DNA of 64,000 nucleotides, taken from positions 310,001 through 374,000 of the forward strand of contig NZ_CP026121.1 in the NCBI RefSeq assembly GCF_003330845.1, written 5' to 3'. This DNA is from Streptomyces sp. Go-475 (GTDB lineage Bacteria > Actinomycetota > Actinomycetes > Streptomycetales > Streptomycetaceae). Below, one piece after another: positions 1-64,000 of this stretch. The notes under the pieces were generated by a model. The model saw nothing but the letters and a program-made list of their open reading frames with translations, was not told the DNA's origin and did not search any database. Position 1 is the stretch's first letter, and each line of letters begins with the position of its first letter. A program made the position numbers and the translations under genes.

Positions 1-1113
1 GGCGTGCAGCTCGGCGGCGTGCCGGTCGCCACGAAGGGCAACGCCGAGTTCCTCGGCAACCGGGTGGAACAGGTGCGCGCGGGACTGCGGGACGCCCGGG
101 TCTTCGAGAAGCAGGCCGCCGTGGACGCCTTCGCGAAGACGCCGCCGGACCAGTTGCTGACGGGCCTGCGCGGCAAGGACGTCCTGTTCACGTTCATCGA
201 GAGCTACGGCCGGGTCGCGATCGACGACCCGGCGATGGCGCCGCGGATGGACGCGGTGCTCAACGAGGGGACGAGTTCGCTGAAGGCGGCCGGGTTCGAG
301 TCGCGCAGCGGCTGGCTGCAGTCGCCGGTGACGGGCGCGGGCAGCTGGCTCGCCCACTCGACGTTCCTGTCCGGTCTGTGGATCAAGAACCAGCAGCGGT
401 ACCGCAGCCTGACCACGAGCGACCGCATGACGCTGACCAAGTACTTCGGGAAGACGGGTGCCTGGCGGACCGTCGGCATCGTGCCCGGTGTGCGCCGGGC
501 CTGGCCGGAGGGCAAGTACTTCGGCCTGGACCACATCTACGACTCCGAGCACCTCGGCTACCACGGCCCGTACTTCAGCTGGACGCCGGTGCCCGACCAG
601 TTCAGCATGGAGGCGTTCCAGCGCCTGGAGCACGGCAAGAAGGACCGTGAGCCGATCATGGCGGAGATCATCCTGGCCTCCAGCCACAACCCCTGGTCCC
701 CCATCGCGCGGATGATCGACTGGGAGGACCTCGGCGACGGCTCGGTGTTCCACCGGATCAAGAAGGAGGGCACCGACCCCGCGGAGGTCTGGAAGGACCC
801 GGAGAAGGTCCGCACCGAGTACCGGAAGGCCATCGAGTACTCGATCCGCAGCCTCACCGAGTGGGTCGAGCGCTACGGCGACGAGGACACGGTGCTCGTC
901 TTCCTCGGCGACCACCAGCCGGTGCCGACGGTCACCGCCGGGGACACCGGCAAGGACGTGCCGGTCACGATCGTCGCCCGGGACGAGAAGGTCCTGGACC
1001 GGGTCGCCGACTGGGGCTGGACCGACGGTCTCAAGCCCGCGCCGGACGCGCCCCGGTGGGGCATGGACAAGTTCCGCGACCGCTTCATGACGGCGTACGG
1101 TCCGCAGGGCTGA
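1..1113 (+). CDS. Sulfatase-like alkaline phosphatase superfamily protein, C-terminal part
   Basis: The frame is open at the left edge, so the start and probably an N-terminal membrane region lie outside the window. The visible part is the extracellular catalytic domain of a sulfatase/phosphoglycerol-transferase type enzyme of the alkaline phosphatase superfamily. Metal-site motifs are visible: FIESYGR (first aspartate/glutamate ligand region), GAGSWLAHSTF (nucleophile region) and FLGDHQP near the C-terminus (Asp and His ligands). Family members cleave or transfer phosphate or sulfate esters at the cell surface. The substrate cannot be told. Its last 29 bases overlap the end of the convergent hydrolase gene. 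Confidence 0.8.
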   Translation, partial: GVQLGGVPVATKGNAEFLGNRVEQVRAGLRDARVFEKQAAVDAFAKTPPDQLLTGLRGKDVLFTFIESYGRVAIDDPAMAPRMDAVLNEGTSSLKAAGFESRSGWLQSPVTGAGSWLAHSTFLSGLWIKNQQRYRSLTTSDRMTLTKYFGKTGAWRTVGIVPGVRRAWPEGKYFGLDHIYDSEHLGYHGPYFSWTPVPDQFSMEAFQRLEHGKKDREPIMAEIILASSHNPWSPIARMIDWEDLGDGSVFHRIKKEGTDPAEVWKDPEKVRTEYRKAIEYSIRSLTEWVERYGDEDTVLVFLGDHQPVPTVTAGDTGKDVPVTIVARDEKVLDRVADWGWTDGLKPAPDAPRWGMDKFRDRFMTAYGPQG

Positions 1114-1828
1114 CGACCACAGGGTTGGGGACCACGGGGCTGAGGAACTCCGCCACGACCGCCAGGAACTCCTTCGGCCGGGTCTCGTGCACGAGGTGGC
1201 CGGCGTCGATGGTGACGTGCCGGGCGTCGGGCAGCAGCCCGGCGAGCGCGGCGATCTGCTCCTGGGGGATCAGGCTGGTCGGGCCACCGCCGATCAGCAG
1301 CGTGGGCATGGTGATCCGCCCCATGTGGTCCCACCACACAGGGTTCGGGGCGTTGCGCTGTTCGTCGGTGGCGAGGATCATCGCCCAGTCGTACGGCAGG
1401 TCCCCGTCGGGCCGTTCGGCGGGCGGCCGCGGCGGGTCCAGCGGGACGGGCGCGGGCACGTCCTCCAGGACGAGCCGCCGTACCAGCCGCGGACTGTGCT
1501 GGGCGAGCAGGCAGGCGACGACGCCGCCGAGGGAGTGGCCCACGACGTCGGCGCCGCGGATGCCGAGCGCGCCGAGGAAGGCGTGGACGTCGTCCCGCAT
1601 GGTCTCGAGGGCGTAGTCGCCGGGCCAGTCACTGCGGCCGTGGCCGCGCAGGTCGAGGGCGTACACGCGGCGTGGCCCGGCGGCCAGCGCCGGGGCGGTC
1701 TCCGCCCAGTCGGCACCGTCGGCGCCGCGGGCGTGCAGGAGCAGGACGGGGGGTGCGTCCTGCGGTCCCCAGACGCGGTAGGCCAGGGTGATGCCGTTCG
1801 CCTGTACGGTGCGCGGTGGTGTGTCCAT
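1085..1828 (-). CDS. Alpha/beta hydrolase
   Basis: A 247-residue cytoplasmic alpha/beta hydrolase without a signal peptide. The nucleophile elbow GHSLGG lies near residue 98, the oxyanion-side motif LLLHARGADG near residue 30, and the catalytic histidine is in AGHLVHETRP near residue 215. The family hydrolyses esters, lactones, peroxides or haloalkanes, and the sequence does not decide among these. It is the last gene of a leftward series with a second hydrolase (73 bp upstream) and an acyl-CoA synthetase. Its 3' end overlaps the convergent phosphatase gene. Confidence 0.85.
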   Translation of the reverse strand: MDTPPRTVQANGITLAYRVWGPQDAPPVLLLHARGADGADWAETAPALAAGPRRVYALDLRGHGRSDWPGDYALETMRDDVHAFLGALGIRGADVVGHSLGGVVACLLAQHSPRLVRRLVLEDVPAPVPLDPPRPPAERPDGDLPYDWAMILATDEQRNAPNPVWWDHMGRITMPTLLIGGGPTSLIPQEQIAALAGLLPDARHVTIDAGHLVHETRPKEFLAVVAEFLSPVVPNPVVVSPADRTPS

Positions 1829-1901
1829 ACCGGGGACGGTAGGCGACGGGCCGGGCCGGGGCGGGCCGTTCTGCCGACGGCAGAGGGACCCGCCGCGCCC
1901 G

Positions 1902-2735
1902 TCAGGAGAAGAAGGCGGCCACGCGCCGTGTGAACCACTCCTGGTCGTCCAGCCACGGGTAATGGCCCGCGCCCGGTTGCACCACGAACTCGGCCGCCGG
2001 AAAGGCGTCGGCGGCCTGGCGGGCGAGGGCCGGGCTGGGGCCGCCGTCGGCTCCCCCGGCCAGGACGAGCACCGGGGCCACGACCCGGGCGAGGGCGGCC
2101 CGCGTCGCGGCCGGGTCGTAGGCGCCGTCCGCGCCGTAGACGCCCGCCGCGTCGTCGTTCGTCTCGTCCTCCTCCCGATCGGCGTGGGCCTGGGCGGTGT
2201 CGTCCCAACGGCCGTAGAAGAACGGGACGAACATGGGGTCGAAGTCGCCGGTGCCGGACAGCCAGGCCTCGAACGCCGGGAACGCCTCGGGGAACCAGGG
2301 CTCCGACGCCCGCAGCCGTGCCGCCGCGAGCCGCTGCTCCGCCGTCGCCGGCAGACCCAGCGCCCACGGGGTGGCCGTGACGAGCGCCAGCCGGGACAGC
2401 CGCTGCGGGTACCGGGCCGCGTACAGCATGGCGAGACTGCCGCCCGCCGAGTGCGCGAGCAGGTCGATCCGCTCCAGGCCCAGGTGGAGCCGCAGCGCCT
2501 CGACGTCGTCCACCAGACGGTCGCAGCGGTACGTCGCCGGGTCGGCCGGCACCGCGGACTGCCCGGTGCCGCGCAGGTCCAGGAGCACCAACTGCCGGTG
2601 CGCGTCGAGCCCGCCGAGGTTCCCGAGGTAGGCGGAGGCCCGCATGGGCCCGCCCGGCAGCACGACGAGCGGTTCGCCGGAACCGCGCAGGTGGCAGGCG
2701 AGCCGGGTTCCGTCCGGGGCAGTGAAGTACGGCAT
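1902..2735 (-). CDS. Alpha/beta hydrolase, proline iminopeptidase-like
   Basis: A 277-residue alpha/beta hydrolase. LPGGPM near residue 30 is the oxyanion-side motif, DLRGTGQS is typical of proline iminopeptidase-like members, AHSAGGS holds the nucleophile near residue 96, and GAGHYPWLDD near the C-terminus gives the histidine. The HGGPG-like motif and the DLRGTGQS motif favour an aminopeptidase or amidase role, but this is inference. It sits between an acyl-CoA synthetase and another hydrolase on the same strand, with gaps of 87 and 73 bp, so the three may form one transcript. Confidence 0.82.
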   Translation of the reverse strand: MPYFTAPDGTRLACHLRGSGEPLVVLPGGPMRASAYLGNLGGLDAHRQLVLLDLRGTGQSAVPADPATYRCDRLVDDVEALRLHLGLERIDLLAHSAGGSLAMLYAARYPQRLSRLALVTATPWALGLPATAEQRLAAARLRASEPWFPEAFPAFEAWLSGTGDFDPMFVPFFYGRWDDTAQAHADREEDETNDDAAGVYGADGAYDPAATRAALARVVAPVLVLAGGADGGPSPALARQAADAFPAAEFVVQPGAGHYPWLDDQEWFTRRVAAFFS

Positions 2736-2822
2736 GCCGTAGATCCTCGTGTCCGGGGGACTTCGCCCGCAACGAGGTTCTGAGGGCCGGCCGGGGGGAC
2801 GCCGGTCGGAGGGTGTGCCGCG

Positions 2823-4346
2823 CTACCCGGATGCCGCCGGGCCCGGCTCGCCCGCGAGGTCCTTCCTCAGCTCCCGCTTCAGGATCTTCCCGCTGGCGTT
2901 CCGCGGCAGTTCCGCCACGAACACCACCCGCTTCGGTGCCTTGAAGGGGGCGAGCTTCTCGCGGACGTGGTCGACGAGTTCCGCCTCGGTGACCTCGCCG
3001 TGGGGGACGACGACGGCCGTGACCGCCTCGATCCAGCGGGCGTCGGGCAGGCCCACGACCGCCGCCTCGGCGACCTTGGGGTGGGTGTACAGGGCGTCCT
3101 CGACCTGGCGCGAGGCGACCAGGACGCCGCCGGAGTTGATGACGTCCTTCACGCGGTCGACGATCGTGTAGTAGCCGTGGGCGTCGCGTACGGCGAGGTC
3201 GCCGGAGCGGAACCAGCCGTCGCGGAAGGCCTCGGCGGTCTCCTCGGGCTTGTCCCAGTAGCCCTCGCACAGTTGCGGAGAGCGGTAGACGATCTCGCCG
3301 GGGGTTCCGTCGGGGACGTCGTCGCCGTTCTCGTCGACCACGCGCGCGTCGACGAACAGGACGGGGCGGCCGCAGGAGTCCATGCGGCCCTTGTGTTCGC
3401 CGGGGCCGAGCACCATGGCCAGGGGGCCGATCTCGCTCTGGCCGAAGCAGTTGTAGAAGGCCAGGTCCGGCAGGCGCTCCTGGAGCCGTTCGAGCACGGG
3501 GACCGGCATGATCGACGCCCCGTAGTAGGCCTTGCGCAGGCCGCTCAGGTCGCGCGTCGCGAAGTCGGGGCGGTGGGACAGGGCGATCCAGACGGTGGGC
3601 GGGGCGAACAGGCTGTCCACGCGGCCCGCCTCGATCAGGTCGAGGAGCCGGTCGCCGTCGGGTGCGTCGAGGATGAGGTTCGTCGCGCCGACGGCGAGGC
3701 CCGGCAGCAGGAAGACGTGCAGCTGCGCCGAGTGGTACAGCGGCAGCGCGTGCGCGGGGCGGTCGCCCGCACTGAGGTCGAGGGCGGTGATCGCGCTCAG
3801 GTACTCGTGCACCAGGGCCCGGTGCGTCATCATCGCGCCCTTGGGCAGGGCGGTCGTCCCGGAGGTGTACAGGAGCTGCACGAGGTCCTCGCCGCGCGGC
3901 TCGGGGCCGTCGTGGACGGGTGCCTCGGCCAGCCGCGCGAGCAGCGAGCCGTCGGCGTCGCGCAGGGGCAGCGTCCGTACGCCGCCGGGGAGCCGGGCGG
4001 CGAGGTCCGGGTCGGTGAGGACCAGGGAGCTGCCCGACTGGCCGACGATGTAGGCGAGTTCGTCGCCGGTCAGGTGCTGGTTGACCGGGACGTGGACCAG
4101 GCCCGCCCGGGCGCAGGCGAGGAAGGCGATGAGGTAGGCGTCGGAGTTGTGGCCGTAGGCGCCGACCCGGTCGCCAGGGGACAGCCCCTGGGCGAGGAGG
4201 ACGCTCGCCGCGCGGGAGACGGCGGTGTCGAGTTCGTCGTACGTCCAGCTGCGTTCGCCGTACTCCACCGCGACGCGCGCCGGGGTGCGCCGGGCGCTGC
4301 GCCGCAGGACTCCGTCGACCGTGCTGCCGTGTCCGGGCGTCGTCAT
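2823..4346 (-). CDS. Acyl-CoA synthetase (AMP-forming, ANL superfamily)
   Basis: A 507-residue AMP-dependent acid-CoA ligase that would activate a carboxylic acid as acyl-AMP and then acyl-CoA. The phosphate-binding loop LLYTSGTTALPKG is near residue 165, the hinge region reads FRSGDLAVRDAHGYYTIVDR, and the C-terminal catalytic lysine is in NASGKILKRELR. The length fits a medium or long-chain FadD-like or benzoate-type ligase, and substrate cannot be read. It starts a leftward series with two hydrolases and is divergent from the secreted acylase gene across about 150 bp. Confidence 0.85.
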   Translation of the reverse strand: MTTPGHGSTVDGVLRRSARRTPARVAVEYGERSWTYDELDTAVSRAASVLLAQGLSPGDRVGAYGHNSDAYLIAFLACARAGLVHVPVNQHLTGDELAYIVGQSGSSLVLTDPDLAARLPGGVRTLPLRDADGSLLARLAEAPVHDGPEPRGEDLVQLLYTSGTTALPKGAMMTHRALVHEYLSAITALDLSAGDRPAHALPLYHSAQLHVFLLPGLAVGATNLILDAPDGDRLLDLIEAGRVDSLFAPPTVWIALSHRPDFATRDLSGLRKAYYGASIMPVPVLERLQERLPDLAFYNCFGQSEIGPLAMVLGPGEHKGRMDSCGRPVLFVDARVVDENGDDVPDGTPGEIVYRSPQLCEGYWDKPEETAEAFRDGWFRSGDLAVRDAHGYYTIVDRVKDVINSGGVLVASRQVEDALYTHPKVAEAAVVGLPDARWIEAVTAVVVPHGEVTEAELVDHVREKLAPFKAPKRVVFVAELPRNASGKILKRELRKDLAGEPGPAASG

Positions 4347-4497
4347 GGGAGTCGATCCTGGGCGGGTGCCGGGGGGAGGTCAAGTGCGCCGCGATCAACC
4401 TCACCGCTGTCACTCGCGTCACATGTCATGGAACTGACAGCCGGGTGCCGGTTCGTGCGCTCGGCCATCCCTCTGCTCTACAAAGCCGGGAGGCACG

Positions 4498-6960
4498 ATG
4501 CGCACCCGCTGGAGACGACTCGTTCTCGGGGCCACGGCCCTGTTCACGGCCGCGTCCGCGTTACCCGCGGCCGCCGCCCCGGACCCGGGGCGGGCGGAGC
4601 AGCACCCGTCCGGCGGCGGCCTGTCCGCCGTCATCCGCTACACCGAGTACGGCATTCCGCACATCCTCGCCGAAGGCTACGCCGACCTGGGCTTCGGCAC
4701 GGGCTGGGCGCAGGCCGCCGACGAGGTCTGCACGCTCGCCGAGGGGTTCGTGACCCTGCGGGGCGAGCGCTCCCGGTACTTCGGGGCAGAAGCGGCCGCC
4801 GGCGGTGAACTCTCGGCGGCCCGCACGAACCTCGCCAGCGACCTGTACTTCCGCGGGGTCCGGCAGGCCGGCACGGTGGAGAAGCTGCTCGCCGAGCCCG
4901 CTCCCGTGGGCCCGAGCCGTGAGGTCCGGGACATGATGCGCGGCTGGGCGGCCGGTTACAACGCCTGGCTGAAGCAGCGGAGGATCACGGATCCCGGCTG
5001 CGCGGGCGCCGCCTGGGTGCGACCGGTCACCGAACTCGACGTGGCGGCCCGCGGCCTCGCCATCGCCTCGATCTCCGGCGAAGGGCGCTTCGTCGAGACG
5101 ATCACCGCGGCGCAGCCGCCGACCGGACCCGCCGGACCGGCCGAGGCTTCCGGAGCCCCCTCCGCCCGGTCCACGCGGTCCGCCCCGTCCCCGCGCATGC
5201 CGGACGCGAAGGCCGTGGCGAAGGCGGCGGACGAGCTGTGGGGCGACCCCGGCATGGGCTCCAACGCGGTCGCCTTCCGCGGCGACACGACGGCGAACGG
5301 CCGCGGCCTGCTGCTCGGCAACCCGCACTACCCCTGGCAGGGCGGGCGGCGGTTCTGGCAGTCGCAGCAGACGATCCCCGGCGAGCTGAACGTCTCCGGC
5401 GGCTCGCTGCTGGGCACTCCGGCGGTCTCCATCGGCTTCAACGCACATGTGGCGTGGAGCCACACCGTCTCGACCGGCATACCGGCCAACTTCCACCGGC
5501 TGGCGCTGGATCCGGCCGATCCCACGACGTACCTGGTGGACGGCCGGCCGGAACGCATGACGAAGCGGACCGTGACGGTCGCGGTGAAGGACGGCGCGCC
5601 GGTGACCCGCACCCAGTGGTGGACCCGCTACGGCCCCGTCGTCACCTCCCTCAGCTCCCAGGTGCCGCTGCCCTGGACCACCTCGACGGCGTACGCCCTG
5701 CACGACCCGAACGCCGCGAACCTCCGCTTCGCCGACACCTCGCTGGGCTTCGGCAAGGCACGCGGCACGGACGGGATCCGCGCCTCCCTCGCACGGCACC
5801 AGGGCCTCCCGTGGGTGAACACGATCGCGGCCGACCGCGCGGGGCACTCCCTCTTCACCCAGTCCCAGGTACTCCCCCGCATCACCGACGAGCTGGCGGA
5901 GCGCTGCTCGACGGAGCTGGGCCGGACCACCTATCCGGCCTCGGGGATCGCGATCCTCGACGGCTCGCGCGGTGACTGCGCCCTCGGCAGCGACCCGGAC
6001 GCGGTCCTGCCGGGGATCTTCGGGCCGGCGAGGATGCCGACGCTTCAGGACACCCCGTACGTGGAGAACTCGAACGGCACCGCGTGGATGACCAACGCCG
6101 ACCGGCCGGTGACCGGGTACGAGCGGGTCTTCGGCACGGTCGGTACCCAGTTGGGCCTGCGCACGCGAGGCGGGATCGAGGACGTGGCGGCGATGGCGGA
6201 CCGGGGCGGTCTGACCGTACGGGACCTGCAGCGGCAGCAGTTCGCCAACCGGGCACCCGCGGGTGACCTCGCCGCCGAGGACGTCGCCCGGGCGTGTGCC
6301 GCGCTGCCCGGCGGCACCGCGACGGGCAGCGGCGGCACGGCCGTCGACGTGTCGGCGGCCTGCGGGGTGCTCAAGGCGTGGGACCGCACCATGGACACCG
6401 GCAGCCGGGGAGCGCTGCTCTTCGACCGATTCTGGCGCAGGCTCGAGCAGACCGTGCCGCAGGACCGGTTGTGGAAGGTGCCGTTCTCGGCGGCCGACCC
6501 GGTGCGCACCCCGAACACGCTGAACACGGACGCTCCCGGCTTCGCCGCCGCCCTCGCCGACGCGGTGACGGAGCTGCGCGGCGCGGGCATCGCGCTCGAC
6601 GCGCCGCTCGGCGCGCACCAGTTCGTCGTCCGTGAGGGCAAGCGCCTCGCGATGCCGGGCGGCTCGGGGCGGCTGGGCGTGTGGAACGTGCTGGAGCCGG
6701 TGTGGGACGCGGCCGGGGGCGGCTACACGGAAGTGCCGTTCGGGACCAGCCACCTCCAGGCGGTGGGCTGGGACGACGGTCACTGCCCGGTGGCTCGCAC
6801 CCTGCTCGCGTACTCCCAGTCGTCGAACCCGGACTCGCCGCACTTCGCCGACCAGACCCGGCTGTTCTCCGGTGAGAAGTGGGTGACGTCACGCTTCTGC
6901 GAGAAGGACATCCGGTCCTCGCCGGAGCTGAGGGTGGTGCGGGTGCACGAGCGCCGCTGA
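4498..6960 (+). CDS. Secreted penicillin acylase family protein, AHL/cyclic-lipopeptide acylase type
   Basis: An 820-residue Ntn-hydrolase precursor. It begins with a signal peptide (basic start, hydrophobic stretch, then AAA near residue 28), followed by an alpha subunit, a Pro/Ala/Ser-rich linker near residues 205-235, and the beta subunit beginning at Ser255 in GMGSNAVAF, which is the expected autocleavage site and nucleophile. The length matches Streptomyces N-acyl-homoserine-lactone acylase (AhlM-type, about 800 residues). It would cut amide-linked acyl chains outside the cell. Codon 22 (4561-4563), inside the signal peptide, is the rare leucine codon TTA, so translation probably depends on the bldA tRNA. 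A strong hairpin follows the stop. Confidence 0.85.
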   Translation: MRTRWRRLVLGATALFTAASALPAAAAPDPGRAEQHPSGGGLSAVIRYTEYGIPHILAEGYADLGFGTGWAQAADEVCTLAEGFVTLRGERSRYFGAEAAAGGELSAARTNLASDLYFRGVRQAGTVEKLLAEPAPVGPSREVRDMMRGWAAGYNAWLKQRRITDPGCAGAAWVRPVTELDVAARGLAIASISGEGRFVETITAAQPPTGPAGPAEASGAPSARSTRSAPSPRMPDAKAVAKAADELWGDPGMGSNAVAFRGDTTANGRGLLLGNPHYPWQGGRRFWQSQQTIPGELNVSGGSLLGTPAVSIGFNAHVAWSHTVSTGIPANFHRLALDPADPTTYLVDGRPERMTKRTVTVAVKDGAPVTRTQWWTRYGPVVTSLSSQVPLPWTTSTAYALHDPNAANLRFADTSLGFGKARGTDGIRASLARHQGLPWVNTIAADRAGHSLFTQSQVLPRITDELAERCSTELGRTTYPASGIAILDGSRGDCALGSDPDAVLPGIFGPARMPTLQDTPYVENSNGTAWMTNADRPVTGYERVFGTVGTQLGLRTRGGIEDVAAMADRGGLTVRDLQRQQFANRAPAGDLAAEDVARACAALPGGTATGSGGTAVDVSAACGVLKAWDRTMDTGSRGALLFDRFWRRLEQTVPQDRLWKVPFSAADPVRTPNTLNTDAPGFAAALADAVTELRGAGIALDAPLGAHQFVVREGKRLAMPGGSGRLGVWNVLEPVWDAAGGGYTEVPFGTSHLQAVGWDDGHCPVARTLLAYSQSSNPDSPHFADQTRLFSGEKWVTSRFCEKDIRSSPELRVVRVHERR

Positions 6961-6968
6961 CCGAGTGA

Positions 6969-6997
6969 GGGGTGCCGCTCCCGCGGGGCGGCACCCC
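6969..6997. terminator. Hairpin between convergent genes
   Basis: A perfect 10-bp stem (GGGGTGCCGC paired with GCGGCACCCC) with a 9-nt loop lies 8 bases after the acylase stop and 2 bases before the stop of the convergent DUF418 gene. It can serve both strands. No long T-run follows, which is usual in Streptomyces. Confidence 0.75.
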
Positions 6998-6999
6998 GT

Positions 7000-8259
7000 T
7001 CACGCCCGGCGGGAGCCGTACATCAGCCGCCGCAGCAGCACTTCGGCCGGGCCCCGGCGGCCGGCCCGCTCCAGGGCGTACGCTCCCGCGACCGTGACCA
7101 GCCAGACGGCCAGCGCGAAGAGCGCCATGGTGGCGCTGCCCAGGTGCGCGCCGAGGCCCAGTCCCCAGGCGGCCAGCACCGGGGCGAAGAGCAGCGAGTG
7201 GGCGAGGTAGCAGGACAGGGACCGTTTGCCGACGGCGGTCACCGCCGCCACCGCTGTCGCGCCGCGCCGGGGCCTGCGGGTGGTCCACCACTGCGCGAAG
7301 AGGGTGACAGCGGCCACGTAGCCGAGGCCGGCGGAGTTGCCGGTCACGTCGCGCAGGACCGTGAGCGCCCCGGACTCGCTCTGCATGTCCTCCGGCACGC
7401 GCAGGACGCCGGTGTGGGCGAGTGCGGCGGGCAGCGCGCCGAGCCAGCCGGTGGCGATGCCGAGCACGGCGGTCAGCCGCAGCAGGGTGCGGTGGCGGCC
7501 GGGTTCCTCCAGGACGCGGTGCCGCGCGGCCCTGAAGCCCAGCAGGAAGAGGACGTAACCGCCGCCGACGAGGGTCAGCGGGGCGGCGGCGAAGGTGACG
7601 AACAGGCCCGTCTCCAGCCGGATGCCCGCGGCGGTGAGCCAGTTCTCCTCGTCCGGCGCGTAGGCCTTGAAGCCCGGTTCGGCGCCGGCGTCGCCGAACG
7701 TGCCCAGCTCGCCGCGGAGCAGCGCCGCGACGACGGGTCCGGCCGAGACGAGCAGGATCAGTGCGATGCCGATCCCGATCCCCCACGTCAGGGCCCGTTC
7801 ACCGCGCCGCAGGAAGACCACGCCGAGGATGAGGCTCAGGACTCCGTAGAAGCCGATGATGTCGCCCGACATGAGCAGGGCGGCGTGCGTCAGGCCGATG
7901 ACGATCAGCCAGAGGCTGCGCCGGCGCAGGATCCTCGCGGCGTCGCGCCCGTCGGTGCCGGCGGCGGTCTGCCGGAGGTAGAGCTGCATCATGCCGTAGC
8001 CGAAGAGGAACGCGAAGAGCGGGTAGATCCGCAGGTCCAGCGCCATGATCATGGTGAACTGCACGGCGTGGTCGAGCCAGGAGCCGTCCACGGGCTGCCA
8101 TCCGGACGGTCCGCGCCGGGCGGCCCACAGGTGGAAGGCGGTGTTGGACAGCACGATGCCCAGCAGCATGGTCCCGCGCGCGAGATCGGGCGCGAGGGCC
8201 CGCTCGCCCGGTTGTACGGCCCCCCGCTTCAGCGGTCCCTCTGTGGTCGCGATGGTCAT
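7000..8259 (-). CDS. DUF418 domain-containing membrane protein
   Basis: A 419-residue polytopic membrane protein with about nine to ten hydrophobic segments. The start has the typical family pattern (RALAPDLARGTMLLGIVLSN near residues 20-40), and the C-terminal DUF418 part has GKRSLSCYLAHSLLF near residue 340. Members such as YeiB belong to the acyltransferase/heparan-acetyltransferase-like membrane clan, but the biochemical role is not established. It is convergent with the acylase gene and lies downstream of an acyl-CoA synthetase, separated by a hairpin. Confidence 0.82.
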   Translation of the reverse strand: MTIATTEGPLKRGAVQPGERALAPDLARGTMLLGIVLSNTAFHLWAARRGPSGWQPVDGSWLDHAVQFTMIMALDLRIYPLFAFLFGYGMMQLYLRQTAAGTDGRDAARILRRRSLWLIVIGLTHAALLMSGDIIGFYGVLSLILGVVFLRRGERALTWGIGIGIALILLVSAGPVVAALLRGELGTFGDAGAEPGFKAYAPDEENWLTAAGIRLETGLFVTFAAAPLTLVGGGYVLFLLGFRAARHRVLEEPGRHRTLLRLTAVLGIATGWLGALPAALAHTGVLRVPEDMQSESGALTVLRDVTGNSAGLGYVAAVTLFAQWWTTRRPRRGATAVAAVTAVGKRSLSCYLAHSLLFAPVLAAWGLGLGAHLGSATMALFALAVWLVTVAGAYALERAGRRGPAEVLLRRLMYGSRRA

Positions 8260-8309
8260 GGTTCGACGCTAGGGAGGCGGGGCCCGGCCGGACATCGGCC
8301 GGAGGACGA

Positions 8310-8344
8310 GCGGGGGCCGACCAAAGGATGACGCCGGCCCCCGC
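8310..8344. terminator. Hairpin downstream of the acyl-CoA synthetase gene
   Basis: A perfect 10-bp stem (GCGGGGGCCG paired with CGGCCCCCGC) with a 15-nt loop lies just after the stop of the leftward acyl-CoA synthetase gene and upstream of DUF418. It probably ends the synthetase/monooxygenase transcript. Confidence 0.6.
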
Positions 8345-8372
8345 TCCGCGCTACCTAAGCCGCCGCGTCGCC

Positions 8373-9926
8373 TCACACCGGCCGGGTCCGGCCCTCCCAG
8401 TACGGCTCGCGCAGCCGCCGTTTGTACAGCTTGCCGTTGGGGTCGCGGGGCATCTCGGTGATGAAGTCGACGCTCCTGGGCCGCTTGTACCCGGCGAGCC
8501 GGTGGGCGCAGTGGTCGAGGAGGTCGGCGGCCAGGGCGGGGCCGGGCCGGTGTCCGGGGGCCGGTTCGACGACCGCCTTGACCTCCTCGCCCCAGTCGTC
8601 GTGGGGGATGCCGAACACGGCGGCGTCCGCGACGGCGGGGTGGGCGAGCAGGGCCGACTCGACCTCGGCCGGGTATATGTTCACGCCGCCGGAGATGATG
8701 AGGTCGATCTTGCGGTCGCGCAGGAAGAGGTAGCCGTCCTCGTCGAGGTGGCCGAGGTCGCCGACGGTGAAGAAGTCGCCGATGCGGTTCTTGCGGGTCT
8801 TGGCCTCGTCCTTGTGGTACGAGAAGCCGCCGGTGGTCATCTTCATGTAGACGGTGCCGAGTTCGCCGGGCGGCAGCCGGTTGCCGTCGTCGTCGAAGAT
8901 GGCGAGCTCGCTGATGGGCCAGGCCTTGCCGACGGTGCCTGGCTTCTTCAGCCAGTCCTCGGCGGTGGCGAAGGCGCCGCCGCCCTCGCTGGCCGCGTAG
9001 TACTCCTCCACACAGGGGCCCCACCAGTCGAGCATGGCCCGTTTCACGTGGTCGGGGCAGGGCGCGGCGCCGTGGATGGCGTGCCGCATGGAGGACACGT
9101 CGTAGCGGTCCTTCACCTCGTCGGGCAGGGCCAGCAGCCGGTGGAACTGGGTCGGGACCATATGGGTGTGGGTGCAGCGGTGCCGGTCGATGAGGCGGAG
9201 CATCTCCTCGGGGGTCCACTTGTCCATCAGCACCAGCCGGTGCCCGATGTGCAGGGAGGCGCCCGCGAACTGGAGGACCGCCGTGTGGTACAGCGGCGAG
9301 CACACCAGGTGCACGTTGTCGTCGAAGGGCCGGATGCCGAAGATGCCGAGGAAGCCACCGAGGTACGCCTCCTCGGGAGGCTTGCCGGGCAGCGGGCGGC
9401 GGATGCCGCGCGGGCGGCCGGTGGTGCCCGAGGTGTAGTTCATGACCCAGCCGAGGGTGCGGTCCGCGGGCGGCGACTCGGGCTGCCCGGCGAGGAGTTC
9501 GGCGTACGGCCGGAAGCCCTCGACCGTGCCGACGGCGTACCGGTGGGTGCCCGGGAGGCCGGCCTCGTCGGCGGCGTGGCGGGCCGCGTCGCCGTACCGC
9601 TCGTGGGCGAGGAGGACCTTGGCGCCGGAGTCGGAGACGATCCAGGCGATCTCCGGACCGACCAGGTGGTGGTTGACGGGGACGAGGTACAGCCCGGCCT
9701 GGCTGGCGGCGAGGTACGCGGTGAGGAACTCGACGCCGTTGGGCAGGACGACCGCGAAGGTGTCGCCGCGTTCCAGCCCGGCCGCGCGCAGTCCGTGCAC
9801 GAGCCGGTTGGCGGCGGCGTGCAGCCGTCCGGCGGTCCATTCCGCGCCGTCGGGTGCGACGAGCACCTCACGGCCGGGGTCCTGTGCCGCCTGGGCCCAG
9901 AAGCCCGCGGGGACGCTGCTGTTCAC
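8373..9926 (-). CDS. Acyl-CoA synthetase (AMP-forming)
   Basis: A 517-residue ANL ligase. The open frame runs much further upstream, but the start chosen is GTG at 9926 because it overlaps the upstream stop as GTGA and begins where family similarity begins (VNSSVPAGFW). The P-loop is MNYTSGTTGRPRG near residue 160, the hinge is FFTVGDLGHLDEDGYLFLRDR, and the catalytic lysine is in DPNGKLYKRRLRE. The arrangement with FMN-dependent nitronate monooxygenase resembles actinobacterial steroid or aromatic/fatty-acid catabolic pairs. The specific acid is unknown. Confidence 0.85.
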   Translation of the reverse strand: MNSSVPAGFWAQAAQDPGREVLVAPDGAEWTAGRLHAAANRLVHGLRAAGLERGDTFAVVLPNGVEFLTAYLAASQAGLYLVPVNHHLVGPEIAWIVSDSGAKVLLAHERYGDAARHAADEAGLPGTHRYAVGTVEGFRPYAELLAGQPESPPADRTLGWVMNYTSGTTGRPRGIRRPLPGKPPEEAYLGGFLGIFGIRPFDDNVHLVCSPLYHTAVLQFAGASLHIGHRLVLMDKWTPEEMLRLIDRHRCTHTHMVPTQFHRLLALPDEVKDRYDVSSMRHAIHGAAPCPDHVKRAMLDWWGPCVEEYYAASEGGGAFATAEDWLKKPGTVGKAWPISELAIFDDDGNRLPPGELGTVYMKMTTGGFSYHKDEAKTRKNRIGDFFTVGDLGHLDEDGYLFLRDRKIDLIISGGVNIYPAEVESALLAHPAVADAAVFGIPHDDWGEEVKAVVEPAPGHRPGPALAADLLDHCAHRLAGYKRPRSVDFITEMPRDPNGKLYKRRLREPYWEGRTRPV

Positions 9927-11032
9927 TGGCCGCTCCTTCCGGCGATGCGGTTGACGCGGTCCACGGCCTGCTCGAAGCCGCGGGTGAGGTCGTCGAAGAC
10001 GGCCTGGACGCTGCGTTCGCTGTTCATCCGCCCGACGATCTGCCCGACCGGGGTGCCGAGCAGCGGTTCCACCTCGTACTTCTGGATGCGGGAGACGGCC
10101 TCGGCGACCAGCAGGCCCTGCAACGGCATGGGCAGCGGACCGGGTCCGTCCTGGCCGTCCCAGGCGTCGGTCCACTCGGTGCGCAGCTGGCGCGCGGGCT
10201 TGCCGGTCAGGGCGCGGGAGCGCACGGTGTCGCCGGAGCCGGCCGCGAGGAGCTTGCGGGTCAGGGCGGGCGAGTGGAGGTCAGCCTCTGTGGTGGTCAG
10301 CCATATGGATCCCAGCCACACACCTTGAGCGCCGAGGGCGAGCGCGGCAGCCACCTGCCGTCCGCTGCCGATGCCGCCGGCGGCCAGGACGGGCAGCGGG
10401 GCGACGGCGTCGACGACCTCGGGCGTGAGCACCATGGACGCGATCTCGCCGGTGTGGCCGCCCGCCTCGTAGCCCTGCGCCACGACGATGTCGATGCCGG
10501 CGTCCTGGTGCTTGCGGGCGTGCCGGGCGCTGCCCGCGAGGGCCGCCACGAGGACGTCCTGGTCGTGGGCGCGGGCGATGACGTCGGCGGGCGGGGAGCC
10601 GAGGGCGTTGGCGAGCAGCTTGATCGGGTAGTCGAAGGCGACGTCGAGCTGGGTGCGGGCGACCTGCTCCATCCACCCCGTGATGCGCCACCCGGACGCC
10701 TCACCCTCGGGCAGGCCGGGCACACCGTACTTGGCGAGGGTGTCCTCGACGAACTGCCGGTGCCCCTCGGGGATCATCGCCTCGACGTCGGCCTCCGTGA
10801 CGCCTTCCACCTTCTTCGCGGGCATGACGACGTCCAGGCCGTACGGCCTGCCTTCGACGTGCGCCTCGATCCAGTCCAGGTCGCGTTTGAGGTCGTCGGG
10901 GGCGGTGTAGCGGACCGCGCCGAGCACTCCGAAGCCGCCGGCCCGGCTGATGGCCGCGGCGACGGCGGGGAACGGCGTGAAGCCGAAGACGGCGTGCTCG
11001 ACTCCCAGTTGCTTGCTCAGCTCCGTCTGCAT
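9923..11032 (-). CDS. Nitronate monooxygenase (2-nitropropane dioxygenase family)
   Basis: A 369-residue FMN TIM-barrel enzyme. QGYEAGGHTGEI near residue 180 carries the active-site histidine and phosphate-binding residues, and VLAAGGIGSGRQVAAALALGAQGVWLGS is split across the second FMN phosphate site near residues 210-235. The family oxidises alkyl nitronates or acts as a related flavin reductase or dehydrogenase. It is translationally coupled (4-bp overlap) to the following acyl-CoA synthetase, so the two probably act on the same acyl substrate. A palindrome and an inverted repeat lie upstream. Confidence 0.85.
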   Translation of the reverse strand: MQTELSKQLGVEHAVFGFTPFPAVAAAISRAGGFGVLGAVRYTAPDDLKRDLDWIEAHVEGRPYGLDVVMPAKKVEGVTEADVEAMIPEGHRQFVEDTLAKYGVPGLPEGEASGWRITGWMEQVARTQLDVAFDYPIKLLANALGSPPADVIARAHDQDVLVAALAGSARHARKHQDAGIDIVVAQGYEAGGHTGEIASMVLTPEVVDAVAPLPVLAAGGIGSGRQVAAALALGAQGVWLGSIWLTTTEADLHSPALTRKLLAAGSGDTVRSRALTGKPARQLRTEWTDAWDGQDGPGPLPMPLQGLLVAEAVSRIQKYEVEPLLGTPVGQIVGRMNSERSVQAVFDDLTRGFEQAVDRVNRIAGRSGQ

Positions 11033-11050
11033 GGGCGCAGGATGCCGGAC

Positions 11051-11091
11051 TCCTCCGGAGGACGGAAGAGGTTTTCTGATACACCGTCAGA
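11051..11091. promoter_or_regulatory. Palindrome plus inverted repeat in a divergent promoter region
   Basis: Between the leftward monooxygenase/synthetase operon and the rightward serine hydrolase there is a perfect 12-bp palindrome TCCTCCGGAGGA (11051-11062), then an inverted repeat TCTGATACACCGTCAGA (11075-11091; TCTGA and TCAGA arms, 7-bp spacer). The second resembles TetR-type operators seen before actinobacterial acyl-CoA genes. No regulator gene is adjacent. The assignment is inference. Confidence 0.4.
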
Positions 11092-11157
11092 TTCATGGCG
11101 GTGCCCGGAGGACATACTGTCCGGGACGTCCAGGGCGGTTCGGCGGGAGGATGCGCG

Positions 11158-12927
11158 GTGACCGAAGGCACGGCAGACAGAGCGACGACGAACGACGGGC
11201 TGACGCGCAGGAGTGCCCTGGTCCTGGGTGGCGCCCTGGCCCTCGCCCCCTTACCCGCCGAGGCCGCCCCGGTCACGGGGCGTCCCACCCTGCGGCACGG
11301 CTCCGCCGCCCGCGCCGGGCTGCTCCCCGCCCATCTGCGCCGCCTCGTCACCGACGCCGAGGCGTTCCTCGGCCCCTCCCCCGCGCACCCCTGGTACGCG
11401 GGCGCCGTCCTGCTCGCCGGACGCGGCGGCACCGTCGCACTGCACCGGCCCATCGGCATGGCGGTGCGCTACCGGGCCTACGACGAGAAGACCGACACCG
11501 GGATCGAGTTCCCGCCCGGCGAGCAGATCCCGATGGCCGAGGACACCGTCTTCGACCTGGCGTCGGTGTCGAAGCTGTTCACCTCGCTCCTCGCCGTGCA
11601 GCAGATGGAGCGGGGGAAGCTGGAACTGGAGGCGAAGGTCGCCTCGTACCTGCCCGACTTCGGCCGTGCGGGCAAGCAGGACATCACGATCCGTCAGCTG
11701 CTCACGCACACCTCGGGCTTCCGCGCCTGGATCCCGCTGTACAGCGCGCCCACGTACGAGGAGAAGCTCCGGCGCATCTGGGACGAGGCGCCGGTCAGCG
11801 CCCCGGGCACGGCCTACCTGTACTCGGACCTGAACCTCATCTCGCTCCAGCTCGTGCTGGAACGGATCACGGGCCGCTCCCTGGACACCCTCCTGCGCGA
11901 GGAGATCACCGCCCCGCTGGGCCTGCGCCGCACCCGCTACAACCCGCCCGCCTCCTGGCGGCCGAAGATCGCGGCCACCGAGGACGCGCGCAAGCCGTGG
12001 TCCGGGCTGGAGCGCGGTCTGGTGTGGGGCGAGGTGCACGACGAGAACGCCTTCGCTCTGGGCGGCGTCGCGGGCCACGCGGGCGTGTTCTCGGACGCGT
12101 GGGACCTGGCGGTCCTCGCCCGCACGCTGCTCGACGGGGGCGTCTACGGACGGGCCCGGATCCTGCGGCCCGAGTCGGTGGAGCTGATGTTCACCGACTT
12201 CAACACCGCCTTCCCCGGGGACGAGCACGGCCTCGGTTTCGAGCTCTACCAGCACTGGTACATGGGCGCGATGGCCACGCCGCGCAGTGCGGGGCACACC
12301 GGCTTCACGGGCACCTCGCTGGTACTCGACCCGACCACCGACTCGTTCCTCGTCGTCCTCGGCAACTCCGTGCACCCGGTGCGCGGTTGGCGGTCCGGTT
12401 CCGCTCCCCGGGTGGCCGCCGCGAACCATCTGGCGCGGGCCGTGCCGGTCCGGCCGGCGCGGGGACGCACGGCCTGGTTCTCCGGGATGGCGGTCTCCGC
12501 CGCGGCGACGCTGACCCTCCCCGCGCTCGACACGTCGTCCGGCGGGGCGCGGCTGCGCTGCGCGCTGTGGTGGGACACCGAGCCGAAGGCCGACGTCCTG
12601 GTCCTGGAGGCCACGACCGACGGCGGTGCGTCCTGGCAGCCGGTGCCCTTCACGACGTCCCGCCGGGGCGAGGACCCCCGGCAGCATCCGTCGGGCTCGG
12701 TCACCGGCTGGTCGGGCCGCGTCTGGCACCGGCTGGCCGCCGAACTGCCCGCCGCGCGGGGACTGGCCGTGCGCTGGCGGTACGCGACGGACCGGCTGTA
12801 CGTCGGCCGCGGGGTCTACGTGGACGGGCTGCGGGTGGAGGCGGCCGACGGCGTCCTGTTCGACGAGGCGCGCCCGGCGGACGCGTCGCGCGTCGAAGCG
12901 GCGGGATGGGCGCCGTCGGCCGACTGA
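11158..12927 (+). CDS. Secreted serine hydrolase, beta-lactamase class C/DD-peptidase family
   Basis: A 589-residue protein starting at GTG 11158, which has a GGGAGG ribosome site and places a twin-arginine signal (LTRRSALVLGG) near residue 18. The catalytic set is visible: SVSK (Ser and Lys), YSDLN in place of Tyr-x-Asn, and GHTGFTG as the third motif. About 150 residues follow the hydrolase domain and look like a beta-sandwich of the MAM/immune-inhibitor A type (TLTLPALDTSSGG, then ATTDGGASWQPV), an uncommon addition. Codon 32 (11251-11253), in the signal peptide, is TTA, so bldA control is likely. The substrate is unknown (esterase, D-aminopeptidase or beta-lactamase). Confidence 0.83.
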   Translation: MTEGTADRATTNDGLTRRSALVLGGALALAPLPAEAAPVTGRPTLRHGSAARAGLLPAHLRRLVTDAEAFLGPSPAHPWYAGAVLLAGRGGTVALHRPIGMAVRYRAYDEKTDTGIEFPPGEQIPMAEDTVFDLASVSKLFTSLLAVQQMERGKLELEAKVASYLPDFGRAGKQDITIRQLLTHTSGFRAWIPLYSAPTYEEKLRRIWDEAPVSAPGTAYLYSDLNLISLQLVLERITGRSLDTLLREEITAPLGLRRTRYNPPASWRPKIAATEDARKPWSGLERGLVWGEVHDENAFALGGVAGHAGVFSDAWDLAVLARTLLDGGVYGRARILRPESVELMFTDFNTAFPGDEHGLGFELYQHWYMGAMATPRSAGHTGFTGTSLVLDPTTDSFLVVLGNSVHPVRGWRSGSAPRVAAANHLARAVPVRPARGRTAWFSGMAVSAAATLTLPALDTSSGGARLRCALWWDTEPKADVLVLEATTDGGASWQPVPFTTSRRGEDPRQHPSGSVTGWSGRVWHRLAAELPAARGLAVRWRYATDRLYVGRGVYVDGLRVEAADGVLFDEARPADASRVEAAGWAPSAD

Positions 12928-12961
12928 GGCGGTCTCCTCAACGGATCCCTCAGCTGTTTCC

Positions 12962-13153
12962 TCACTGGTTGAAGACTGCCTTCTGCACCTCGTTCGGGCC
13001 GTCGAAGCGGTCCTCCTTCAGGCCGTCGAGGGTGCGGACGACCTTGTCGTCGGCCTGGTTGCTGCGGGCACGTTCCACCAGGTGCTTCTTGTCCGTGGGG
13101 TAGTCCATGCCCTTGAGCGCCTTCTGGAGGTCGGTCGGGCTGAGCTCGGCCAT
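12962..13153 (-). CDS. DUF2795 domain-containing small protein
   Basis: A 63-residue acidic/basic mixed protein, matching the common actinobacterial DUF2795 family (LSPTDLQKALKGMDYPTDK, then LVERARSN). There is no signal peptide or membrane segment. The function is unknown. It has its own ribosome site (GGGAGG upstream of the ATG). It is convergent with the serine hydrolase gene and upstream of the flavoprotein gene's stop. Confidence 0.75.
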   Translation of the reverse strand: MAELSPTDLQKALKGMDYPTDKKHLVERARSNQADDKVVRTLDGLKEDRFDGPNEVQKAVFNQ

Positions 13154-13226
13154 GGGAGCCTCCCGTGGGGGTACGACCGTCCGCGTGGGGCGGCCGGTAC
13201 GGATACCTTCCCTGCCGGAGTGCCCC

Positions 13227-14819
13227 TCAGGAGGGCAGTGATTCAGCCGGCCCGCCTTGAAGGACCGCCATGGCCGCGTTGTGCCCGGGCACCCCGCTCA
13301 CCCCGCCCCCGCGCACGGCGCCTGCCCCGCACAGCAGCACGTTCGCGTGCCGGGTCTCCACGCCCCATCGGCCGGTGCCGTCCTGGGCATAGGGCCAGCT
13401 CAGCTCGCGGTGGAAGATGTTGCCACGGGGCAGCCCCAGGTCCCGTTCCAGGTCGAGCGGGGTCCTGGCCTCGATGCAGGGCCGTCCGTCCGCGTCGGTG
13501 GCCAGGCAGTCGGCGAGGGGTTCGGCCAGGTGGGCGTCGAGCTGGGCGAGCGTGGACTTGAGGAGTTCCTCGCGGACGGCGTCGTTGTCCCGCTCGAACA
13601 GCCGGGCCGGGGTGTGCAGGCCGAAGAGGGTGAGCGTCTGGTAGCCCTGCTCGGCCAGGCCGGGGCCCAGGATGCTCGGGTCGGTGAGGGAGTGGCAGTA
13701 GATCTCGGAGGGCGGCGCGGCGGGCAGGTCGCCGGCGGCGGCCTGGGCGTGGGCGGTGGCCAGTTGCTCGTAGCCCTCGGCGATGTGGAAGGTGCCGGCG
13801 AACGCCTCACGCGGGTCGACGGAGTTGTCGCGCAGCCGCGGCAGCCTTTTGAGCAGCATGTTCACCTTCAGCTGGGCGCCTTCGGCGGGGCCGGGGGCCG
13901 GGTCGCCGGTCAGGTCCGCCAGGGCCTGTGGGGAGGCGTTGACCAGGACGTGCCGGGCGGCGACGGTGCCCTCGCCGTCGGCGGTGCGGTAGGTGACCTC
14001 GGCCGTACGGCCGTCCGTGGCGATGCGCAGCGCCTCGTGGCCGGTGGCGAGGACGGCGCCCGCGGCGCGTGCGGTGTCGGCCAGTGCGTCGGTGAGGGCG
14101 CCCATGCCGCCGACGGGCACGTCCCAGGCGCCGGTGCCGCCGCCGATCACGTGGTAGAGGAAGCAGCGGTTCTGCTTCAGCGAGGGGTCGTGGGCGTCGG
14201 CGAAGGTGCCGATGAGGGCGTCGGTGAGGACCACGCCGCGCACCAGGTCGTCGGCGAAGTGCCGCTCGACGGCGGCCCCGATCGGCTCCTCGAACAGCAC
14301 CCGCCAGGTCTCCTCGTCGTCGAGGCGGCGGCGCAGCTCCTCGCGGGTGGGCAGCGGCTCCGTGAGGGTGGGGAAGATCCGCTGGGCGGCGCGGCCGGTC
14401 ATGCCGTAGAACTCCTGCCAGGACCGGTACTCGCCGTCGGAGCCGGTGAGCCGGGCGAAGGCCTCCCTGGTCCGTCGTTCGCCGCCGCCGACGAGGAGCC
14501 CGGTGGGGCGGCCGTCGCGTTCGGCGGGCGTGTAGGAGGAGACGGTGCGGGTGCGCACCCGGAAGTCGAGGCCGAGGTCCCGGACGATCTTCTTGGGCAG
14601 CAGGCTGACCAGGTACGAGTAGCGGGACAGGCGGGCGTCGACCCCGGTGAAGGGCCGGGTGGACACGGCCGCGCCGCCGGTGTGGTCCAGCCGCTCCAGT
14701 ACCAGCACGGAGCGGCCGGCCCGGGCCAGGTAGGCGGCGGCGACCAGGCCGTTGTGGCCGCCACCGACGATGACGGCGTCGTACGTCCGGTGTGCGCGGG
14801 GTCCCAGGGGTGCGGTCAT
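13227..14819 (-). CDS. FAD-dependent oxidoreductase, phytoene desaturase (CrtI)-like
   Basis: A 530-residue flavoprotein starting at ATG 14819, where similarity begins (MTAPLG). The dinucleotide-binding motif VIVGGGHNGLVAAAYLARAG is at residues 15-34, the CrtI-type motif DHTGGAAVSTRPF follows, and the C-terminal FAD signature is GAGAVRGGGVSGVPGHNAAM. The family (pyridine nucleotide-disulfide oxidoreductase domain 2 type, PYROXD2-like) is widespread and rarely makes carotenoids. There are no crt genes here. The next gene on this strand is the TPR kinase, 94 bp upstream. Confidence 0.82.
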   Translation of the reverse strand: MTAPLGPRAHRTYDAVIVGGGHNGLVAAAYLARAGRSVLVLERLDHTGGAAVSTRPFTGVDARLSRYSYLVSLLPKKIVRDLGLDFRVRTRTVSSYTPAERDGRPTGLLVGGGERRTREAFARLTGSDGEYRSWQEFYGMTGRAAQRIFPTLTEPLPTREELRRRLDDEETWRVLFEEPIGAAVERHFADDLVRGVVLTDALIGTFADAHDPSLKQNRCFLYHVIGGGTGAWDVPVGGMGALTDALADTARAAGAVLATGHEALRIATDGRTAEVTYRTADGEGTVAARHVLVNASPQALADLTGDPAPGPAEGAQLKVNMLLKRLPRLRDNSVDPREAFAGTFHIAEGYEQLATAHAQAAAGDLPAAPPSEIYCHSLTDPSILGPGLAEQGYQTLTLFGLHTPARLFERDNDAVREELLKSTLAQLDAHLAEPLADCLATDADGRPCIEARTPLDLERDLGLPRGNIFHRELSWPYAQDGTGRWGVETRHANVLLCGAGAVRGGGVSGVPGHNAAMAVLQGGPAESLPS

Positions 14820-14913
14820 GGTTCTTCGTAACACGGGGTGATCCGGGTCGGCCACAGGCACTGTCCGCCGGAAGGCCGCACCGCCCGCCGGACGCGTCGG
14901 CCGCCGTCAGGGC

Positions 14914-17144
14914 TCACTGGCCGCCGGACGCCCGCTCCTGGCGCAGGGCCGCCACTCTGCGGTACAGCGCCGCTGCCTCGGCGCCGCGGCCCAGTTGCTG
15001 CAGGCAGTGCGCCTCGTCGTTGCGGCTGGCGAGGGTGTCGGGGTGGTCGGCGCCGAGGACGCGTTCGCGGGCGGCGGCCACGCGCCGGTACTCGGTGAGC
15101 GCGTCGGCCCAGCGGCCCAGCCAGCCCAGGCCCACGGCGACCTCGCGGCGGCTGACCAGGGTGTCCGGGTGGTCGGGGCCGAGCACCCGCTCGCGCAGGG
15201 CGCTCACGTCCCGGGACTCGGCGAGGGCCTCCGCCCAGCGGCCGAGGCGGCCGAGGTTGACGCAGCGGCCGTGCCGGGCGCGCAGGGTCTCGGGGTGGGT
15301 GGGGCCCTGGATCCGGGTGCGGTCCTCGGCCAGAACCGTGTAGAGGTCCAGGGCCTCCGCGCCGCGGCCGAGGCGGCCCAGGCTGATGCCGATCTCGTGG
15401 CGGGCGGCGAGGGTGTCGGGGTGATCGGGGCCGAGGGCGCGGCCGCGGGCCTCGGCGACCTCGCGGTAGGTCTCCAGGGCCTCGGGCCAGCGGCCCAGGC
15501 CTGGCCCAGGGCGTAGGCGACCTCGTAGCGGGTGACCAGGGTGTCGGGGTGGTCCGGGCCGAGCACCCGGGCGCGGGCGGCGGCGACCTCGCGGGCCATG
15601 CGGTAGGAGTCCTCCAGGCGGCCGAGGCGGCTGAGGTTGAAGGCGAGGTTGTGCCGGCAGCGCAGCGTGTCGGGGTGGTCGGGGCCCATCGTGCGCTCCC
15701 GGGCGGCGAGCACGGACGTGTAGACGCGGTGGGCGTCGAAGGGCCGGTTCAGCTGGCCGAGCACGTAGGCCATCTCCTGGCGGGCGGCGAGCGTGTCGGG
15801 GTGGTCGGCGCCGAGGGTGCGGATCCTGGCCTCGGCTACGTGCTTGTACTCGCGCAGGGCGTCCGGGGCGCGGCCGGTGCGGCTGAGGGTGAAGGCGACC
15901 TCGTAGCGGCTGGCGAGGGTGTCGGGATGGTCGGGTCCGAGGAGGTGCTCGCGTTCGGCGGCGACCGCCCGGTGCACCTCTCCCGCCTCCGCCCAGCGGC
16001 CGAGCCGGCCGAGGCTCAGACCCGCGTTGTGCCGGCCGGCCAGGGCGGTCAGGACCTCCGGGGACGGGGTGGGCCGTTCCTCCGGGACGGGCTCGTCGAC
16101 GGGACCGGTGGCGGGCCGCGCGATCCACTCGCCGGACAGTCCGGCCGCCGGGTCCGGCGGTGTGGTGCGCAGCCCGGCGCCCGCGGCCTTGTGCCCGGTG
16201 GTCATGCCGCGGGTCCAGGACGGCAGCCGTCCCGCGCGGGCCGGCGCCCCGGGAGCGGGCCCGGCCGCCACGACGGTCGGCACGTACGCCGGCGCGGCCC
16301 GGTGCCCGCTGATCCTCCGCGCCAGCTCGCGGGCGTCACCGGGCCGTTCGTCCGGTTCCTTGGCGAGCAGGTCGAGGATGATCCGCTCCAGGTACTCGGG
16401 CAGTTCGGGGCGGTGTTCGCGCGGCGGGCGGGGCGGGGTGTCGCGGTGGCCGACGAGGATCGCCCAGGCGTCGTCGAGGTCGAACGGCGGTACGCCGGTG
16501 GCGATCTCGTACAGCACGCAGCCGAACGAGTACAGGTCGCTGCGCTGGTCGACCTCGGTGCCGCTGATCTGCTCCGGGGACATGTAGTGCGGGGTGCCCA
16601 TGGCGATGCCGGTGCCGGTCAGCCGGGAGGTGAAGCCGATGTCGTGGCCGAGGCGGGCGATGCCGAAGTCGCAGATCTTCACCGTGCCGTCGGCGAGCCG
16701 CACGATGTTGGCGGGCTTCAGGTCCCGGTGGACGATGCCCTGTTCGTGGCAGTACGCGAGGGCGGCGGCGACCTGCTCGGCGATCTCCACGACGTCGGCG
16801 ACCGGCAGCGGGTGCTGCTTGTTGTCCTCCAGGAGCTGGCTGAGGTTGCGGCCGTCCAGCAGTTCCATGACGAGGTAGAGGACGCCGTCGGACTCGCCGA
16901 AGTCGTGCACGACGGTGATGCCCCGGTGCTGGAGCGCGGCGGCCACCCGGGCCTCGCGGCGGAACCGCTCGCGCAGCACGCGGGTGAAGGCGTGGTCGTG
17001 GTTGGGGCCCAGCGGTTTGAGGCACTTGACGGCGACGTGCCGGCCCAGGGACTCGTCCCGTGCCCGCCACACCTCGCCCATGCCGCCGCGCCCGATCAGG
17101 TCGAGCAGCCGGTACCGGCCGTGAATGAGCCTGCTGTCCCCCAT
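14914..17144 (-). CDS. Ser/Thr protein kinase with C-terminal TPR repeats, frameshifted
   Basis: The gene starts at ATG 17144 (MGDSRLIHGRY). The Hanks-type kinase domain covers residues 8-275: glycine loop IGRGGMGEVW, VAVKCLK, HRDLKPANI catalytic loop, DFGIAR, and MSPEQISG. A Pro/Ala/Gly linker follows, then many TPR-like units of about 42 residues, each with a GPDHPDTL-type motif. Near 15500 the reading frame changes. The kinase frame runs on to a stop at 15204 with unrelated residues, while the TPR pattern continues in the neighbouring frame to a stop at 14914. Two extra bases (or one missing) after GCCCTGGGCCAG, inside a short CCTGGGCC repeat, would explain it. The kinase domain is intact, so a shortened kinase may still be made, or the shift may be a sequencing error. 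TPRs of this type bind partner proteins. Confidence 0.75.
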
Positions 17145-17209
17145 CTCGCGCGACGCTCCCCCCGGTAGCTGTTCGCCCGCCCCTCCCCTTGGCCCCTCAG
17201 TATGGCGGC

Positions 17210-18058
17210 CTACCGTCCGAGTTTGTACGGTGCCGGACGCGTGTGCGGGCCGAGCCTCGCCACGGCGCGCAGGATGTGTTTGGGCGGGAGTTGCCAGCGC
17301 AGACGTGCGGGAACACGGCGCAGCAGGAGGCCCGTGAGGCGCAGTTGCCGGGTGACGGTGGCGGGTGCGGGGGCCGGTCTGCCGTACAGCTCGTGGGCGT
17401 ACGGCGGCAGGGAGGCGTACGCCAGTTGTGCCACGCGCCGCCACAGCACTTCGCGCGCCGGTACGAGGAGCGGGTGCGTCGGCGGGCGGAGAAGGAAGTC
17501 GTCCACCTCGCGTGCCTCGGGTCCGGCGGCGAGGTCGGGTCGCACCTTCTCGAAGTACTCCGCGAGTTCGGCCCGGTTGGCGGGTACGGCACCGGGGTCG
17601 AGGCCCACCAGGCGTGCGCTCTGCCGGTGTTCGTCGATGTAGCGGTCGGCCTCGGCGTCGGTGAGGCGGAACCCGGACCGGCGCAGGACGTGCAGGTAGG
17701 AGTCGATCTCGGCGCAGTGCACCCACAGCAGCAGGGCCGGCTCGTCGACGCGGTAGCGCTCGCCGGTGTCCGGGTCGGTCGCCGACAGCATGCTGTGGAT
17801 CTTCCGGACCCGGGCGCCGGCCCGCTCGGCGGCCTCGGTGGTGCCGTACGTCGTCGTGCCGACGAAGTTCGCGGTGCGCAGCAGCCGGCCCCAGGCGTCC
17901 CGGCGGAAGTCGGAGTTCTGCAGGACGCCGCGTACCGCGCGCGGGTGCAGGGCCTGGAGGTAGAGCGCACGGATGCCGGCGATCCACATCATCGGGTCGC
18001 CGTGCGCCTGCCAGGTCACCGAGTCCGGGCCGAACAGCCCCGGGTCCGCGCCGGTCAT
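17210..18058 (-). CDS. MpaB/rubber-oxygenase-like protein (DUF2236)
   Basis: About 282 residues from ATG 18058, chosen over an upstream in-frame start because of the GGAGGTGAG ribosome site. The sequence shows the DUF2236 pattern: DPMMWIAGIRALYLQALHPR near residue 20, RTANFVGTTTYG near residue 60, and LLLWVHCAEIDSYL near residue 105, holding the conserved histidine and arginine of the haem-binding MpaB/latex-clearing-protein catalytic domain. Related enzymes are haem oxygenases or epimerase-like isomerases, and the substrate here is unknown. It lies 65 bp upstream of the TPR kinase on the same strand and is divergent from the ABC lipoprotein gene. Confidence 0.75.
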   Translation of the reverse strand: MTGADPGLFGPDSVTWQAHGDPMMWIAGIRALYLQALHPRAVRGVLQNSDFRRDAWGRLLRTANFVGTTTYGTTEAAERAGARVRKIHSMLSATDPDTGERYRVDEPALLLWVHCAEIDSYLHVLRRSGFRLTDAEADRYIDEHRQSARLVGLDPGAVPANRAELAEYFEKVRPDLAAGPEAREVDDFLLRPPTHPLLVPAREVLWRRVAQLAYASLPPYAHELYGRPAPAPATVTRQLRLTGLLLRRVPARLRWQLPPKHILRAVARLGPHTRPAPYKLGR

Positions 18059-18160
18059 GCGACTCACCTCCGCCCGGCGCCCACGATGGCACAGCCCGGA
18101 CACGTGGGTCGACCTCCCCGAACCGTCCAGTTGTTGAGATTTCACCCTACCGTTGCGAAG

Positions 18161-18179
18161 TTCGGTAAGGCTGCCCTTA
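18161..18179. promoter_or_regulatory. Iron-box-like sequence (DmdR/DtxR type)
   Basis: TTCGGTAAGGCTGCCCTTA matches 14 of 19 positions of the actinobacterial iron-box consensus TTAGGTTAGGCTAACCTAA. It sits about 75 bp upstream of the ABC substrate-binding protein start, next to an AT-rich TATATTTAA stretch that could be a -10 region. If real, the importer would be repressed by iron-loaded DmdR. The score is imperfect and the site is inferred. Confidence 0.45.
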
Positions 18180-18254
18180 TATTTAACGCTTGTCGATCAA
18201 GGCCGGCAGCGGCTGCGGCGGCATGCCCCACCTCGCATGACGACAGGACTTCAC

Positions 18255-19763
18255 GTGCGCACCACCACCCACCGCCTCATGGCGGCTCTCGCCCTCACCC
18301 CGTTGCTGGCAGGATGCTTCGCGCCGGGCGACAGCGCCGGAGCCGGATCGGGCGGACGGCTGCGGATCGCACTGGCCATCCCCCCGGTGCAGGCCCTGTC
18401 GCCCTACAGCAACGACGCCACCGTGCTGAGCAAGCTGTCCGTCGCCGAAGGACTCACCGCCCTCGGCAAGAACGGCACGGCCGGGCCCGCGCTGGCCAGG
18501 TCCTGGAAGCAGGACGACGACACCACCTGGACCTTCGAACTGCGCAAGGCCAAGTTCCAGGACGGCACCGAGGTCACCGCCCAGGCCGTCGTGAACGCGC
18601 TCGACCACGCGAGCGCGGCCAAGCCCAAGCCCCGCGTCCTGAGCGACGTGACGCTCACCGCCAAGGCCGACGACAGCGACACGGTCACCCTGACCACCAA
18701 GACGCCCGATCCGGTGCTGCCGCTGCGGCTGGCCAGCCCCGCCCTCGCCGTCCTGTCGGCGAAGGCGTACGCGAAGGACGGCACGGTCAGCCCCGTCGGC
18801 ACCGGCACCGGCCCCTTCGAGATCAAGAAGCTGAACGGGAAGTCGGGGGCCACGCTCGACCGCTTCGACGGCTACTGGGGCGGAAAGGCCAAGTCATCGG
18901 GGATCGACGTGACCTGGATCCCGGACGGCACCGCACGCGCCAACGCCTTGCGCGGCGGTGAGGCCGACATCGCCGAGTGGATCCCGACCTCGCAGGCGAA
19001 GCTGCTCAAGGCCGCCACGCGGCACGAGGTCGCCTCGGTACGCACCGACAGCCTGATCCTCAACACCGGCAAGGGCATGTTCACCGACCCCGGCCTGCGG
19101 GCGGCCGCCCGCGAGGCCGTCGACGGCACCGACCTCGTCGACTCCGTCTTCAGCGGGTACGCCGACCCCGCGCAGGGCCTCTTCGGACCCGCCGTCCCCT
19201 GGGCCGCCGATCGACGCGTGGCGGTGACCGGGCGAGCCAAGGCGGCGACACCCGGCCAGGTCAAGGCCGAGACCAAGGGCAAGACGCTGCGTCTGGCCGC
19301 CATCACCAACCGCGCCGAACTGCCCGAGGCGGCGGCCGTCCTCCAGCAGCGCCTGGAGAAGGCCGGGTTCAACGTGAAGCTGGACGTGCGCGAGTACACG
19401 CAGATGGAGTCCGACCTCCTCGCGGGCCGGTACGACGCCTTGGTCTTCTCCCGCGTGACACTCCTGGACACCGGTGACGCGGTCGCCTACCTGGCCAGCG
19501 ACTTCGCGAGCGACGGCGTCTACAACATCGCCCGGCTCAAGGACGCCGGTGTGGACAAGGCGATCAAGGCCGCCGCCGCGGAGAGCGACCCGGGACGCCG
19601 CCAGGAGAAGATCATGAAGGCGGAGGCGGAGATCCTGCGCACCGACGCCGTCGTTCCGCTGGTCCACGAGAAGGTCGTGCAGGGCATCGCCACCGATGTC
19701 GAGGGCGTCGTCCTCGACCCGCGTGAGCGGTCCCTGGTCGATCTCGACACGCACCTGAAGTAA
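18255..19763 (+). CDS. ABC transporter substrate-binding lipoprotein, peptide/nickel family 5
   Basis: A 502-residue lipoprotein starting at GTG 18255, which has AGGA seven bases upstream and puts the lipobox LLAGC in the right place (Cys near residue 20). The body is a family 5 (DppA/NikA) extracellular binding protein: EGLTALGKNGTAGPALARSWK, TWTFELRKAKFQDGTEVTA, GTGPFEIKKL near residue 190, and RAELPEAAAVLQQRLEKAGF near residue 360. It would deliver an oligopeptide, nickel chelate or metallophore to the permease encoded 4 bp downstream. An iron-box-like site upstream hints at a metal chelate, but this is inference. Confidence 0.83.
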   Translation: MRTTTHRLMAALALTPLLAGCFAPGDSAGAGSGGRLRIALAIPPVQALSPYSNDATVLSKLSVAEGLTALGKNGTAGPALARSWKQDDDTTWTFELRKAKFQDGTEVTAQAVVNALDHASAAKPKPRVLSDVTLTAKADDSDTVTLTTKTPDPVLPLRLASPALAVLSAKAYAKDGTVSPVGTGTGPFEIKKLNGKSGATLDRFDGYWGGKAKSSGIDVTWIPDGTARANALRGGEADIAEWIPTSQAKLLKAATRHEVASVRTDSLILNTGKGMFTDPGLRAAAREAVDGTDLVDSVFSGYADPAQGLFGPAVPWAADRRVAVTGRAKAATPGQVKAETKGKTLRLAAITNRAELPEAAAVLQQRLEKAGFNVKLDVREYTQMESDLLAGRYDALVFSRVTLLDTGDAVAYLASDFASDGVYNIARLKDAGVDKAIKAAAAESDPGRRQEKIMKAEAEILRTDAVVPLVHEKVVQGIATDVEGVVLDPRERSLVDLDTHLK

Positions 19764-19767
19764 CGGC

Positions 19768-21522
19768 ATGGCCATCGCTCACCGCTACGCCCCCCGCTCC
19801 TCCGCGGGCCGGTCGGCGGCCGGCCGGGTCCTCGCCGGGGCCGCCCTGCTGACCGCGGTGGCCATGCTGCCGTGGCTGTCGGGCAGCGACCCCGCACGCG
19901 CCGTGCTGCGGGCCCGCTCGGCGGACGAGGCTCCGACGCCCGCGCAGCTGACAGCCGTGCGGGAGCAGTTGGGGCTGGACGAGGGCCCGCTGGCGCATCT
20001 CGCGCACTGGCTGGGCGGCCTGTCACGCGGGGACGCGGGCGTCTCGTGGGTCTCCGGTGAACCGGTCATGCCGCAGGTGACGACCGCCCTGTCGGTCTCC
20101 TTGACGCTGATGCTGGGCGCGTTCGTGGTCACGGCCCTGGTGGCCGGACTGGTGTGTGCCCGCACGCTCTTCCTCGGTTCCCGGCGCCGGCTGCGGCGGG
20201 ACCGGGCGGGCGGCACGGCCGCCGTCCTGGCCGCGCTGCCGAAGTTCCTGCTCGCCTCGGTGCTGGCGACGGTGTGCGGGGTGTGGTGGGGATGGTTCCC
20301 GTCCAGCGGGTGGGAGGGGCCGCAGTCGATGGTGCTGCCCTCGCTCGCCCTCGGCATCCCCTCGGGGGCGATGCTCGGCGGGATCCTCGACCAGGCGCTG
20401 CCCGCCGCCTTCCACGAACCGTGGGCGCGCACGGCCTACGCCGTCGGGCTCCCGCCCGGTCACATCGCCCGCAACGCCTTGCGCCGCACCCTGCCCGGCA
20501 TGCTGCCGCAACTGCTGCCGACCGTCGTGGCACTGGTCGGCGGTGCGGTCGCGGTGGAGAAGATCTTCAACATCCCCGGGCTGGGCCGGCTCGCCCTGGA
20601 CGCCGCCGTCGCCCAGGACCTCCCGGTGCTGCAGACGGCGACCCTGGCCCTGGTCCTGCTCGGTGTCGCCGCGGGCGTCCTGATCCGGGCCCTGCGCCAC
20701 GCGCTGCTCGGCCGGCCCCTGCGCGACGGCGCGCTGCCGGCCCTGCACCGGCCCCCGCTCACCGTGCCGCGTTCCCTGCGCTGGATCACCGCGGCCTGCG
20801 CCCTCGCCCTGCTCGCGCTGGTCACGGCGGGCCTCCTGCGCGATCCCCTCCAGGTCGACACGGCCGCGCGCCTGCTGCCCCCGTCCCTCCAACACCCCCT
20901 GGGCACGGACGCCCTGGGCAGGGACCTGCTGGCCCGGCTGGGCCACGGCGCGCTGCGCACGGCCGCTGTCGCCCTCGCCGTGACGGCCGTCAGCGCGCTC
21001 ACCGGACTTCTCCTGGGCATGGCACCCCGGGCGGGCGCCGGCCCGACCGAGGTCGTGTCGACACTGCCCGCCGTGCTCGCGGGGCTGCTCATCGCGGGCG
21101 TGACCGGGCCGTCCGTGTGGGGTGCGGCCTGCGCGGTGTGCGTGGTCGGCTGGAGCCCGTACGCCGCCCAGACCGCGGCGCTCGTCGAGCAGGAACGCGC
21201 CAGCGGCCACATCGCGGCGTCCGTGGCCCTCGGCGCGGGACGGCTGCACCTGATGCGCCGCCACCTGCTGCCCGCGGTCGTCCCGCCCCTGGTGCGCAAC
21301 GCCCTGCTGCGGCTGCCCACCACCGTCCTGGTCCTGGCGTCCCTCGGCTTCCTCGGCCTGGGCGAGCAACCGCCCACCCCGGAGTGGGGCCGCCTGCTGT
21401 CGGAGAACCAGCCGTACGCCGAACTGGCCCCCTGGACGGTGCTCGGCCCGGCCGCCGCGCTGGTGGTGCTGTCCGTGCTGGCCGTCACGGGCAGCGTGCA
21501 TGGACGGAGGAAGGGCGCCTAG
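19768..21522 (+). CDS. Fused double permease of a peptide/nickel-type ABC importer
   Basis: A 584-residue membrane protein that joins a DppB-like half (residues 1-310, with EPWARTAYAVGLPPGHIARNAL as the EAA loop and GGAVAVEKIFNIPGLGRLA) to a DppC-like half (residues 330-580, with HPLGTDALGRDLLARLGHGA, then ERASGHIAASVALGAGRLHL as the second EAA loop). Normally these are two proteins of about 310 and 290 residues. It begins 4 bp after the substrate-binding gene. No ATPase gene follows: the next gene is convergent and metabolic. The importer therefore needs ATPases from elsewhere, or they were lost. Confidence 0.83.
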   Translation: MAIAHRYAPRSSAGRSAAGRVLAGAALLTAVAMLPWLSGSDPARAVLRARSADEAPTPAQLTAVREQLGLDEGPLAHLAHWLGGLSRGDAGVSWVSGEPVMPQVTTALSVSLTLMLGAFVVTALVAGLVCARTLFLGSRRRLRRDRAGGTAAVLAALPKFLLASVLATVCGVWWGWFPSSGWEGPQSMVLPSLALGIPSGAMLGGILDQALPAAFHEPWARTAYAVGLPPGHIARNALRRTLPGMLPQLLPTVVALVGGAVAVEKIFNIPGLGRLALDAAVAQDLPVLQTATLALVLLGVAAGVLIRALRHALLGRPLRDGALPALHRPPLTVPRSLRWITAACALALLALVTAGLLRDPLQVDTAARLLPPSLQHPLGTDALGRDLLARLGHGALRTAAVALAVTAVSALTGLLLGMAPRAGAGPTEVVSTLPAVLAGLLIAGVTGPSVWGAACAVCVVGWSPYAAQTAALVEQERASGHIAASVALGAGRLHLMRRHLLPAVVPPLVRNALLRLPTTVLVLASLGFLGLGEQPPTPEWGRLLSENQPYAELAPWTVLGPAAALVVLSVLAVTGSVHGRRKGA

Positions 21523-21553
21523 CGCCCCTGGAGGGACTCCGAGTCCGCCCGTT

Positions 21554-22537
21554 TCAGGCGGGGTACGGCTCGTCCACCACGTAGCCTCGGCGCTTGTCCA
21601 CGACGTTGCGCAGGGGGCGGCCCTCGATGCGGCGGGTGAGGTTGTCGAGGAACACTTCGACGAGTGCCTCGCGCTCGCTGGTCGTCTCGCCCGCTGTGTG
21701 CGGGGAGATCAGCACGCCGGGCATGTCCCACAGGGGGGACCGGGCCGGCAGCGGTTCCTGGCCGAAGACGTCCAGGGCCGCGCCGGCGAGCCGCCCGGCG
21801 GCGAGGTGGTCGATGAGCGCGTCCTCGTCGACGAGTCCGCCCCGGCCGACGTTGATCAGCCGGGCGCCGGGCTTCATGGCGACCAGCACGGAGGCGTCGA
21901 CCATGCCCCGGGTCTCCTCGGTGAGGGGCGCGGCCAGGACGACGTAGTCCGCCTCGGCCAGCGCGGACGGCAGGGTGGTCGGGCCGTGGACCGTGCCGAA
22001 GTCGGGGTCGTCGGCACGGGGCCTGCGGCCCGCGCCGCACACCTGCATCCCTGCGGCGCCGAGCAGCCGGGCGATGGCCCGGCCGATGGGCCCCGTGCCC
22101 CAGACCAGAGCGGTGCGTCCGGTGATGCTGTCACTGGGGCGCGGACGCCATTCGCGCCGCTGCTGGTGTTCCCACGTGCCGGGGAAGTCCTTGGCGAGGG
22201 CGAGGATCAGTCCGAGGACGTACTCGGCTGTCGGCTGGTCGTAGACGCCGCGGGCGTTGGTGAGGACGACGCCCGGATCCTCGACGAGAGCGGGGAAGAG
22301 GAAGGAGTCCACGCCCGCTGAGGAGGCGTGGACCCAGCGGGGTGCTTTGTCGGGGTTGTCGGGCCAGGCCTCGCGGATGGCCGGCGTGATGGTGACCCAC
22401 GCCAGGAGGGCGTCGGCGCCAGGGAGGACGTAGGGCAGTTCTTCCTCGGTGGCGTAGACGGTGTCCGCGAGGCGTTCGATGAGCCCGGTGGCCGGTGGCC
22501 GGTTGCCCCGGTACAGGACGACGAGGCGTTCGGGCAT
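21554..22537 (-). CDS. D-isomer-specific 2-hydroxyacid dehydrogenase
   Basis: A 327-residue NAD(P)-dependent dehydrogenase. The nucleotide-binding motif is VWGTGPIGRAIARLLGAAG near residues 144-162, the substrate-side motif is HASSAGVDSF near residue 70, the arginine region is LINVGRGGLVDEDAL near residue 230, and the histidine is in ISPHTAGET near residue 277. It would reduce or oxidise a 2-oxo/2-hydroxy acid. It is the last gene of the leftward amine-catabolic run, one base downstream of the GabD-type gene, so it probably disposes of a keto or hydroxy acid from the same pathway. A possible diverged fragment of its C-terminus occurs at 40828. Confidence 0.85.
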   Translation of the reverse strand: MPERLVVLYRGNRPPATGLIERLADTVYATEEELPYVLPGADALLAWVTITPAIREAWPDNPDKAPRWVHASSAGVDSFLFPALVEDPGVVLTNARGVYDQPTAEYVLGLILALAKDFPGTWEHQQRREWRPRPSDSITGRTALVWGTGPIGRAIARLLGAAGMQVCGAGRRPRADDPDFGTVHGPTTLPSALAEADYVVLAAPLTEETRGMVDASVLVAMKPGARLINVGRGGLVDEDALIDHLAAGRLAGAALDVFGQEPLPARSPLWDMPGVLISPHTAGETTSEREALVEVFLDNLTRRIEGRPLRNVVDKRRGYVVDEPYPA

Positions 22538-22538
22538 G

Positions 22539-23990
22539 TCAGGCTCCTGTTGGGACGGCGATGTACTTGTATTCGAGGAATTCGCCGATGCCGACGGTGC
22601 CGCCTTCGCGGCCGAGGCCGGACTGCTTGATGCCGCCGAAGGGGGCTGCGGGGTTGGAGACGAGGCCGGTGTTGAGGCCGATCATGCCGCTTTCGAGGCG
22701 TTCGGCGACGCGCAGGGCGCGGTCGAGGTTCTGGGTGAACAGGTAGGCGGCCAGGCCGAATTCGGTGTTGTTGGCGGCGGTGATGGCCTGGTCCTCGGTG
22801 TCGAAGGTGAGGATGGCGGCGACGGGGCCGAAGACTTCGGTGTCGTTGATGGCGGCGTCGGGGGTGATGCCGGTGAGGACGGTGGGCGGGTAGAAGCAGC
22901 CGGGTCCTTCGGGGAGTTGGCCGCCGGTGAGGACGGTGGCGCCGCGCTTGACGGCGTCTTGGACGATGTCGTGGGCCTTGCTGCGGCCGGCGGTGTCGAT
23001 GAGGGGGCCGACGTCGGTGCCGGGGTGGGTGCCGTCGCCGACTTTGAGCTGGGCCATGCGGGCGGTCAGGCGCTGGGCGAACTCGTCGGCGATGGAGGTG
23101 TGGACGTAGATGCGGTTGGCGGCGCAGCAGGATTCGCCCATGTTGCGCATCTTGGCGACCATGGTGCCCTCGACGGCGGTGTCGAGGTCGGCGTCGTCGA
23201 AGACGATGAGGGGGGCGTTGCCGCCCAGTTCCATGCTGGTGCGGATGACGGTGTCGGCGCACTGGGCGAGCAGGATCCGGCCGACCTGGGTGGAGCCGGT
23301 GAAGGACAGCTTGCGGATGGCGCCGCCGCGCAGGAGGGGTTCGACGACCCCGGCGGCGTCGGAGGTGACGACGATGTTGAGCACACCGGCCGGCAGACCC
23401 GCTTCGGTGAGGATCTGTGCCAGGGCGAGGCTGGTCAGGGGGGTCTGGGGGGCGGGTTTGAGGATCATGGTGCAGCCGGCGGCGATGGCGGGGCCGATCT
23501 TGCGGGTGCCCATGGCCAGGGGGAAGTTCCAGGGGGTGATCAGCAGGCAGGGGCCGACGGGCTGGCGGGTGACCAGCAGGCGGTTCTTGCCGTCGGGGGC
23601 GGTCATCATGCCGCCGTCGATGCGGACGGCTTCTTCGGAGAACCAGCGGAAGAACTCGGCGCCGTAGGCGACTTCGGCGCGTGCCTCGGCCAGGGGCTTG
23701 CCCATCTCCAGGGTCATCAGCAGGGCGAGTTCTTCGGTGCGGGCGATGATGAGGTCGTAGGCGCGGCGCAGGATCTCGCTGCGCACGCGGGGTGGGGTGG
23801 CGGCCCAGGCGGGCTGGGCGGCGACCGCGGCCTCGGCGGCGCGGCGGCCGTCGGCGGGTGAGGCGTCGGCGACGCGGCACAGTTCCTCGCCGGTGGCGGG
23901 GTTGTCGACGGGCAGGGTCCGGCCGGACTCCGCGTCCTGCCAGCTCCCCCCGATGAACAGCTGCTTGGGAACATCACGGACGACAGTCAT
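22539..23990 (-). CDS. gabD: NAD(P)-dependent succinate-semialdehyde dehydrogenase family protein
   Basis: A 483-residue aldehyde dehydrogenase. Family marks are TPWNFPLAMGTRKIGPAIAAG near residue 150, FTGSTQVGR near residue 230, ELGGNAPLIVFDDADLD near residue 255 (catalytic Glu) and GESCCAANRIYVH near residue 285 (catalytic Cys). The closest pattern is the GabD/succinate-semialdehyde group. In this run it would oxidise the semialdehyde released by the PuuB-type oxidase to a dicarboxylic acid feeding the TCA cycle. Ribosome site and position fit a single operon. A 60-bp C-terminal fragment is repeated at 40768. Confidence 0.85.
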   Translation of the reverse strand: MTVVRDVPKQLFIGGSWQDAESGRTLPVDNPATGEELCRVADASPADGRRAAEAAVAAQPAWAATPPRVRSEILRRAYDLIIARTEELALLMTLEMGKPLAEARAEVAYGAEFFRWFSEEAVRIDGGMMTAPDGKNRLLVTRQPVGPCLLITPWNFPLAMGTRKIGPAIAAGCTMILKPAPQTPLTSLALAQILTEAGLPAGVLNIVVTSDAAGVVEPLLRGGAIRKLSFTGSTQVGRILLAQCADTVIRTSMELGGNAPLIVFDDADLDTAVEGTMVAKMRNMGESCCAANRIYVHTSIADEFAQRLTARMAQLKVGDGTHPGTDVGPLIDTAGRSKAHDIVQDAVKRGATVLTGGQLPEGPGCFYPPTVLTGITPDAAINDTEVFGPVAAILTFDTEDQAITAANNTEFGLAAYLFTQNLDRALRVAERLESGMIGLNTGLVSNPAAPFGGIKQSGLGREGGTVGIGEFLEYKYIAVPTGA

Positions 23991-24032
23991 TTCGGGCTTC
24001 TCCTTGTGCGTGTGGAAGGTGCTGCCGACCGG

Positions 24033-25313
24033 TCAGCGGATACGGTCCAGCGTCTTGTAGTAGGCGCCGGCGAAGGGCAGGAACCAGGCGGTGCCGTTGT
24101 AGAGGGGGATGCGGGGCGGGGCGATGTCGCGCACGGGGCTGACCTCGGGGTGGCCGTCCATCACCTCGGCCATGACGTGCCCCATGTGCGTGGCCATCTG
24201 CACGCCGTGGCCGGCGTAGCCCATGGAGTAGTAGACGCCGTCGTCGGTCTGCCCGGCGTGCACGATGCGGTCCATGGCGAAGCCGACGGACCCGCCCCAC
24301 ACGTACTCGATCCTGGTGCGGGACAGCTGGGGGAAGATCTGGCACATCTCACGGAACAGGACCGCTCCGCTCTTCTTGTCCGAGGTGGGGTCGGACGGCG
24401 CGAAGCGGGCGCGGCCGCCGAACAGCAGCCGGTTGTCCGGGGTGAGCCGGAAGTAGTGGCAGACCTTGTTGGAGTCCACGAGCAGGCGGGCCTTGGGGAT
24501 GATGTCCCTGGCGAGTGCCTCGCCGAGCGGCTCGGTGACGATGATGAAACTGCCCACGCACACCTGCTGGCGGCGCAGCCAGGGGAAGTTCTTGTCGGTG
24601 TAGGCGTCGGTGGCCATCATGACCTGCCCGGCACGGATGACACCGCGCTCGGTACTGACCTCGAACCGGCCGGCGGCGGTACGCCGCACGCCGATGGCCG
24701 CGTTGCGCTCGTGGATCTCGACACCGGTGCGCTCGCACGCCTCGGCCATGCCGCGCACGAAGCGGCCGACGTGCAGTCCGGCACTGAACGGGTCGAGCAG
24801 GCCACCGTGGTAGGCGTCGGAGCCGATCTCCGACCGCAGCTCGGCCTTGCCGATCAGCGTGGTCTCGTGCCCGAAGTACTTGGCCAGGGCGCGCTGTTGG
24901 GCCTTCTTGCTCTCGAAGTGCGCGGGGCGGGAGGCGACGCCCAGGCGTCCGACGCGACGGAACTGGCAGTCGATGGACTCCTCGTTCACCAGCCGCTCGA
25001 CGGTGTCCACGGCCTCGCCGTAGGAGTTGTAGATCTCCCGGGCCCGCTCCAGTCCGTAGCGGCGGATGGCCTGCTGCACGCCGATGGTGAAGCCCAGATT
25101 GGCCATGCCGCCGTTGCGGGCGGAGGCACCGGAGCCGATCTGGCCCTTCTCGACCAGGGTGACACGGGCGCCCTTGCGGGCGGAATGCAGGGCGGTGGAC
25201 AGACCGGTGAGACCGGCGCCGACCACCACCAGGTCGACGTCCTCGGAGAGAGGCTTGCCGGAACGGTCGGGGAACGGCCCGGCGGTTTCTACCCAGTACG
25301 GGATCGTCTTCAT
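24033..25313 (-). CDS. puuB: FAD-dependent amine oxidoreductase, gamma-glutamylputrescine oxidase-like
   Basis: A 426-residue flavoprotein of the glycine/D-amino acid oxidase (DAO) family. The FAD motif VVGAGLTGLSTALHSARKGA is at residues 30-50, with EKGQIGSGASARNGGMANLGF following, which is typical of PuuB/OrdL-type oxidases. The C-terminal FAD contact is in YYSMGYAGHGVQMATHMG. PuuB oxidises gamma-glutamyl-putrescine to an aldehyde, and the next gene is a GabD-type dehydrogenase, which fits that sequence of steps. No GlnA-like gamma-glutamyl-polyamine synthetase is present in the window, so the true substrate may be another amine. The gene symbol is by similarity only. Confidence 0.75.
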   Translation of the reverse strand: MKTIPYWVETAGPFPDRSGKPLSEDVDLVVVGAGLTGLSTALHSARKGARVTLVEKGQIGSGASARNGGMANLGFTIGVQQAIRRYGLERAREIYNSYGEAVDTVERLVNEESIDCQFRRVGRLGVASRPAHFESKKAQQRALAKYFGHETTLIGKAELRSEIGSDAYHGGLLDPFSAGLHVGRFVRGMAEACERTGVEIHERNAAIGVRRTAAGRFEVSTERGVIRAGQVMMATDAYTDKNFPWLRRQQVCVGSFIIVTEPLGEALARDIIPKARLLVDSNKVCHYFRLTPDNRLLFGGRARFAPSDPTSDKKSGAVLFREMCQIFPQLSRTRIEYVWGGSVGFAMDRIVHAGQTDDGVYYSMGYAGHGVQMATHMGHVMAEVMDGHPEVSPVRDIAPPRIPLYNGTAWFLPFAGAYYKTLDRIR

Positions 25314-25326
25314 CTTGGGACTCCGG

Positions 25327-26163
25327 TCAGGTGAGGGGTTCGACGGGGAGGGTGCCGCCGTTGCGGTGGCCGCCGAGTTTGCGGACGGCGGCGACGAGGG
25401 CGAGGGCGAGGATGGCCAGGGCGATCAGGACGGCGCTGACGGCGGTGACGGTGGGGTCGACGTCGAACTGGAGGGCGTTGAAGACGAGGACCGGCAGGGT
25501 GCGGGTGTCGGGGGTGGACAGGAACTGGGCGATGAAGAACTCGTCGAAGCTGGTGATGAAGGAGAACACCGCGGCGGCGATCAGGCCGGGGGTGGCCAGG
25601 GGGAAGGTGATGCGCCGGGCGATGGTCATGCGGCTGGCGCCCATGCTGGCGGCGGCGTCCTCCAGCCGCTCGTCGATGCCGCGCAGGGTGGAGATCATGA
25701 TGAGGACGGCGATGGGCGCGGCCAGGACGGTGTGGCCGAGGGCGATGGCCAGGGGGCTGCCGAGCATCCCGGCGGGTTCGAAGAACAGGAACAGCCCGAG
25801 CGCGATGACGACTTGGGGGATGAGCATGGGGGCGAGGACCAGTCCGTAGACGGCCGCGTGGAGGGGGAGCCGGCCGCGGGCCAGGGCGGTGGCGGCGGTC
25901 ACGCCAAGGATGAGGGAGAAGACGGTGGTGAGGGCGGCGATGAGGCTGGACAGGGCGATGGAGGTGGCCCAGTTGCCGCCGGGTGCGGCCATCTGCTCGT
26001 ACCAGCGGGTGCTGTAGTCCTTGGGTGGGAAGGTGCCGATGCCGTCGGCGCCGAAGGACGTGACCAGGATGATCACGATGGGCATGGCCAGGAACAGCAG
26101 GATGGCGGTGGCGCTCAGGGCGCGGCTGATGTGTCCGGCCCGGGTGGGGGGCAGTTGCATCAT
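25327..26163 (-). CDS. potC: ABC transporter permease, polyamine type (PotC-like)
   Basis: A 278-residue inner-membrane permease with about six transmembrane segments. The start at ATG 26163 overlaps the upstream stop as ATGA; the open frame extends further upstream without similarity. The EAA loop is EDAAASMGASRMTIARRITFPL near residue 175. With PotB, PotA and PotD it would import a polyamine or similar cationic or amino compound. The segment 25445-25830 is present almost unchanged, inverted, at 40310-40695 in the relic copy. Confidence 0.85.
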   Translation of the reverse strand: MMQLPPTRAGHISRALSATAILLFLAMPIVIILVTSFGADGIGTFPPKDYSTRWYEQMAAPGGNWATSIALSSLIAALTTVFSLILGVTAATALARGRLPLHAAVYGLVLAPMLIPQVVIALGLFLFFEPAGMLGSPLAIALGHTVLAAPIAVLIMISTLRGIDERLEDAAASMGASRMTIARRITFPLATPGLIAAAVFSFITSFDEFFIAQFLSTPDTRTLPVLVFNALQFDVDPTVTAVSAVLIALAILALALVAAVRKLGGHRNGGTLPVEPLT

Positions 26164-27065
26164 GAGCTGCCTCCTCGTGCTGCCGTCTTCTTCCGGCGGA
26201 GCTTGGCCAGGCCCAGGATGCCCAGGCCGGCGAAGGTGAGCAGGAGCAGGATGACGCCGAAGGCGGCGGCCGAGTTCCACTGGTCCTGCTTCATGACCTG
26301 CTGGTCGATGAGTGCGGCGACGACGGTTTGTTTGTCGCCGCCCATCAGGGCGGGAGTGATGTAGTAGCCCAGGCAGAGGATGAAGCTCAGCAGCCCCGCC
26401 GTGCCGATACCCGGCGCGACCAGCGGCAGATACACCCTGACGAAGATCGTCCAACGGGAGGCACCGAACCCGGCGGCCGCGGCGAGCAGCCGTCGGTCGA
26501 CCCCGCGCATCACGCCCTGGAGGACGAGGACGGTGTAGGGGAGCATCACCGAGGTGGTACCGATGACGACACCGACTTCGTTGTAGAGCAGCGAGTACGG
26601 CGCGCCGGGCATGTCCATGGAGGTCAGCAGTGTGTTGATCAGGCCGTGTTCACCGAGCATGATGATCCAGCCGTAGGTGCGCACCAGGGCGCTGATGAAG
26701 TGCGGCACGACCACGATCAGCATGGCCAGCGCGGCGAAGACGGGCCGCATGCGGGCGATGGCGTGGGCCAGGACGAAGCCCACCAGCAGGCTGAGTACCG
26801 CGGTCTCCGCCGAGATGCGCAGGGTGGACATCAGCACGGACAGGTTCGCGCCGCTGAGGGCGTCGGTGTACCAGTGCAGGGTGAACCCGCCGCTGTCGCC
26901 CTTCAGGCTCAGCGAGAGCACGCCGACGATCGGGTAGACGAACAGCACGAGGAGGAAGACCGTGACGGGGACGGCGTTGACCAGGGCGATGCGGGAGCGG
27001 TGTCCGCGCTTGGCGGACGTTTTCCTCACGGGCACCTTGGCGGGTGCGAGAGCGGTGCCGGCCAT
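26160..27065 (-). CDS. potB: ABC transporter permease, polyamine type (PotB-like)
   Basis: A 301-residue permease with six hydrophobic segments. Its EAA loop is AAAGFGASRWTIFVRVYLPL near residue 200, followed by PGIGTAGLLSFILCLGYY. It lies between the ATPase gene (3 bp upstream) and potC (4-bp overlap), so the subunits are translationally coupled. It forms the membrane pore with PotC. No trace of this gene remains in the collapsed copy at 39.5-40.9 kb. Confidence 0.85.
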   Translation of the reverse strand: MAGTALAPAKVPVRKTSAKRGHRSRIALVNAVPVTVFLLVLFVYPIVGVLSLSLKGDSGGFTLHWYTDALSGANLSVLMSTLRISAETAVLSLLVGFVLAHAIARMRPVFAALAMLIVVVPHFISALVRTYGWIIMLGEHGLINTLLTSMDMPGAPYSLLYNEVGVVIGTTSVMLPYTVLVLQGVMRGVDRRLLAAAAGFGASRWTIFVRVYLPLVAPGIGTAGLLSFILCLGYYITPALMGGDKQTVVAALIDQQVMKQDQWNSAAAFGVILLLLTFAGLGILGLAKLRRKKTAARGGSS

Positions 27066-27068
27066 GAC

Positions 27069-28202
27069 TCACCCCCCGTCCGTCTCGTCGAAGACACTGA
27101 CGTCCTCACGGTCGGCGGTGACACACACCCGCTCGCCCGGGCGCGGCGGGGTGGCGGCGGTTTCGATGCGCAGTGGGGGTGTGCCGGGGGCGGCCCCGTC
27201 CAGGCGCACGGTGATCCGGGTCAGCGAACCCACATAGACGGCCGTTTCGACCGTGCCGGTACAACAGCTTCCCTCGGCACTGGTGAGCCGCAGCTTGCCC
27301 GGGCGGACCGCGGCCCGCACCCGCTGCCCCGGCGCGTACCGGTGCGCGCGGGCCTTGAGGACACCGCCGGTGTCCAGACGCACCGGGGTGCACCCGTCCT
27401 CGGTCGATTCCTCGACCTTGCCGGTGAGGAAGTTGGCGGCGCCCAGGAAGTCGGCGACGAAGGGAGAGGAGGGTCGTTCGAAGAGGCCGCGAGGGGTGTC
27501 GAACTGCTCGATGCGGCCGTCCTTCATGATGGCGATCCGGTCCGACATGACCAGGGCTTCCTCCTGGTCATGTGTCACGTACACGACGGTCAGGCCGAGT
27601 TCGCGCTGGATGGACTTGATCTCGGTCTGCATCTGGTCGCGCAGCTTCTTGTCCAGCGCGCCCAGCGGTTCGTCCATCAGCACGATCGGCGGGCGGTAGA
27701 CCAGGACCCGGCACAGCGCGACGCGCTGCTGCTGGCCGCCGGAGAGTTCGCGGGGCTTGCGGCCGGCGAACTTCGACAGCCCGGCCGCCTCCAGTGTCTC
27801 CCCGACCCGCCGGCGGATCTCCGTCTTCGACACGCCGCGCAGTTGCAGGGGGAAGGCGACGTTCTCGCTGACGGTCATGTGGGGGAAGAGCAGGTACTGC
27901 TGGAAGACGAAGCCGAAGTCGCGCTTGCCGGGGTTGAGGCGGGTGATGTCCCGGCCGTCGACGGCGATGGTGCCGGAGTCGGGCTCGGTGAACCCGGCCA
28001 GCATCATCAACGTCGTGGTCTTGCCCGAGCCGGAGGAGCCGAGGAAGGTGACGAACTCACCCGCCGCGATCTCCATGTCCACACCGTCGACCACCGTCGT
28101 CCCGCTGTAGGACTTGCGCAGCCCCTTCACCGACAGCGACTTACCGGTCAGCGAAGAGCCCGGGGCCAGCGCAGAGGCGAGAAGTGCGGTCTGCTCAGGC
28201 AT
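27069..28202 (-). CDS. potA: ABC transporter ATP-binding protein, polyamine type (PotA-like)
   Basis: A 377-residue ATPase from ATG 28202, which overlaps the potD stop by 8 bp. Walker A GSSGSGKTT is near residue 53, the Q-loop is FGFVFQQYLLFPH, the signature is LSGGQQQR near residue 150, Walker B is IVLMDEPLGALD near residue 170, and the switch histidine is in YVTHDQEEAL. A TOBE-type regulatory domain covers residues 250-377. It energises the PotB/PotC importer. Pieces of it, all lacking these motifs except the switch histidine region, are found at 39873-40309. Confidence 0.87.
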   Translation of the reverse strand: MPEQTALLASALAPGSSLTGKSLSVKGLRKSYSGTTVVDGVDMEIAAGEFVTFLGSSGSGKTTTLMMLAGFTEPDSGTIAVDGRDITRLNPGKRDFGFVFQQYLLFPHMTVSENVAFPLQLRGVSKTEIRRRVGETLEAAGLSKFAGRKPRELSGGQQQRVALCRVLVYRPPIVLMDEPLGALDKKLRDQMQTEIKSIQRELGLTVVYVTHDQEEALVMSDRIAIMKDGRIEQFDTPRGLFERPSSPFVADFLGAANFLTGKVEESTEDGCTPVRLDTGGVLKARAHRYAPGQRVRAAVRPGKLRLTSAEGSCCTGTVETAVYVGSLTRITVRLDGAAPGTPPLRIETAATPPRPGERVCVTADREDVSVFDETDGG

Positions 28203-29292
28203 CGGCCCACTCCTGCCAGCGCTTGGTAACCGCCTCGAGGTTCTTGTCCCACCAGGCGACATCGGTGTCGAACCCGGTCTTGAGGTTCTCGGGGGAGGTG
28301 GGGAGCGTGGCCAGGACGTCGTCGGAGAGCAGCTTGGTGGCCGCGGGGACGACCGGCCCCTGGGGGTAGAGCTTGGCGAATGCCGCCTGGACCTCGGGGC
28401 GCAGGGAGAAGTCGATCAGCTTGTAGGCCGCGTCCGTGTTGTCCGCGCCCTTCGGAATGCCCCAGCCGTTGGTGAGCCGTCGCGCCCCGTTCCACTGGTA
28501 GGCGACGGGCTGCCCCTGTTTGATGAGTTGGTCGGCCCGGCCGCTCCAGAGGCTGGTCATGACGACCTCCTTGCGGCCGAGCAGGACCGCCGGCAGGGCG
28601 CCGGTGTTCCAGAACTTCTTCACGTCGCCGCGGATCCGGGACATGGACGCGAACGCCCGGTCGACGTCCAGGGGGTAGAGCTTGTCCAGCGGTACACCGT
28701 CAGCGAGGAGTGCGAACTCCAGCTCCGGGTAGTCCGCTTCGGCACTCTGCAGTGAGCGCGGACCGGCGAAGGAATGCGTGTTCCAGAAGTCGGCCCAGTT
28801 CTTGGGCGTCCGCTTGAGGCTGTCCGTGCGGTAGGCCATGAGGCTGGCCCACACGTTCTTGCCGACCGCGTGCTCGGGCAGGTTGTGTTCCGCGATCCCG
28901 GCGCCCTTGACGTTCTTCAGCCGGTCGTGATCGATGGGCTCCAGACATTCCAGGCGCGCCATCTTCTGGAAGATCAGCAGGGAGTTGTCCATCAGGTCGA
29001 CCTGCGGGCGGCCCTGCTTGACCTGGGCGATGACCTGCGCCGACTGGTAGTTGACCGTGGTGACCGTGATGCCGGTCTCCTTGGCGAACGGCTCGTAGAT
29101 CGCCTTCGTCAGCGCGTCGTTGTAGGCGCCGCCGCTGTTGCTGACGACGAGCCGCTTCTTGCCGCCACCGCCCGACGAGGTACGGCTCTCGCCGTTGCCC
29201 ATGAGAGTGCCGCAGCCGGTCAGTGCCGAGGCAGCGGCCACAGCGCCTGCGGTGCGGAGTACGGTTCTGCGTCCTATCCGGTTGCCTTCCAT
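28195..29292 (-). CDS. potD: ABC transporter substrate-binding lipoprotein, polyamine type (PotD-like)
   Basis: A 365-residue binding protein from ATG 29292. The N-terminus combines a twin-arginine motif (GRRTVLRTAG, residues 7-16) with a lipobox (ALTGC), so it is probably exported by Tat and anchored as a lipoprotein. The mature part has the PotD/spermidine-putrescine pattern: LVVSNSGGAYNDALTKAIY, DLMDNSLLIFQKM, VGKNVWASLMAYRTDSL and AYKLIDFSLRPEVQAAF. It would select the substrate for the importer encoded downstream. A clearly related 365-residue paralogue stands alone at 41070. Confidence 0.85.
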   Translation of the reverse strand: MEGNRIGRRTVLRTAGAVAAASALTGCGTLMGNGESRTSSGGGGKKRLVVSNSGGAYNDALTKAIYEPFAKETGITVTTVNYQSAQVIAQVKQGRPQVDLMDNSLLIFQKMARLECLEPIDHDRLKNVKGAGIAEHNLPEHAVGKNVWASLMAYRTDSLKRTPKNWADFWNTHSFAGPRSLQSAEADYPELEFALLADGVPLDKLYPLDVDRAFASMSRIRGDVKKFWNTGALPAVLLGRKEVVMTSLWSGRADQLIKQGQPVAYQWNGARRLTNGWGIPKGADNTDAAYKLIDFSLRPEVQAAFAKLYPQGPVVPAATKLLSDDVLATLPTSPENLKTGFDTDVAWWDKNLEAVTKRWQEWADA

Positions 29293-29357
29293 GGCAGAGC
29301 CTCCTGGAGTTCGCTGGGGAGAAGGGGGGAGGGGTGGCTCGGGGCAGACGCCGCGGG

Positions 29358-30038
29358 TCAGATGCCGAGCATGGTGTTGAGGTCGTCCAGGGACTTCACC
29401 GTGACGTAGTCGTAGCCGTGGGTGACCGGGTCGTAGCCGCGGTCCAGCAGGACCAGGTTGCGGAAGCCCATGTCGTGCATCGGCATGTGGTCGTAGCGGG
29501 TGTGCGAGGCGACGTGCACGAAGTCCTCGGGGGACGCGTCGAGCTGGTCGAGCATGTACTCGAACGCGGCGTAGCGGGGCTTGTAGTAGCCGGCCTGCTC
29601 CGCGGTGAAGACCGCGTGGAAGTCCGCCCCGAGCCGGGGCACGCTCTCGGCGAGGAAGGAGTCGTCGGCGTTGGAGAGGATGACCAGCTTGTAGTTCTCG
29701 CCCATCTTCTTCAGCGGCTCGGGCACGTCGGCGTGCGGGCCCCAGCTGCGCACGCCGTCGGCGAGCCGCTTGCCGGCGTCGGGAGCGGCCTTGATACCCC
29801 ACTTGCGGCAGACCCGCTCGAAGGAGTCCTGCAGCACCTGCTCGTAGGGGTAGTAGTCGCCGCAGACCTGGTCGTAGCGGTAGCCGCGGAACTCCTTGAC
29901 GAACTGGTCCCACTGCTCGGCCGGGATCTGGTCGCCGACCAGCTCACGCGTGATGGGGGTCATCGGCCACTCGATCAGCGTGCCGTAGCAGTCGAACGAG
30001 ACGTACTTCGGACGGAACCGCAACGAGGAAATAGCCAT
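29358..30038 (-). CDS. Haloacid dehalogenase, type II
   Basis: A 226-residue HAD-superfamily hydrolase. The nucleophile is in YVSFDCYGTLIEW at residues 12-24, motif II is LVILSNADDSF near residue 123, and motif III/IV include YYKPRYAAFEYML near residue 155 and HVASHTRYDHMPMHDMGF near residue 180. Type II enzymes hydrolyse 2-haloacids, but many relatives are phosphatases or have unknown substrates. Here it is embedded in an amine-catabolic run, which suggests a pathway-specific or housekeeping hydrolysis. A G-rich tract lies between it and the upstream oxidase gene. A shortened copy sits at 39466. Confidence 0.82.
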   Translation of the reverse strand: MAISSLRFRPKYVSFDCYGTLIEWPMTPITRELVGDQIPAEQWDQFVKEFRGYRYDQVCGDYYPYEQVLQDSFERVCRKWGIKAAPDAGKRLADGVRSWGPHADVPEPLKKMGENYKLVILSNADDSFLAESVPRLGADFHAVFTAEQAGYYKPRYAAFEYMLDQLDASPEDFVHVASHTRYDHMPMHDMGFRNLVLLDRGYDPVTHGYDYVTVKSLDDLNTMLGI

Positions 30039-30060
30039 GGCAGTGCTCCACTCTGTGCTT

Positions 30061-30133
30061 GGGGACGAAACAGGGGGACGGAACGGGGGGCGGAACCGGG
30101 GTGGGGACGGAACGGGGGGGAAACGAAACGGGG
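30061..30133 (+). repeat. G-rich degenerate repeat with G-quadruplex potential
   Basis: About 73 bp on the + strand with seven runs of four or more G (30061, 30073, 30085, 30098, 30103, 30114, 30130), mostly spaced by a GGAAC-type unit. It occupies the gap between the stop of the SolA-type gene and the HAD gene. The transcribed mRNA carries the C-rich strand, so any quadruplex would form in the template DNA. Confidence 0.7.
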
Positions 30134-30134
30134 A

Positions 30135-31271
30135 TCAGACGGCGCTGGTGCCGGCCGGGGAGAGGAAGCCGATGGGGTGGTCCGTGGTGCCGTCGAGCGC
30201 CAGGTCGGCGGCGATCTCACCCATCGCGGGCGAGAGCTTGAAGCCGCTGCCGGAGAATCCGGCCAGGACGACGATGTCGTCCTCGCCGGGGAGGTGACCG
30301 ACGAGCGGGTTTCCGGAGTCGGTGTAGCCCTCCATGTAGACCGACAGCCTGATGGGGTCGGGGTTCAGGTCGGGCATCAGCTCGCCGATGAGCTCGCGGA
30401 AGGTGGCGAGTTCCTCCGGGCGGACGGTGCGGTCGAGCCGTTCGGGGTCGGGGACCGGTAGATAGCGGGCGAGGGACAGGCCCAGCTTGACGGAGATGCC
30501 GTCGGGCGACGGGAGCCCGTAGCAGTCATGGGGTGTGCTGCGGACGAAGGCGGGGGCGCCGCCCGCGAACCAGTCGTGGCGGGTGGGGATGTGCCAGGAG
30601 CTGATCAGCCGGCGGATGTCGACGGTCCGCGGGAGGTCCGGGAGCAGCGTGTTGATCCACGGGCCCGCGGTCACCACGGCCGCGTCGACGTGGTCGGTGC
30701 CCTGGTCCGTGACGACGCGCACCCCGCCGCCCGGCGCGGGCGCGATCTCCCGCACCGGGGTGTAGCGGTGCAGCCGGGCACCCAGCTGCTCGGCGCGTGC
30801 GGCCGCGGCCTGGATCGACGCCTCCGGCCTGATGACGGCGCCCAACCGGTCGAGGACGGCGATGTGCCCGTCCGGGAGGCGGTGCTGCGGGTAGCGGCGG
30901 GCGAGTTCCTCCCGGTCCAGTACCTCGTGGTCCAGCCGGTGGGTGGTGCTGGAGGCCACGAGGAGGCGCATGGACGGCGCAGCGGACTCCCCCATCACCA
31001 GGCAGCCGCTGCGGCGCCGGAGCGGGAGGCCCGTTTCGCGCTGGAGCCGGTCCCACATCCGGTCCGCGAGCCGCAGCAGCGGAATGTACCCGGGGTCGCC
31101 GAGGTGCACGGCGCGGAAGATGCGGGTCTCGCCCCCGGCGGCGCCGCGGTCGTGGCCCGGCGCGTAGCGGTCGTAGCCGATGACCTCGGCTCCCCGGGCG
31201 GCCAGTCGCCACATGGCCTGGCTGCCCATGCTGCCGGCACCGATCACGGCGACGCGCTTAGGGGTCCGCAT
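30135..31271 (-). CDS. solA: N-methyl amino acid/sarcosine oxidase family flavoprotein (SolA-like)
   Basis: A 378-residue monomeric sarcosine oxidase-type enzyme. The FAD motif VAVIGAGSMGSQAMWRLAARG is at residues 7-27, HDRGAAGGETRIFR near residue 45 is typical of SolA/MSOX, and the C-terminal motif is VVLAGFSGSGFKLSPAMGE near residue 345. I do not see a clear flavinylation cysteine in its usual place (SGSGFK), so covalent FAD is uncertain. It would demethylate or deaminate an N-methyl or secondary amino acid to formaldehyde or aldehyde plus H2O2. It is the first gene of the leftward catabolic run and diverges from the PucR gene. Confidence 0.8.
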   Translation of the reverse strand: MRTPKRVAVIGAGSMGSQAMWRLAARGAEVIGYDRYAPGHDRGAAGGETRIFRAVHLGDPGYIPLLRLADRMWDRLQRETGLPLRRRSGCLVMGESAAPSMRLLVASSTTHRLDHEVLDREELARRYPQHRLPDGHIAVLDRLGAVIRPEASIQAAAARAEQLGARLHRYTPVREIAPAPGGGVRVVTDQGTDHVDAAVVTAGPWINTLLPDLPRTVDIRRLISSWHIPTRHDWFAGGAPAFVRSTPHDCYGLPSPDGISVKLGLSLARYLPVPDPERLDRTVRPEELATFRELIGELMPDLNPDPIRLSVYMEGYTDSGNPLVGHLPGEDDIVVLAGFSGSGFKLSPAMGEIAADLALDGTTDHPIGFLSPAGTSAV

Positions 31272-31318
31272 GCGTCGCTCCTTTCGCCGAGTGTGGCCTG
31301 GGTGGAAGTCGTCCCCAG

Positions 31319-31340
31319 CACCGTGCGGACACCGTGCGGA
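31319..31340. promoter_or_regulatory. Tandem 11-bp direct repeat in the solA/pucR divergent promoter region
   Basis: CACCGTGCGGA occurs twice without a gap (31319-31329 and 31330-31340), one helical turn apart, in the 237-bp space between the divergent oxidase and PucR genes. Same-face spacing is typical of a protein binding site. PucR itself is the natural candidate. This is inference. Confidence 0.45.
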
Positions 31341-31508
31341 CTCGTCCGGTTCGGGTCCCGCTGGGGATGGCGTTCACTCTCGTCCCGGCCGATCCCGCAG
31401 GTCAACGCACACTCTGTTCCGCGTGGGGAGCTTCTCGAGACGGTCTGTCGCAGCGAGCCGGCCCGCTCGTGGAATTAACAGCACCCCTCTTGTCACGGTG
31501 AGGTCCCG

Positions 31509-33173
31509 GTGCGAAGGTGGCCCTCAATCCCTCGGATGAAAGCACCTTCTATGCCGCCGAAACGTCCTTCAACCGGGCACTTCCTTACGATTGCGGAGGT
31601 TCTTCGCCTCCCTGTGCTCGTCGAAGGGCTGCCGCGCGTCCTGGCCGGGGAGTCGCGGCTGGACCGCGCGGTGCGCTGGGTACATGTCACCGAGCTGCTC
31701 AATCCCGCCGACTTCCTCGAGGGCGGCGAGCTGGTGCTGACGACCGGCATGCCGTATCCCGAGGACGCCTCCAGGCTGCGCGGCTACGTCGACCAGCTCG
31801 CCGACGTCGGCGCGGCCGGGCTGATCGTGGAGCTGGGGCACCGGTACCGGAAGGTGCCCGACGAACTGGTCGCGGCCTGCCGCGCGCGCGAGGTGCCACT
31901 GATCGAGCTGGCCCGTGGCGTCCGGTTCATCGACGTCACCCAGACGGTGCACGCCCTCATCCTCGACGCGCAGGGCGCGCTGCTGCGCCGCGGCAGGGAC
32001 ATCCAGGACATCTTCACCGCCCTCACGCTGCGGGGCGCGACTCCCGAGGAACTGGTGCACACCACCGCGGAGCTCACCGGGGCTCCCGTGGTGCTGGAGG
32101 ACCTCAACCATCGTGTCCTGATGTGCGAACTGCTCGGCCGGCCGTACGAGCCGGTGGTGTCGGCCTGGTCCCGGCGGTCCCGGGCGGCGCCGACCCTGGA
32201 GAAGGTCGCGCCGAGCGGTCCGGAGGGGTGGCTGATCGCGACGGTGCAGGACCATCACGGGCCGTGGGGCCGGCTGGTCCTGCTGGACAGCAGGCTGAAC
32301 GCGGAGCCTGACCCGGAGAACGTCCTGGTGCTGGAGCGCGCGGCGGTCGCGTTGACCATGGCGCGCCTGGCGGGGCCGGCCTGGTGGGAGCGCCGGGCCC
32401 ACCGCTCGGTGCTGCGGGATCTGTGCGAGCAGCGTTTCCGCTCCCCCGCGGACGCCCGCGCCCGCGCCGAGGCGCTGGGGTTGCCGGCCTTCGGGCACCG
32501 CCTCTTCGCCGTGGTGATCCGCCACACGGAGACCGGTACCGAGGGCGAGCACCTCGACGAGCGGATCGCGAAGGCGCTGACGCAGACCGGTGTACGCGCG
32601 CTGGTCGGGGAGACGGCGCCGGGCCGGATCGGCGTGCTCCTGGCGCTGGCGCAGGCGAGCGCGTGGCAGCCGGTCGCCGAGCGCATCGGCCGCCTCTCCC
32701 GCGAGGAGCTCGGCCCGGACGCCGTCGTCGCCGTCGGGCCCGGCGTGACCGACCTCTCCGGGATCGCCCGGTCCTGGCAGGAGGCCGAGCAGACGGCCGA
32801 CACCATCACGCCGGCCTCGCCGGAGCGGTGGTTCTACGTCCCCGCCGACGTCGAACTGCCGGAACTCCTGGGCGTGCTGCGGCAGGACACCCGTCTCCAG
32901 CGGTTCGCGGAGCGGCAACTGACGCGGCTCGTCGACCACGACGACCGCAACGGCGGCGACCTGCTCCCCGCGCTGCGGGCCTATCTGACGGCGGCCGGGA
33001 ACAAGTCGGTCGCGGCGAAACGGGCCGGCATGTCCCGGCAGGCGTTCTACCAGCGCCTGCACACCATCGAACGGCTCCTGGGCTGCGACCTGGAATCGGG
33101 TCTGCAGCGCACGTCCCTGCACGTGGCGGTGCTGGTCCTGGACGCGGGCGGGGCGAAGGTTCCGGGTACGTGA
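31509..33173 (+). CDS. PucR family transcriptional regulator
   Basis: A 554-residue regulator. The N-terminal PucR domain (about residues 30-150) has FLTIAEVLRLPVLVEGLPRVL and NPADFLEGGELVLTTGMPYP, a middle GGDEF-like region follows, and the C-terminal helix-turn-helix (PucR C-term) shows YLTAAGNKSVAAKRAGMSRQ with FYQRLHTIERLLG. The start may be GTG 31509 or ATG 31536 or 31551; similarity begins after the last. PucR proteins control purine, GABA and polyamine catabolism, usually as activators. The gene diverges from the solA-potDABC-puuB-gabD run, so it is the likely controller. Confidence 0.82.
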   Translation: MRRWPSIPRMKAPSMPPKRPSTGHFLTIAEVLRLPVLVEGLPRVLAGESRLDRAVRWVHVTELLNPADFLEGGELVLTTGMPYPEDASRLRGYVDQLADVGAAGLIVELGHRYRKVPDELVAACRAREVPLIELARGVRFIDVTQTVHALILDAQGALLRRGRDIQDIFTALTLRGATPEELVHTTAELTGAPVVLEDLNHRVLMCELLGRPYEPVVSAWSRRSRAAPTLEKVAPSGPEGWLIATVQDHHGPWGRLVLLDSRLNAEPDPENVLVLERAAVALTMARLAGPAWWERRAHRSVLRDLCEQRFRSPADARARAEALGLPAFGHRLFAVVIRHTETGTEGEHLDERIAKALTQTGVRALVGETAPGRIGVLLALAQASAWQPVAERIGRLSREELGPDAVVAVGPGVTDLSGIARSWQEAEQTADTITPASPERWFYVPADVELPELLGVLRQDTRLQRFAERQLTRLVDHDDRNGGDLLPALRAYLTAAGNKSVAAKRAGMSRQAFYQRLHTIERLLGCDLESGLQRTSLHVAVLVLDAGGAKVPGT

Positions 33174-33180
33174 CCGCCGG

Positions 33181-33312
33181 GCGCCGGTGCCGGTGCCCGT
33201 GCCGGACCCGGTCCCGGTGCTGGCGCCGTATCCGGCCCCGCTGCCGGACCCGATCCCCGTCCCGCTGCCGGACCCGACCCCCGTCCCGGTGCCGCTGCCG
33301 ATCCCGGTGCGG
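33181..33312. repeat. Degenerate CCGGTG/CCGGAC tandem repeat
   Basis: About 130 bp between the convergent pucR and marR genes consist of degenerate 6-bp units (CCGGTG, CCGGAC, CCGCTG). Translated it would be a Pro-Val/Pro-Asp string, but no ribosome site or conserved product supports a gene. It may be an expanding microsatellite or a termination region. Confidence 0.65.
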
Positions 33313-33321
33313 GCATGCCGG

Positions 33322-33804
33322 TCAGGTGTCGCTCAGCGCCTTGTGGATCTCGCCCAGCGCGCCGGTCATCCGCCGGTAGTCGCCGGGGGCCACCGGCGCG
33401 ACGAAGTACTTCTCGATGACCTCCGCGTGGACGGCGGCAGCCCGCAGGAACACCGTGCGGCCCCGGTCGGACGCCTCCACCAGGACGCTTCTGCGGTCCT
33501 CGGGCGCGGGCACGCGGCGCACCAGCCCGACCCCCTCCATGCGGTCGATCAGGCGGGTGATGCCGCTGCTGGTGAGGGTGAGGTCGTCGGCGAGCCGGCG
33601 CTGCGAGACCTCTTCGCCCGGGTCCCGGCAGAGCCTGATGAGGACCTCGAACATCGTGTGGCTGATCTCGCACTCGCGCCGCAGGGCCGTGTCGATGCGC
33701 TGTTCCAGGCGGGTGGCGGCCTTGATCAGCAGCCCGAAGTCGTGCACGAGCGGGCTGCCGGCGGCGCGGGCGGCTTCGTCGTCGTCTCGGTTCGTCGTCT
33801 TCAC
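33322..33804 (-). CDS. MarR family transcriptional regulator
   Basis: A 160-residue winged-helix protein. The dimer helix region precedes the recognition part EEVSQRRLADDLTLTSSGITR, followed by LIDRMEGVGLVRRVPAPEDRR, the wing. The start at 33804 precedes a divergent promoter region with repeats, so it probably represses itself and the PLP decarboxylase gene. The ligand is unknown but aromatic or phenolic acids are common for the family. Confidence 0.85.
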   Translation of the reverse strand: MKTTNRDDDEAARAAGSPLVHDFGLLIKAATRLEQRIDTALRRECEISHTMFEVLIRLCRDPGEEVSQRRLADDLTLTSSGITRLIDRMEGVGLVRRVPAPEDRRSVLVEASDRGRTVFLRAAAVHAEVIEKYFVAPVAPGDYRRMTGALGEIHKALSDT

Positions 33805-33815
33805 CCCGCCGACTT

Positions 33816-33891
33816 TACTGCTCCTTCACCTACTGCTCCTTCACCTACTGCTCTCTCAAATACTGAGCAATCAATTGCTGAGCAGTCAACG
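33816..33891. promoter_or_regulatory. Repeat-rich operator region between marR and the PLP decarboxylase gene
   Basis: Two adjacent copies of the 15-bp TACTGCTCCTTCACC (33816-33830, 33831-33845) are followed by a partial third copy. Next is an inverted repeat AGCAAT-CA-ATTGCT (33866-33879), inside a larger CTGCTC...GAGCAG arrangement. AT content is far above the surroundings. This is a convincing MarR-type operator layout that would cover both divergent promoters. Confidence 0.6.
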
Positions 33892-33944
33892 AAAGCTCTA
33901 TGGTGAGCACCCACCACCTCAGCACGCGGCAGAAAGGGAGATCA

Positions 33945-35309
33945 GTGGACCTCCAGCACTGGCTCGGCCGGGCCAACGACGCGATACAGGAGTGGTCCGA
34001 CACCTTCGGTCCCTACGAGCGGCACCCGTCCCTCCTCGTGACGGACGACCGCTTCGCCGCCGCCTTCGAGGAGTTCACCGGGCGACTGAAGGACAACTAC
34101 CCGTTCTTCCACCCGCACTACGCGGGCCAGATGCTCAAGCCCCCGCACCCGGCGGCCGTGGTCGGCTACCTCACCACGATGCTGATCAACCCCAACAACC
34201 ACGCCCTGGACGGCGGACCGGCCACCGCCCGCATGGAACGCGAGGCCGTCGCACAGCTGGCCGCGATGTTCGGCTACGACACCCACCTCGGCCACCTCAC
34301 CACCAGCGGCACGATCGCCAACCTCGAAGCCCTCTTCGTCGCCCGGGAACTCCACCCCGGCCGGGGCGTCGCCTACAGCGCCGACGCGCACTACACGCAC
34401 GGCCGCATGTGCCACGTCCTGGGCATGAAGGGCCGGCCGATCCCCACCGACGACCGCGGCCGCATGAGCCTCGACGCGCTGGAGGACGTCCTGCGGACGG
34501 GCGAGGTGGGCACGGTCGTCCTCACCGCAGGCACCACCGGCCTCGGGGCCATCGACCCGATCCACAGCGCCCTGGCCCTCAGGGACCGCTACGGCGTCCG
34601 GCTCCACGTCGACGCCGCCTACGGCGGTTTCTTCACGCTGCTGGCGGGCGCCGACGGGCCCGAAGGTCTCCCCCCGGAGCCCTGGCGGGCGATCGCCCGC
34701 TGCGACTCGATCGTCGTCGACCCGCACAAGCACGGGCTCCAGCCCTACGGCTGCGGCGCCGTCCTCTTCCGCGACCCCGAGGTGGGCCGCTTCTACCTGC
34801 ACGACTCGCCGTACACCTACTTCACCTCCAGCGAGCTCCACCTCGGTGAGATCAGCCTGGAGTGCTCACGCGCCGGGGCCGCGGCCGCCGCCCTGTGGCT
34901 CACCTTCCAGCTCCTCCCGCCCACGCCCGACGGCCTCGGCCGCGCCCTCGGGGCCGGCCGCCGGGCCGCCCTGCGGTGGTCCGAGCTGATCAGCGCGTCG
35001 GACGCACTCGAGCTGTACCAGCCCCCCGAGTTGGACATCGTCAGCTACTTCCCGGTGGTGGAGCCCGCCACCCTCAGCGCCGTCGACGCGGCGTCGGCAC
35101 GGGTCCTGGCGGACGGCATGGCCGACCCGGATCCGGTGTTCCTCAGCACCCTCAGGGCCGACCGCGATACCTTCACCGCACGCCATCCGAAGGTCGACGC
35201 GGACGCCGACGGCGCGCGTATCCTGCGCAGCGTCCTGATGAAGCCGGAGTCCGAGCGCCATGTGGAGCACCTCCACGACCGGGTGGAACGCCTCACGCGG
35301 TCACACTGA
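33945..35309 (+). CDS. PLP-dependent group II decarboxylase
   Basis: About 454 residues if GTG 33945 is the start (AAAGGGAG four bases upstream); an in-frame ATG at 33900 is a weaker alternative. It is a fold-type I PLP enzyme. HLTTSGTIANLEAL near residue 120 binds PLP phosphate, VDAAYGGFF near residue 220 holds the ring-stacking aspartate region, and the Schiff-base lysine is in VVDPHKHGLQPYG near residue 262. Relatives decarboxylate glutamate, tyrosine, tryptophan, diaminobutyrate or related amino acids. Its control by MarR and closeness to amine-uptake genes suggest conversion of an amino acid to an amine. The substrate is unknown. Confidence 0.8.
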   Translation: MDLQHWLGRANDAIQEWSDTFGPYERHPSLLVTDDRFAAAFEEFTGRLKDNYPFFHPHYAGQMLKPPHPAAVVGYLTTMLINPNNHALDGGPATARMEREAVAQLAAMFGYDTHLGHLTTSGTIANLEALFVARELHPGRGVAYSADAHYTHGRMCHVLGMKGRPIPTDDRGRMSLDALEDVLRTGEVGTVVLTAGTTGLGAIDPIHSALALRDRYGVRLHVDAAYGGFFTLLAGADGPEGLPPEPWRAIARCDSIVVDPHKHGLQPYGCGAVLFRDPEVGRFYLHDSPYTYFTSSELHLGEISLECSRAGAAAAALWLTFQLLPPTPDGLGRALGAGRRAALRWSELISASDALELYQPPELDIVSYFPVVEPATLSAVDAASARVLADGMADPDPVFLSTLRADRDTFTARHPKVDADADGARILRSVLMKPESERHVEHLHDRVERLTRSH

Positions 35310-35350
35310 CCACCGCGGGGCCCACCGCGCGATCGGAGGGAGCCATGCCG

Positions 35351-36676
35351 TCAGAAGGCCGGTACGGACTGCTCGGTGACCCGGCCCTGACCACGTGCCC
35401 CCAACACGGCATCGCGCAGCCTCTCATGAGCGATGGTCAGACCCGCGTACACGGCCCCTTGCGCCGTCGACAGACCGATCAGATGCGAACCCGTCCTGAT
35501 CTCCGGCACCACCGGGAGGTTCCGGCCGAGCCGCTCGCGCACCTCGGGAAGGACGACGTCGACGAGCGGGCGCAACCGGCCCACGAAATAGACCGACTCG
35601 GGGTCCAGCGTCACCGCGACGACGCTGACCGCGGTCACGATCGCCCTGGTGAACGCCTCCAGCACCTCGGCGCGCAGAGCCTCATCGCGCGGAGCCTCGG
35701 CGTGTGGAGCCTCGGTGCGGGCTTCCAGCCAGAGGTCCTCGATGCGCTCCAGGTCGAGCCCCCGCTTACGGGCGAACCGAAGGAGGCCCCACGTGCTCAG
35801 CAGCTCGTCGAGGATCTCGTCGCCGAATCCGGAGGAGAGCACACCGATGTCGCCGAAGGCGGGTGTCCTCCCCCGGACGAGCTCGTGATCCGTGCAACTG
35901 CCGAAGTTCAGTATGGTGCTGACGCTGAAGAGGGCGGCGTTCCTGATGGTCGCGTCGTCGGTGAGGACCCCGAGCAGCGAGGCGTTGGCGTCGCTGTCGA
36001 GCAGCACGGGAGCGTCGGCCAGCTCTTCGATCGCTCGCTGGAGGCCGGAGCCGACGAGGATCTTCATCGACTCCGCGGGGCCGAAGATCTCCGTGCCGCC
36101 CCGGACCCGGCCGGGCACCGCGACGACGATCTGGCGCAGGGGCCCCCGCGCCGACTCGGCGGCCTGCCCGACCAGGTCGACCAGCCAGCGCGCGGCGTCC
36201 CCGACCTCCAGGTGTTCGACGGTGGGAACCGTCAGTTGCGCGATCTCACGGCCCCTCAGGTCGGTGACCATGACACCGGTGGTCTGCACACCGAAGCTGA
36301 TACCGACGACGTGTCCGGTCGTGCCGGGCACGTCCAGATAGGTGGACCGGCGACCGCGGCCGGTGACCTCGTCGACTCCGCCGTCGACGACGAAGCCGTC
36401 CGCCCGCAACTCCTCCACCGCTCTGGACACCGTGGCCTTGCTGAGGCCTGTCAGCTCCATGAGTTCGTTCCGCGTCAACGGCGCCCTGGTGAGGACCACT
36501 TCGAGGACTGACGCCTTGTTGTAGTCGCGTGATGTCGGGTTACTGGTCACCTGATGACCATAACGAGGCCGGTACATCGACCGTGTCGGCCCCGGCTGCG
36601 GCGTGATGACCGGCGGCTTCTCGCCGGGTTCGCTCGCCTCGCCGGACGCTTCGCGACTCATGTCATGCCTCCGCAC
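35351..36676 (-). CDS. ROK family transcriptional regulator
   Basis: Up to 441 residues (start at 36676 or the Met at 36661). The N-terminal winged helix reads LTRNELMELTGLSKATVSRA near residue 70. The ROK sugar-kinase-like domain follows, with GISFGVQTTGVMVTDLRG near residue 125 and APVLLDSDANASLLG near residue 225. The kinase-type catalytic aspartate is not obvious, as expected for a regulator. There is an unusual Ala/Glu-rich stretch (TEAPHAEAPRDEALRAEV) near residue 330. It diverges from the class III PLP enzyme gene, and a matching 20-bp sequence lies next to each gene. Confidence 0.83.
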   Translation of the reverse strand: MRRHDMSREASGEASEPGEKPPVITPQPGPTRSMYRPRYGHQVTSNPTSRDYNKASVLEVVLTRAPLTRNELMELTGLSKATVSRAVEELRADGFVVDGGVDEVTGRGRRSTYLDVPGTTGHVVGISFGVQTTGVMVTDLRGREIAQLTVPTVEHLEVGDAARWLVDLVGQAAESARGPLRQIVVAVPGRVRGGTEIFGPAESMKILVGSGLQRAIEELADAPVLLDSDANASLLGVLTDDATIRNAALFSVSTILNFGSCTDHELVRGRTPAFGDIGVLSSGFGDEILDELLSTWGLLRFARKRGLDLERIEDLWLEARTEAPHAEAPRDEALRAEVLEAFTRAIVTAVSVVAVTLDPESVYFVGRLRPLVDVVLPEVRERLGRNLPVVPEIRTGSHLIGLSTAQGAVYAGLTIAHERLRDAVLGARGQGRVTEQSVPAF

Positions 36677-36731
36677 GTACCAAAAGACAGGGGGTCGCCA
36701 GTCGACTGACGCCCCAGGCAGAACCTTATTG

Positions 36732-36751
36732 TTTCAGATTGGAACTGGAAC
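36732..36751 (+). promoter_or_regulatory. Operator-like 20-mer near the ROK gene
   Basis: TTTCAGATTGGAACTGGAAC lies about 55 bp before the ROK start. It matches the copy at 36873 in 18 of 20 positions. AT-rich sequence surrounds it. It is a likely autoregulatory binding site for the ROK protein. Confidence 0.55.
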
Positions 36752-36872
36752 CTATGAGACAGGGGCTGCACGGCTCGACAGGAAGGCGCGTCGCACCAGC
36801 CCCGACACGCCCTCCCACCAGTCCGCCACCTGAGCTGCCGGGCGCCACACGCCTCCTCAAAAATATTTCTAG

Positions 36873-36892
36873 TTTCAGGCTGGAACTGGAAC
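36873..36892 (+). promoter_or_regulatory. Operator-like 20-mer before the class III PLP enzyme gene
   Basis: TTTCAGGCTGGAACTGGAAC lies about 70 bp before the aminotransferase-like gene, preceded by an AAAATATTTCTAG AT-rich block that could be a promoter. The same direction and spacing as the copy at 36732 suggest one regulator controls both divergent genes. Confidence 0.55.
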
Positions 36893-36960
36893 AATCAATG
36901 GTATGGTCTCAGCCACCGCAAGCGGGAAACCCTTACAGAACTGACTGAAGGTGCCTGCAG

Positions 36961-38310
36961 ATGACTTCGACGCTGAGTCGAGCGATCGCCCACTACCCCA
37001 ACCGGTTCGACCCCGGGGCAACGAGCGAGCTCCCCGAACACCTCCAGAAGACGATTCGGCGCCGGGACAAAGTGCTGGGCCCCGGCTACACGCTCCTCTA
37101 CAAGGAGCCGGTCGAGTTCGTCTCCGGTCACGGGGCCCACCTGATCGACCGCGACGGCAACGACTACCTGGACGCCTACAACAACGTCCCGTGCGTCGGG
37201 CACGCCCACCCGCACGTGGCCGAGGCCGTCGCCCGCCAGATGAAGGCGGTCAACACCAACACGCGCTACGTCCAGGAAGCCCTGGTCGACTACGCGGAGC
37301 GGCTGCTCGCGACCTTCCCCGAGGAACTGTCGAAGCTGAGCATCGCGTGCAGCGGCTCGGAGGCGAACGACCTGGCGGTGCGGGTGGCTCGGTTCCACAC
37401 GGGCGGCGAGGGCATCATCGTCACCCGCTGGGCCTACCACGGCATCACCCGCGAGGTGGCGAGCTTCTCGCCGACCCTGGGCACGGGCTCGCCGCTGGGA
37501 CCGAACGTCCGGCTCATCGACGCTCCTGACCCGCGCCTCGTGGCACCCGGCTCCACGCTCGCCGAGCACATGCGGCAGCAGGTGCGCGGCGCGATCGAAG
37601 ACCTGGAGCGCCACGGCTACCGCCTGGCGGCATTGATCACCGACTGCGCCCACAGCAGCGACGGCATCTTCACGGACCCGCCCGGCTACATGCCGGGTGT
37701 GGTGGAGGAGGTGCACGCGGCCGGCGGTGTCTACATCGCGGACGAGGTCCAGTCCGGTTTCGCCCGGCTCGGAGACTCGATGTGGGGGTTCACCCGCCAC
37801 GGCGTGCTGCCCGACATCGTCACGATGGGCAAGCCGATGGGCAACGGCCTGCCGATCTCGGGAGTGGTCTTCCGTCCCGAGGTCTGTGAGGAGTTCGGAC
37901 GCAACGTCCGCTACTTCAACACCTTCGGCGGCAGCTCGATCCCCGTGGCCGCCGGCGCCGCCGTGCTGGACGTCCTGGAGAAGGAGAACGTGCAGCAGCG
38001 CGTCCTGGAGTGCGGCAACGCTCTGCGCGCCGGGCTGCGGGAGATCACCAAGGACTCCCCCTTCGTCGCCGAAGTGCGCGGTGCCGGCCTGTACGTCGGC
38101 GTCGAACTCGTCAAGGACCGGGACACCCTCGAACCCGACCGTGCGCTTGCCGAGGACGTCATCAACGACATGCGGGACCGACGGATCCTGATCAACGGCA
38201 CGGGCCGGTCGGCGAACACCCTCAAGATCCGCCCCCCGCTGGCCTTCGACTCCGCCGACGTCACCCGCTTCCTGGAGACCTTCGCCGAAGTCGCGAAGAA
38301 CCGTCTGTAG
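36961..38310 (+). CDS. Class III PLP enzyme, phospho-lyase (AGXT2L)-like
   Basis: A 449-residue fold-type I PLP enzyme usually named aspartate aminotransferase family. VGHAHPHVAEAVARQM is near residue 80, SGSEANDLAVRVAR near residue 137, IADEVQSGFARLGDSMWGF near residue 258 (Asp to pyridine N) and the Schiff-base lysine in VTMGKPMGNGLPI near residue 288. The stretch YFNTFGGSSIPVAAGAAVLD and the MGKPMGNG context resemble ethanolamine-phosphate and 5-phosphohydroxylysine phospho-lyases rather than ordinary transaminases. The kinase-like gene 23 bp downstream fits that: a kinase would phosphorylate an amino alcohol and this enzyme would eliminate phosphate and ammonia to give an aldehyde. Confidence 0.8.
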   Translation: MTSTLSRAIAHYPNRFDPGATSELPEHLQKTIRRRDKVLGPGYTLLYKEPVEFVSGHGAHLIDRDGNDYLDAYNNVPCVGHAHPHVAEAVARQMKAVNTNTRYVQEALVDYAERLLATFPEELSKLSIACSGSEANDLAVRVARFHTGGEGIIVTRWAYHGITREVASFSPTLGTGSPLGPNVRLIDAPDPRLVAPGSTLAEHMRQQVRGAIEDLERHGYRLAALITDCAHSSDGIFTDPPGYMPGVVEEVHAAGGVYIADEVQSGFARLGDSMWGFTRHGVLPDIVTMGKPMGNGLPISGVVFRPEVCEEFGRNVRYFNTFGGSSIPVAAGAAVLDVLEKENVQQRVLECGNALRAGLREITKDSPFVAEVRGAGLYVGVELVKDRDTLEPDRALAEDVINDMRDRRILINGTGRSANTLKIRPPLAFDSADVTRFLETFAEVAKNRL

Positions 38311-38333
38311 CAGGCCGGCCGAAGGGAACGACC

Positions 38334-39414
38334 GTGAACACCTCACCAGCTTCGCACCATGCACAACGGCTCCTGGAGGTAAGCGGCCTGGCCGCGTCCC
38401 ACGAGCCCATCGACGCGGTGCTGGTGAGCATCTTCCTCGAGGAGCACTACCGCCTGGGCGGGCGGCTGGAGCGGCTGGCGACCGAGAAGGACGACACGTT
38501 CAGGCTCCGGACCGACGCGGGCGACCACCTCGTGAAGGTCTCACCGCCCGACGAGGCGGAGGAGGTCGTCGACCTCCAGACCGCCGCGATGCGCTACCTC
38601 GAACACGCCGCCCCGCAGTTGCCCGTCCAGCGGGTGAGGCTGACCGCCGGCGGGGACGACAGCGTGGCCATCCTGCTGAACGACGGCAGACGACGGATCC
38701 TGCGGGTGTTCGACTTCGTCGCGGGTCCCGTCCTGGCCCAGACGAACCCGGACGCGGAGCAACTCGCCAAGGCAGGCGAGATGCTGGGACGGATCGACGT
38801 GGCCCTCAGGACGTTCACGCACCCGGCCGACCGACGCGAGCTGGCATGGGACTCGGCACTTCCACCGGATGGCCGAACTGGTCGAACACACGCCGGTTCC
38901 GGAACATCGCCAGGTGGCCCGAGAGGTCTTCCGGCTCTTCGGCGAGACCGTCGTCCCGAGGCTGAGTGATCTCGAGACACAGGTGATCCACGGTGACTTC
39001 AGCCCCTACAACGTCGTGGTGGACCCCGGCAGCGAGGAACACTTCGTCACCGGTGTCATCGACTTCGGCGACACCGTGCGCAGCCCGGTGATCTTCGACC
39101 CCGCCGTGCCCATGGCGAACCTGCTCGGCCGGACGCCGGAACAGCCCTGGCGGGACGCCTGTGCCTTCGTCTCCGGCTACCAGCGGAAGCGGCCGATCAG
39201 GGCCTTGGAAATTCCGCTGCTCCCGGTCGCCGCACTGGCCCGGCTCACACTCCGTGCACTGATCACGAACTGGCGAGCGGAGCGCACGCCGGAACGGCGT
39301 GAATACCTCCTCGACCACGCCAAGGACGACTGGATCAACGTCGAGCATTCCCTGGCCGTGAGCCTGGACGACGTCGTCGCGCACCTCCGGGAAGCCGGCC
39401 ACGGGCATTTCTGA
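38334..39414 (+). pseudogene. APH-family phosphotransferase (hydroxylysine/homoserine kinase-like), frameshifted
   Basis: Starts at GTG 38334 with a GAAGGGA ribosome site. The first 180 codons encode the N-lobe (EKDDTFRLRTDAGDHLVKVS, then RRRILRVFDFVAGPVLAQTN). Near 38862 the frame breaks: after TGGGAC the protein pattern continues one base later as RHFHRMAELVEHTPVPEHRQ. The catalytic motif HGDFSPYNVVVD and the metal motif IDFGDTVRSPVIFD are in the second frame, ending at 39414. Two bases appear to be missing, or one extra. Unless this is a sequencing error, no active kinase is made. The family matches the kinase partner of AGXT2L-type phospho-lyases, which is the gene just upstream. Confidence 0.78.
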
Positions 39415-39465
39415 GAAGCCAGGTCCGAACACGTGCAGTTTCCCCTCAAAAACTGGAGCAGCTCC

Positions 39466-39869
39466 ATGGCTATTTCCTCGTTGCGGTTCCGTCCGAAGTA
39501 CGTCTCGTTCGACCTACGGCACGTTGATCGAGTGGCCGATGACCCCCATCACGCGGGAACTCGTCGGTGACCAGACATCAAGGCCGCCCCCGACGCGGGC
39601 AAGCGGCTCGCCGACGGCGTGCGCAGCTGGGGCCCGCACGCCGACGTGCCCGCTACGCCGCGTTCGAGTACATGCTCGACCAGCTCGACGCGTCCCCCGA
39701 GGACTTCGTGCATGTCGCCTCGCACACCCGCTACGACCACATGTCGATGCACGACATGGGCTTCCGCAACCTGGTCCTGCTGGACCGCGGCTACGACCCG
39801 GTCACCCACGGCTACGACTACGTCACGGTGAAGTCCCTGGACGACCTCAACACCATGCTCGGCATCTGA
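39466..39869 (+). pseudogene. Internally deleted copy of the type II HAD gene
   Basis: It keeps the original start (ATG 39466 with GGAG) and the original stop, but only three pieces of the 226-codon gene at 29358-30038. These are the first 36 codons with a 2-base deletion inside the nucleophile motif, then the part around AAPDAGKRLADGVRSWGPHA, then the last 73 codons from YAAFEYML. The third piece differs at the protein level by one residue (MSMHD for MPMHD); the first has several base changes. The second junction lies in a shared CCCG. The catalytic aspartate frame is destroyed. Confidence 0.85.
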
Positions 39870-39872
39870 CCT

Positions 39873-40309
39873 CCAGCGACGGTGGCCGACGGGGTGGACA
39901 TGGAGATCGCGGCGGGTGAGTTCGTCAACTGCGCGGGCTGTCGAAGACGGAGATCCGCCGGCGGGTCGGGGAGACGCTGGAGGCGGCCGGGCCGTCGAAG
40001 TTCGCCGGCCGCAAGCCCCCCCAGCAGCCTGTCGCGCTGTGCCGGGTCCTGGTCTACCGCCCCATCCAGCGCGAACTCGGCCTGACCGTCGTGTATGTGA
40101 CACATGACCAGGAGGAAGCCCTGGTCATGTCGGACCGGATCGCCATCATGAAGGACGGCCGCATCGAGCAGTTCGACACCCCTCGCGGCCTCTTCGAACG
40201 ACCCTCCTCTCCCTTCGTGGCCGACTTCCTGGGCGCCGCCGACTTCCTCACCGGCAAGGTCGAGGAATCGACCGAGGACGGGTGCACCCCGGTCCGCCTC
40301 GACACCGGG
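39873..40309 (+). pseudogene. Internally deleted copy of potA
   Basis: Pieces of the ATPase at 27069-28202 in the right order: the TVVDGVDMEIAAGEFV region, the KTEIRRRVGETLEAAG region, a short ALCRVLVYRP piece, and a longer run from IQRELGLTVVYVTHDQEEAL to the DGCTPVRLDTG region. Walker A, the LSGGQ signature and Walker B are each missing exactly where gaps occur. Retained DNA in the last piece differs from the intact gene at only a few bases. It cannot be a working ATPase. Confidence 0.85.
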
Positions 40310-40695
40310 CCATGCTCATCCCCCAAGTCGTCATCGCGCTCGGGCTGTTCCTGTTCTTCGAACCCGCCGGGATGCTCGGCAGCCCCCTGGCCATCGCCCT
40401 CGGCCACACCGTCCTGGCAGCGCCCATCGCCGTCCTCATCATGATCTCCACCCTGCGCGGCATCGACGAGCGGCTGGAGGACGCCGCCGCCAGCATGGGC
40501 GCCAGCCGCATGACCATCGCCCGGCGCATCACCTTCCCCCTGGCCACCCCCGGCCTGATCGCCGCCGCGGTGTTCTCCTTCATCACCAGCTTCGACGAGT
40601 TCTTCATCGCCCAGTTCCTGTCCACCCCCGACACCCGCACCCTGCCGGTCCTCGTCTTCAACGCCCTCCAGTTCGACGTCGACCCCACCGTCACC
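40310..40695 (+). pseudogene. Internal fragment of potC (inverted copy)
   Basis: 386 bp encoding MLIPQVVIALGLFLFFEPAG through the EAA loop to DVDPTVT, identical in protein to the intact permease at 25327-26163 and with about one base change (GCAGCG for GCCGCG). Both ends of the gene are missing. The near-identity means a very recent copy or gene conversion from the intact gene. Confidence 0.87.
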
Positions 40696-40715
40696 GGCCG
40701 ACGGGCTGCTGAGCT

Positions 40716-40757
40716 GACGGGCCGGGCGCCCCCTCCCCCAGTGCCCGGCCCGTCTTT
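40716..40757 (+). terminator. Strong hairpin with T-run inside the relic region
   Basis: A perfect 12-bp stem (GACGGGCCGGGC paired with GCCCGGCCCGTC) with a 15-nt loop is followed by TTT. A stop codon TGA sits at its left foot. I see no equivalent in the intact cluster between potC and the oxidase gene, so it may come from another gene end brought in during rearrangement. Confidence 0.7.
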
Positions 40758-40767
40758 CCACCACCGT

Positions 40768-40827
40768 CAATCCGGCCTCCGCCGCGAAGGCGCCACCGTC
40801 GGCATCGACGAATTCCTCGAATACAAG
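40768..40827 (+). pseudogene. C-terminal fragment of the gabD-type gene
   Basis: About 60 bp encoding QSGLRREGATVGIDEFLEYK, matching QSGLGREGGTVGIGEFLEYK near the end of the dehydrogenase at 22539-23990. It is the fourth gene in the relic and keeps the order of the intact cluster. Confidence 0.75.
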
Positions 40828-40890
40828 CGGGCCAGCGGACGACCTCGACTACGCAAGATCGTCGACAAACGACGCGGATACCGGAATCCC
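40828..40890 (+). pseudogene. Possible C-terminal fragment of the 2-hydroxyacid dehydrogenase gene
   Basis: A short stretch encoding RPRLRKIVDKRRGYRNP resembles RPLRNVVDKRRGYVVDEP at the end of the gene at 21554-22537. The DNA is much more diverged than the other pieces, so the match rests mainly on VDKRRGY and on its expected position. Confidence 0.45.
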
Positions 40891-41069
40891 GTACATCGCA
40901 TCGCGCGGAAATCTTCTTCGACGCCACGTCTGTGAAAAATCCACTTTTCCTGCTACACACATACGAAGGTTCCACGAAGAAAGATCCCTCGAATGGTTGC
41001 CACCGTTACTCTCCCCCGGTATATCAAGGTGTCGACCGCCGCTGCCCCCGGACGCGACGGAGGCAGACG

Positions 41070-42167
41070 GTGACGGGCGGGGGGATCAGCCGCAGGGCGT
41101 TTCTGAGCGGGGTCGGCGGCGCCGCGGCAGGCCTCGCCGCAGCTCCCCCGCTCACCGCCTGCGGGTCGCGTGCCGGCCGGAGCGTCGCGGGGAGCCGGAG
41201 CGCCGACGTGCTCGTCGTCCGTGACATCGGCGGCTCCTACGGCGAGGCGAACCGAAAGGCCCTCTACGATCCGTTCACCCAGGAGACCGGCATCCCGGTC
41301 AGAGTGGTGAACCTCCTGCACGAGCAGCTGCTCGCCGAGATCGAGGCGGGCCGTACGCCGTGCGATGTCGCGGACACCAACATGTCCCTCCTGGCGCTCT
41401 TCCAGCGGAAGGGCGTCACCGAGGAGCTCGACTACGACCGGCTGGGGAACGCCCGGAAGGCCGGCATCGCCAAGTCGCTGCTCCTCTCCCACGGGGTGGG
41501 CAAGGCCTACTGGGCCAGTGTTCTGGCCTACCGCACCGATGCCTTCGGTGGGCGGAAGCCCGAGTCGTGGGCGCACTTCTGGGACGTCGGGGCGTTCCCC
41601 GGCCGGCGGGCGCTGCAGAGCGAGCTGGACTGGCCGGAGCTGGAGTTCGCGCTGCTGGCCGACGGTGTGCCGATCGACGAGCTGTACCCCCTCGACGTGG
41701 GCCGTGCCTTCAGGGTCCTCGACGAGATCAAGGGCTCGGTGCACGCGCTCTGGGACAACGGCGCCGAGCCTGCCGAGCTGCTGAACCGTGGGGAGGTCGC
41801 AGCCTCCAGCGCCTGGCTCGGCCGCCTCCAGGCCCCGGCCGGCCGCGGCTCCCGGCTCGCGTACGAGTGGAACGGCGCCCGCAGGCAGAGCAACGGTTAC
41901 GGAATCCTGAAGGGGGCCGCGAACCCCGGCGCCGCCTACCGCTTCATCGACTTCGCCCTGCGGCCCGAGGTGCAGGCCCACTTCGCCCGCAGCTATCCGA
42001 ACGGCCCCGTCGTACCCGCGGCGTACGCCCATCTGTCCGAGTCCACCGCCGCGAACCTGCCGAGCACCCCCGGGCACCTGCGGTCCGGCTTCGACCTGGA
42101 CGTGGAGTGGTGGCTCGAGAACCAGCACTCCGTGACCAAGCGCTGGCGGGCGTGGGCGCGGGCCTGA
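41070..42167 (+). CDS. ABC transporter substrate-binding lipoprotein, PotD-like paralogue
   Basis: A 365-residue protein from GTG 41070 (GGAGG six bases upstream). The N-terminus has a twin-arginine motif (GISRRAFLSGVGG) and a lipobox ending in Cys (PPLTAC). The body aligns end to end with the PotD-like protein at 28195: LVVRDIGGSYGEANRKALYD, VGKAYWASVLAYRTDAFG, ELEFALLADGVPIDELYPLD and AYRFIDFALRPEVQAHF. By eye about half the residues are identical, so it is an old paralogue and not part of the recent copy. It has no permease or ATPase of its own; it may feed the intact PotABC or act as a sensor partner. About 180 bp of unassigned sequence precede it. Confidence 0.83.
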   Translation: MTGGGISRRAFLSGVGGAAAGLAAAPPLTACGSRAGRSVAGSRSADVLVVRDIGGSYGEANRKALYDPFTQETGIPVRVVNLLHEQLLAEIEAGRTPCDVADTNMSLLALFQRKGVTEELDYDRLGNARKAGIAKSLLLSHGVGKAYWASVLAYRTDAFGGRKPESWAHFWDVGAFPGRRALQSELDWPELEFALLADGVPIDELYPLDVGRAFRVLDEIKGSVHALWDNGAEPAELLNRGEVAASSAWLGRLQAPAGRGSRLAYEWNGARRQSNGYGILKGAANPGAAYRFIDFALRPEVQAHFARSYPNGPVVPAAYAHLSESTAANLPSTPGHLRSGFDLDVEWWLENQHSVTKRWRAWARA

Positions 42168-42209
42168 GTTCCATGGGGCGGCACGGCGCTGGATGACAGG
42201 GAGAGGGCT

Positions 42210-45113
42210 ATGGCCAGGACGTTCGGCCGATTCTCGGTCTCTCGATCCGATCGGTTCGACGGTCGGGACGCGCGTTCCGCGCGTGCCGCGCGACCGGCCG
42301 GTGGGCACGAGGCGCGGCGGGAGTCCGGTGGCCGTTCGCCGGGGCCGCGCCCGGCCTCCCTGCCGAGGGTGCGCAGCGTCGCGGGCCAGGTGTTCCTGCT
42401 GCAGTTGGGGATCATGGTGCTGTTCGCCGCGGCCGCGGGCGTGGCCCTGGTGCTGCAGGCGCGCAGCGCGAGCACGCAGGAGGCCCGGCAGCTGACGTTC
42501 GGGGTCGCCCAGACCTTCGCGCACGCCCCGGGGACGCTGGAGGCCATGAAGGGCGACGACCCGAGTGCGGTGATGCAGCCCCGTGCGGAGGAGGCCCGCA
42601 AGGAGTCGGGGGTCGACTACGTCGTCGCGTTCGATCCGAACGGCTTCCGCTGGACCCACCCCGACCCCGGGCTGATCGGCAAGCACGTCTTCGCCCTGCG
42701 CGAGGGCGCGGCGGCGGACCGTCCTTTCACCCAGACCTTCGAGGGCAGCCTGGGCCTCTCCGTGGACTCCACGGTCCCCGTCCACGACACCGACGGGACA
42801 ACCCTGGTGGGCTTCGTGTCGGTCGGCATCACCGTCGACAGCGTGAACGACGTGGTGTGGGGCCGGCTGCCGCATCTGCTCGGCTTCGCCGGCGGCGCGC
42901 TGGCGGTCTCGGCGGGTGGGACGGCGCTGGTCTCCCGGCGGTTGCGGCGCCAGACCCATGGCCTCGACCCGTCCGAGATGACCCGCATGTACGAGCATCA
43001 CGACGCGGTGCTGCACGCGGTGCGGGAAGGGGTGCTGATCATCTCGGGTGACGGACGGCTCCTGCTGGCCAACGACGAGGCCCGGCGGTTGCTGGGGCTG
43101 CCCGCGGATGCCGAGGAGCGGCGTGTCACCGATCTGGGCCTGGCCGCGGGCACCGTCCGGCTGCTGCTCTCGAACCGGGTGGCCACCGACGAGGTGCACC
43201 TGGCCGGCGACCGGCTGCTGGCGGTCAACATGCGGCCGGTCGACCCCGAGGACCGGCCCGCGGGCAGCGTGGTCACGCTGCGTGACACGACAGAGCTGCG
43301 GGCTCTGGCGGGCCGGGCGGAGGTGGCCCGGGAGCGGCTGTGGCTGCTGTACGAGGCGGGGGTGCGGATCGGTACCACGCTGGATGTGGCGCGTACCGCT
43401 CAGGAACTGGCCGAGGTGGCGGTCCCCCGGTTCGCCGACGCCGCCACCGTCGATCTGCTGGATCCGGTCCTGCGGGGTGAGGAGCCTGACGGTCCCGGCC
43501 CCGAGATGCGCCGCGTGGCCGTTCACGGGGTGCAGAGTCCCGACGGGGTCCAGAAGGGTAGCGGCCTCAAAAGCGCCAATGGTGTCGAGAGCGCCCCGTC
43601 CCCCTGGCCCGTGGGAGAGCTGGTCCGCTTCGTTCCGGCCGCGCCCGCGCCGGCCGGCGTCGAGCGGGGCCGCGCCGTGCTGCAGGCCGGTCCGGCCGCC
43701 TCCGACGGCCGGCCGGCCGCTCAAGGACCCGGACCCGGCCCCGGGCATCGGGCGCCGGACCACGGCTTCCAGTCCCTGATCACCGTGCCGCTCCAGGCCC
43801 GGGGCATGGTGCTGGGCATGGCCGGCTTCTGGCGCTCGCAGAGCGCTCCCTTCGAGGAGGAGGACCTGGCCTTCGCCGAGGAACTGGCCGCGCGGGCCGC
43901 CGTGGCGATCGACAACGCCCGCCGCTACACCCGCGAGCACGCCCTGGCCGAGACGCTCCAGCGCAGCCTGCTGCCCCGCTCCCTGCCCGACCAGTCGGCC
44001 GTGGACGTCGCGCACCGCTATCTGCCCGCTCTGGACGGAGTCGGCGGCGACTGGTTCGACGTCATCCCGCTGCCCGGGGCCCGGGTCGCTCTGGTGGTGG
44101 GGGACGTGGTCGGCCACGGTTTCCACGCGGCGGCCACCATGGGACAGCTGCGGACGGCGGTGCACAACTTCTCCGCCCTGGACCTGCCCCCGGACGAGCT
44201 CCTGGGGCGCCTGGACGAACTGGTCACGCGGATCGACAGCGAGGAGAGCGCGGACGGGGACACCGAGGGCGTCACGGGCGCCACCTGTCTCTACGCGGTC
44301 TACGACCCGGCCTCCGGGGCGTGCTCACTGGCCCGGTCCGGGCATCCGGAGCCGGCCCTGGTGCACCCCGACGGCACCGTGGAGTACCTGCCCGTACCGG
44401 GCTCGCCGCCCCTGGGCCTGGGCGGCGGGGAGCCCTTCGAGACGGCCGAGCTCACGCTGCCCGAGGGGTCTCGGCTGGTCCTGTACACCGACGGCCTGGT
44501 CGAGGACCGGGAACAGGGCATCGACGCGGGTCTGGAGGCGCTGCGGGCTGTCCTGGCGAGACCGGCCCGGACGGCGGAGGAGACCTGCCAGGACGTCATC
44601 GACGCGCTGCTCCCGGCCCGCCAGGGCGACGACGTGGCCCTGCTCGTCGCCCGCACGCGGAGGCTCGACCCCTCCCAGGTCGCCGTATGGGACGTGCCGG
44701 GCGATCCGGCGGCCGTCGCCGGGATCCGGGCGGACGTCACCCGCCGGCTGGAGGCCTGGGGGCTGGAAGAGCTCTGTTTCACCACCGAGCTGGTGATCAG
44801 CGAGTTGGTCACGAACGCCATCCGCTACGGCACCGAGCCGATACGGCTTCGGGTGCTGCACGACCGCAACAGCCTGATCTGCGAGGTCGCCGACGGCAGC
44901 AGCACCTCGCCGCACCTGCGTCGGGCGGCGACCACCGACGAAGGCGGGCGAGGGCTGTTCCTGGTCGCGCGGTTCGCCCGGCGGTGGGGCACGCGCTACC
45001 TGGCCCGCGGCAAGGTCATCTGGACCGAACAGTCCGTCCGCGGCCCGGCGGCCGACGCCGAGGGAGCCTCGGCCGACGACCTGCTGGACCAGTGGGACGA
45101 CGCGGCCTGGTGA
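42210..45113 (+). CDS. Sensor with PAS, GAF, SpoIIE phosphatase and HATPase domains
   Basis: A 967-residue membrane regulator. A basic, disordered N-terminus is followed by TM1 (about 60-82), an extracytoplasmic DcuS/CitA-like cache domain (85-220, with DYVVAFDPNGFRWTHPDPGLIGK split over residues 130-155), TM2 (228-250), a PAS domain (from about 262, HDAVLHAVREGVLIISGDGRLLLAN-type start), a GAF domain (385-570), a PP2C/SpoIIE phosphatase (600-790, GVGGDWFDVIPLPGARVALV, then SLARSGHPEPALV) and a HATPase domain (830-950, ELVTNAIRYG, then DEGGRGLFLV). Such proteins control sigma factors through anti-anti-sigma phosphorylation. It begins 42 bp after the PotD-like lipoprotein gene, so the lipoprotein might hand ligand to the cache domain. 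Confidence 0.83.
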   Translation: MARTFGRFSVSRSDRFDGRDARSARAARPAGGHEARRESGGRSPGPRPASLPRVRSVAGQVFLLQLGIMVLFAAAAGVALVLQARSASTQEARQLTFGVAQTFAHAPGTLEAMKGDDPSAVMQPRAEEARKESGVDYVVAFDPNGFRWTHPDPGLIGKHVFALREGAAADRPFTQTFEGSLGLSVDSTVPVHDTDGTTLVGFVSVGITVDSVNDVVWGRLPHLLGFAGGALAVSAGGTALVSRRLRRQTHGLDPSEMTRMYEHHDAVLHAVREGVLIISGDGRLLLANDEARRLLGLPADAEERRVTDLGLAAGTVRLLLSNRVATDEVHLAGDRLLAVNMRPVDPEDRPAGSVVTLRDTTELRALAGRAEVARERLWLLYEAGVRIGTTLDVARTAQELAEVAVPRFADAATVDLLDPVLRGEEPDGPGPEMRRVAVHGVQSPDGVQKGSGLKSANGVESAPSPWPVGELVRFVPAAPAPAGVERGRAVLQAGPAASDGRPAAQGPGPGPGHRAPDHGFQSLITVPLQARGMVLGMAGFWRSQSAPFEEEDLAFAEELAARAAVAIDNARRYTREHALAETLQRSLLPRSLPDQSAVDVAHRYLPALDGVGGDWFDVIPLPGARVALVVGDVVGHGFHAAATMGQLRTAVHNFSALDLPPDELLGRLDELVTRIDSEESADGDTEGVTGATCLYAVYDPASGACSLARSGHPEPALVHPDGTVEYLPVPGSPPLGLGGGEPFETAELTLPEGSRLVLYTDGLVEDREQGIDAGLEALRAVLARPARTAEETCQDVIDALLPARQGDDVALLVARTRRLDPSQVAVWDVPGDPAAVAGIRADVTRRLEAWGLEELCFTTELVISELVTNAIRYGTEPIRLRVLHDRNSLICEVADGSSTSPHLRRAATTDEGGRGLFLVARFARRWGTRYLARGKVIWTEQSVRGPAADAEGASADDLLDQWDDAAW

Positions 45114-45149
45114 CCGCCTGCGCCGTCCAGCGGCCTGGTGACCGACCGC

Positions 45150-45180
45150 GCCGTCCAGCGACGGTCCGGCGCTGGACGGC
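45150..45180. terminator. Hairpin between convergent genes
   Basis: A perfect 11-bp stem (GCCGTCCAGCG paired with CGCTGGACGGC) with a 9-nt loop lies between the SpoIIE gene and the nucleotide-sugar dehydrogenase gene. A direct copy of the left arm about 30 bases earlier allows an alternative, larger stem. It marks the left border of the biosynthetic cluster. Confidence 0.75.
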
Positions 45181-45205
45181 CCCGCCGTCGCAGGGCGACA
45201 GGACG

Positions 45206-46462
45206 TCAGAGCTGATGGGCGCCGGTGCCCCGCAGCCGGCCCCGGGTGTCGAGCAGCAGGGGGGCGTGGTCGGGCAGTCGTTCCAGGGGGACGGTGTCGT
45301 GGTCCTGCAGCAGGATCGTGAGGGCCGCGTCCGCGGCGGCGGCCAGTGCGTCGGCGGCGCGGTCCACGGGTTCGCCGTCCGGCGCCCAGGCGTCGACGAG
45401 CGGGTCGTGGTAGGCGACTCGGGCGCCGTGCTGCCGCAGGAGCCGGGCGATCGCGGCGGCCGGGGTGACCCGCAGGTCCGCGCAGTTGCGTTTGTAGGTC
45501 ACGCCGATCAGCAGCACCCGGGCATCCCGCAGGGCCCTGCCGTGCTGCCGCAGCAGGTGCTCGGCGCGCCGCACGACGTGTGCCGGCATCCCGGCGTTGA
45601 CCTCCTGCGAGAGTTCGACCAGGCGCAGCGGGGTGCCGGCGGCGCGCGCCCAGTGCGAGAGGTAGACGGGGTCGACCGGAATGCAGTGTCCGCCGACCCC
45701 CGGTCCGGGCCGGAACTCCTGGAAGCCGAAGGGTTTCGTGCGGGCGCAGTCGAGGGCGTCCCACACGTCGACTCCCCACGCCCGGGCGGCGATGGCGAGT
45801 TCGTTGACCAGGGCGATGTTCACGCTCCGGTAGGTGTTCTCGAGGAGTTTCGCCAGTTCGGCCTCCCGTGCGGAGCCCGCCTCCACGACCCGGTCGCACA
45901 GCCGCCGGAAGAAGTCGGCCGCGGCCGTCGTGCACCGGGGGGTGTATCCGCCCACGACGCGCGGGGTGTTGCGCACGCCGAAGGTGCCGTTGCCCGGGTC
46001 GATGCGCTCCGGTGAGAAGGCGAGGGCGAAGTCCGTGCCGGCGCTGAGCCCGGAGGCCCGCTCCACGATCGTCCGGACGACGTCGTCCGTGGTGCCGGGG
46101 AAGGACGTGGACTCCAGGATCACGAGGGTGCCGGGCTTGAGTCGGTCCCCGACACCTGAGGCGGCGCGTCGCACGTGGGAGAGGTCGGGGCCGCCCGTGG
46201 CGTCCAGGGGGGTCGGGACGCAGATCACGGCCACCGAGGCCTCCCCGAGGGGGCTCCCGTCGGCGCAGGCCCGGAAACCGGCGTCCAGCATGGCGGCCAG
46301 GTCGGCGTCGGTGACATCGGGGACGTGCGAGCGGCCCGCGTTCAGGGCCGCGGTGACGGACGGGTTCTCGTCGATCCCCGTGACCCGCAGGCCGGCGCGG
46401 CACGCCTCCCGGGCCAGCGGGAGACCGGTGTAGCCGAGTCCGATGACGGCAACGCTGTTCAT
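45206..46462 (-). CDS. Nucleotide-sugar dehydrogenase, UDP-N-acetyl-hexosamine (WecC/TviB) type
   Basis: A 418-residue enzyme from ATG 46462. NAD motif VAVIGLGYTGLPLAREACRA is at residues 4-23; VPTPLD and ESTSFPGTT follow; the helix KLLENTYRSVNIALVNELA is near residue 210; the catalytic cysteine is in GVGGHCIPVDPVYL near residue 260; and LIGVTYKRNCADLRVTP closes the sugar domain. It would oxidise the C6 alcohol of a UDP- or GDP-sugar to the uronic acid in two NAD-dependent steps. It is the last gene of the long leftward cluster, 71 bp after the second acyl-AMP ligase. Confidence 0.82.
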   Translation of the reverse strand: MNSVAVIGLGYTGLPLAREACRAGLRVTGIDENPSVTAALNAGRSHVPDVTDADLAAMLDAGFRACADGSPLGEASVAVICVPTPLDATGGPDLSHVRRAASGVGDRLKPGTLVILESTSFPGTTDDVVRTIVERASGLSAGTDFALAFSPERIDPGNGTFGVRNTPRVVGGYTPRCTTAAADFFRRLCDRVVEAGSAREAELAKLLENTYRSVNIALVNELAIAARAWGVDVWDALDCARTKPFGFQEFRPGPGVGGHCIPVDPVYLSHWARAAGTPLRLVELSQEVNAGMPAHVVRRAEHLLRQHGRALRDARVLLIGVTYKRNCADLRVTPAAAIARLLRQHGARVAYHDPLVDAWAPDGEPVDRAADALAAAADAALTILLQDHDTVPLERLPDHAPLLLDTRGRLRGTGAHQL

Positions 46463-46533
46463 GTCGCTCCCTGGAGGCAGGGTGTCGGTGCGGAGGGACA
46501 CGTCATGGGGCGGGCCCTTCGGGTGGTGGACGG

Positions 46534-48156
46534 TCAGCGCGGGCCGGAGGTCTCACGGGCGGCCAGGAGCGCCAGGGTCCTGCGGCAGATCTTTCCGCTG
46601 GGGCCGAGCGGCATCTCCCTGACGTGCAGGAGGAGTTCGGGGAGCTTGCGGCGTTCGAGGCCGCGCTGGGACTCCAGGAACCGCGTGAGTTCCCGCAGGT
46701 CCGGTGGGCGGGCGCCCGGCGTCTCGCGGACGCATGCGCACAGGCGCTCCCCCAGTTCCGGGTCGGGCACGCCGACGCAGGCCACCTCGGCCACGGCCGT
46801 GTGGGCGCCGATCTCGCGTTCCACCTCGGCCGGGCTGATGTTGTAGCCGCCGCGTACGACGATCTGCTTGATGCGGCCCAGGACGTGGAGCCGGCCGTGT
46901 GCGTCGAGGAGCCCGCGGTCGCCGGTGCGGACCCAGCCGGTGGAGGTGCGGTACCGGGCGTCGAGGCCGGGGTCGGCCACGTAGCACAGCGGTGTCATCG
47001 GGCCTCTGGCGCAGATCTCCCCGGGCTGTCCGGCCGGAGCGGCGGCGCCGGTGTCGTCGATGATGCGGATCCGCGCCACGGCCGGGTCGGGCAGGCCGGT
47101 GCCCGTCTCGGGGCGGAGCCCGGTGGCGGCGGTGTGGCAGTTGACGCCGTCGGATGACCCGTACACGGTGATGACGGGGCGGCCGAACCGTCGGCGGCAG
47201 GCGTCGGCGGTGGCGTCCGGGAGGGCCGCGCCGCTGGAGACGACGGCCCGCAGGCCGGAGAAGTCCTCCCGGTGGGCGGGCGGTTGCTCGGCGATGCGGT
47301 GGAGCATCGTGGGCACGCCGAAGACGTGCGTGGGCCGGTGTTCGACGATCATGCGGAGCGCCGCGGCCGGGTCGAAGGACTCCTGCAGCAGGAGTGTGCC
47401 GCCGAGGGCGGCGAGCGTGACGGAGGTGCCGCAGGAGCCGAAGGAGGACGCCAGCGGGACGAGGACGAGGTTGCGCATCGGGCCGCGCCCGTCGTGCAGG
47501 GCGCGTACGTAGGCGGCCCGGCCGCCGGCCATGGCGTTGTGGGAGTAGGCGGCCATCTTGGGTTCGGCCTCGGAGCCGGAGGAGACGAGGATCCGGGCGG
47601 GTGCCTCGGGGTCGACGGGGCGGGGGACGAAGGGCTGCCGGGCGGGTGCCGCGAGTGACTGCGCGGTTCCCCGGCCTTCCCCGAAGGTGAACACCGTTTC
47701 GAGGTGCGGGAGACGGGCTTGCGGCACCGCGTCGGAGGGCTCGTCGACGATGAGCGCGCGGGCGCGGGCGCGGCCGAGCAGGCTCACCGGGCCCCGGCTG
47801 CCGTGCCCCGGTGGATAGGGCAGTGCGACCGCGCCGACGGCGGCGACCGCGAGTTCCGCGGCCACCGCGTCGCGCCCGTTCGGCATCCGTACGGCGATGA
47901 TGTCCCGTTCGCCCAGGCCGTGTTCGGTGAGCCGGGCGGCGATGTGCCGTACCCGGGTGTCGAGCGTGGCGTAGTCCAGCGCGCCCGCCGGGTCGATGAC
48001 CGCCGTCCGGCCGGGGTGACGCCGTACGTGTGCGGAGAAGAGCGTGTAGAGGTCGCGGTCGGGGCAGTGGCCCTGGGTGACCCAGGCGCGCCGTAGCCGG
48101 GCCGGCACCAGGTCGCGGATCTCGATGCCGGCGTTCGATGTCCATCGGGCCCTCAT
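46534..48156 (-). CDS. Acyl-AMP/CoA ligase (ANL superfamily) with altered P-loop
   Basis: A 540-residue ligase from ATG 48156, overlapping the CoA transferase stop as ATGA. The usual TSGTTGxPK loop is replaced by SSGSEAEPKMAAYSH near residue 185, as in cyclohexanecarboxylate- or AliA-type ligases. The adenylate region is VYGSSDGVNCH near residue 340, the hinge RTGDRGLLDAHGRLHVLGR is near residue 420, and the catalytic lysine is in GPSGKICRRTL. It would activate a carboxylic acid, possibly cyclic. It follows a CoA transferase gene in the cluster, so one of the two may load and the other exchange CoA. Confidence 0.82.
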   Translation of the reverse strand: MRARWTSNAGIEIRDLVPARLRRAWVTQGHCPDRDLYTLFSAHVRRHPGRTAVIDPAGALDYATLDTRVRHIAARLTEHGLGERDIIAVRMPNGRDAVAAELAVAAVGAVALPYPPGHGSRGPVSLLGRARARALIVDEPSDAVPQARLPHLETVFTFGEGRGTAQSLAAPARQPFVPRPVDPEAPARILVSSGSEAEPKMAAYSHNAMAGGRAAYVRALHDGRGPMRNLVLVPLASSFGSCGTSVTLAALGGTLLLQESFDPAAALRMIVEHRPTHVFGVPTMLHRIAEQPPAHREDFSGLRAVVSSGAALPDATADACRRRFGRPVITVYGSSDGVNCHTAATGLRPETGTGLPDPAVARIRIIDDTGAAAPAGQPGEICARGPMTPLCYVADPGLDARYRTSTGWVRTGDRGLLDAHGRLHVLGRIKQIVVRGGYNISPAEVEREIGAHTAVAEVACVGVPDPELGERLCACVRETPGARPPDLRELTRFLESQRGLERRKLPELLLHVREMPLGPSGKICRRTLALLAARETSGPR

Positions 48157-49892
48157 GAGAACTCCCAGGGTGCGAGGGGGGCGGCGTACTCCCCGACGGC
48201 CAGCGCCGGTGCGAACGCCGGGTCGCGGGCCAGGTCGGCGAGGCTGGTGCACACCGGTGTGGCGGGCACGCCCGCTGCCGCCAGCCTGGGCAGCCAGACC
48301 GCGGTGGGCAGCGTCCGGGCCCGGGAGGCGATCGCCTCCGCGTCCGCCCCGGAGCCGAGGCCGAGCGCCCGGGCGAGGCGGTGCGGCCGCTCGTGGGCCC
48401 GCGGCCCTGGCCAGAGGTAACCGTCACTGGTCGGCAGCGGGCGGGCCGTCGCTCCGCGCCGCCGCCCGCGGGGAACGAGGGCGGCGGCGGAGTAGAGGGA
48501 GGAGTCCACCCGGCAGCCCCGCCCGGTGCGGAGCCGGGCCACCAGCGCCGCCAGCACGCCCTGCGCGCAGACCAGCCCGCCGAGGACGTCGGTGAGCGTC
48601 ATCAAGGAGGGGGCGGGTGGCTCGTCAGCGGGCCGGACGGCGGCGGCGAGGCCGCTGTGCGCCTGGACCAGGTAGTCGGTCCCCACCGGTGGTGCCGGCC
48701 CCAGGGCGTCGCCCCAGCCGGACGCCCACGCGTACACCAGCCCGGGGCGGGCGGCACGCAGGTCCTCGGCGTCCAGCCCGAGCCGGGCCGCCTTGCCCGG
48801 GGCCCAGTTGTGCAGGAAGACGTCGGCCTCGGACACGAGTGCGCGGACCGCCCGCCTGCCCGCCGGTGTGGTGAAGTCGGCCTCTTGGACGGTCTTTCCG
48901 GCGTTGAGGGCGCTGAAGCGGGCCGAGCAGGTGCCCGCGAGGGGAGGGATGCCGCGCATCGGGTCACCGCCCGGCGGTTCGATCCGTACGACGTCGGCGC
49001 CCAGGAGTCGCAGGACGTGACCGGCCATGGGCCCCTGGACGCGGCGCGCCGACTCGACGACCCGGAGGCCCGCGAGCGGTCCCCCGGCCGTGCGGTGCGC
49101 GTCTGCGGCGCCGGTCCGGCCGCTGGTGGGGGCGCCCGGTGCGGGGAACGGCGTGAGCGTCCACGGTGGGGTCGCCGTCGGCGGGAGGGGATCGTCCCGT
49201 ACGGGCAGGACGGCGGCTCCCGACCGGTCCGCCGCCGCGCGGACGGCCGCGAAGGAGGCGCGGCGCGCGGTGGCGGCCAGGCCGGGGGGCAGCGGGCAGG
49301 TGGCGGTGGCGAACCGCTGCTGGAACGACCGCCAGCCGCGGCCGGTGTCGCCCCGGTCCGCGCCGAGCGTCTGCCAGAAGCCCAGCCACCGCTCGGCGTC
49401 GAGGGCTTCGAGTTCGAAGCGCACGGCGTCGGCGGAGACGAACGGGCACCCCCCGGGCAGGAGGACCTCCTCCGGACGCCCGTCCTGCGGGTCGTCGCCG
49501 TCGGCGGTCGCGGCCGCGAGGTACTGGGTGAGGGCCAGCAGCGCGGCCTGGGTCACCGAGGTCCGCACCTGACTGAGGCCGGCGCCCGCGGCCCGCGCGA
49601 GGAGGACCGCGCAGGCTCCCTGGGCGGCGAGGACGCCCGCGACCGTGGAGGCGTAGTCGACGGCGAGCGGGGTGGGGTGCCCGGCCGCCCGGCCGTGGAC
49701 GTGCATGATGCCGCAGGCCGCCTGGACGGCGTGCTCGTCGGCCAGGGGGAGGGGCAGCGGGCCCTGCCAGTCGATGTGCCGGCCGACGGTGGCGGTGGCG
49801 GGGTCGTCCACCAGGTCGAGCAGGTGTGCGGCGACCCGGGCGGCCACCGGCGTGGTGGCCGGGGCCTCGGCGTGCGGCGCGCGGAGCGTCAT
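48153..49892 (-). CDS. Double-length family III CoA transferase (CaiB/BaiF)
   Basis: A 579-residue protein from ATG 49892, coupled by ATGA overlaps to the genes on both sides. The C-terminal part (about 290-579) is a family III CoA transferase: GPLAGLRVVESARRVQGPMA, LGADVVRIEPPGGDPMRG, NAGKTVQEADF and GTDYLVQAHSGL, which holds the aspartate expected to carry CoA. The N-terminal 280 residues look like a diverged first copy of the fold (LAVDYASTVAGVLAAQGACA), with no obvious active site. Ordinary members are about 400 residues and dimerise as interlocked rings. This arrangement may be a pseudo-dimer. It would move CoA onto a pathway acid. Confidence 0.75.
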   Translation of the reverse strand: MTLRAPHAEAPATTPVAARVAAHLLDLVDDPATATVGRHIDWQGPLPLPLADEHAVQAACGIMHVHGRAAGHPTPLAVDYASTVAGVLAAQGACAVLLARAAGAGLSQVRTSVTQAALLALTQYLAAATADGDDPQDGRPEEVLLPGGCPFVSADAVRFELEALDAERWLGFWQTLGADRGDTGRGWRSFQQRFATATCPLPPGLAATARRASFAAVRAAADRSGAAVLPVRDDPLPPTATPPWTLTPFPAPGAPTSGRTGAADAHRTAGGPLAGLRVVESARRVQGPMAGHVLRLLGADVVRIEPPGGDPMRGIPPLAGTCSARFSALNAGKTVQEADFTTPAGRRAVRALVSEADVFLHNWAPGKAARLGLDAEDLRAARPGLVYAWASGWGDALGPAPPVGTDYLVQAHSGLAAAVRPADEPPAPSLMTLTDVLGGLVCAQGVLAALVARLRTGRGCRVDSSLYSAAALVPRGRRRGATARPLPTSDGYLWPGPRAHERPHRLARALGLGSGADAEAIASRARTLPTAVWLPRLAAAGVPATPVCTSLADLARDPAFAPALAVGEYAAPLAPWEFS

Positions 49893-50716
49893 CGGGTGCC
49901 GTCCCGCTCGCCGGGCCGGGGCCGCCGGCCGTGGACCGAGTAGATGACACTGGACGCGGCGCAGAACGACGGGTCCCGCATCAGCGCCCGGACGTCCGCG
50001 AGTTGCGTCTCGGTCATGCCGGCGGCGAGGAGTCCGTCGCGCAGGTGGTAGGTGTGGTTGAGCTGCATCCGCAGGCCCGGTGACCCCGGGATGCGCAGTT
50101 CGATGCGGGGCCGGGGGTCGATGTCGACGAGTCCCGCGGCCCGCATGGCGGCGGGCGCCTTCCGGGCCCAGTGGGGGTCTCCCCCGCCGGCCCGCATGAC
50201 GGCGCACTTGGCGTCGAGGAAGGCCGTGTAGAGCCGCGCGGACTCCTCGTCGGGGGTGAGCAGGGGCGGTTCGTAGGAGGCGTCGAACTCCTCGATGTGC
50301 AGCCGTCCTCCGGGTTTGAGGGCGTGGACGAGCTTGTCGAGGACGGCGAGCCGTTCGGGCAGGTGCTGGAGGACGAGGCGGGCGACGACCAGGTCGAACT
50401 CCGCCTCGGGGAGCGGATCGGTCACCACGTCGTGCGCGACGACGGTCAGGCACGGGCCGTCCTGGACGAGGTGTGGCCTGAGGTCGGTCGCCGTGACCTC
50501 ACCGGTGGGTGCGACGCGTTCGGCGAGCCATCTCGCCACCGTTCCGCTCCCGCAGCCGATGTCCAGGCACCGCCAGCCGGTCGTGACGCCGGTCTCGGCG
50601 AGCCGGGCGAAGGTCATCGTGTCGTAGGCGTCGGTGAGACAGCGGTGCAGTGCGTCGTTGTGCTCGCTGTCGTTGTCGAAGACGTATCCCGGGGCCCGGC
50701 CCAGGCTCTCGCGCAT
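49889..50716 (-). CDS. SAM-dependent methyltransferase, class I
   Basis: A 275-residue protein from ATG 50716 (GGGGGAGA upstream). Motif I is CLDIGCGSGTVARWLAERV near residues 48-66, post I is VTATDLRPHLV, motif II/III region is FDLVVARLVLQHLPER near residue 118, then LVHALKPGGRLHIEEFD. The pattern resembles UbiE/menaquinone and polyketide C- or O-methyltransferases. Its ATGA link to the CoA transferase and place beside UbiA-type genes suggest it methylates the aromatic or acyl part of the product. The acceptor is unknown. Confidence 0.83.
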   Translation of the reverse strand: MRESLGRAPGYVFDNDSEHNDALHRCLTDAYDTMTFARLAETGVTTGWRCLDIGCGSGTVARWLAERVAPTGEVTATDLRPHLVQDGPCLTVVAHDVVTDPLPEAEFDLVVARLVLQHLPERLAVLDKLVHALKPGGRLHIEEFDASYEPPLLTPDEESARLYTAFLDAKCAVMRAGGGDPHWARKAPAAMRAAGLVDIDPRPRIELRIPGSPGLRMQLNHTYHLRDGLLAAGMTETQLADVRALMRDPSFCAASSVIYSVHGRRPRPGERDGTR

Positions 50717-50760
50717 GTGTCTCCCCCTGTGCCGTGCCGTCCCAGGCACTTGTCGTGTCG

Positions 50761-52353
50761 TCAGGTCCACCGGCCGGAGCCGGAGGTGTCGCTGCGGCCG
50801 GTGAGTCGGTGCAGCAGCTCCCCGCGCCGCACTTTGCCGGTGCCGGTGCGCGGCACCTGGTCCCAGGTGAGGGCGACCGGCTCCCGCAGGGGCGGCAGAT
50901 CCCGGACCGCTTCCTTCCAGCGGGCCCGGTCCAGGGCACCGTCGGCGGTGACCACGACGGGCAGCGGGTCCCGGCCGGGCTCGGCGAGGACGACGCACTC
51001 CAGGGCCTGGGGCAGCCGGGTCTCCAGGAGGTCCTCGGTGCGCAGGCAGCTGAGCCGCGGGGTGCGGTCCACCTCGCGGTCGAGCAGGTCGATGCTGCCG
51101 TCGCGGTTGCGGACGCCGATGTCGCCGGTGTTCCACCAGTTGCCGTGCCGCTTGGCCGACCAGCGGTCCTCCTCGCCGACGTAGCCCAGGGCGCGGGCGG
51201 CGGTCCTGGCCAGGACGAGGCCCGCCCGGCCGCGCGGCAGGGGCCGGAGGGTGTCGGGGTCGACCACCCGCAGCCGTGTCTTCACGGGCACCGGGCGTCC
51301 GAGGTTCCGGGTGCCGGTCCCGCTGGACGTCCGGTGGACGGACCGCCGGGTGTGGAAGCGGAAGGTCAGCGGTCCCGTCTCGGTCTGTCCCCATCCCTCC
51401 AGCCACACGGGGCTGTGGTGCCGGCTCGCCCTGAGGTAGGCGCGGACGGTGGGGGGATGCATGGCGTCGTACGTGCTGATGACCAGGCGGACGCGCCGGA
51501 ACGGGTTGTCCAGCCCTTCGGTCAGGGGCTGGAAGCGGACGAACGAGGCGGGCAGCGCCTCCAGGACGGTCGGCGGGTGGGCGCGCAGCGCGGGGTCGGC
51601 GAGGTTGGGGTCCTGGGTGGTGATGATGGAGATCGCGGCGGGGCCCATGGACAGGGCGCTGGCGGTCCAGCAGAACGTGCGGCCGTGGGCGAACGCGCTC
51701 GCGTTGACGAGGGTGTCGCTGCGCCGCAGTCCGATCCGCGGCAGCCGCGCGCTCTCGAACCGGGCGAGCTTGCCGATGATCGTGCGGGTCGAGTGCACGA
51801 CCAGTTTGGGCACTCCGGTGGTGCCCGAGGTGTGGTGGATGACCAGGGGTTCGTCGTCGTGTCTGCGGTGGGGGCCGGGGGCGGTGCGTCCGCGGACGTC
51901 GTCCAGGCCGAGCGTCCCGGGCAGGGCGCCGTCCAGCACGAGCGTGGCGCGGGCGGCGGCGGCCAGGTCGGCGCCCTCCCGCCGGCCGCGTTCCAGCACC
52001 TGGGCGGTCGTGACCAGCAGGGCGGGGGCGAGCCGGGCCAGGAGCGTCCGCAGCACCTCCCCGGACAGGTGGGCGGACAGCTGCGCGGGGACGGCGCCGA
52101 CGCGCACGGCGGCGCAGGCCAGCAGGTCGTAGTCCCAGTGGTTGTCCTTGACGATGGCCACCCGGTCCCCGGGGCCGGCCCCTGCCGCGGTCAGCCAGCC
52201 GGCCGCGTCCCGTACGAGCGCGGCGAGTTGCGGGAGCGTGTAGTGGGTCCGGGCGTCCGCGCCGATGGTGAACGGCCGGTCCAAGTGGACCTGCGTGCCC
52301 ATCCGTTGTGCGGCGCATTCGTCGAACAGGACGCCCATGTCGTGCGGTTTCAC
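50761..52353 (-). CDS. Acyl-AMP/CoA ligase (ANL superfamily)
   Basis: A 530-residue ligase from GTG 52353, overlapping the oxidase stop as GTGA. The open frame continues far upstream without similarity. The P-loop is IHHTSGTTGVPKLVVHST near residue 175, the adenylate motif is EGWGQTETGPL near residue 305, the hinge is WWNTGDIGVRNRDGSIDLLDR near residue 410, and the lysine is in PRTGTGKVRRGELL. It is the second activating enzyme of the cluster, clearly different from the one at 46534, so two acids are probably activated. The methyltransferase gene follows after 44 bp. Confidence 0.83.
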   Translation of the reverse strand: MKPHDMGVLFDECAAQRMGTQVHLDRPFTIGADARTHYTLPQLAALVRDAAGWLTAAGAGPGDRVAIVKDNHWDYDLLACAAVRVGAVPAQLSAHLSGEVLRTLLARLAPALLVTTAQVLERGRREGADLAAAARATLVLDGALPGTLGLDDVRGRTAPGPHRRHDDEPLVIHHTSGTTGVPKLVVHSTRTIIGKLARFESARLPRIGLRRSDTLVNASAFAHGRTFCWTASALSMGPAAISIITTQDPNLADPALRAHPPTVLEALPASFVRFQPLTEGLDNPFRRVRLVISTYDAMHPPTVRAYLRASRHHSPVWLEGWGQTETGPLTFRFHTRRSVHRTSSGTGTRNLGRPVPVKTRLRVVDPDTLRPLPRGRAGLVLARTAARALGYVGEEDRWSAKRHGNWWNTGDIGVRNRDGSIDLLDREVDRTPRLSCLRTEDLLETRLPQALECVVLAEPGRDPLPVVVTADGALDRARWKEAVRDLPPLREPVALTWDQVPRTGTGKVRRGELLHRLTGRSDTSGSGRWT

Positions 52354-53729
52354 GAGAGGTTCTCCTCGACGGTGCGGGCGGCCGGGCACGTGGGGCCGGT
52401 CGTCCTGGGCGGTCGCAGCCGGCTGAGGACCCGTGAGGCCGCGAGGGCGCCCGAGCGCACGGCGCCCTCGCTGGCGGGCCGCAGCATGACCCAGTCGCCG
52501 GCGTACTCGACCGGCCGTGCGGGGCGGGCCATGAACCGTGCGCGTCGGCGCAGGGCGTCGGGGGTCGCCTCGGGCAGACCGTGGGTGAAGGCGTGCACGA
52601 AGCGGCGCCCGGCGGCCCTCTCCAGACCGGGGACGTACCGGGCGGCCGCCCTGACGAGCCGGTCGGCCGTCTGCCCCTGCGGCGCGTTCAGCAGTTCGGG
52701 GATGCGGCGGGCGTCGGCCATCAGGGTCAGCAGCCCCTTCCCGGCGGGTGCGCGGCCGGGGTGCTTGGCGTGGTCGACGATGATCGCGGAGAGTACGTCG
52801 TCCTCCGCGTCCGGTGTCAGCAGGACGTAGAGCGGCTTGCGGGACTCGGGGGCGAGCGGCCGGTCCAGCAGGCAGCTGACCTTCAGTGTGGGGGTGAAGG
52901 TGCAGGCCGTCAGGAACGGAAGCTCGTCGGCCGGGGCGTTGACGTGCAGGCGTGCCGCGACCGGCGCGGGCACGCAGAGGACCGCGGAGCGCGCCGTGAG
53001 GGTGTCGTTCCCGACGCGCAGCCGTACGGAGCCTTCCTCGGTGACGACCTCCTGCACGGGGGTGCCGGTGACCACGTCGAGTCCCCCGGCCAGCCGTCGG
53101 GCGAGCAGGTCCATGCCGTCGCGGTACGTCCGCCAGCCGGCGGCCGGTCCGACCTCCAGCAGCAGACTGAGCATCGGGGCCGCGGCGGAGCGTGCCGTGT
53201 CCCAGCCGAAGAAGCTGCCGGCGACGGGCTGGAGCAGGTAGTCGTGGACGTCCCGGTGGTAGCGCCGCGCGAACTCCCCGACCGTCAGGGCCCGTGCGGG
53301 GGTCCGTTCGGGGTGGTCGGCGTCGAACGCGCGGCGGTGGGTGCCCGCCCAGGCCAGGAGCCGGGCGAGGTCGAACCGGGCGCGGGGCGAGAGCCCGGCA
53401 CCGGTGAGCACCGCGGAGGGGTCCGCCACGCCGGGGTGGGCCCGTCCGCCGCGCCACACTCCGATGCACCTGCCGATGCGCGGCACGTCGTGGTCCGGCA
53501 CCCCCAGCCGGGCGAGCAGTTCCCAGGTCGCGCGGTAGCCCTGGTCCGAGATCTGTTCGGCGCCCTCGTCGATGATGTAGCCGTCCTGCCGGACGCTGCG
53601 CATCCGGCCGCCGACGTGGTCCTGTTCCTCGAAGACCCGCACCTTCAGGCCCGCGCGCCGCAGTTCGTGGGCGGTGGTCAGTCCGGCCATGCCCGCGCCG
53701 ACCACGGCCACGTCGAGATCAGGGCTCAT
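52350..53729 (-). CDS. FAD-dependent oxidase/desaturase, protoporphyrinogen oxidase or amine-oxidase type
   Basis: A 459-residue flavoprotein from ATG 53729 (ATGA overlap with the UbiA gene). The FAD motif VAVVGAGMAGLTTAHELRRAG is at residues 6-26, then VFEEQDHVGGRMRSVRQDGY. The central part has HDYLLQPVAGSFFGWDTAR, and the C-terminus has YAGDWVMLRPASEGAVRSGALA, the second FAD contact. The family covers protoporphyrinogen oxidases, carotenoid-type desaturases and monoamine oxidases. Being tightly coupled to a UbiA prenyltransferase, it could dehydrogenate a prenyl or ring product. The reaction is inferred. Confidence 0.78.
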   Translation of the reverse strand: MSPDLDVAVVGAGMAGLTTAHELRRAGLKVRVFEEQDHVGGRMRSVRQDGYIIDEGAEQISDQGYRATWELLARLGVPDHDVPRIGRCIGVWRGGRAHPGVADPSAVLTGAGLSPRARFDLARLLAWAGTHRRAFDADHPERTPARALTVGEFARRYHRDVHDYLLQPVAGSFFGWDTARSAAAPMLSLLLEVGPAAGWRTYRDGMDLLARRLAGGLDVVTGTPVQEVVTEEGSVRLRVGNDTLTARSAVLCVPAPVAARLHVNAPADELPFLTACTFTPTLKVSCLLDRPLAPESRKPLYVLLTPDAEDDVLSAIIVDHAKHPGRAPAGKGLLTLMADARRIPELLNAPQGQTADRLVRAAARYVPGLERAAGRRFVHAFTHGLPEATPDALRRRARFMARPARPVEYAGDWVMLRPASEGAVRSGALAASRVLSRLRPPRTTGPTCPAARTVEENLS

Positions 53730-54703
53730 CCGGCGGCCCCGGCACCGACGATCAGGTTCGCGGTGATCAGCAGCACCGTGCTGACCCGGTGCGCCGGGAA
53801 CCCGAGCTTGCGGGCGCGCATGATGTCCCCCTGGCGGAAGCCGGTGAGGTACTGCCGTAGGCGCAGCGCGGTGACGGGCAGCATCAGCAGCACGAACCAC
53901 CAGGGGGCGATCCCGGCGGCGGAGGCGACCGCGCCGATCAGGAACTCGGCCGCGGACAGGGCGCCGATGAAGACGGCGTTGCCCTTCGGCGAGACCAGGC
54001 ACGCCACGGTGAGCCGCCCGACGGCCCGGTCTCCCGGGATGTCGTTGGTGTTGGAGTACACGCCGAACAGCAGCGGACCGAAGCCGAACAGCACCCCCTG
54101 CACCATGACGAACCCGGAGAAGTGGCCGGCTGCCAGCCCGTACGCCGCCAGCACGAGCGCCGCGCCGAGCCCCGCGAGGAAGACCTCCTGGAAGCCGTGG
54201 TAGCTGATCTTCAGCCCGTAGGAGTACTGCACGGACACCACGAACAGCACCACGATGAGCACCACGGTCCAGGTGGGCCGGTACGGGGCGGTCGCCACGG
54301 CCGCGGCCCACAGGACGGCGCCGGCCGCGGCGGTGGCCCAGCCGAAACCGAGTGCTTCGCGCAGGGTCAGGGTCCCCGCGACGAGCGGCTTGCGGAGTTT
54401 GTTGCGCAGCGGGTCGTCCGGGCCGTAGTTGGCGGCGTCGCTGCCGTCGCGGTAGCCGGTCACGTCGTCGAGGGCGACCATCGCCACGATCACGAAGACC
54501 GCGCCGAGGAGGAACAGGGCGAGCGTCACGATCGTCGCGGTCGGCAGCTCGGAGAGGGGCAGCAGCACCGCGGACAGCCCCACGGCGACGCTCGGGTAGT
54601 AGTCGTAGACGTCGAGTTTGCCCAGTCGGGCGTAGCTGCGCAGCTTGCTCTCGGGGCGGGTCGTTCCGGACGTGGAGGGTCCGGCCTCGGTGCGGGTCGT
54701 CAT
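53726..54703 (-). CDS. UbiA family prenyltransferase
   Basis: A 325-residue membrane protein with about eight transmembrane helices. The first Asp-rich motif is VALDDVTGYRDGSDAAN near residue 77, the second is YSNTNDIPGDRAVGR near residue 215, both expected to bind Mg-diphosphate of the prenyl donor. KPLVAGTLTLREAL between them is typical of the family. It would attach (or cyclise) a prenyl chain at the membrane. No isoprenyl-diphosphate synthase gene is visible in the window, so the donor comes from general metabolism or from genes further right. ATGA overlaps join it to its neighbours on both sides. Confidence 0.83.
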   Translation of the reverse strand: MTTRTEAGPSTSGTTRPESKLRSYARLGKLDVYDYYPSVAVGLSAVLLPLSELPTATIVTLALFLLGAVFVIVAMVALDDVTGYRDGSDAANYGPDDPLRNKLRKPLVAGTLTLREALGFGWATAAAGAVLWAAAVATAPYRPTWTVVLIVVLFVVSVQYSYGLKISYHGFQEVFLAGLGAALVLAAYGLAAGHFSGFVMVQGVLFGFGPLLFGVYSNTNDIPGDRAVGRLTVACLVSPKGNAVFIGALSAAEFLIGAVASAAGIAPWWFVLLMLPVTALRLRQYLTGFRQGDIMRARKLGFPAHRVSTVLLITANLIVGAGAAG

Positions 54704-55854
54704 CTGCTCCGCTCCTTCGGGTGGGTTCGGTCAGCGGCTGCCGCTCGCCCGGCGTAGGCGCAGACCGTGTCCGCGATGTGTTCCACCTGGGCGTCGGTCA
54801 GGCGCGGGTGGACGGGGAGGGCCAGTTGGCGCCGGGCGGCGCTCTCCGCGTGCGGCCAGCTGCGGCCCGGGGGCGCGAACCGGGTGAAGGCCGTCTGGTG
54901 CGGCAGCGGGAGGGGGTAGTAGACGTGGCTCTGGATGCCCCGGTCGGCCAGGTACCGCTTCAGGTCGTCCCGTTCCTCGGCGAGCAGCGAGTACACGTAG
55001 AAGCAGCGGCCGTCGCGGCCGGGCGGCGGGGGCAGCACACCGCGCTCGCGCAGCGGTGTGAAGCGCTCGGTGTAGTAGTCGGCGATGCGGGCCCGGCGCT
55101 CCAGCCGGGCGCGGAGGCCGGGGAGGCGGTGGAGCTGGAAGGCCGCGAGGACCTCGTCGAACCGGCTGTTGTGGCCGGTGCGCGGGTAGACGAACCGCTC
55201 GCTCTGGCCGTGGTTGCGCAACGAGCGGACGGTACGGCCGAGTTCGGGGTCCATGGTGACGACGGCGCCGCCCTCGCCGGCTGTTCCGAAGGTCTTGACC
55301 TGGACGAAGGAGAACACCCCGGCCTCTCCCCAGGTGCCGGCGGGGCGGCCGTCGAGGACGCCGCCCTGGGCGACCGCCGAGTCCTCGACCAGGCGCACGC
55401 CGTGCCGCCGGGCGATCTCGCGCATGCGAGGCATGTCGGCCATCACCGAGAACATGTGCGCCGGCATGACGGCCCGGGTCCGGTCGGTGATCGCCTGTTC
55501 CACCTCGTCGGGGTCGGCCACCATCGTCCACGGGTCGATGTCCGCGAACACCGGCGTCGCCCCCAGGTTTGCCACGGTGTTGGCGAGCGGTGCGCAGCCG
55601 TAGGCCGGTACGACGACCTCGTCGCCGGGGCCGATGCCCAGGGCGTGCAGGACGAGGGTCAGCGCGGAGGTGCCGCTGGAGCAGGCCACGACGTCGGCGG
55701 CGCCGAGCGAGGTGCGCAGGGCTTCCTCGAGACGGGCGGTGTGCTCACCGAGGAGGAACCGCTGCTCCGGCGCGGTGCCGACGGCGTGGACGAGGTCCAG
55801 CAGCACCTGCCGGTCGTCCTCGAAGAGGTCCGGCGGGAAGAAGGCGATCGTCAC
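54700..55854 (-). CDS. DegT/DnrJ/EryC1/StrS aminotransferase (first of two)
   Basis: A 384-residue PLP aminotransferase from GTG 55854 (GTGA overlap with its paralogue). CSSGTSALTLVLHALGIGPG is near residue 60, VPAHMFSVMADM near residue 130, VRLVEDSAVAQGG near residue 155 (Asp to PLP), and the lysine lies in FSFVQVKTFGTAGEGGAV near residue 187. The family transfers an amino group to keto-sugars, keto-cyclitols or aminoacyl precursors. Two different members side by side suggest two amination steps, or a heteromeric enzyme. Confidence 0.85.
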   Translation of the reverse strand: MTIAFFPPDLFEDDRQVLLDLVHAVGTAPEQRFLLGEHTARLEEALRTSLGAADVVACSSGTSALTLVLHALGIGPGDEVVVPAYGCAPLANTVANLGATPVFADIDPWTMVADPDEVEQAITDRTRAVMPAHMFSVMADMPRMREIARRHGVRLVEDSAVAQGGVLDGRPAGTWGEAGVFSFVQVKTFGTAGEGGAVVTMDPELGRTVRSLRNHGQSERFVYPRTGHNSRFDEVLAAFQLHRLPGLRARLERRARIADYYTERFTPLRERGVLPPPPGRDGRCFYVYSLLAEERDDLKRYLADRGIQSHVYYPLPLPHQTAFTRFAPPGRSWPHAESAARRQLALPVHPRLTDAQVEHIADTVCAYAGRAAAADRTHPKERSR

Positions 55855-57125
55855 GCCGCCCTCCCCGTTGCGAAACGGCGGACGAGGTCGCACACCGTGT
55901 CGACGTCGTCGAGGCTCATGTCGGGGTACAGCGGCAGGGCGATCGTGCGCTCGCAGGCCGCCTCGGCGTGCGGGAAGTCGCCCGGGCGGTGGCCCAGCGG
56001 GGCGAAGCACTCCTGGAGGTGCAGCGGGACCGGGTAGTAGGTCTCGGTGCCCACACCGTGCCCGGTCAGGTAGGCGGCCAGTGCGTCACGCCGCTCGACC
56101 TCGACGAGGTAGACGTAGAAGACGGGGTCGGTCCGTGCGGTGCGGGGCACCACGGTGGGCAGCCGCAGGACGCCGGGTGTGCCGGCCAGCCGTTCGGTGT
56201 AGGCGGCGGCGAGGAGGGCCCTGCGGGCGATGTCCTCGTGCAGGCGGGTGAGCTTGGCGAGCAGGACGGCCGCCTGGATGTCGTCCATCTTGCTGTTGAC
56301 GCCGTTGACGGTGGTCTCGTTGCTGATGCCGGGGAAGTGGGCCAGCGTACGGCCGTAGCGCCCGTGGTGGCGCAACGCCCCCGCGGTCTCCGCGAGTTGA
56401 GGGTCGTCGGTGAGGATGGCCCCGGCGTCCCCGATGGCGCCGAGCGTCTTGGTGGGGAAGAACGAGAGCACTCCCCCGGTTCCGAGCAGCCCGGCGTGCA
56501 CGCCGTCCCACCGCATGCCGATGGCCTCCGCGCTGTCCTCCACCACCGTCAGCCCGTGCCGGCGCGCCAGGTCGAGCAGCGGGTCCATGTCGGCCAACTG
56601 GCAGAACAGGTGGACGGGCATGATCACGCGGGTGCGCGGGGTGATCGCGTCGGCCGCGGACTTGGGATCGAGGGTGTAGGTGACGGGGTCGATGTCGGCG
56701 AAGACCGGCCGGCCGCCGGCCAGCACGACGGCGGAGGCCGAGGCCACGAAGGTGAACGCGGGGACGACGACCTCGTCGCCGGGTCGCAGGCCGCAGGCGC
56801 GCAGCAGCAGCACGAGGGCGTCGGTGCCGCTGTTCACCCCCACGGCGTAGCGTGCGCCGGTCCACTGGGCGAGGGCTTCCTCGAACCGGGCGACCTGGCG
56901 GCCGTGCGAGAACTTGCCGTCGTCGAAGACCTCGGCCAGCCGGGACCTGATGTCCGGCCAGAGGGTTTCGAAGGTCCGTGCCTGGGTGAAGAAAGGCACC
57001 GGCCGCGAGGTGCCGGCCGGGGAGCCGGCCGGCACCCCGGCCGAGGTGCGGGCCGGGGTGCGGGGAGCGCCGGACGTCGCCATGCCGAGCCCGCCGTTCC
57101 TCTGTCCGGAGAATGCGTCGTGCAT
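55851..57125 (-). CDS. DegT/DnrJ/EryC1/StrS aminotransferase (second of two)
   Basis: A 424-residue PLP aminotransferase from ATG 57125 (GAGAGGA upstream). A 45-residue Gly/Pro/Ala-rich N-terminal extension precedes the domain. NSGTDALVLLLRACGLRPGD is near residue 96, MPVHLFCQLADM near residue 165, TVVEDSAEAIGM near residue 190 and the lysine in SFFPTKTLGAIGDAGAI near residue 220. It resembles sugar 3- or 4-aminotransferases (KPTKTLG-type motif) more than its neighbour does. A 14-bp perfect palindrome lies in the 136-bp gap upstream. Confidence 0.85.
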   Translation of the reverse strand: MHDAFSGQRNGGLGMATSGAPRTPARTSAGVPAGSPAGTSRPVPFFTQARTFETLWPDIRSRLAEVFDDGKFSHGRQVARFEEALAQWTGARYAVGVNSGTDALVLLLRACGLRPGDEVVVPAFTFVASASAVVLAGGRPVFADIDPVTYTLDPKSAADAITPRTRVIMPVHLFCQLADMDPLLDLARRHGLTVVEDSAEAIGMRWDGVHAGLLGTGGVLSFFPTKTLGAIGDAGAILTDDPQLAETAGALRHHGRYGRTLAHFPGISNETTVNGVNSKMDDIQAAVLLAKLTRLHEDIARRALLAAAYTERLAGTPGVLRLPTVVPRTARTDPVFYVYLVEVERRDALAAYLTGHGVGTETYYPVPLHLQECFAPLGHRPGDFPHAEAACERTIALPLYPDMSLDDVDTVCDLVRRFATGRAA

Positions 57126-57157
57126 GGTTCCTCTCGTGGCGGTGGTGGCGGAGGCGG

Positions 57158-57171
57158 GCCGAGCGCTCGGC
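57158..57171. promoter_or_regulatory. Perfect 14-bp palindrome before the aminotransferase genes
   Basis: GCCGAGCGCTCGGC lies 33 bp upstream of the aminotransferase start, in the gap after the first EF-hand gene. It could be an operator for an internal promoter or a small hairpin in the leader. No matching regulator is visible. Confidence 0.35.
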
Positions 57172-57261
57172 GGGAACGGGGCGGACAGCACCTGGGACGG
57201 CGCTCCCCGGCGGGCCGGGGGGCGCCGGACGCGGGAGCGGTGCCCCGTCGTCGACAGGCGG

Positions 57262-57792
57262 TCAGAGGAGGGCGAAGTCCAGGTCGCCGGAGTGGTAGCG
57301 GTGTACCGCCGCGATGAGCTCCTCGACCGACAGCTGCCCGTCACCGTCGCTGTCGATCAGCTCGAACGCCGTCTGCGCGGTGGCCTCGTCGCTGCCGATG
57401 GCGTGCATCCAGCGCTGGAACTCCTGGGGGCTGACCTGGCCGTCACCGTCGGTGTCGCACAGGTTCGCGATCGCGCCGATCGTCGGGCGCAGCACCTCGT
57501 CGAAGCCGTCCTGCCCGCGCTCCAGCACCTGCTTCGCCGCCACGGCCGCGAACTCGCCGAAGCTCAGCGTCCCGTCGGGCCCGATTCCGGCCTGCCCCGC
57601 CAGGTGGTCCCACATACCGAGGTACGCGTCGGTGAGGGCCCGGCCCTTCGGGGAACTCTCGCTTTCCCCGAACGAGGCCAGAATGCGCTGTGCCTCGTCG
57701 GCCCAGTCACTGCGCTCGATGGTGCCGTCGCCGTTCTTGTCCCACATGTCGAATCGGCGACGCAGCCGCTGTTCCTGCACGGAAGTGGTCAC
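57262..57792 (-). CDS. EF-hand calcium-binding protein, calerythrin-like
   Basis: A 176-residue soluble protein from GTG 57792, with a strong AAGGAAAGGA ribosome site. Four EF-hand positions are seen: DKNGDGTIERSDW (about 18-30), a degenerate loop GIGPDGTLSFGEF (about 70-82), DTDGDGQVSPQEF (about 114-126) and DSDGDGQLSVEEL (about 147-159). Length and the degenerate second hand match calerythrin of Saccharopolyspora. It would bind three Ca2+ and act as a sensor or buffer in the cytoplasm. It stands at the head of the biosynthetic operon with a paralogue at 58452, an unusual placement. Confidence 0.87.
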   Translation of the reverse strand: MTTSVQEQRLRRRFDMWDKNGDGTIERSDWADEAQRILASFGESESSPKGRALTDAYLGMWDHLAGQAGIGPDGTLSFGEFAAVAAKQVLERGQDGFDEVLRPTIGAIANLCDTDGDGQVSPQEFQRWMHAIGSDEATAQTAFELIDSDGDGQLSVEELIAAVHRYHSGDLDFALL

Positions 57793-57898
57793 GTTATTCC
57801 TTTCCTTTTTCCTTCTCTGGACACGCGGTTCAGATACTTACCGGAGCAGGCCCAGCCAATCCACTCACACGAGTGATAAAGACAATGGACCTCTTTTT

Positions 57899-58459
57899 TC
57901 AGTCCCGCCGACTCGACAGCAGGACACACCCCGATACAACAATCGGGGCCACCTGGGAGATGAGCTGCCCGACCACGTCCGCGGTGCCGAAGCGCCCGAG
58001 ATGCGCGACGTGGAAAATGAGGTGCGGAATCGTGAAAGCGAGGCATCCGAAGGCCGCCGCCCGCACCAGGCGCCGCTCCGGGACGACAGCGGCCGAAATG
58101 AGAACAGCCGTCAGGCCGAGTGACAGAGCGCCGAGATCGCGCACCAGGTGTTCGTTGTACGGCGGGAATCTGGTCACCCACCCGAGGCCCGGGAAAGGGA
58201 ACTCGTCGTAGAAGGACCGCGGCGCGAAGAGGGCCCACAGCCCGGGCAGTCCCTGCCCCAGCGCGAGCAGCACGAGTGCGGCACGCACGAGGAGGGGTCT
58301 GGCCGGTGGCGCCGGCGGGCCCGCCGCACCGGCCGGTCGTGACCCGTCGGGCCGGGCCCCGCCCCGCGTTTCCACGGGGGTCGGCAGAGTCCGCGGGCGG
58401 GGGGCCGCCCGGAGCGTCTCGCGCCCGGAGCGACCCCGGCCGGCCTGCGGCTCAGACAC
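57899..58459 (-). CDS. Small membrane protein of unknown function
   Basis: A 186-residue protein starting at GTG 58459, overlapping the upstream EF-hand gene by 8 bp. After about 50 Pro/Gly/Arg-rich residues there are four hydrophobic segments (about 55-75, 95-115, 122-142 and 155-175), with FPPYNEHLVRDLGALSLGL and IPHLIFHVAHLGRF between them. The His-rich segment resembles small DUF4267/DoxX-like membrane proteins, but I do not recognise it firmly. It lies between two EF-hand genes and is probably translated together with them, so it may be their membrane partner. Confidence 0.7.
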   Translation of the reverse strand: MSEPQAGRGRSGRETLRAAPRPRTLPTPVETRGGARPDGSRPAGAAGPPAPPARPLLVRAALVLLALGQGLPGLWALFAPRSFYDEFPFPGLGWVTRFPPYNEHLVRDLGALSLGLTAVLISAAVVPERRLVRAAAFGCLAFTIPHLIFHVAHLGRFGTADVVGQLISQVAPIVVSGCVLLSSRRD

Positions 58460-58991
58460 CCAGCAGCGGGGCGTCGAGCTCCCCCGCGTGGTACCTGCCC
58501 ACCGCGGCGACGAGTTCCTCGACGGACAGTTGCCCGTTTCCGTCGGTGTCCACCTGGCCGAACACCTCGTCGGCGTCGACCCGGTCGTTGCCGATGGCGG
58601 CGAGCCACTTCCGGAACTCCGCCGGGTCGACCTGCCCGTCGCCGTCGATGTCGCACAGGTCGACCATCGCTCGGATGCTGGGCCGGAGCATGGTGCTGAA
58701 GCCGGCCGCGCCCTGGCTCAGCATCTGGGCGTCGGCGATCGCGACGAACTCGTCGGCGGACAGGGAGTCACCGGGGTCGCGGCCGGCCTGCTCCATCATG
58801 TAGTCCCACATGTGCGGGTACGCGTGCAGCAGTGCCTGGGCCTTGGGTGAGCCGTCCGGCTCGCCGAAGGCCTCGACGATGCGCCGGGCCTCCGCCTCCA
58901 GGTCCCCGCGTCGGACCCGTCCGTCGCCGTCGGTGTCGTACAGCTCGAAGCGCTGCCGGAGACGCTCGACCTGGGCAGTCTTGTTGGACAT
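58452..58991 (-). CDS. EF-hand calcium-binding protein, calerythrin-like (paralogue)
   Basis: A 179-residue protein from ATG 58991 (GAGGAG upstream). EF-hands: DTDGDGRVRRGDL (about 19-31), a degenerate GRDPGDSLSADEF (about 71-83), DIDGDGQVDPAEF (about 115-127) and DTDGNGQLSVEEL (about 148-160). It is clearly related to the 57262 protein over its full length (roughly half identical by eye), so the pair arose by duplication. It is the first gene of the leftward transcript, just after the intergenic control region. Confidence 0.85.
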   Translation of the reverse strand: MSNKTAQVERLRQRFELYDTDGDGRVRRGDLEAEARRIVEAFGEPDGSPKAQALLHAYPHMWDYMMEQAGRDPGDSLSADEFVAIADAQMLSQGAAGFSTMLRPSIRAMVDLCDIDGDGQVDPAEFRKWLAAIGNDRVDADEVFGQVDTDGNGQLSVEELVAAVGRYHAGELDAPLLGV

Positions 58992-59545
58992 CTCACTCCT
59001 CGTCGTCGGAAAAACTGCGGCAGGGAGATGGAAAAACCCGAGCAGAGGCCGGGCGATCAACCGCCCCACGCAAGACGAATTTGCAATTCCTCGCTGCAAG
59101 CTACATGGATAGTGGCAGCCGTCGACGCCTGTCAATGGAGGGCCGGATCACCCGAACCGCAGAAACATTTTTCCTGGAACGGTGAGCTTCCCCCCGCGGC
59201 CGATTGTTTTCGCCCGCGGGTTCGGCTGCCCCGGCGGAATCGCCCTGCTGGACGGAACACGCCGGGAAGATCGCACCCCACCGCCGCTCCCGACGTTCAT
59301 TCCAGCCATCTTCCCGTCAGCCGCAGAAGTGGCGAGCAAAGGCGAAGAACGCCACCATCGGATACGATGCGTCGAGGCCGCGACAACGCAACCCGCGTCC
59401 CTCCCGTCGCATATTTCACGAGAACCGCCGTGCGTGTTTCCCGGGGCGGCAGAATGGGTATGCCGATCGTTTTCAATTCGCCCGAGCCCGATTTCAACGC
59501 TCGTCGAGTATTACTTTCCGAAAAGACGCACAAGGGGGTCTGGAC
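58992..59545. promoter_or_regulatory. Divergent promoter region of the biosynthetic cluster
   Basis: This 554-bp gap has no convincing gene. It is more AT-rich than the surroundings, with a TTGCA-N9-TGCAA inverted repeat near 59078, a CCCGCGG/CCGCGGG stem (59193-59220), and AT-rich stretches near 59160 and 59420-59520. It separates the leftward EF-hand/ligase/UbiA operon from the rightward oxidoreductase operon, so both main promoters are expected here. An open frame upstream of 59546 in frame with the oxidoreductase is not supported. Confidence 0.6.
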
Positions 59546-60598
59546 GTGCTGTGCACGTTGATCGTCGGCCTGGGCCGCGCCGGCCTGGGACTGCATGTGC
59601 CCGTGCTGCTGCGCGCGCGTTCTCAGGCCCTCGCGGCTTTCGCCGACCATCCGATCGTGGGCGTGGACCCCGGGAACGGCTCCCCACCCGGGCAGCGGGA
59701 CCTGCTGATCGCCGATTCCCTGCGCCAGGCCTGCGATCTGGTGGACCCCGCGCGCACCGTCGTCCACCTGTGCACTCCGCCCGCCGTGCGCGTCGAGGTG
59801 CTCCGCGAGGTCGCCGCCCTCGGGTTCTCGCGGATCCTGGCGGAGAAGCCGCTGGCCGGTGACCGGGAGGCGCTCCGCAGCCTGCTGCGCCTCGCGCGGG
59901 AACACGACCTGCGCCTGTCGGTGGTGGCCCCCTGGCTGCACAGCGCGCTGACCCGGCGTCTCGTCCGGCTGGTGGGCGACCGGCGGCTCGGCGAGGTGCG
60001 TTCCGTGTCCGTCATCCAGCACAAACCCCGGTTCCGGCGCTCCCTCGGCAGCGGCAGCCACACCTCCGCCTTCGACGTGGAGGCCCCGCACGCGGTGGGC
60101 GTCCTGCTGCGCCTCCTGGGCGACGCGCGGGTGCACCGCGCCACCGGCACCGACCTGCGGGTGGGTCCGGTGACGGTGCCGCGCATGGGCGGCGCGCACC
60201 TCGAACTGCTGCACGCGGACGGGATCCGCAGCGAGGTCCTGTCCGACCTGTCCGCACCGGTACGCCAGCGGCGCATCGCCCTGGACATGGCGGGCGGCAG
60301 CGTCGTCGGGCACTACGCGGTCGGCCAGGACGACGACTTCGCCCAACTGGAGATCACCCGTGACGGCCACACCACACGCGAGGTCTTTCCCGACGACTCC
60401 CTCAGGTCCTGCCTGACGCAGGCCTACCGCGACTTCGCCGCCTGCGGGGAGGGGACCGGCTCCGACGACCTCGGCCTGCACGTGCGCACGGTCGAACTGC
60501 TCGACGAGGCGAAGCGGCTGGCCGCCGACGAGCAAGCGGCCGCACCACCCACCGGCGGCGGGACCCGCCGCAAGGAGGCGATCACCCATGGGCGTTGA
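59546..60598 (+). CDS. Gfo/Idh/MocA family oxidoreductase
   Basis: A 350-residue NAD(P)-dependent enzyme. The start is GTG 59546 because AAGGGGG lies just upstream and the nucleotide-binding motif LIVGLGRAGLGLHVPVLL begins at once. EKPLAGD near residue 100 carries the family's catalytic-region lysine, and HTSAFDVEAPHAVGVLLRLL near residue 180 replaces the usual GGxxxDxGxHxxD helix. Relatives oxidise inositol, sugar or aminosugar carbons. Working with the isomerase encoded next and the DegT aminotransferases, it could make the keto group that is aminated. It overlaps the next gene by 11 bp. Confidence 0.82.
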   Translation: MLCTLIVGLGRAGLGLHVPVLLRARSQALAAFADHPIVGVDPGNGSPPGQRDLLIADSLRQACDLVDPARTVVHLCTPPAVRVEVLREVAALGFSRILAEKPLAGDREALRSLLRLAREHDLRLSVVAPWLHSALTRRLVRLVGDRRLGEVRSVSVIQHKPRFRRSLGSGSHTSAFDVEAPHAVGVLLRLLGDARVHRATGTDLRVGPVTVPRMGGAHLELLHADGIRSEVLSDLSAPVRQRRIALDMAGGSVVGHYAVGQDDDFAQLEITRDGHTTREVFPDDSLRSCLTQAYRDFAACGEGTGSDDLGLHVRTVELLDEAKRLAADEQAAAPPTGGGTRRKEAITHGR

Positions 60599-61559
60599 CC
60601 ACCCCTCCGGAGCGAACTGCCGGCTGCCCCGGTCCGCCGCGACGACCGGGAACGACCGCACCGGCCAGGCCGCACCCGGCATCCGTTTCGCGGGCATCGG
60701 GGACGAGGCCGCGGCGGACCTCACGGGGCAACTGGACGCGTTACGCCGACTGGGTTGGAACGCGATCGAGTTGCGCACCGTCGACGGCGTCGCGATCGCC
60801 GACCTGGACGACCGGGCCTTCGCCGCCCTGGCCGACCGGATCACGGCGGCAGGCCTCGACGTCGTCTGCGTCGACTCCCGGATCGCCAACTGGAGCCGGC
60901 CGGTCACCGGCCGCTTCGAGGACGACGAGCGGGAGTTGCGGGTGCTGGCCCGGCGCTGTGCCGCCCTGGGCACCCGGTACGTCCGGGTGATGTCCTACCC
61001 CAACGCCGGTCTGGACGAAGAGGACTGGGGCAGGCGGGTGCTGGCCCGGATGACCCTGCTGGTCCGGCAGGCCGAGCAGCACGGGCTGGTGCTGCTGCAC
61101 GAGAACTGCAGCGGCTGGGCCGGCGCCCGGGCCGACCGGATGCTGGAACTGCTGGACCGGGCCGGCGGCCCCGCGCTGCGGCTGCTGTTCGACATCGGCA
61201 ACGGGGTGCCCTACGGCTACGACGCCCGCGCGCTGCTGGACGAGATCATCGGCCACGTCGCCCACGTGCACGTCAAGGACGCCCGCACGGGACCGGACGG
61301 CCACGTCGGATACACACTGCCGGGGGACGGGGAATCGGGTGTGCGCTCCTGCCTCAAGGCCCTCCTCGATCACGGCTACACGGGCGCGTGGTCGATCGAA
61401 CCGCACACCCACCTGCGGCCGCACGAGGACCACGACATCACCGGCTCCGACGGGGTGGCGGCGTTCGTCCGCTACGGCCGGCACCTGGAGCGGCTCGTCC
61501 GGCAGGACGTCCTGCCGGCCCGCACCCCCGTCGCCGGTGGCGGGAGGCGGCATGACTGA
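60588..61559 (+). CDS. Sugar phosphate isomerase/epimerase, TIM barrel (IolE-like)
   Basis: A 323-residue xylose-isomerase-type TIM barrel from ATG 60588 (AAGGAGG upstream). After a 30-residue leader the barrel has FAGIGDEAAADLTGQLDALR, WNAIELRTVDG, LVLLHENCSGWAG (Glu ligand, near residue 170), LLFDIGNGVPYG (Asp, near 200), HVAHVHVKDART (His, near 226) and GAWSIEPHTHL (Glu, near 265), the four metal ligands of the family. It would isomerise, epimerise or dehydrate a keto-sugar or inosose. Codon 52 (60741-60743) is TTA, tying the rightward operon to bldA control. Confidence 0.82.
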   Translation: MGVDHPSGANCRLPRSAATTGNDRTGQAAPGIRFAGIGDEAAADLTGQLDALRRLGWNAIELRTVDGVAIADLDDRAFAALADRITAAGLDVVCVDSRIANWSRPVTGRFEDDERELRVLARRCAALGTRYVRVMSYPNAGLDEEDWGRRVLARMTLLVRQAEQHGLVLLHENCSGWAGARADRMLELLDRAGGPALRLLFDIGNGVPYGYDARALLDEIIGHVAHVHVKDARTGPDGHVGYTLPGDGESGVRSCLKALLDHGYTGAWSIEPHTHLRPHEDHDITGSDGVAAFVRYGRHLERLVRQDVLPARTPVAGGGRRHD

Positions 61560-62943
61560 CGTCCCGGCCGCCCTGTCGCCTCCCGCACGGCTGACACCGG
61601 CCGATCACGAGCTGCTGCTCCGCCTGCTCGACACCCCCACGGCCGGACCGCTGGAGACGGGCGACGCGGGCCCGGCCGTGTCCCTGTGGGAGGCCGGGCG
61701 GACCTACACGGCGGCCGCGGCGCAGCTCGGTCTGCGGGTACTGCGCCACGCCCCGGCGGAACCGGGCGTGCTGTGCGGGGAGGACGTACCGCTGATCGTC
61801 CGGGAGGCGGCGCGGGACGAGACGTTCCTGGCCCGCCAGCCCAGCCTGGTGCTGCGCCTCGGCCCGCGGCTCCCGCGGCGGGACACGGTGATGTTCAACG
61901 TCCACCTGGACACCGTGGCCGGATGGTGGCCGGCCCACTTCGACGGACGGCGCTTCACCGGCCGGGGAGCGATCGACGCCAAGGGCCCCGCCGTCGCCCT
62001 GCTCGCCGGCATCCGGGCGGCCCGGGCCGCGGAACCGGCCCTGGGCAGCCGGGTCGGCGTGCTCGTGCAGGCCGTCGCCGGTGAAGAGGGCGGCGCCATG
62101 GGGACGTTCGGCACCAGGCCGCTGGTGGAGGCCGGGTTCACCGGCGGACTGAACCTGTTCTGCGAGCCCACCGGGCACCGCTTCCTGCCGCGCTCGACGG
62201 CGTCCATGACGGCCGTCGTCCGCGTCGAGGGCGAGGACGCCGTGGACGATCGCCCCGAGGCCGGGCACAACGCGACCGTGCTGCTGGGGCACATCAGCCA
62301 CCACCTGGCCCGCGCCCTGCCCCCGCGGATCCGTGACGGCAGGGTGTGCGTGGCGGGCCTGCACACCGGTGAGCGGCACAACAGGGTCTACGGCACCGGC
62401 CGGCTGCTGCTCAACGTCTCCTACGGTTCACGGGCGGCCGGCGAGGCCGCCGAAACCGCCCTGCGGGAAGCCCTGGACGAGGCCCTCGCCACCTTCTCCG
62501 CCGAGGCGGCCGGCACCCGCGACCTGGCCAGGACCGCCGCCGACGCGGCCCGGATCACCTCGCTGCACTGGGCCAAACGCGGCCTGCCCGCGCTGGACGG
62601 CCGAGGCCGCGCGCCGTGGGCCGAGGAACTGCTGGAACGGCATGCGGGTCTGGCGCGCTGGCCCGACGAGGAACCGGCCTTCACCTGCGACGCGATCTGG
62701 ATGGCGGAGGTCCCCGACGGCTACACGGCCGTCTTCGGCCCCGGCGACCTGGACACCAACCGGGCCCACGCCGCCGGTGAGTACGCCGACCTGGCCGACC
62801 TGGACCGCTACGCCGACGAGATCGCCCGCCTCCTCGTCGCCCGCGTCCGCCACCCGCCGCCCGGCGCCGGTGCCGCCGCAGAAACCCACGCCCATCGAGC
62901 TGCCGCGCCCGGCGCGGCCGAGGACAGGATCTCCGCCCGATGA
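61552..62943 (+). CDS. M20 family metallopeptidase/deacylase
   Basis: A 463-residue ArgE/DapE-type enzyme from ATG 61552 (GGGAGG upstream), overlapping the isomerase gene by 8 bp. Zinc-ligand motifs are NVHLDTVAG near residue 120 and RGAIDAKGP near residue 145, and the catalytic Glu pair is in GEEGGAMG near residue 180. CEPTGHRFLPRSTASM near residue 205 is the dimer-domain entry. Within a biosynthetic cluster such enzymes remove an acetyl or other acyl or aminoacyl group late in the pathway, or split an amide. The substrate is unknown. Confidence 0.82.
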   Translation: MTDVPAALSPPARLTPADHELLLRLLDTPTAGPLETGDAGPAVSLWEAGRTYTAAAAQLGLRVLRHAPAEPGVLCGEDVPLIVREAARDETFLARQPSLVLRLGPRLPRRDTVMFNVHLDTVAGWWPAHFDGRRFTGRGAIDAKGPAVALLAGIRAARAAEPALGSRVGVLVQAVAGEEGGAMGTFGTRPLVEAGFTGGLNLFCEPTGHRFLPRSTASMTAVVRVEGEDAVDDRPEAGHNATVLLGHISHHLARALPPRIRDGRVCVAGLHTGERHNRVYGTGRLLLNVSYGSRAAGEAAETALREALDEALATFSAEAAGTRDLARTAADAARITSLHWAKRGLPALDGRGRAPWAEELLERHAGLARWPDEEPAFTCDAIWMAEVPDGYTAVFGPGDLDTNRAHAAGEYADLADLDRYADEIARLLVARVRHPPPGAGAAAETHAHRAAAPGAAEDRISAR

Positions 62944-64000
62944 CCTCGACGGCCTCCACCACGTCCGCCACCCCGAAGACCACCAGGGCCGCGACGGACG
63001 AGTCGCCTCGCTCCGGCCCGCGTGTCGTGCCGCCCCGGGCCCCCGGCGCCCCCGGCGTGCGCGTGCCGTACCGGGACCTCCTCGCCTTCGTGACCGGGGT
63101 CCTCGTCGGCCGGGGGCTGCCCGAGAACCGCGCCGAAGCCGCCGCCGAGGCGCTGTGCCACGGCGACCTGACCGGCTTCACCAGTCACGGCGTCACCAAC
63201 CTCACCCGCCTCTACCTGCCACTGCTCGACTCGGGCCGGTGCGACCCCAGGGCGGAGCCTCGGATCGTCGCCGACCACGGTGCCTCCGTGCTCCTCGACG
63301 CCCGTCGGGCGCTCGGACTGTGGGCCGCCGGCGAGGCCATGGAGCTGGCGGTCGAGCGTGCCCGCCGGTACGGGGTCGGCATGGTCTCGGTGCGCGGCGC
63401 CACACACTTCGGCTGCGCGGGCCACCACGCCCTGCGCGCGGTCCGGCACCACATGGTGGGCCTGGTCACCGCCAACTGCGGACGGCAGCGGATCGTCCGC
63501 CCCGTCGGCGGACGGTCCCCCATGCTCGGCACCAACCCCCTCGCGCTGGCCGCCCCGGCCGGCGACCGGCCGCCGTTCGTCCTGGACATGGCCACCACGG
63601 TGGCCCCCACCGGCAGGGTCCGGGCCGCGGCACGCGCCGGGCAGCGCGTGCCCGAGGGCTGGCTGCACGACGGCCACGGCGCCCCGGTGACCGACCCGGC
63701 CGCCTTCGACCGCGGCGAGGCGCACCTGAGCTGGCTCGGCGGCACCCCCGACACCGGCGCCTACAAGGGCTTCGGGCTGGGCCTGCTGGTGGAGGTGCTG
63801 TCCGCGCTCGTCCCGGGAGCCGGACTCGGCCCCTCGGCCGCTGTCCCGCGGACGGCGGAGGCGAAGGCGGGTGGCCCGGACGACGACATCGGCTGCTTCC
63901 TGCTCGCCGTCGCCCCCGGGCGGCTCCGCTCCGAGACGGAGTTCCTCACCGACGCGGCCGGACTGTTCGGTGCCCTCCTCGACTGCCCGCCGGTCCGGGC
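62940..64000 (+). CDS. Malate/L-lactate dehydrogenase (LDH2/YlbC) family oxidoreductase, C-terminus outside window
   Basis: Starts at ATG 62940 with an ATGA overlap and stays open to the right edge (353 codons seen). A 40-residue Ser/Thr/Pro-rich leader precedes the LDH2 fold: GDLTGFTSHGVTNLTRLYLP near residue 80, VRGATHFGCAGHHALRAV near residue 155 (catalytic His), GTNPLALAAPAGDRP near residue 195 and YKGFGLGLLVEVLS near residue 277. The family uses NAD(P) without a Rossmann fold to reduce 2-oxo acids or cyclic imines. It probably reduces a keto acid or imine of the pathway. The leader is unusual for the family. Confidence 0.83.
   Translation, partial: MTSTASTTSATPKTTRAATDESPRSGPRVVPPRAPGAPGVRVPYRDLLAFVTGVLVGRGLPENRAEAAAEALCHGDLTGFTSHGVTNLTRLYLPLLDSGRCDPRAEPRIVADHGASVLLDARRALGLWAAGEAMELAVERARRYGVGMVSVRGATHFGCAGHHALRAVRHHMVGLVTANCGRQRIVRPVGGRSPMLGTNPLALAAPAGDRPPFVLDMATTVAPTGRVRAAARAGQRVPEGWLHDGHGAPVTDPAAFDRGEAHLSWLGGTPDTGAYKGFGLGLLVEVLSALVPGAGLGPSAAVPRTAEAKAGGPDDDIGCFLLAVAPGRLRSETEFLTDAAGLFGALLDCPPVR

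Follow-up and report, generated by a model that had tools for sequence, protein, structure and literature searches.

A divergent gene cluster of Streptomyces sp. Go-475 with a recurrent candidate amino-sugar cassette and a UbiA prenyl module

Gene content and layout of the island

The stretch of DNA analysed (the window) is 64,000 nucleotides long. Gene calling identified a sharply bounded island of 18 genes at 45206-66102, which consists of a minus-strand operon of 12 genes (45206-58991) and a plus-strand operon of six genes (59546-66102) (Table 1). The stretch 45206-64000 holds most of the island. The last 2.1 kb fall beyond the window end, which interrupts Ldh2 and leaves Gfo/Idh-2 and DUF6917-CMD just outside. 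The two operons are separated by exactly 554 bp. The same-strand junctions overlap by 4-11 bp in 11 of 16 cases and the remaining five are gaps of 44-178 bp. The layout claimed in a preliminary description, about sixteen genes in two tightly overlapping operons that diverge from one 554-bp region, is therefore borne out, with 16 of the 18 genes starting within the window.

Family labels were assigned from Pfam/NCBIfam profiles. The families named earlier were recovered: two AMP-binding proteins, a family III CoA-transferase with two matched stretches, a methyltransferase, UbiA, a flavin oxidase, two DegT aminotransferases, a nucleotide-sugar dehydrogenase, a xylose-isomerase-like TIM barrel, M20, and Ldh2. 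Gfo/Idh-1 carries the weakest label of the set, its PF01408 score (23.2 bits) falling just under the cut-off of 24. The two EF-hand proteins and the small 124-aa protein are absent from the earlier gene list.

Table 1. Coordinates, strands, and supporting evidence of the features of the island.
Feature	Position	Strand	Evidence
Nucleotide-sugar 6-dehydrogenase (NDPDH)	45206..46462	-	TIGR03026 372.9 bits, above cut-off
Acyl-AMP ligase 2 (AMPL2)	46534..48156	-	PF00501 201 bits, longer open frame
CoA-transferase family III (CaiB-like)	48153..49892	-	PF02515 230 bits, 2 matched stretches
Class I SAM methyltransferase	49889..50716	-	PF08241 and relatives, longer open frame
Acyl-AMP ligase 1 (AMPL1)	50761..52353	-	PF00501 161 bits; 54% identity to paralogue
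Flavin amine-oxidase/HpnE-like oxidoreductase (FADox)	52350..53729	-	PF01593 149.6 bits, longer open frame
UbiA-type membrane prenyltransferase	53726..54703	-	PF01040 63.4 bits
DegT aminotransferase 2 (DegT2)	54700..55854	-	PF01041 312 bits, longer frame
DegT aminotransferase 1 (DegT1), start codon uncertain	55851..57191	-	PF01041 367 bits, longer frame
EF-hand protein 1	57262..57792	-	PF00036 76 bits
Small protein, 124 aa	57899..58273	-	no Pfam/NCBIfam match
EF-hand protein 2	58452..58991	-	PF00036 65 bits, longer frame
Putative divergent promoter region, 554 bp	58992..59545	.	conserved blocks
Gfo/Idh-like oxidoreductase 1 (Gfo/Idh-1, divergent)	59546..60598	+	PF01408 23.2 bits, cut-off 24
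IolE-like TIM barrel (AP_endonuc_2; xylose-isomerase-like)	60588..61559	+	PF01261 99 bits
M20-family deacylase	61552..62943	+	PF01546 52 bits
Ldh2-family reductase	62940..64175 (window ends 64000)	+	PF02615 330 bits
Gfo/Idh-2	64172-65131, beyond window	+	PF01408 83 bits
DUF6917-CMD	65128-66102, beyond window	+	PF21891 191 bits, PF02627 71 bits

Pfam scans of all 18 genes returned no ketosynthase, condensation/carrier, or terpene synthase domain, in agreement with the earlier claim that the cluster has no PKS, NRPS or classical terpene synthase. Among the 18 genes there is also no glycosyltransferase, and no sugar-phosphate cyclase (DHQ-synthase family) by the same scans. The PF01761 matches of the host genome lie at 1.36, 5.43, and (below cut-off) 7.66 Mb, approximately 1 Mb or more from the cluster. 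The window cluster contains no prenyl-diphosphate synthase, Pyr4-like cyclase, P450, or polyprenyl synthase, and nothing in it is recognisable as an aromatic-acid source. It also has no nitrosuccinate lyase; the sole match to this enzyme in the host genome, at 7.59 Mb, is below cut-off (535.7 against 650).

The alignment of the 554-bp region from 11 loci exhibits short conserved blocks that include TTGAC on the minus strand. A consensus scanner returned no promoter in this region, and no Rfam match was found there.

Conservation and distribution among relatives

All 18 genes are present in two relatives and 17 in a third, in each case without the flanking genes. Seven close relatives (G404, G512, G496, and L044-L047) exhibit the same gene order, with 58-93% identity for the genes within the compared stretch. 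Only G496 among them is missing NDPDH, and none of the window flanking genes was found in the seven. Gene order kept at this divergence without the flanks indicates that the arrangement is not due to chance. An eighth relative, G478b, is more distant (39-82% identity). The small 124-aa protein is conserved in seven of the eight relatives at 71-93% identity. Not every locus has the divergent layout: L065, L066, and L067 carry their DegT and UbiA genes downstream of the plus operon and co-directional with it. The host genome of the window also has a second, diverged version 5.6 Mb away that shares 13 genes at 38-68% identity and includes a prenyl-diphosphate synthase gene at 6.011 Mb.

The survey covered 392 genomes of the same genus. 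DUF6917 occurs in 52 and the IolE-like barrel in 49. A close UbiA was identified in 43 genomes, 40 of the 49 with IolE against 3 of the 343 without, where related genomes are not independent. The neighbourhood data are thus compatible with the earlier view of the two operons as one unit, as 47 of the 49 IolE-positive genomes also have DUF6917 and 40 have a close UbiA. A UbiA match is absent from eight of the IolE genomes. In three genomes (G407, G570, and G441) UbiA is retained approximately 190-850 kb from the cassette described below, and G674, G765, and G770 have close UbiA relatives without the cassette. The half with UbiA can thus be parted from the half with the amino-sugar genes. The two are also found together in several actinobacterial genera.

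What recurs reproducibly is a cassette of two DegT, two Gfo/Idh, IolE-like, M20, Ldh2, and DUF6917 genes, usually with a nucleotide-sugar dehydrogenase. DegT1, DegT2, Gfo/Idh-1, IolE, M20, and Gfo/Idh-2 are all present in 24 of the 29 loci retrieved with the IolE pattern and in 27 of the 30 retrieved with DUF6917. A Gfo/Idh-1 homologue was identified in 56 of 61 loci and NDPDH in 40 of 61; many of these loci are 10-kb stretches, but G496 lacks NDPDH over 40 kb. Three architectures were distinguished. Type A, that of the window cluster, combines the cassette with the UbiA prenyl module, AMP ligases, and EF-hand proteins. Type B combines the cassette with the UbiA prenyl module and isoprenoid-supply genes. 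Type C consists of the cassette near ATP-grasp ligases without UbiA (G462 and G637). Of the 33 type A loci, 30 carry an AMPL1 homologue and 31 carry EF-hand homologues, compared with 6 and 0, respectively, of the 18 type B loci. Type B loci contain homologues of prenyl-diphosphate synthase (11 of 18) and of a BenE benzoate-type transporter (8 of 18). Nitrosuccinate lyase is adjacent in several type B relatives, and in part of type B this lyase and its oxygenase partner lie near the cassette or UbiA. Since the sugar half recurs with quite different partners, it appears to be a reusable component in the making of natural products.

Enzyme assignments and comparison with known systems

The catalytic residues are largely retained. 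The catalytic Cys of NDPDH is present in 40 of 40 homologues, and the M20 His, Asp, and Glu are conserved in 55 of 55. UbiA has both Asp motifs, with one Asp of each conserved in 46 of 46. The PLP lysine is conserved in 54 of 55 (DegT1) and 52 of 55 (DegT2) homologues, and both DegT proteins of the window carry it. At the metal site of the IolE-like barrel, Glu/Asp/Glu is found in 51 of 51, and the His in 42, with Gln instead in nine.

No cluster enzyme scored above the cut-off of a substrate-specific named model. NDPDH is nearest to UDP-ManNAc dehydrogenases. Against UDP-HexNAc dehydrogenase equivalogs it scored 230.5, 219.8, and 185 bits (cut-offs 750, 459, and 592), the first two, approximately 230 and 220 bits, being the UDP-ManNAc models. 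Gfo/Idh reached 63.7 of the 450 bits required by the UDP-GlcNAc 3-dehydrogenase equivalog, an archaeal model. The top named models of the barrel and of Gfo/Idh-2 are IolE (36 bits, cut-off 290) and IolG (73 bits, cut-off 355). Among PDB chains, 2oga is closest to DegT1, followed, after two others, by WbpE. Ldh2 matches 1wtj, a delta1-piperideine-2-carboxylate reductase, as the last of 13 matches (E 8e-25).

The WbpA-WbpB-WbpE type pathway leads to a UDP-amino-uronic acid by a 6-dehydrogenase, a Gfo/Idh dehydrogenase, and a DegT transaminase. The same enzyme classes are present in the cluster, including NDPDH with its catalytic Cys and DegT with its PLP lysine. However, the cluster adds a second DegT, the M20 deacylase, the IolE-like barrel, Ldh2, and DUF6917, has no glycosyltransferase in its 18 genes, and reaches no substrate-specific cut-off.

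The BE-40644 isoprenoid-cyclitol cluster, in the sections of PMC5133447 consulted, likewise combines a UbiA prenyltransferase with sugar/cyclitol-modifying genes, but its ring derives from a sugar-phosphate cyclase that the window cluster lacks. The ebo operon also pairs a UbiA protein with a TIM-barrel isomerase-like protein, but has the EboD cyclase, which is missing here (sections of PMC5133447; abstract of PMC6282210); in the main text of PMC5133447, 'DegT' and 'aminotransferase' do not occur. The zig cluster and other bacterial meroterpenoid clusters of the UbiA/Pyr4 kind share UbiA, a methyltransferase, and an aminotransferase with the window cluster. They differ in that the window cluster lacks a Pyr4-like cyclase, P450, and polyprenyl synthase and that the zig gene list (PMC13307353) has no sugar genes. 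Searches of a library of open-access papers, the source that this check covered, turned up neither a description of the window cluster nor a close match to a characterised one.

Proposed pathway and alternative readings

We consider the chances about even that this is a specialised-metabolite cluster of two exchangeable modules, which would form a sugar-derived amine and a prenylated acid and join them. The reactions, their order, and the final coupling are proposed from family knowledge. Module 1 (NDPDH, both Gfo/Idh, both DegT, IolE-like, M20, Ldh2, and DUF6917) would convert a nucleotide sugar, most likely UDP-GlcNAc, to a small amino building block. NDPDH would oxidise C6 to the uronic acid, a Gfo/Idh enzyme would generate a keto-sugar, and DegT1 would transaminate it. 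M20 may take off the N-acetyl group, the barrel may reshape a sugar-derived intermediate, and DegT2 and Ldh2 may perform a second amination and one reduction. The UbiA-free cassettes near ATP-grasp ligases suggest that the product is an amine or acid that becomes amide-coupled, and G637 encodes a glucarate-dehydratase-like enzyme (259 bits against a cut-off of 829) that suggests sugar-acid intermediates.

Module 2 (UbiA, methyltransferase, AMPL1, FADox, CaiB, and AMPL2) would form and activate a prenylated acid, probably an aromatic one, for AMPL1 to couple to the amine. The BenE homologues of type B point to an aromatic acid, as do the FAD_binding_3 protein and Pyr4-like cyclase beside a module 2 relative in G552. 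A Pyr4-like cyclase also lies beside a module 2 relative in G407. Since UbiA relatives occur without the cassette and eight IolE genomes have no UbiA match, the coupling of both modules in one molecule is unproved. Also counted against the two-module reading are the substrate-specific cut-offs, none of which was reached, NDPDH in 40 of 61 loci, AMPL1 in 6 of 18 type B loci, the metal-site Gln in 9 of 51, and a window cluster with neither a prenyl-diphosphate synthase nor an aromatic-acid source.

The preliminary description had proposed amination of a sugar or cyclitol joined to activated acids and a prenyl group. The sugar-amination, acid-activation, and prenyl genes stand as one unit, but the cyclitol is not supported because no sugar-phosphate cyclase is encoded in the 18 genes and the PF01761 matches lie far off. 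A route from inositol is unlikely, in which the Gfo/Idh enzymes would oxidise it, the barrel would dehydrate it as happens when inositol is broken down, the DegT pair would aminate it, FADox would aromatise it, and UbiA would prenylate it, in the manner of BE-40644-like isoprenoid-cyclitols. This would suit the IolE and IolG top models, both below cut-off, and BE-40644 provides a described case of an isoprenoid-cyclitol for which a UbiA enzyme is present (sections of PMC5133447). However, NDPDH and M20 would be left without a role, and the enzyme of G637 favours sugar acids.

The usual substrates of UbiA enzymes are aromatic rings. Both modules could act on one ring rather than on two pieces, the sugar becoming a pyrrole- or pyridine-carboxylate that UbiA prenylates and the AMP ligases activate. 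The family preference, the BenE homologues of type B, and the cyclic-imine reductase in the Ldh2 family (1wtj, last of 13 matches) agree with this, but the ring-forming step is not recognisable and the amino-acid-ligase-type genes of UbiA-free variants are less well explained by an aromatic acid alone; we regard it as improbable. Equally doubtful is that an amino-sugar pathway and a meroterpenoid pathway are adjacent, independent, and co-inherited. Either module is found without the other, but UbiA is concentrated in IolE genomes even if related genomes are not independent, both modules are retained when they lie apart, and they are together in several genera.

The cassette may tentatively be taken, at somewhat less than even chances, as a portable route to an undescribed amino acid or diamine of sugar origin, which actinomycetes would build into scaffolds of unrelated kinds: prenylated acids in types A and B, and ATP-grasp peptides in type C. 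In the part of type B with nitrosuccinate lyase and oxygenase nearby, the product may also gain a nitrogen-nitrogen group, with AMPL1 then diazotase-like and not plainly acid-activating. The DUF6917 marker, in 52 of 392 genomes, occurs in at least three architectures with no core synthase alongside. Should the product prove to be a polar amino building block that is reused, solving a single member would reveal at once what DUF6917 and dozens of clusters do, and would make one family of meroterpenoids and one of peptides accessible to genome mining.

Gene content and conservation of the cluster

Genes were called by a codon model trained on the window's own genome (the window and further stretches), and the sequence was extended rightwards. 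The positions of the cluster and of related features are shown in the table. Overlaps of 4-11 bp were identified at 11 of the 16 same-strand junctions. Gene calls and domain scans, several of which used open frames longer than the final gene calls, showed the gene list of the preliminary description to be correct for the genes it named. That list had overlooked three genes, two for EF-hand proteins and one for a small protein not placed in any family, and the second Gfo/Idh oxidoreductase (Gfo/Idh-2) and DUF6917-CMD, both past the window's end, were absent from it.

Positions of the cluster and of related features in the window's genome
Feature	Coordinates	Reference	Strand
Window, in the 8.57-Mb single-contig genome	310001-374000	genome
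Twelve cluster genes	45206-58991	window	minus
Six cluster genes, after a 554-bp gap	59546-66102	window	plus
EF-hand protein in the cluster	57262-57792	window
EF-hand protein in the cluster	58452-58991	window
Second version (G000:C1; L011, L012)	6.011-6.039 Mb	genome
70-residue EF-hand protein, about 4.4 kb before the second version	4266-4478	L152
Nitrosuccinate lyase match, below cut-off	7.59 Mb	genome
Oxygenase matches	2.47 and 7.90 Mb	genome

The cluster is a real, conserved biosynthetic cluster. All 18 genes are kept in genomes G404 and G512 and 17 in G496, where the nucleotide-sugar 6-dehydrogenase (NDPDH) is missing; order is the same and identity is 73-91% in all three. Four close relatives (L044-L047), spanning only about 10 kb on each side, keep all cluster genes in reach (58-93% identity) except DUF6917-CMD in L046, for which the matched length was insufficient. 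The more distant relative G478b (39-82% identity) has a displaced methyltransferase, and the second acyl-AMP ligase (AMPL2), the CoA-transferase CaiB, and the small protein were not found in its locus. None of the window's flanking genes lies beside the clusters of these eight relatives; the sole flank match is the SpoIIE-type protein, with a 58% match elsewhere in G478b.

No description of the cluster was found in the parts covered of the open-access literature searched, including PMC5133447, PMC9235831, PMC6282210, and PMC13307353, which is no proof of absence. DUF6917 is not mentioned in the open-access paper library searched.

Taxonomic distribution and three architectures

The IolE-pair pattern scan identified 29 loci, and 26 of them contain the whole or partial cassette (all except L069, L070, and L072). 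The genera are Streptomyces, Kitasatospora, Kibdelosporangium, Actinocrispum, Actinomadura, Actinokineospora, Nocardiopsis, Streptomonospora, and Actinoplanes, together with a Pseudonocardiaceae MAG. DUF6917 was found in 52 of 392 genomes of the same-genus draw, in one of 396 genomes of the phylum draw (the window's own), and in none of 14 control genomes. Of the other 51 positive genomes, 29 were chosen non-randomly for long contigs, and the DUF6917 surroundings of 30 loci in them were examined. The six core genes (DegT1, DegT2, Gfo/Idh-1, IolE, M20, and Gfo/Idh-2) are all present in 24 of the 29 IolE-scan loci and in 27 of the 30 DUF6917 loci. The exceptions among the latter are G407 (DegT pair elsewhere), G478a (without four), and G703 (without all). 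DUF6917 of G703 (L107/L108) lies without the cassette near a PLP enzyme, a TPP enzyme, DUF1015, an FAA hydrolase, and two ATP-grasp ligase-type proteins, in another small-peptide-like cluster.

The two own loci and both fetched sets gave 61 loci, in which the numbers for IolE and DUF6917 partly reflect how the loci were chosen, and far-end genes are undercounted in short loci. The cassette genes are DegT1 (56), DegT2 (56), Gfo/Idh-1 (56), IolE (58), M20 (55), Ldh2 (54), Gfo/Idh-2 (55), DUF6917 (57), and NDPDH (40). The other genes are UbiA (46), methyltransferase (42), the amine-oxidase-like FADox (39), the acyl-AMP ligase AMPL1 (36), EF-hand (31), CaiB (18), and AMPL2 (15).

We grouped the loci by gene content into types A, B, and C. 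The 33 type A loci contain UbiA (31), AMPL1 (30), FADox (33), EF-hand (31), CaiB (18), and AMPL2 (15), and none has isoprenoid-supply genes. The 18 type B loci contain UbiA (15), dxs-like (13), prenyl synthase-like (11), ispH-like (11), ispG-like (9), BenE-like (8), AMPL1 (6), and FADox (6) genes, and none has EF-hand. A tree built on the concatenated sequences of five core proteins, covering the 56 of 58 loci that had data and rooted on type C by choice, groups the 18 type B loci in a single clade (0.988) that lies inside type A.

None of the six type C loci has UbiA, and in all of them DUF6917 is fused to Gfo/Idh-2. G462 (L111/L112) has trpD, trpC, trpB, trpA, trpE, trpG, and trpF, two ATP-grasp ligase-type proteins, the second a weaker match, an MFS transporter, and a free-standing PheT-like B3/4 domain near the trp set. 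The trp genes and the B3/4 editing domain could serve self-resistance or provide tryptophan for a peptide product. G580 matches G462 in gene order and lengths, the basis of its comparison; in G689 the resemblance in length is limited to the part upstream of the DegT pair, and the first two genes scanned on the downstream side are dynamin-like. G637 encodes a P450, a glucarate-dehydratase-like enzyme, two ATP-grasp ligase-type proteins, and a FemAB-like protein. An amino-acid permease and another member of the glucarate-dehydratase-like superfamily are encoded in G632, and G687 is the sixth locus.

The second version in the window's genome contains homologues of 13 of the 18 cluster genes (38-68% identity): UbiA, methyltransferase, Gfo/Idh-1, IolE, M20, Ldh2, Gfo/Idh-2, DUF6917, both DegT, NDPDH, AMPL1, and FADox. 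It also has a polyprenyl synthase (PF00348, 158.7 bits) and dxs (TIGR00204, 602 bits, above cut-off). Its ispG, ispH, regulator, second FADox, and putative MMPL transporter were labelled from reading translations, and BenE from a domain scan of the L053 homologue. Few proteins of this genome have EF-hand pairs: PF13499 matches four, two of them in the window's cluster.

Predicted chemistry

NDPDH scores above the nucleotide-sugar dehydrogenase subfamily cut-off, nearest to UDP-ManNAc dehydrogenases, and below every equivalog cut-off of the profile models. DegT1 is nearest to 2oga, which we take to be DesV, followed by 7b0d, 3frk, and WbpE; DegT2 is nearest to 7b0d. Gfo/Idh-2 has broad matches to sugar dehydrogenases. 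The models nearest to M20, each far below cut-off, are N-acyl amino acid deacylases, which suggests that M20 may free an N-acyl amino group adjoining a carboxylate.

Ldh2 is missing in three of the 56 DegT1-bearing loci (G632, G637, and G687), and DegT2 of the same three lacks the PLP lysine; elsewhere this lysine is lost only from an additional DegT copy in G594. DegT2 and Ldh2 thus appear to serve a common step that these loci dispense with, judged from three related loci that may represent few independent events.

The ATP-grasp ligases of type C suggest that the cassette product would be an amide-coupled amine or amino acid, and AMPL1 could perform this coupling in type A. UbiA, BenE, and the FAD_binding_3 protein and Pyr4-like cyclase that adjoin the module-2 (UbiA prenyl part) relative in G552 point to a prenylated aromatic acid as the probable coupling partner. 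G552 has neither DUF6917 nor IolE in the 392-genome searches. In G770 (L139), a UbiA relative and isoprenoid-supply-like genes adjoin a nucleotidyltransferase, a GDP-mannose-dehydratase-type protein, and an NDP-hexose 2,3-dehydratase, placing the prenyl module next to a different sugar pathway.

Among 32 genomes examined, 16 have a nitrosuccinate lyase (NF052556) that scores above cut-off. Six type B genomes (G425, G541, G407, G594, G729, and G739) carry it no more than about 15 kb from UbiA or the cassette, as does G552. An oxygenase-like neighbour, labelled CreE-like on the basis of Pfam NAD_binding_9 and its position, stands beside it in all seven; the oxygenase-like gene alone is adjacent in G570 and G441. 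Neither gene was found near either cluster of the window's genome, and therefore the suggestion of nitrogen-nitrogen chemistry in type B does not extend to the type A cluster in the window. UbiA, AMPL1-like, Pyr4-like cyclase, nitrosuccinate lyase, and MMPL-like genes form a single run in G552 (L142), which looks like a nitrous-acid-dependent meroterpenoid cluster.

Co-occurrence and separation of the cassette and UbiA

Among the same 392 genomes, IolE was found in 49, DUF6917 in 52, and both in 47. DUF6917 occurs without IolE in G465, G609, G676, G703, and G705, and IolE without DUF6917 in G654 and G710. Close UbiA, scoring 280 bits or more, was found in 43 genomes, 40 of them with IolE, and UbiA at E 1e-20 in 57, 41 of them with IolE; eight IolE genomes have no UbiA match. 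Fisher p values for the three pairings are 2e-52, 3e-42, and 3e-34, with related genomes not independent.

The DegT-methyltransferase-UbiA-AMPL1-NDPDH run of G407 lies about 850 kb away from its Gfo-IolE-M20-Ldh2-Gfo run. In G570 about 200 kb separate the UbiA-AMPL1-NDPDH run from the cassette, and in G441 UbiA is about 190 kb away, by position only. That both parts are kept where they have become separated favours a joint function of the cassette and the UbiA run. The modular logic of an amino-sugar part and a prenyl-acid part is well supported at gene level, with a chemistry predicted from sequence.
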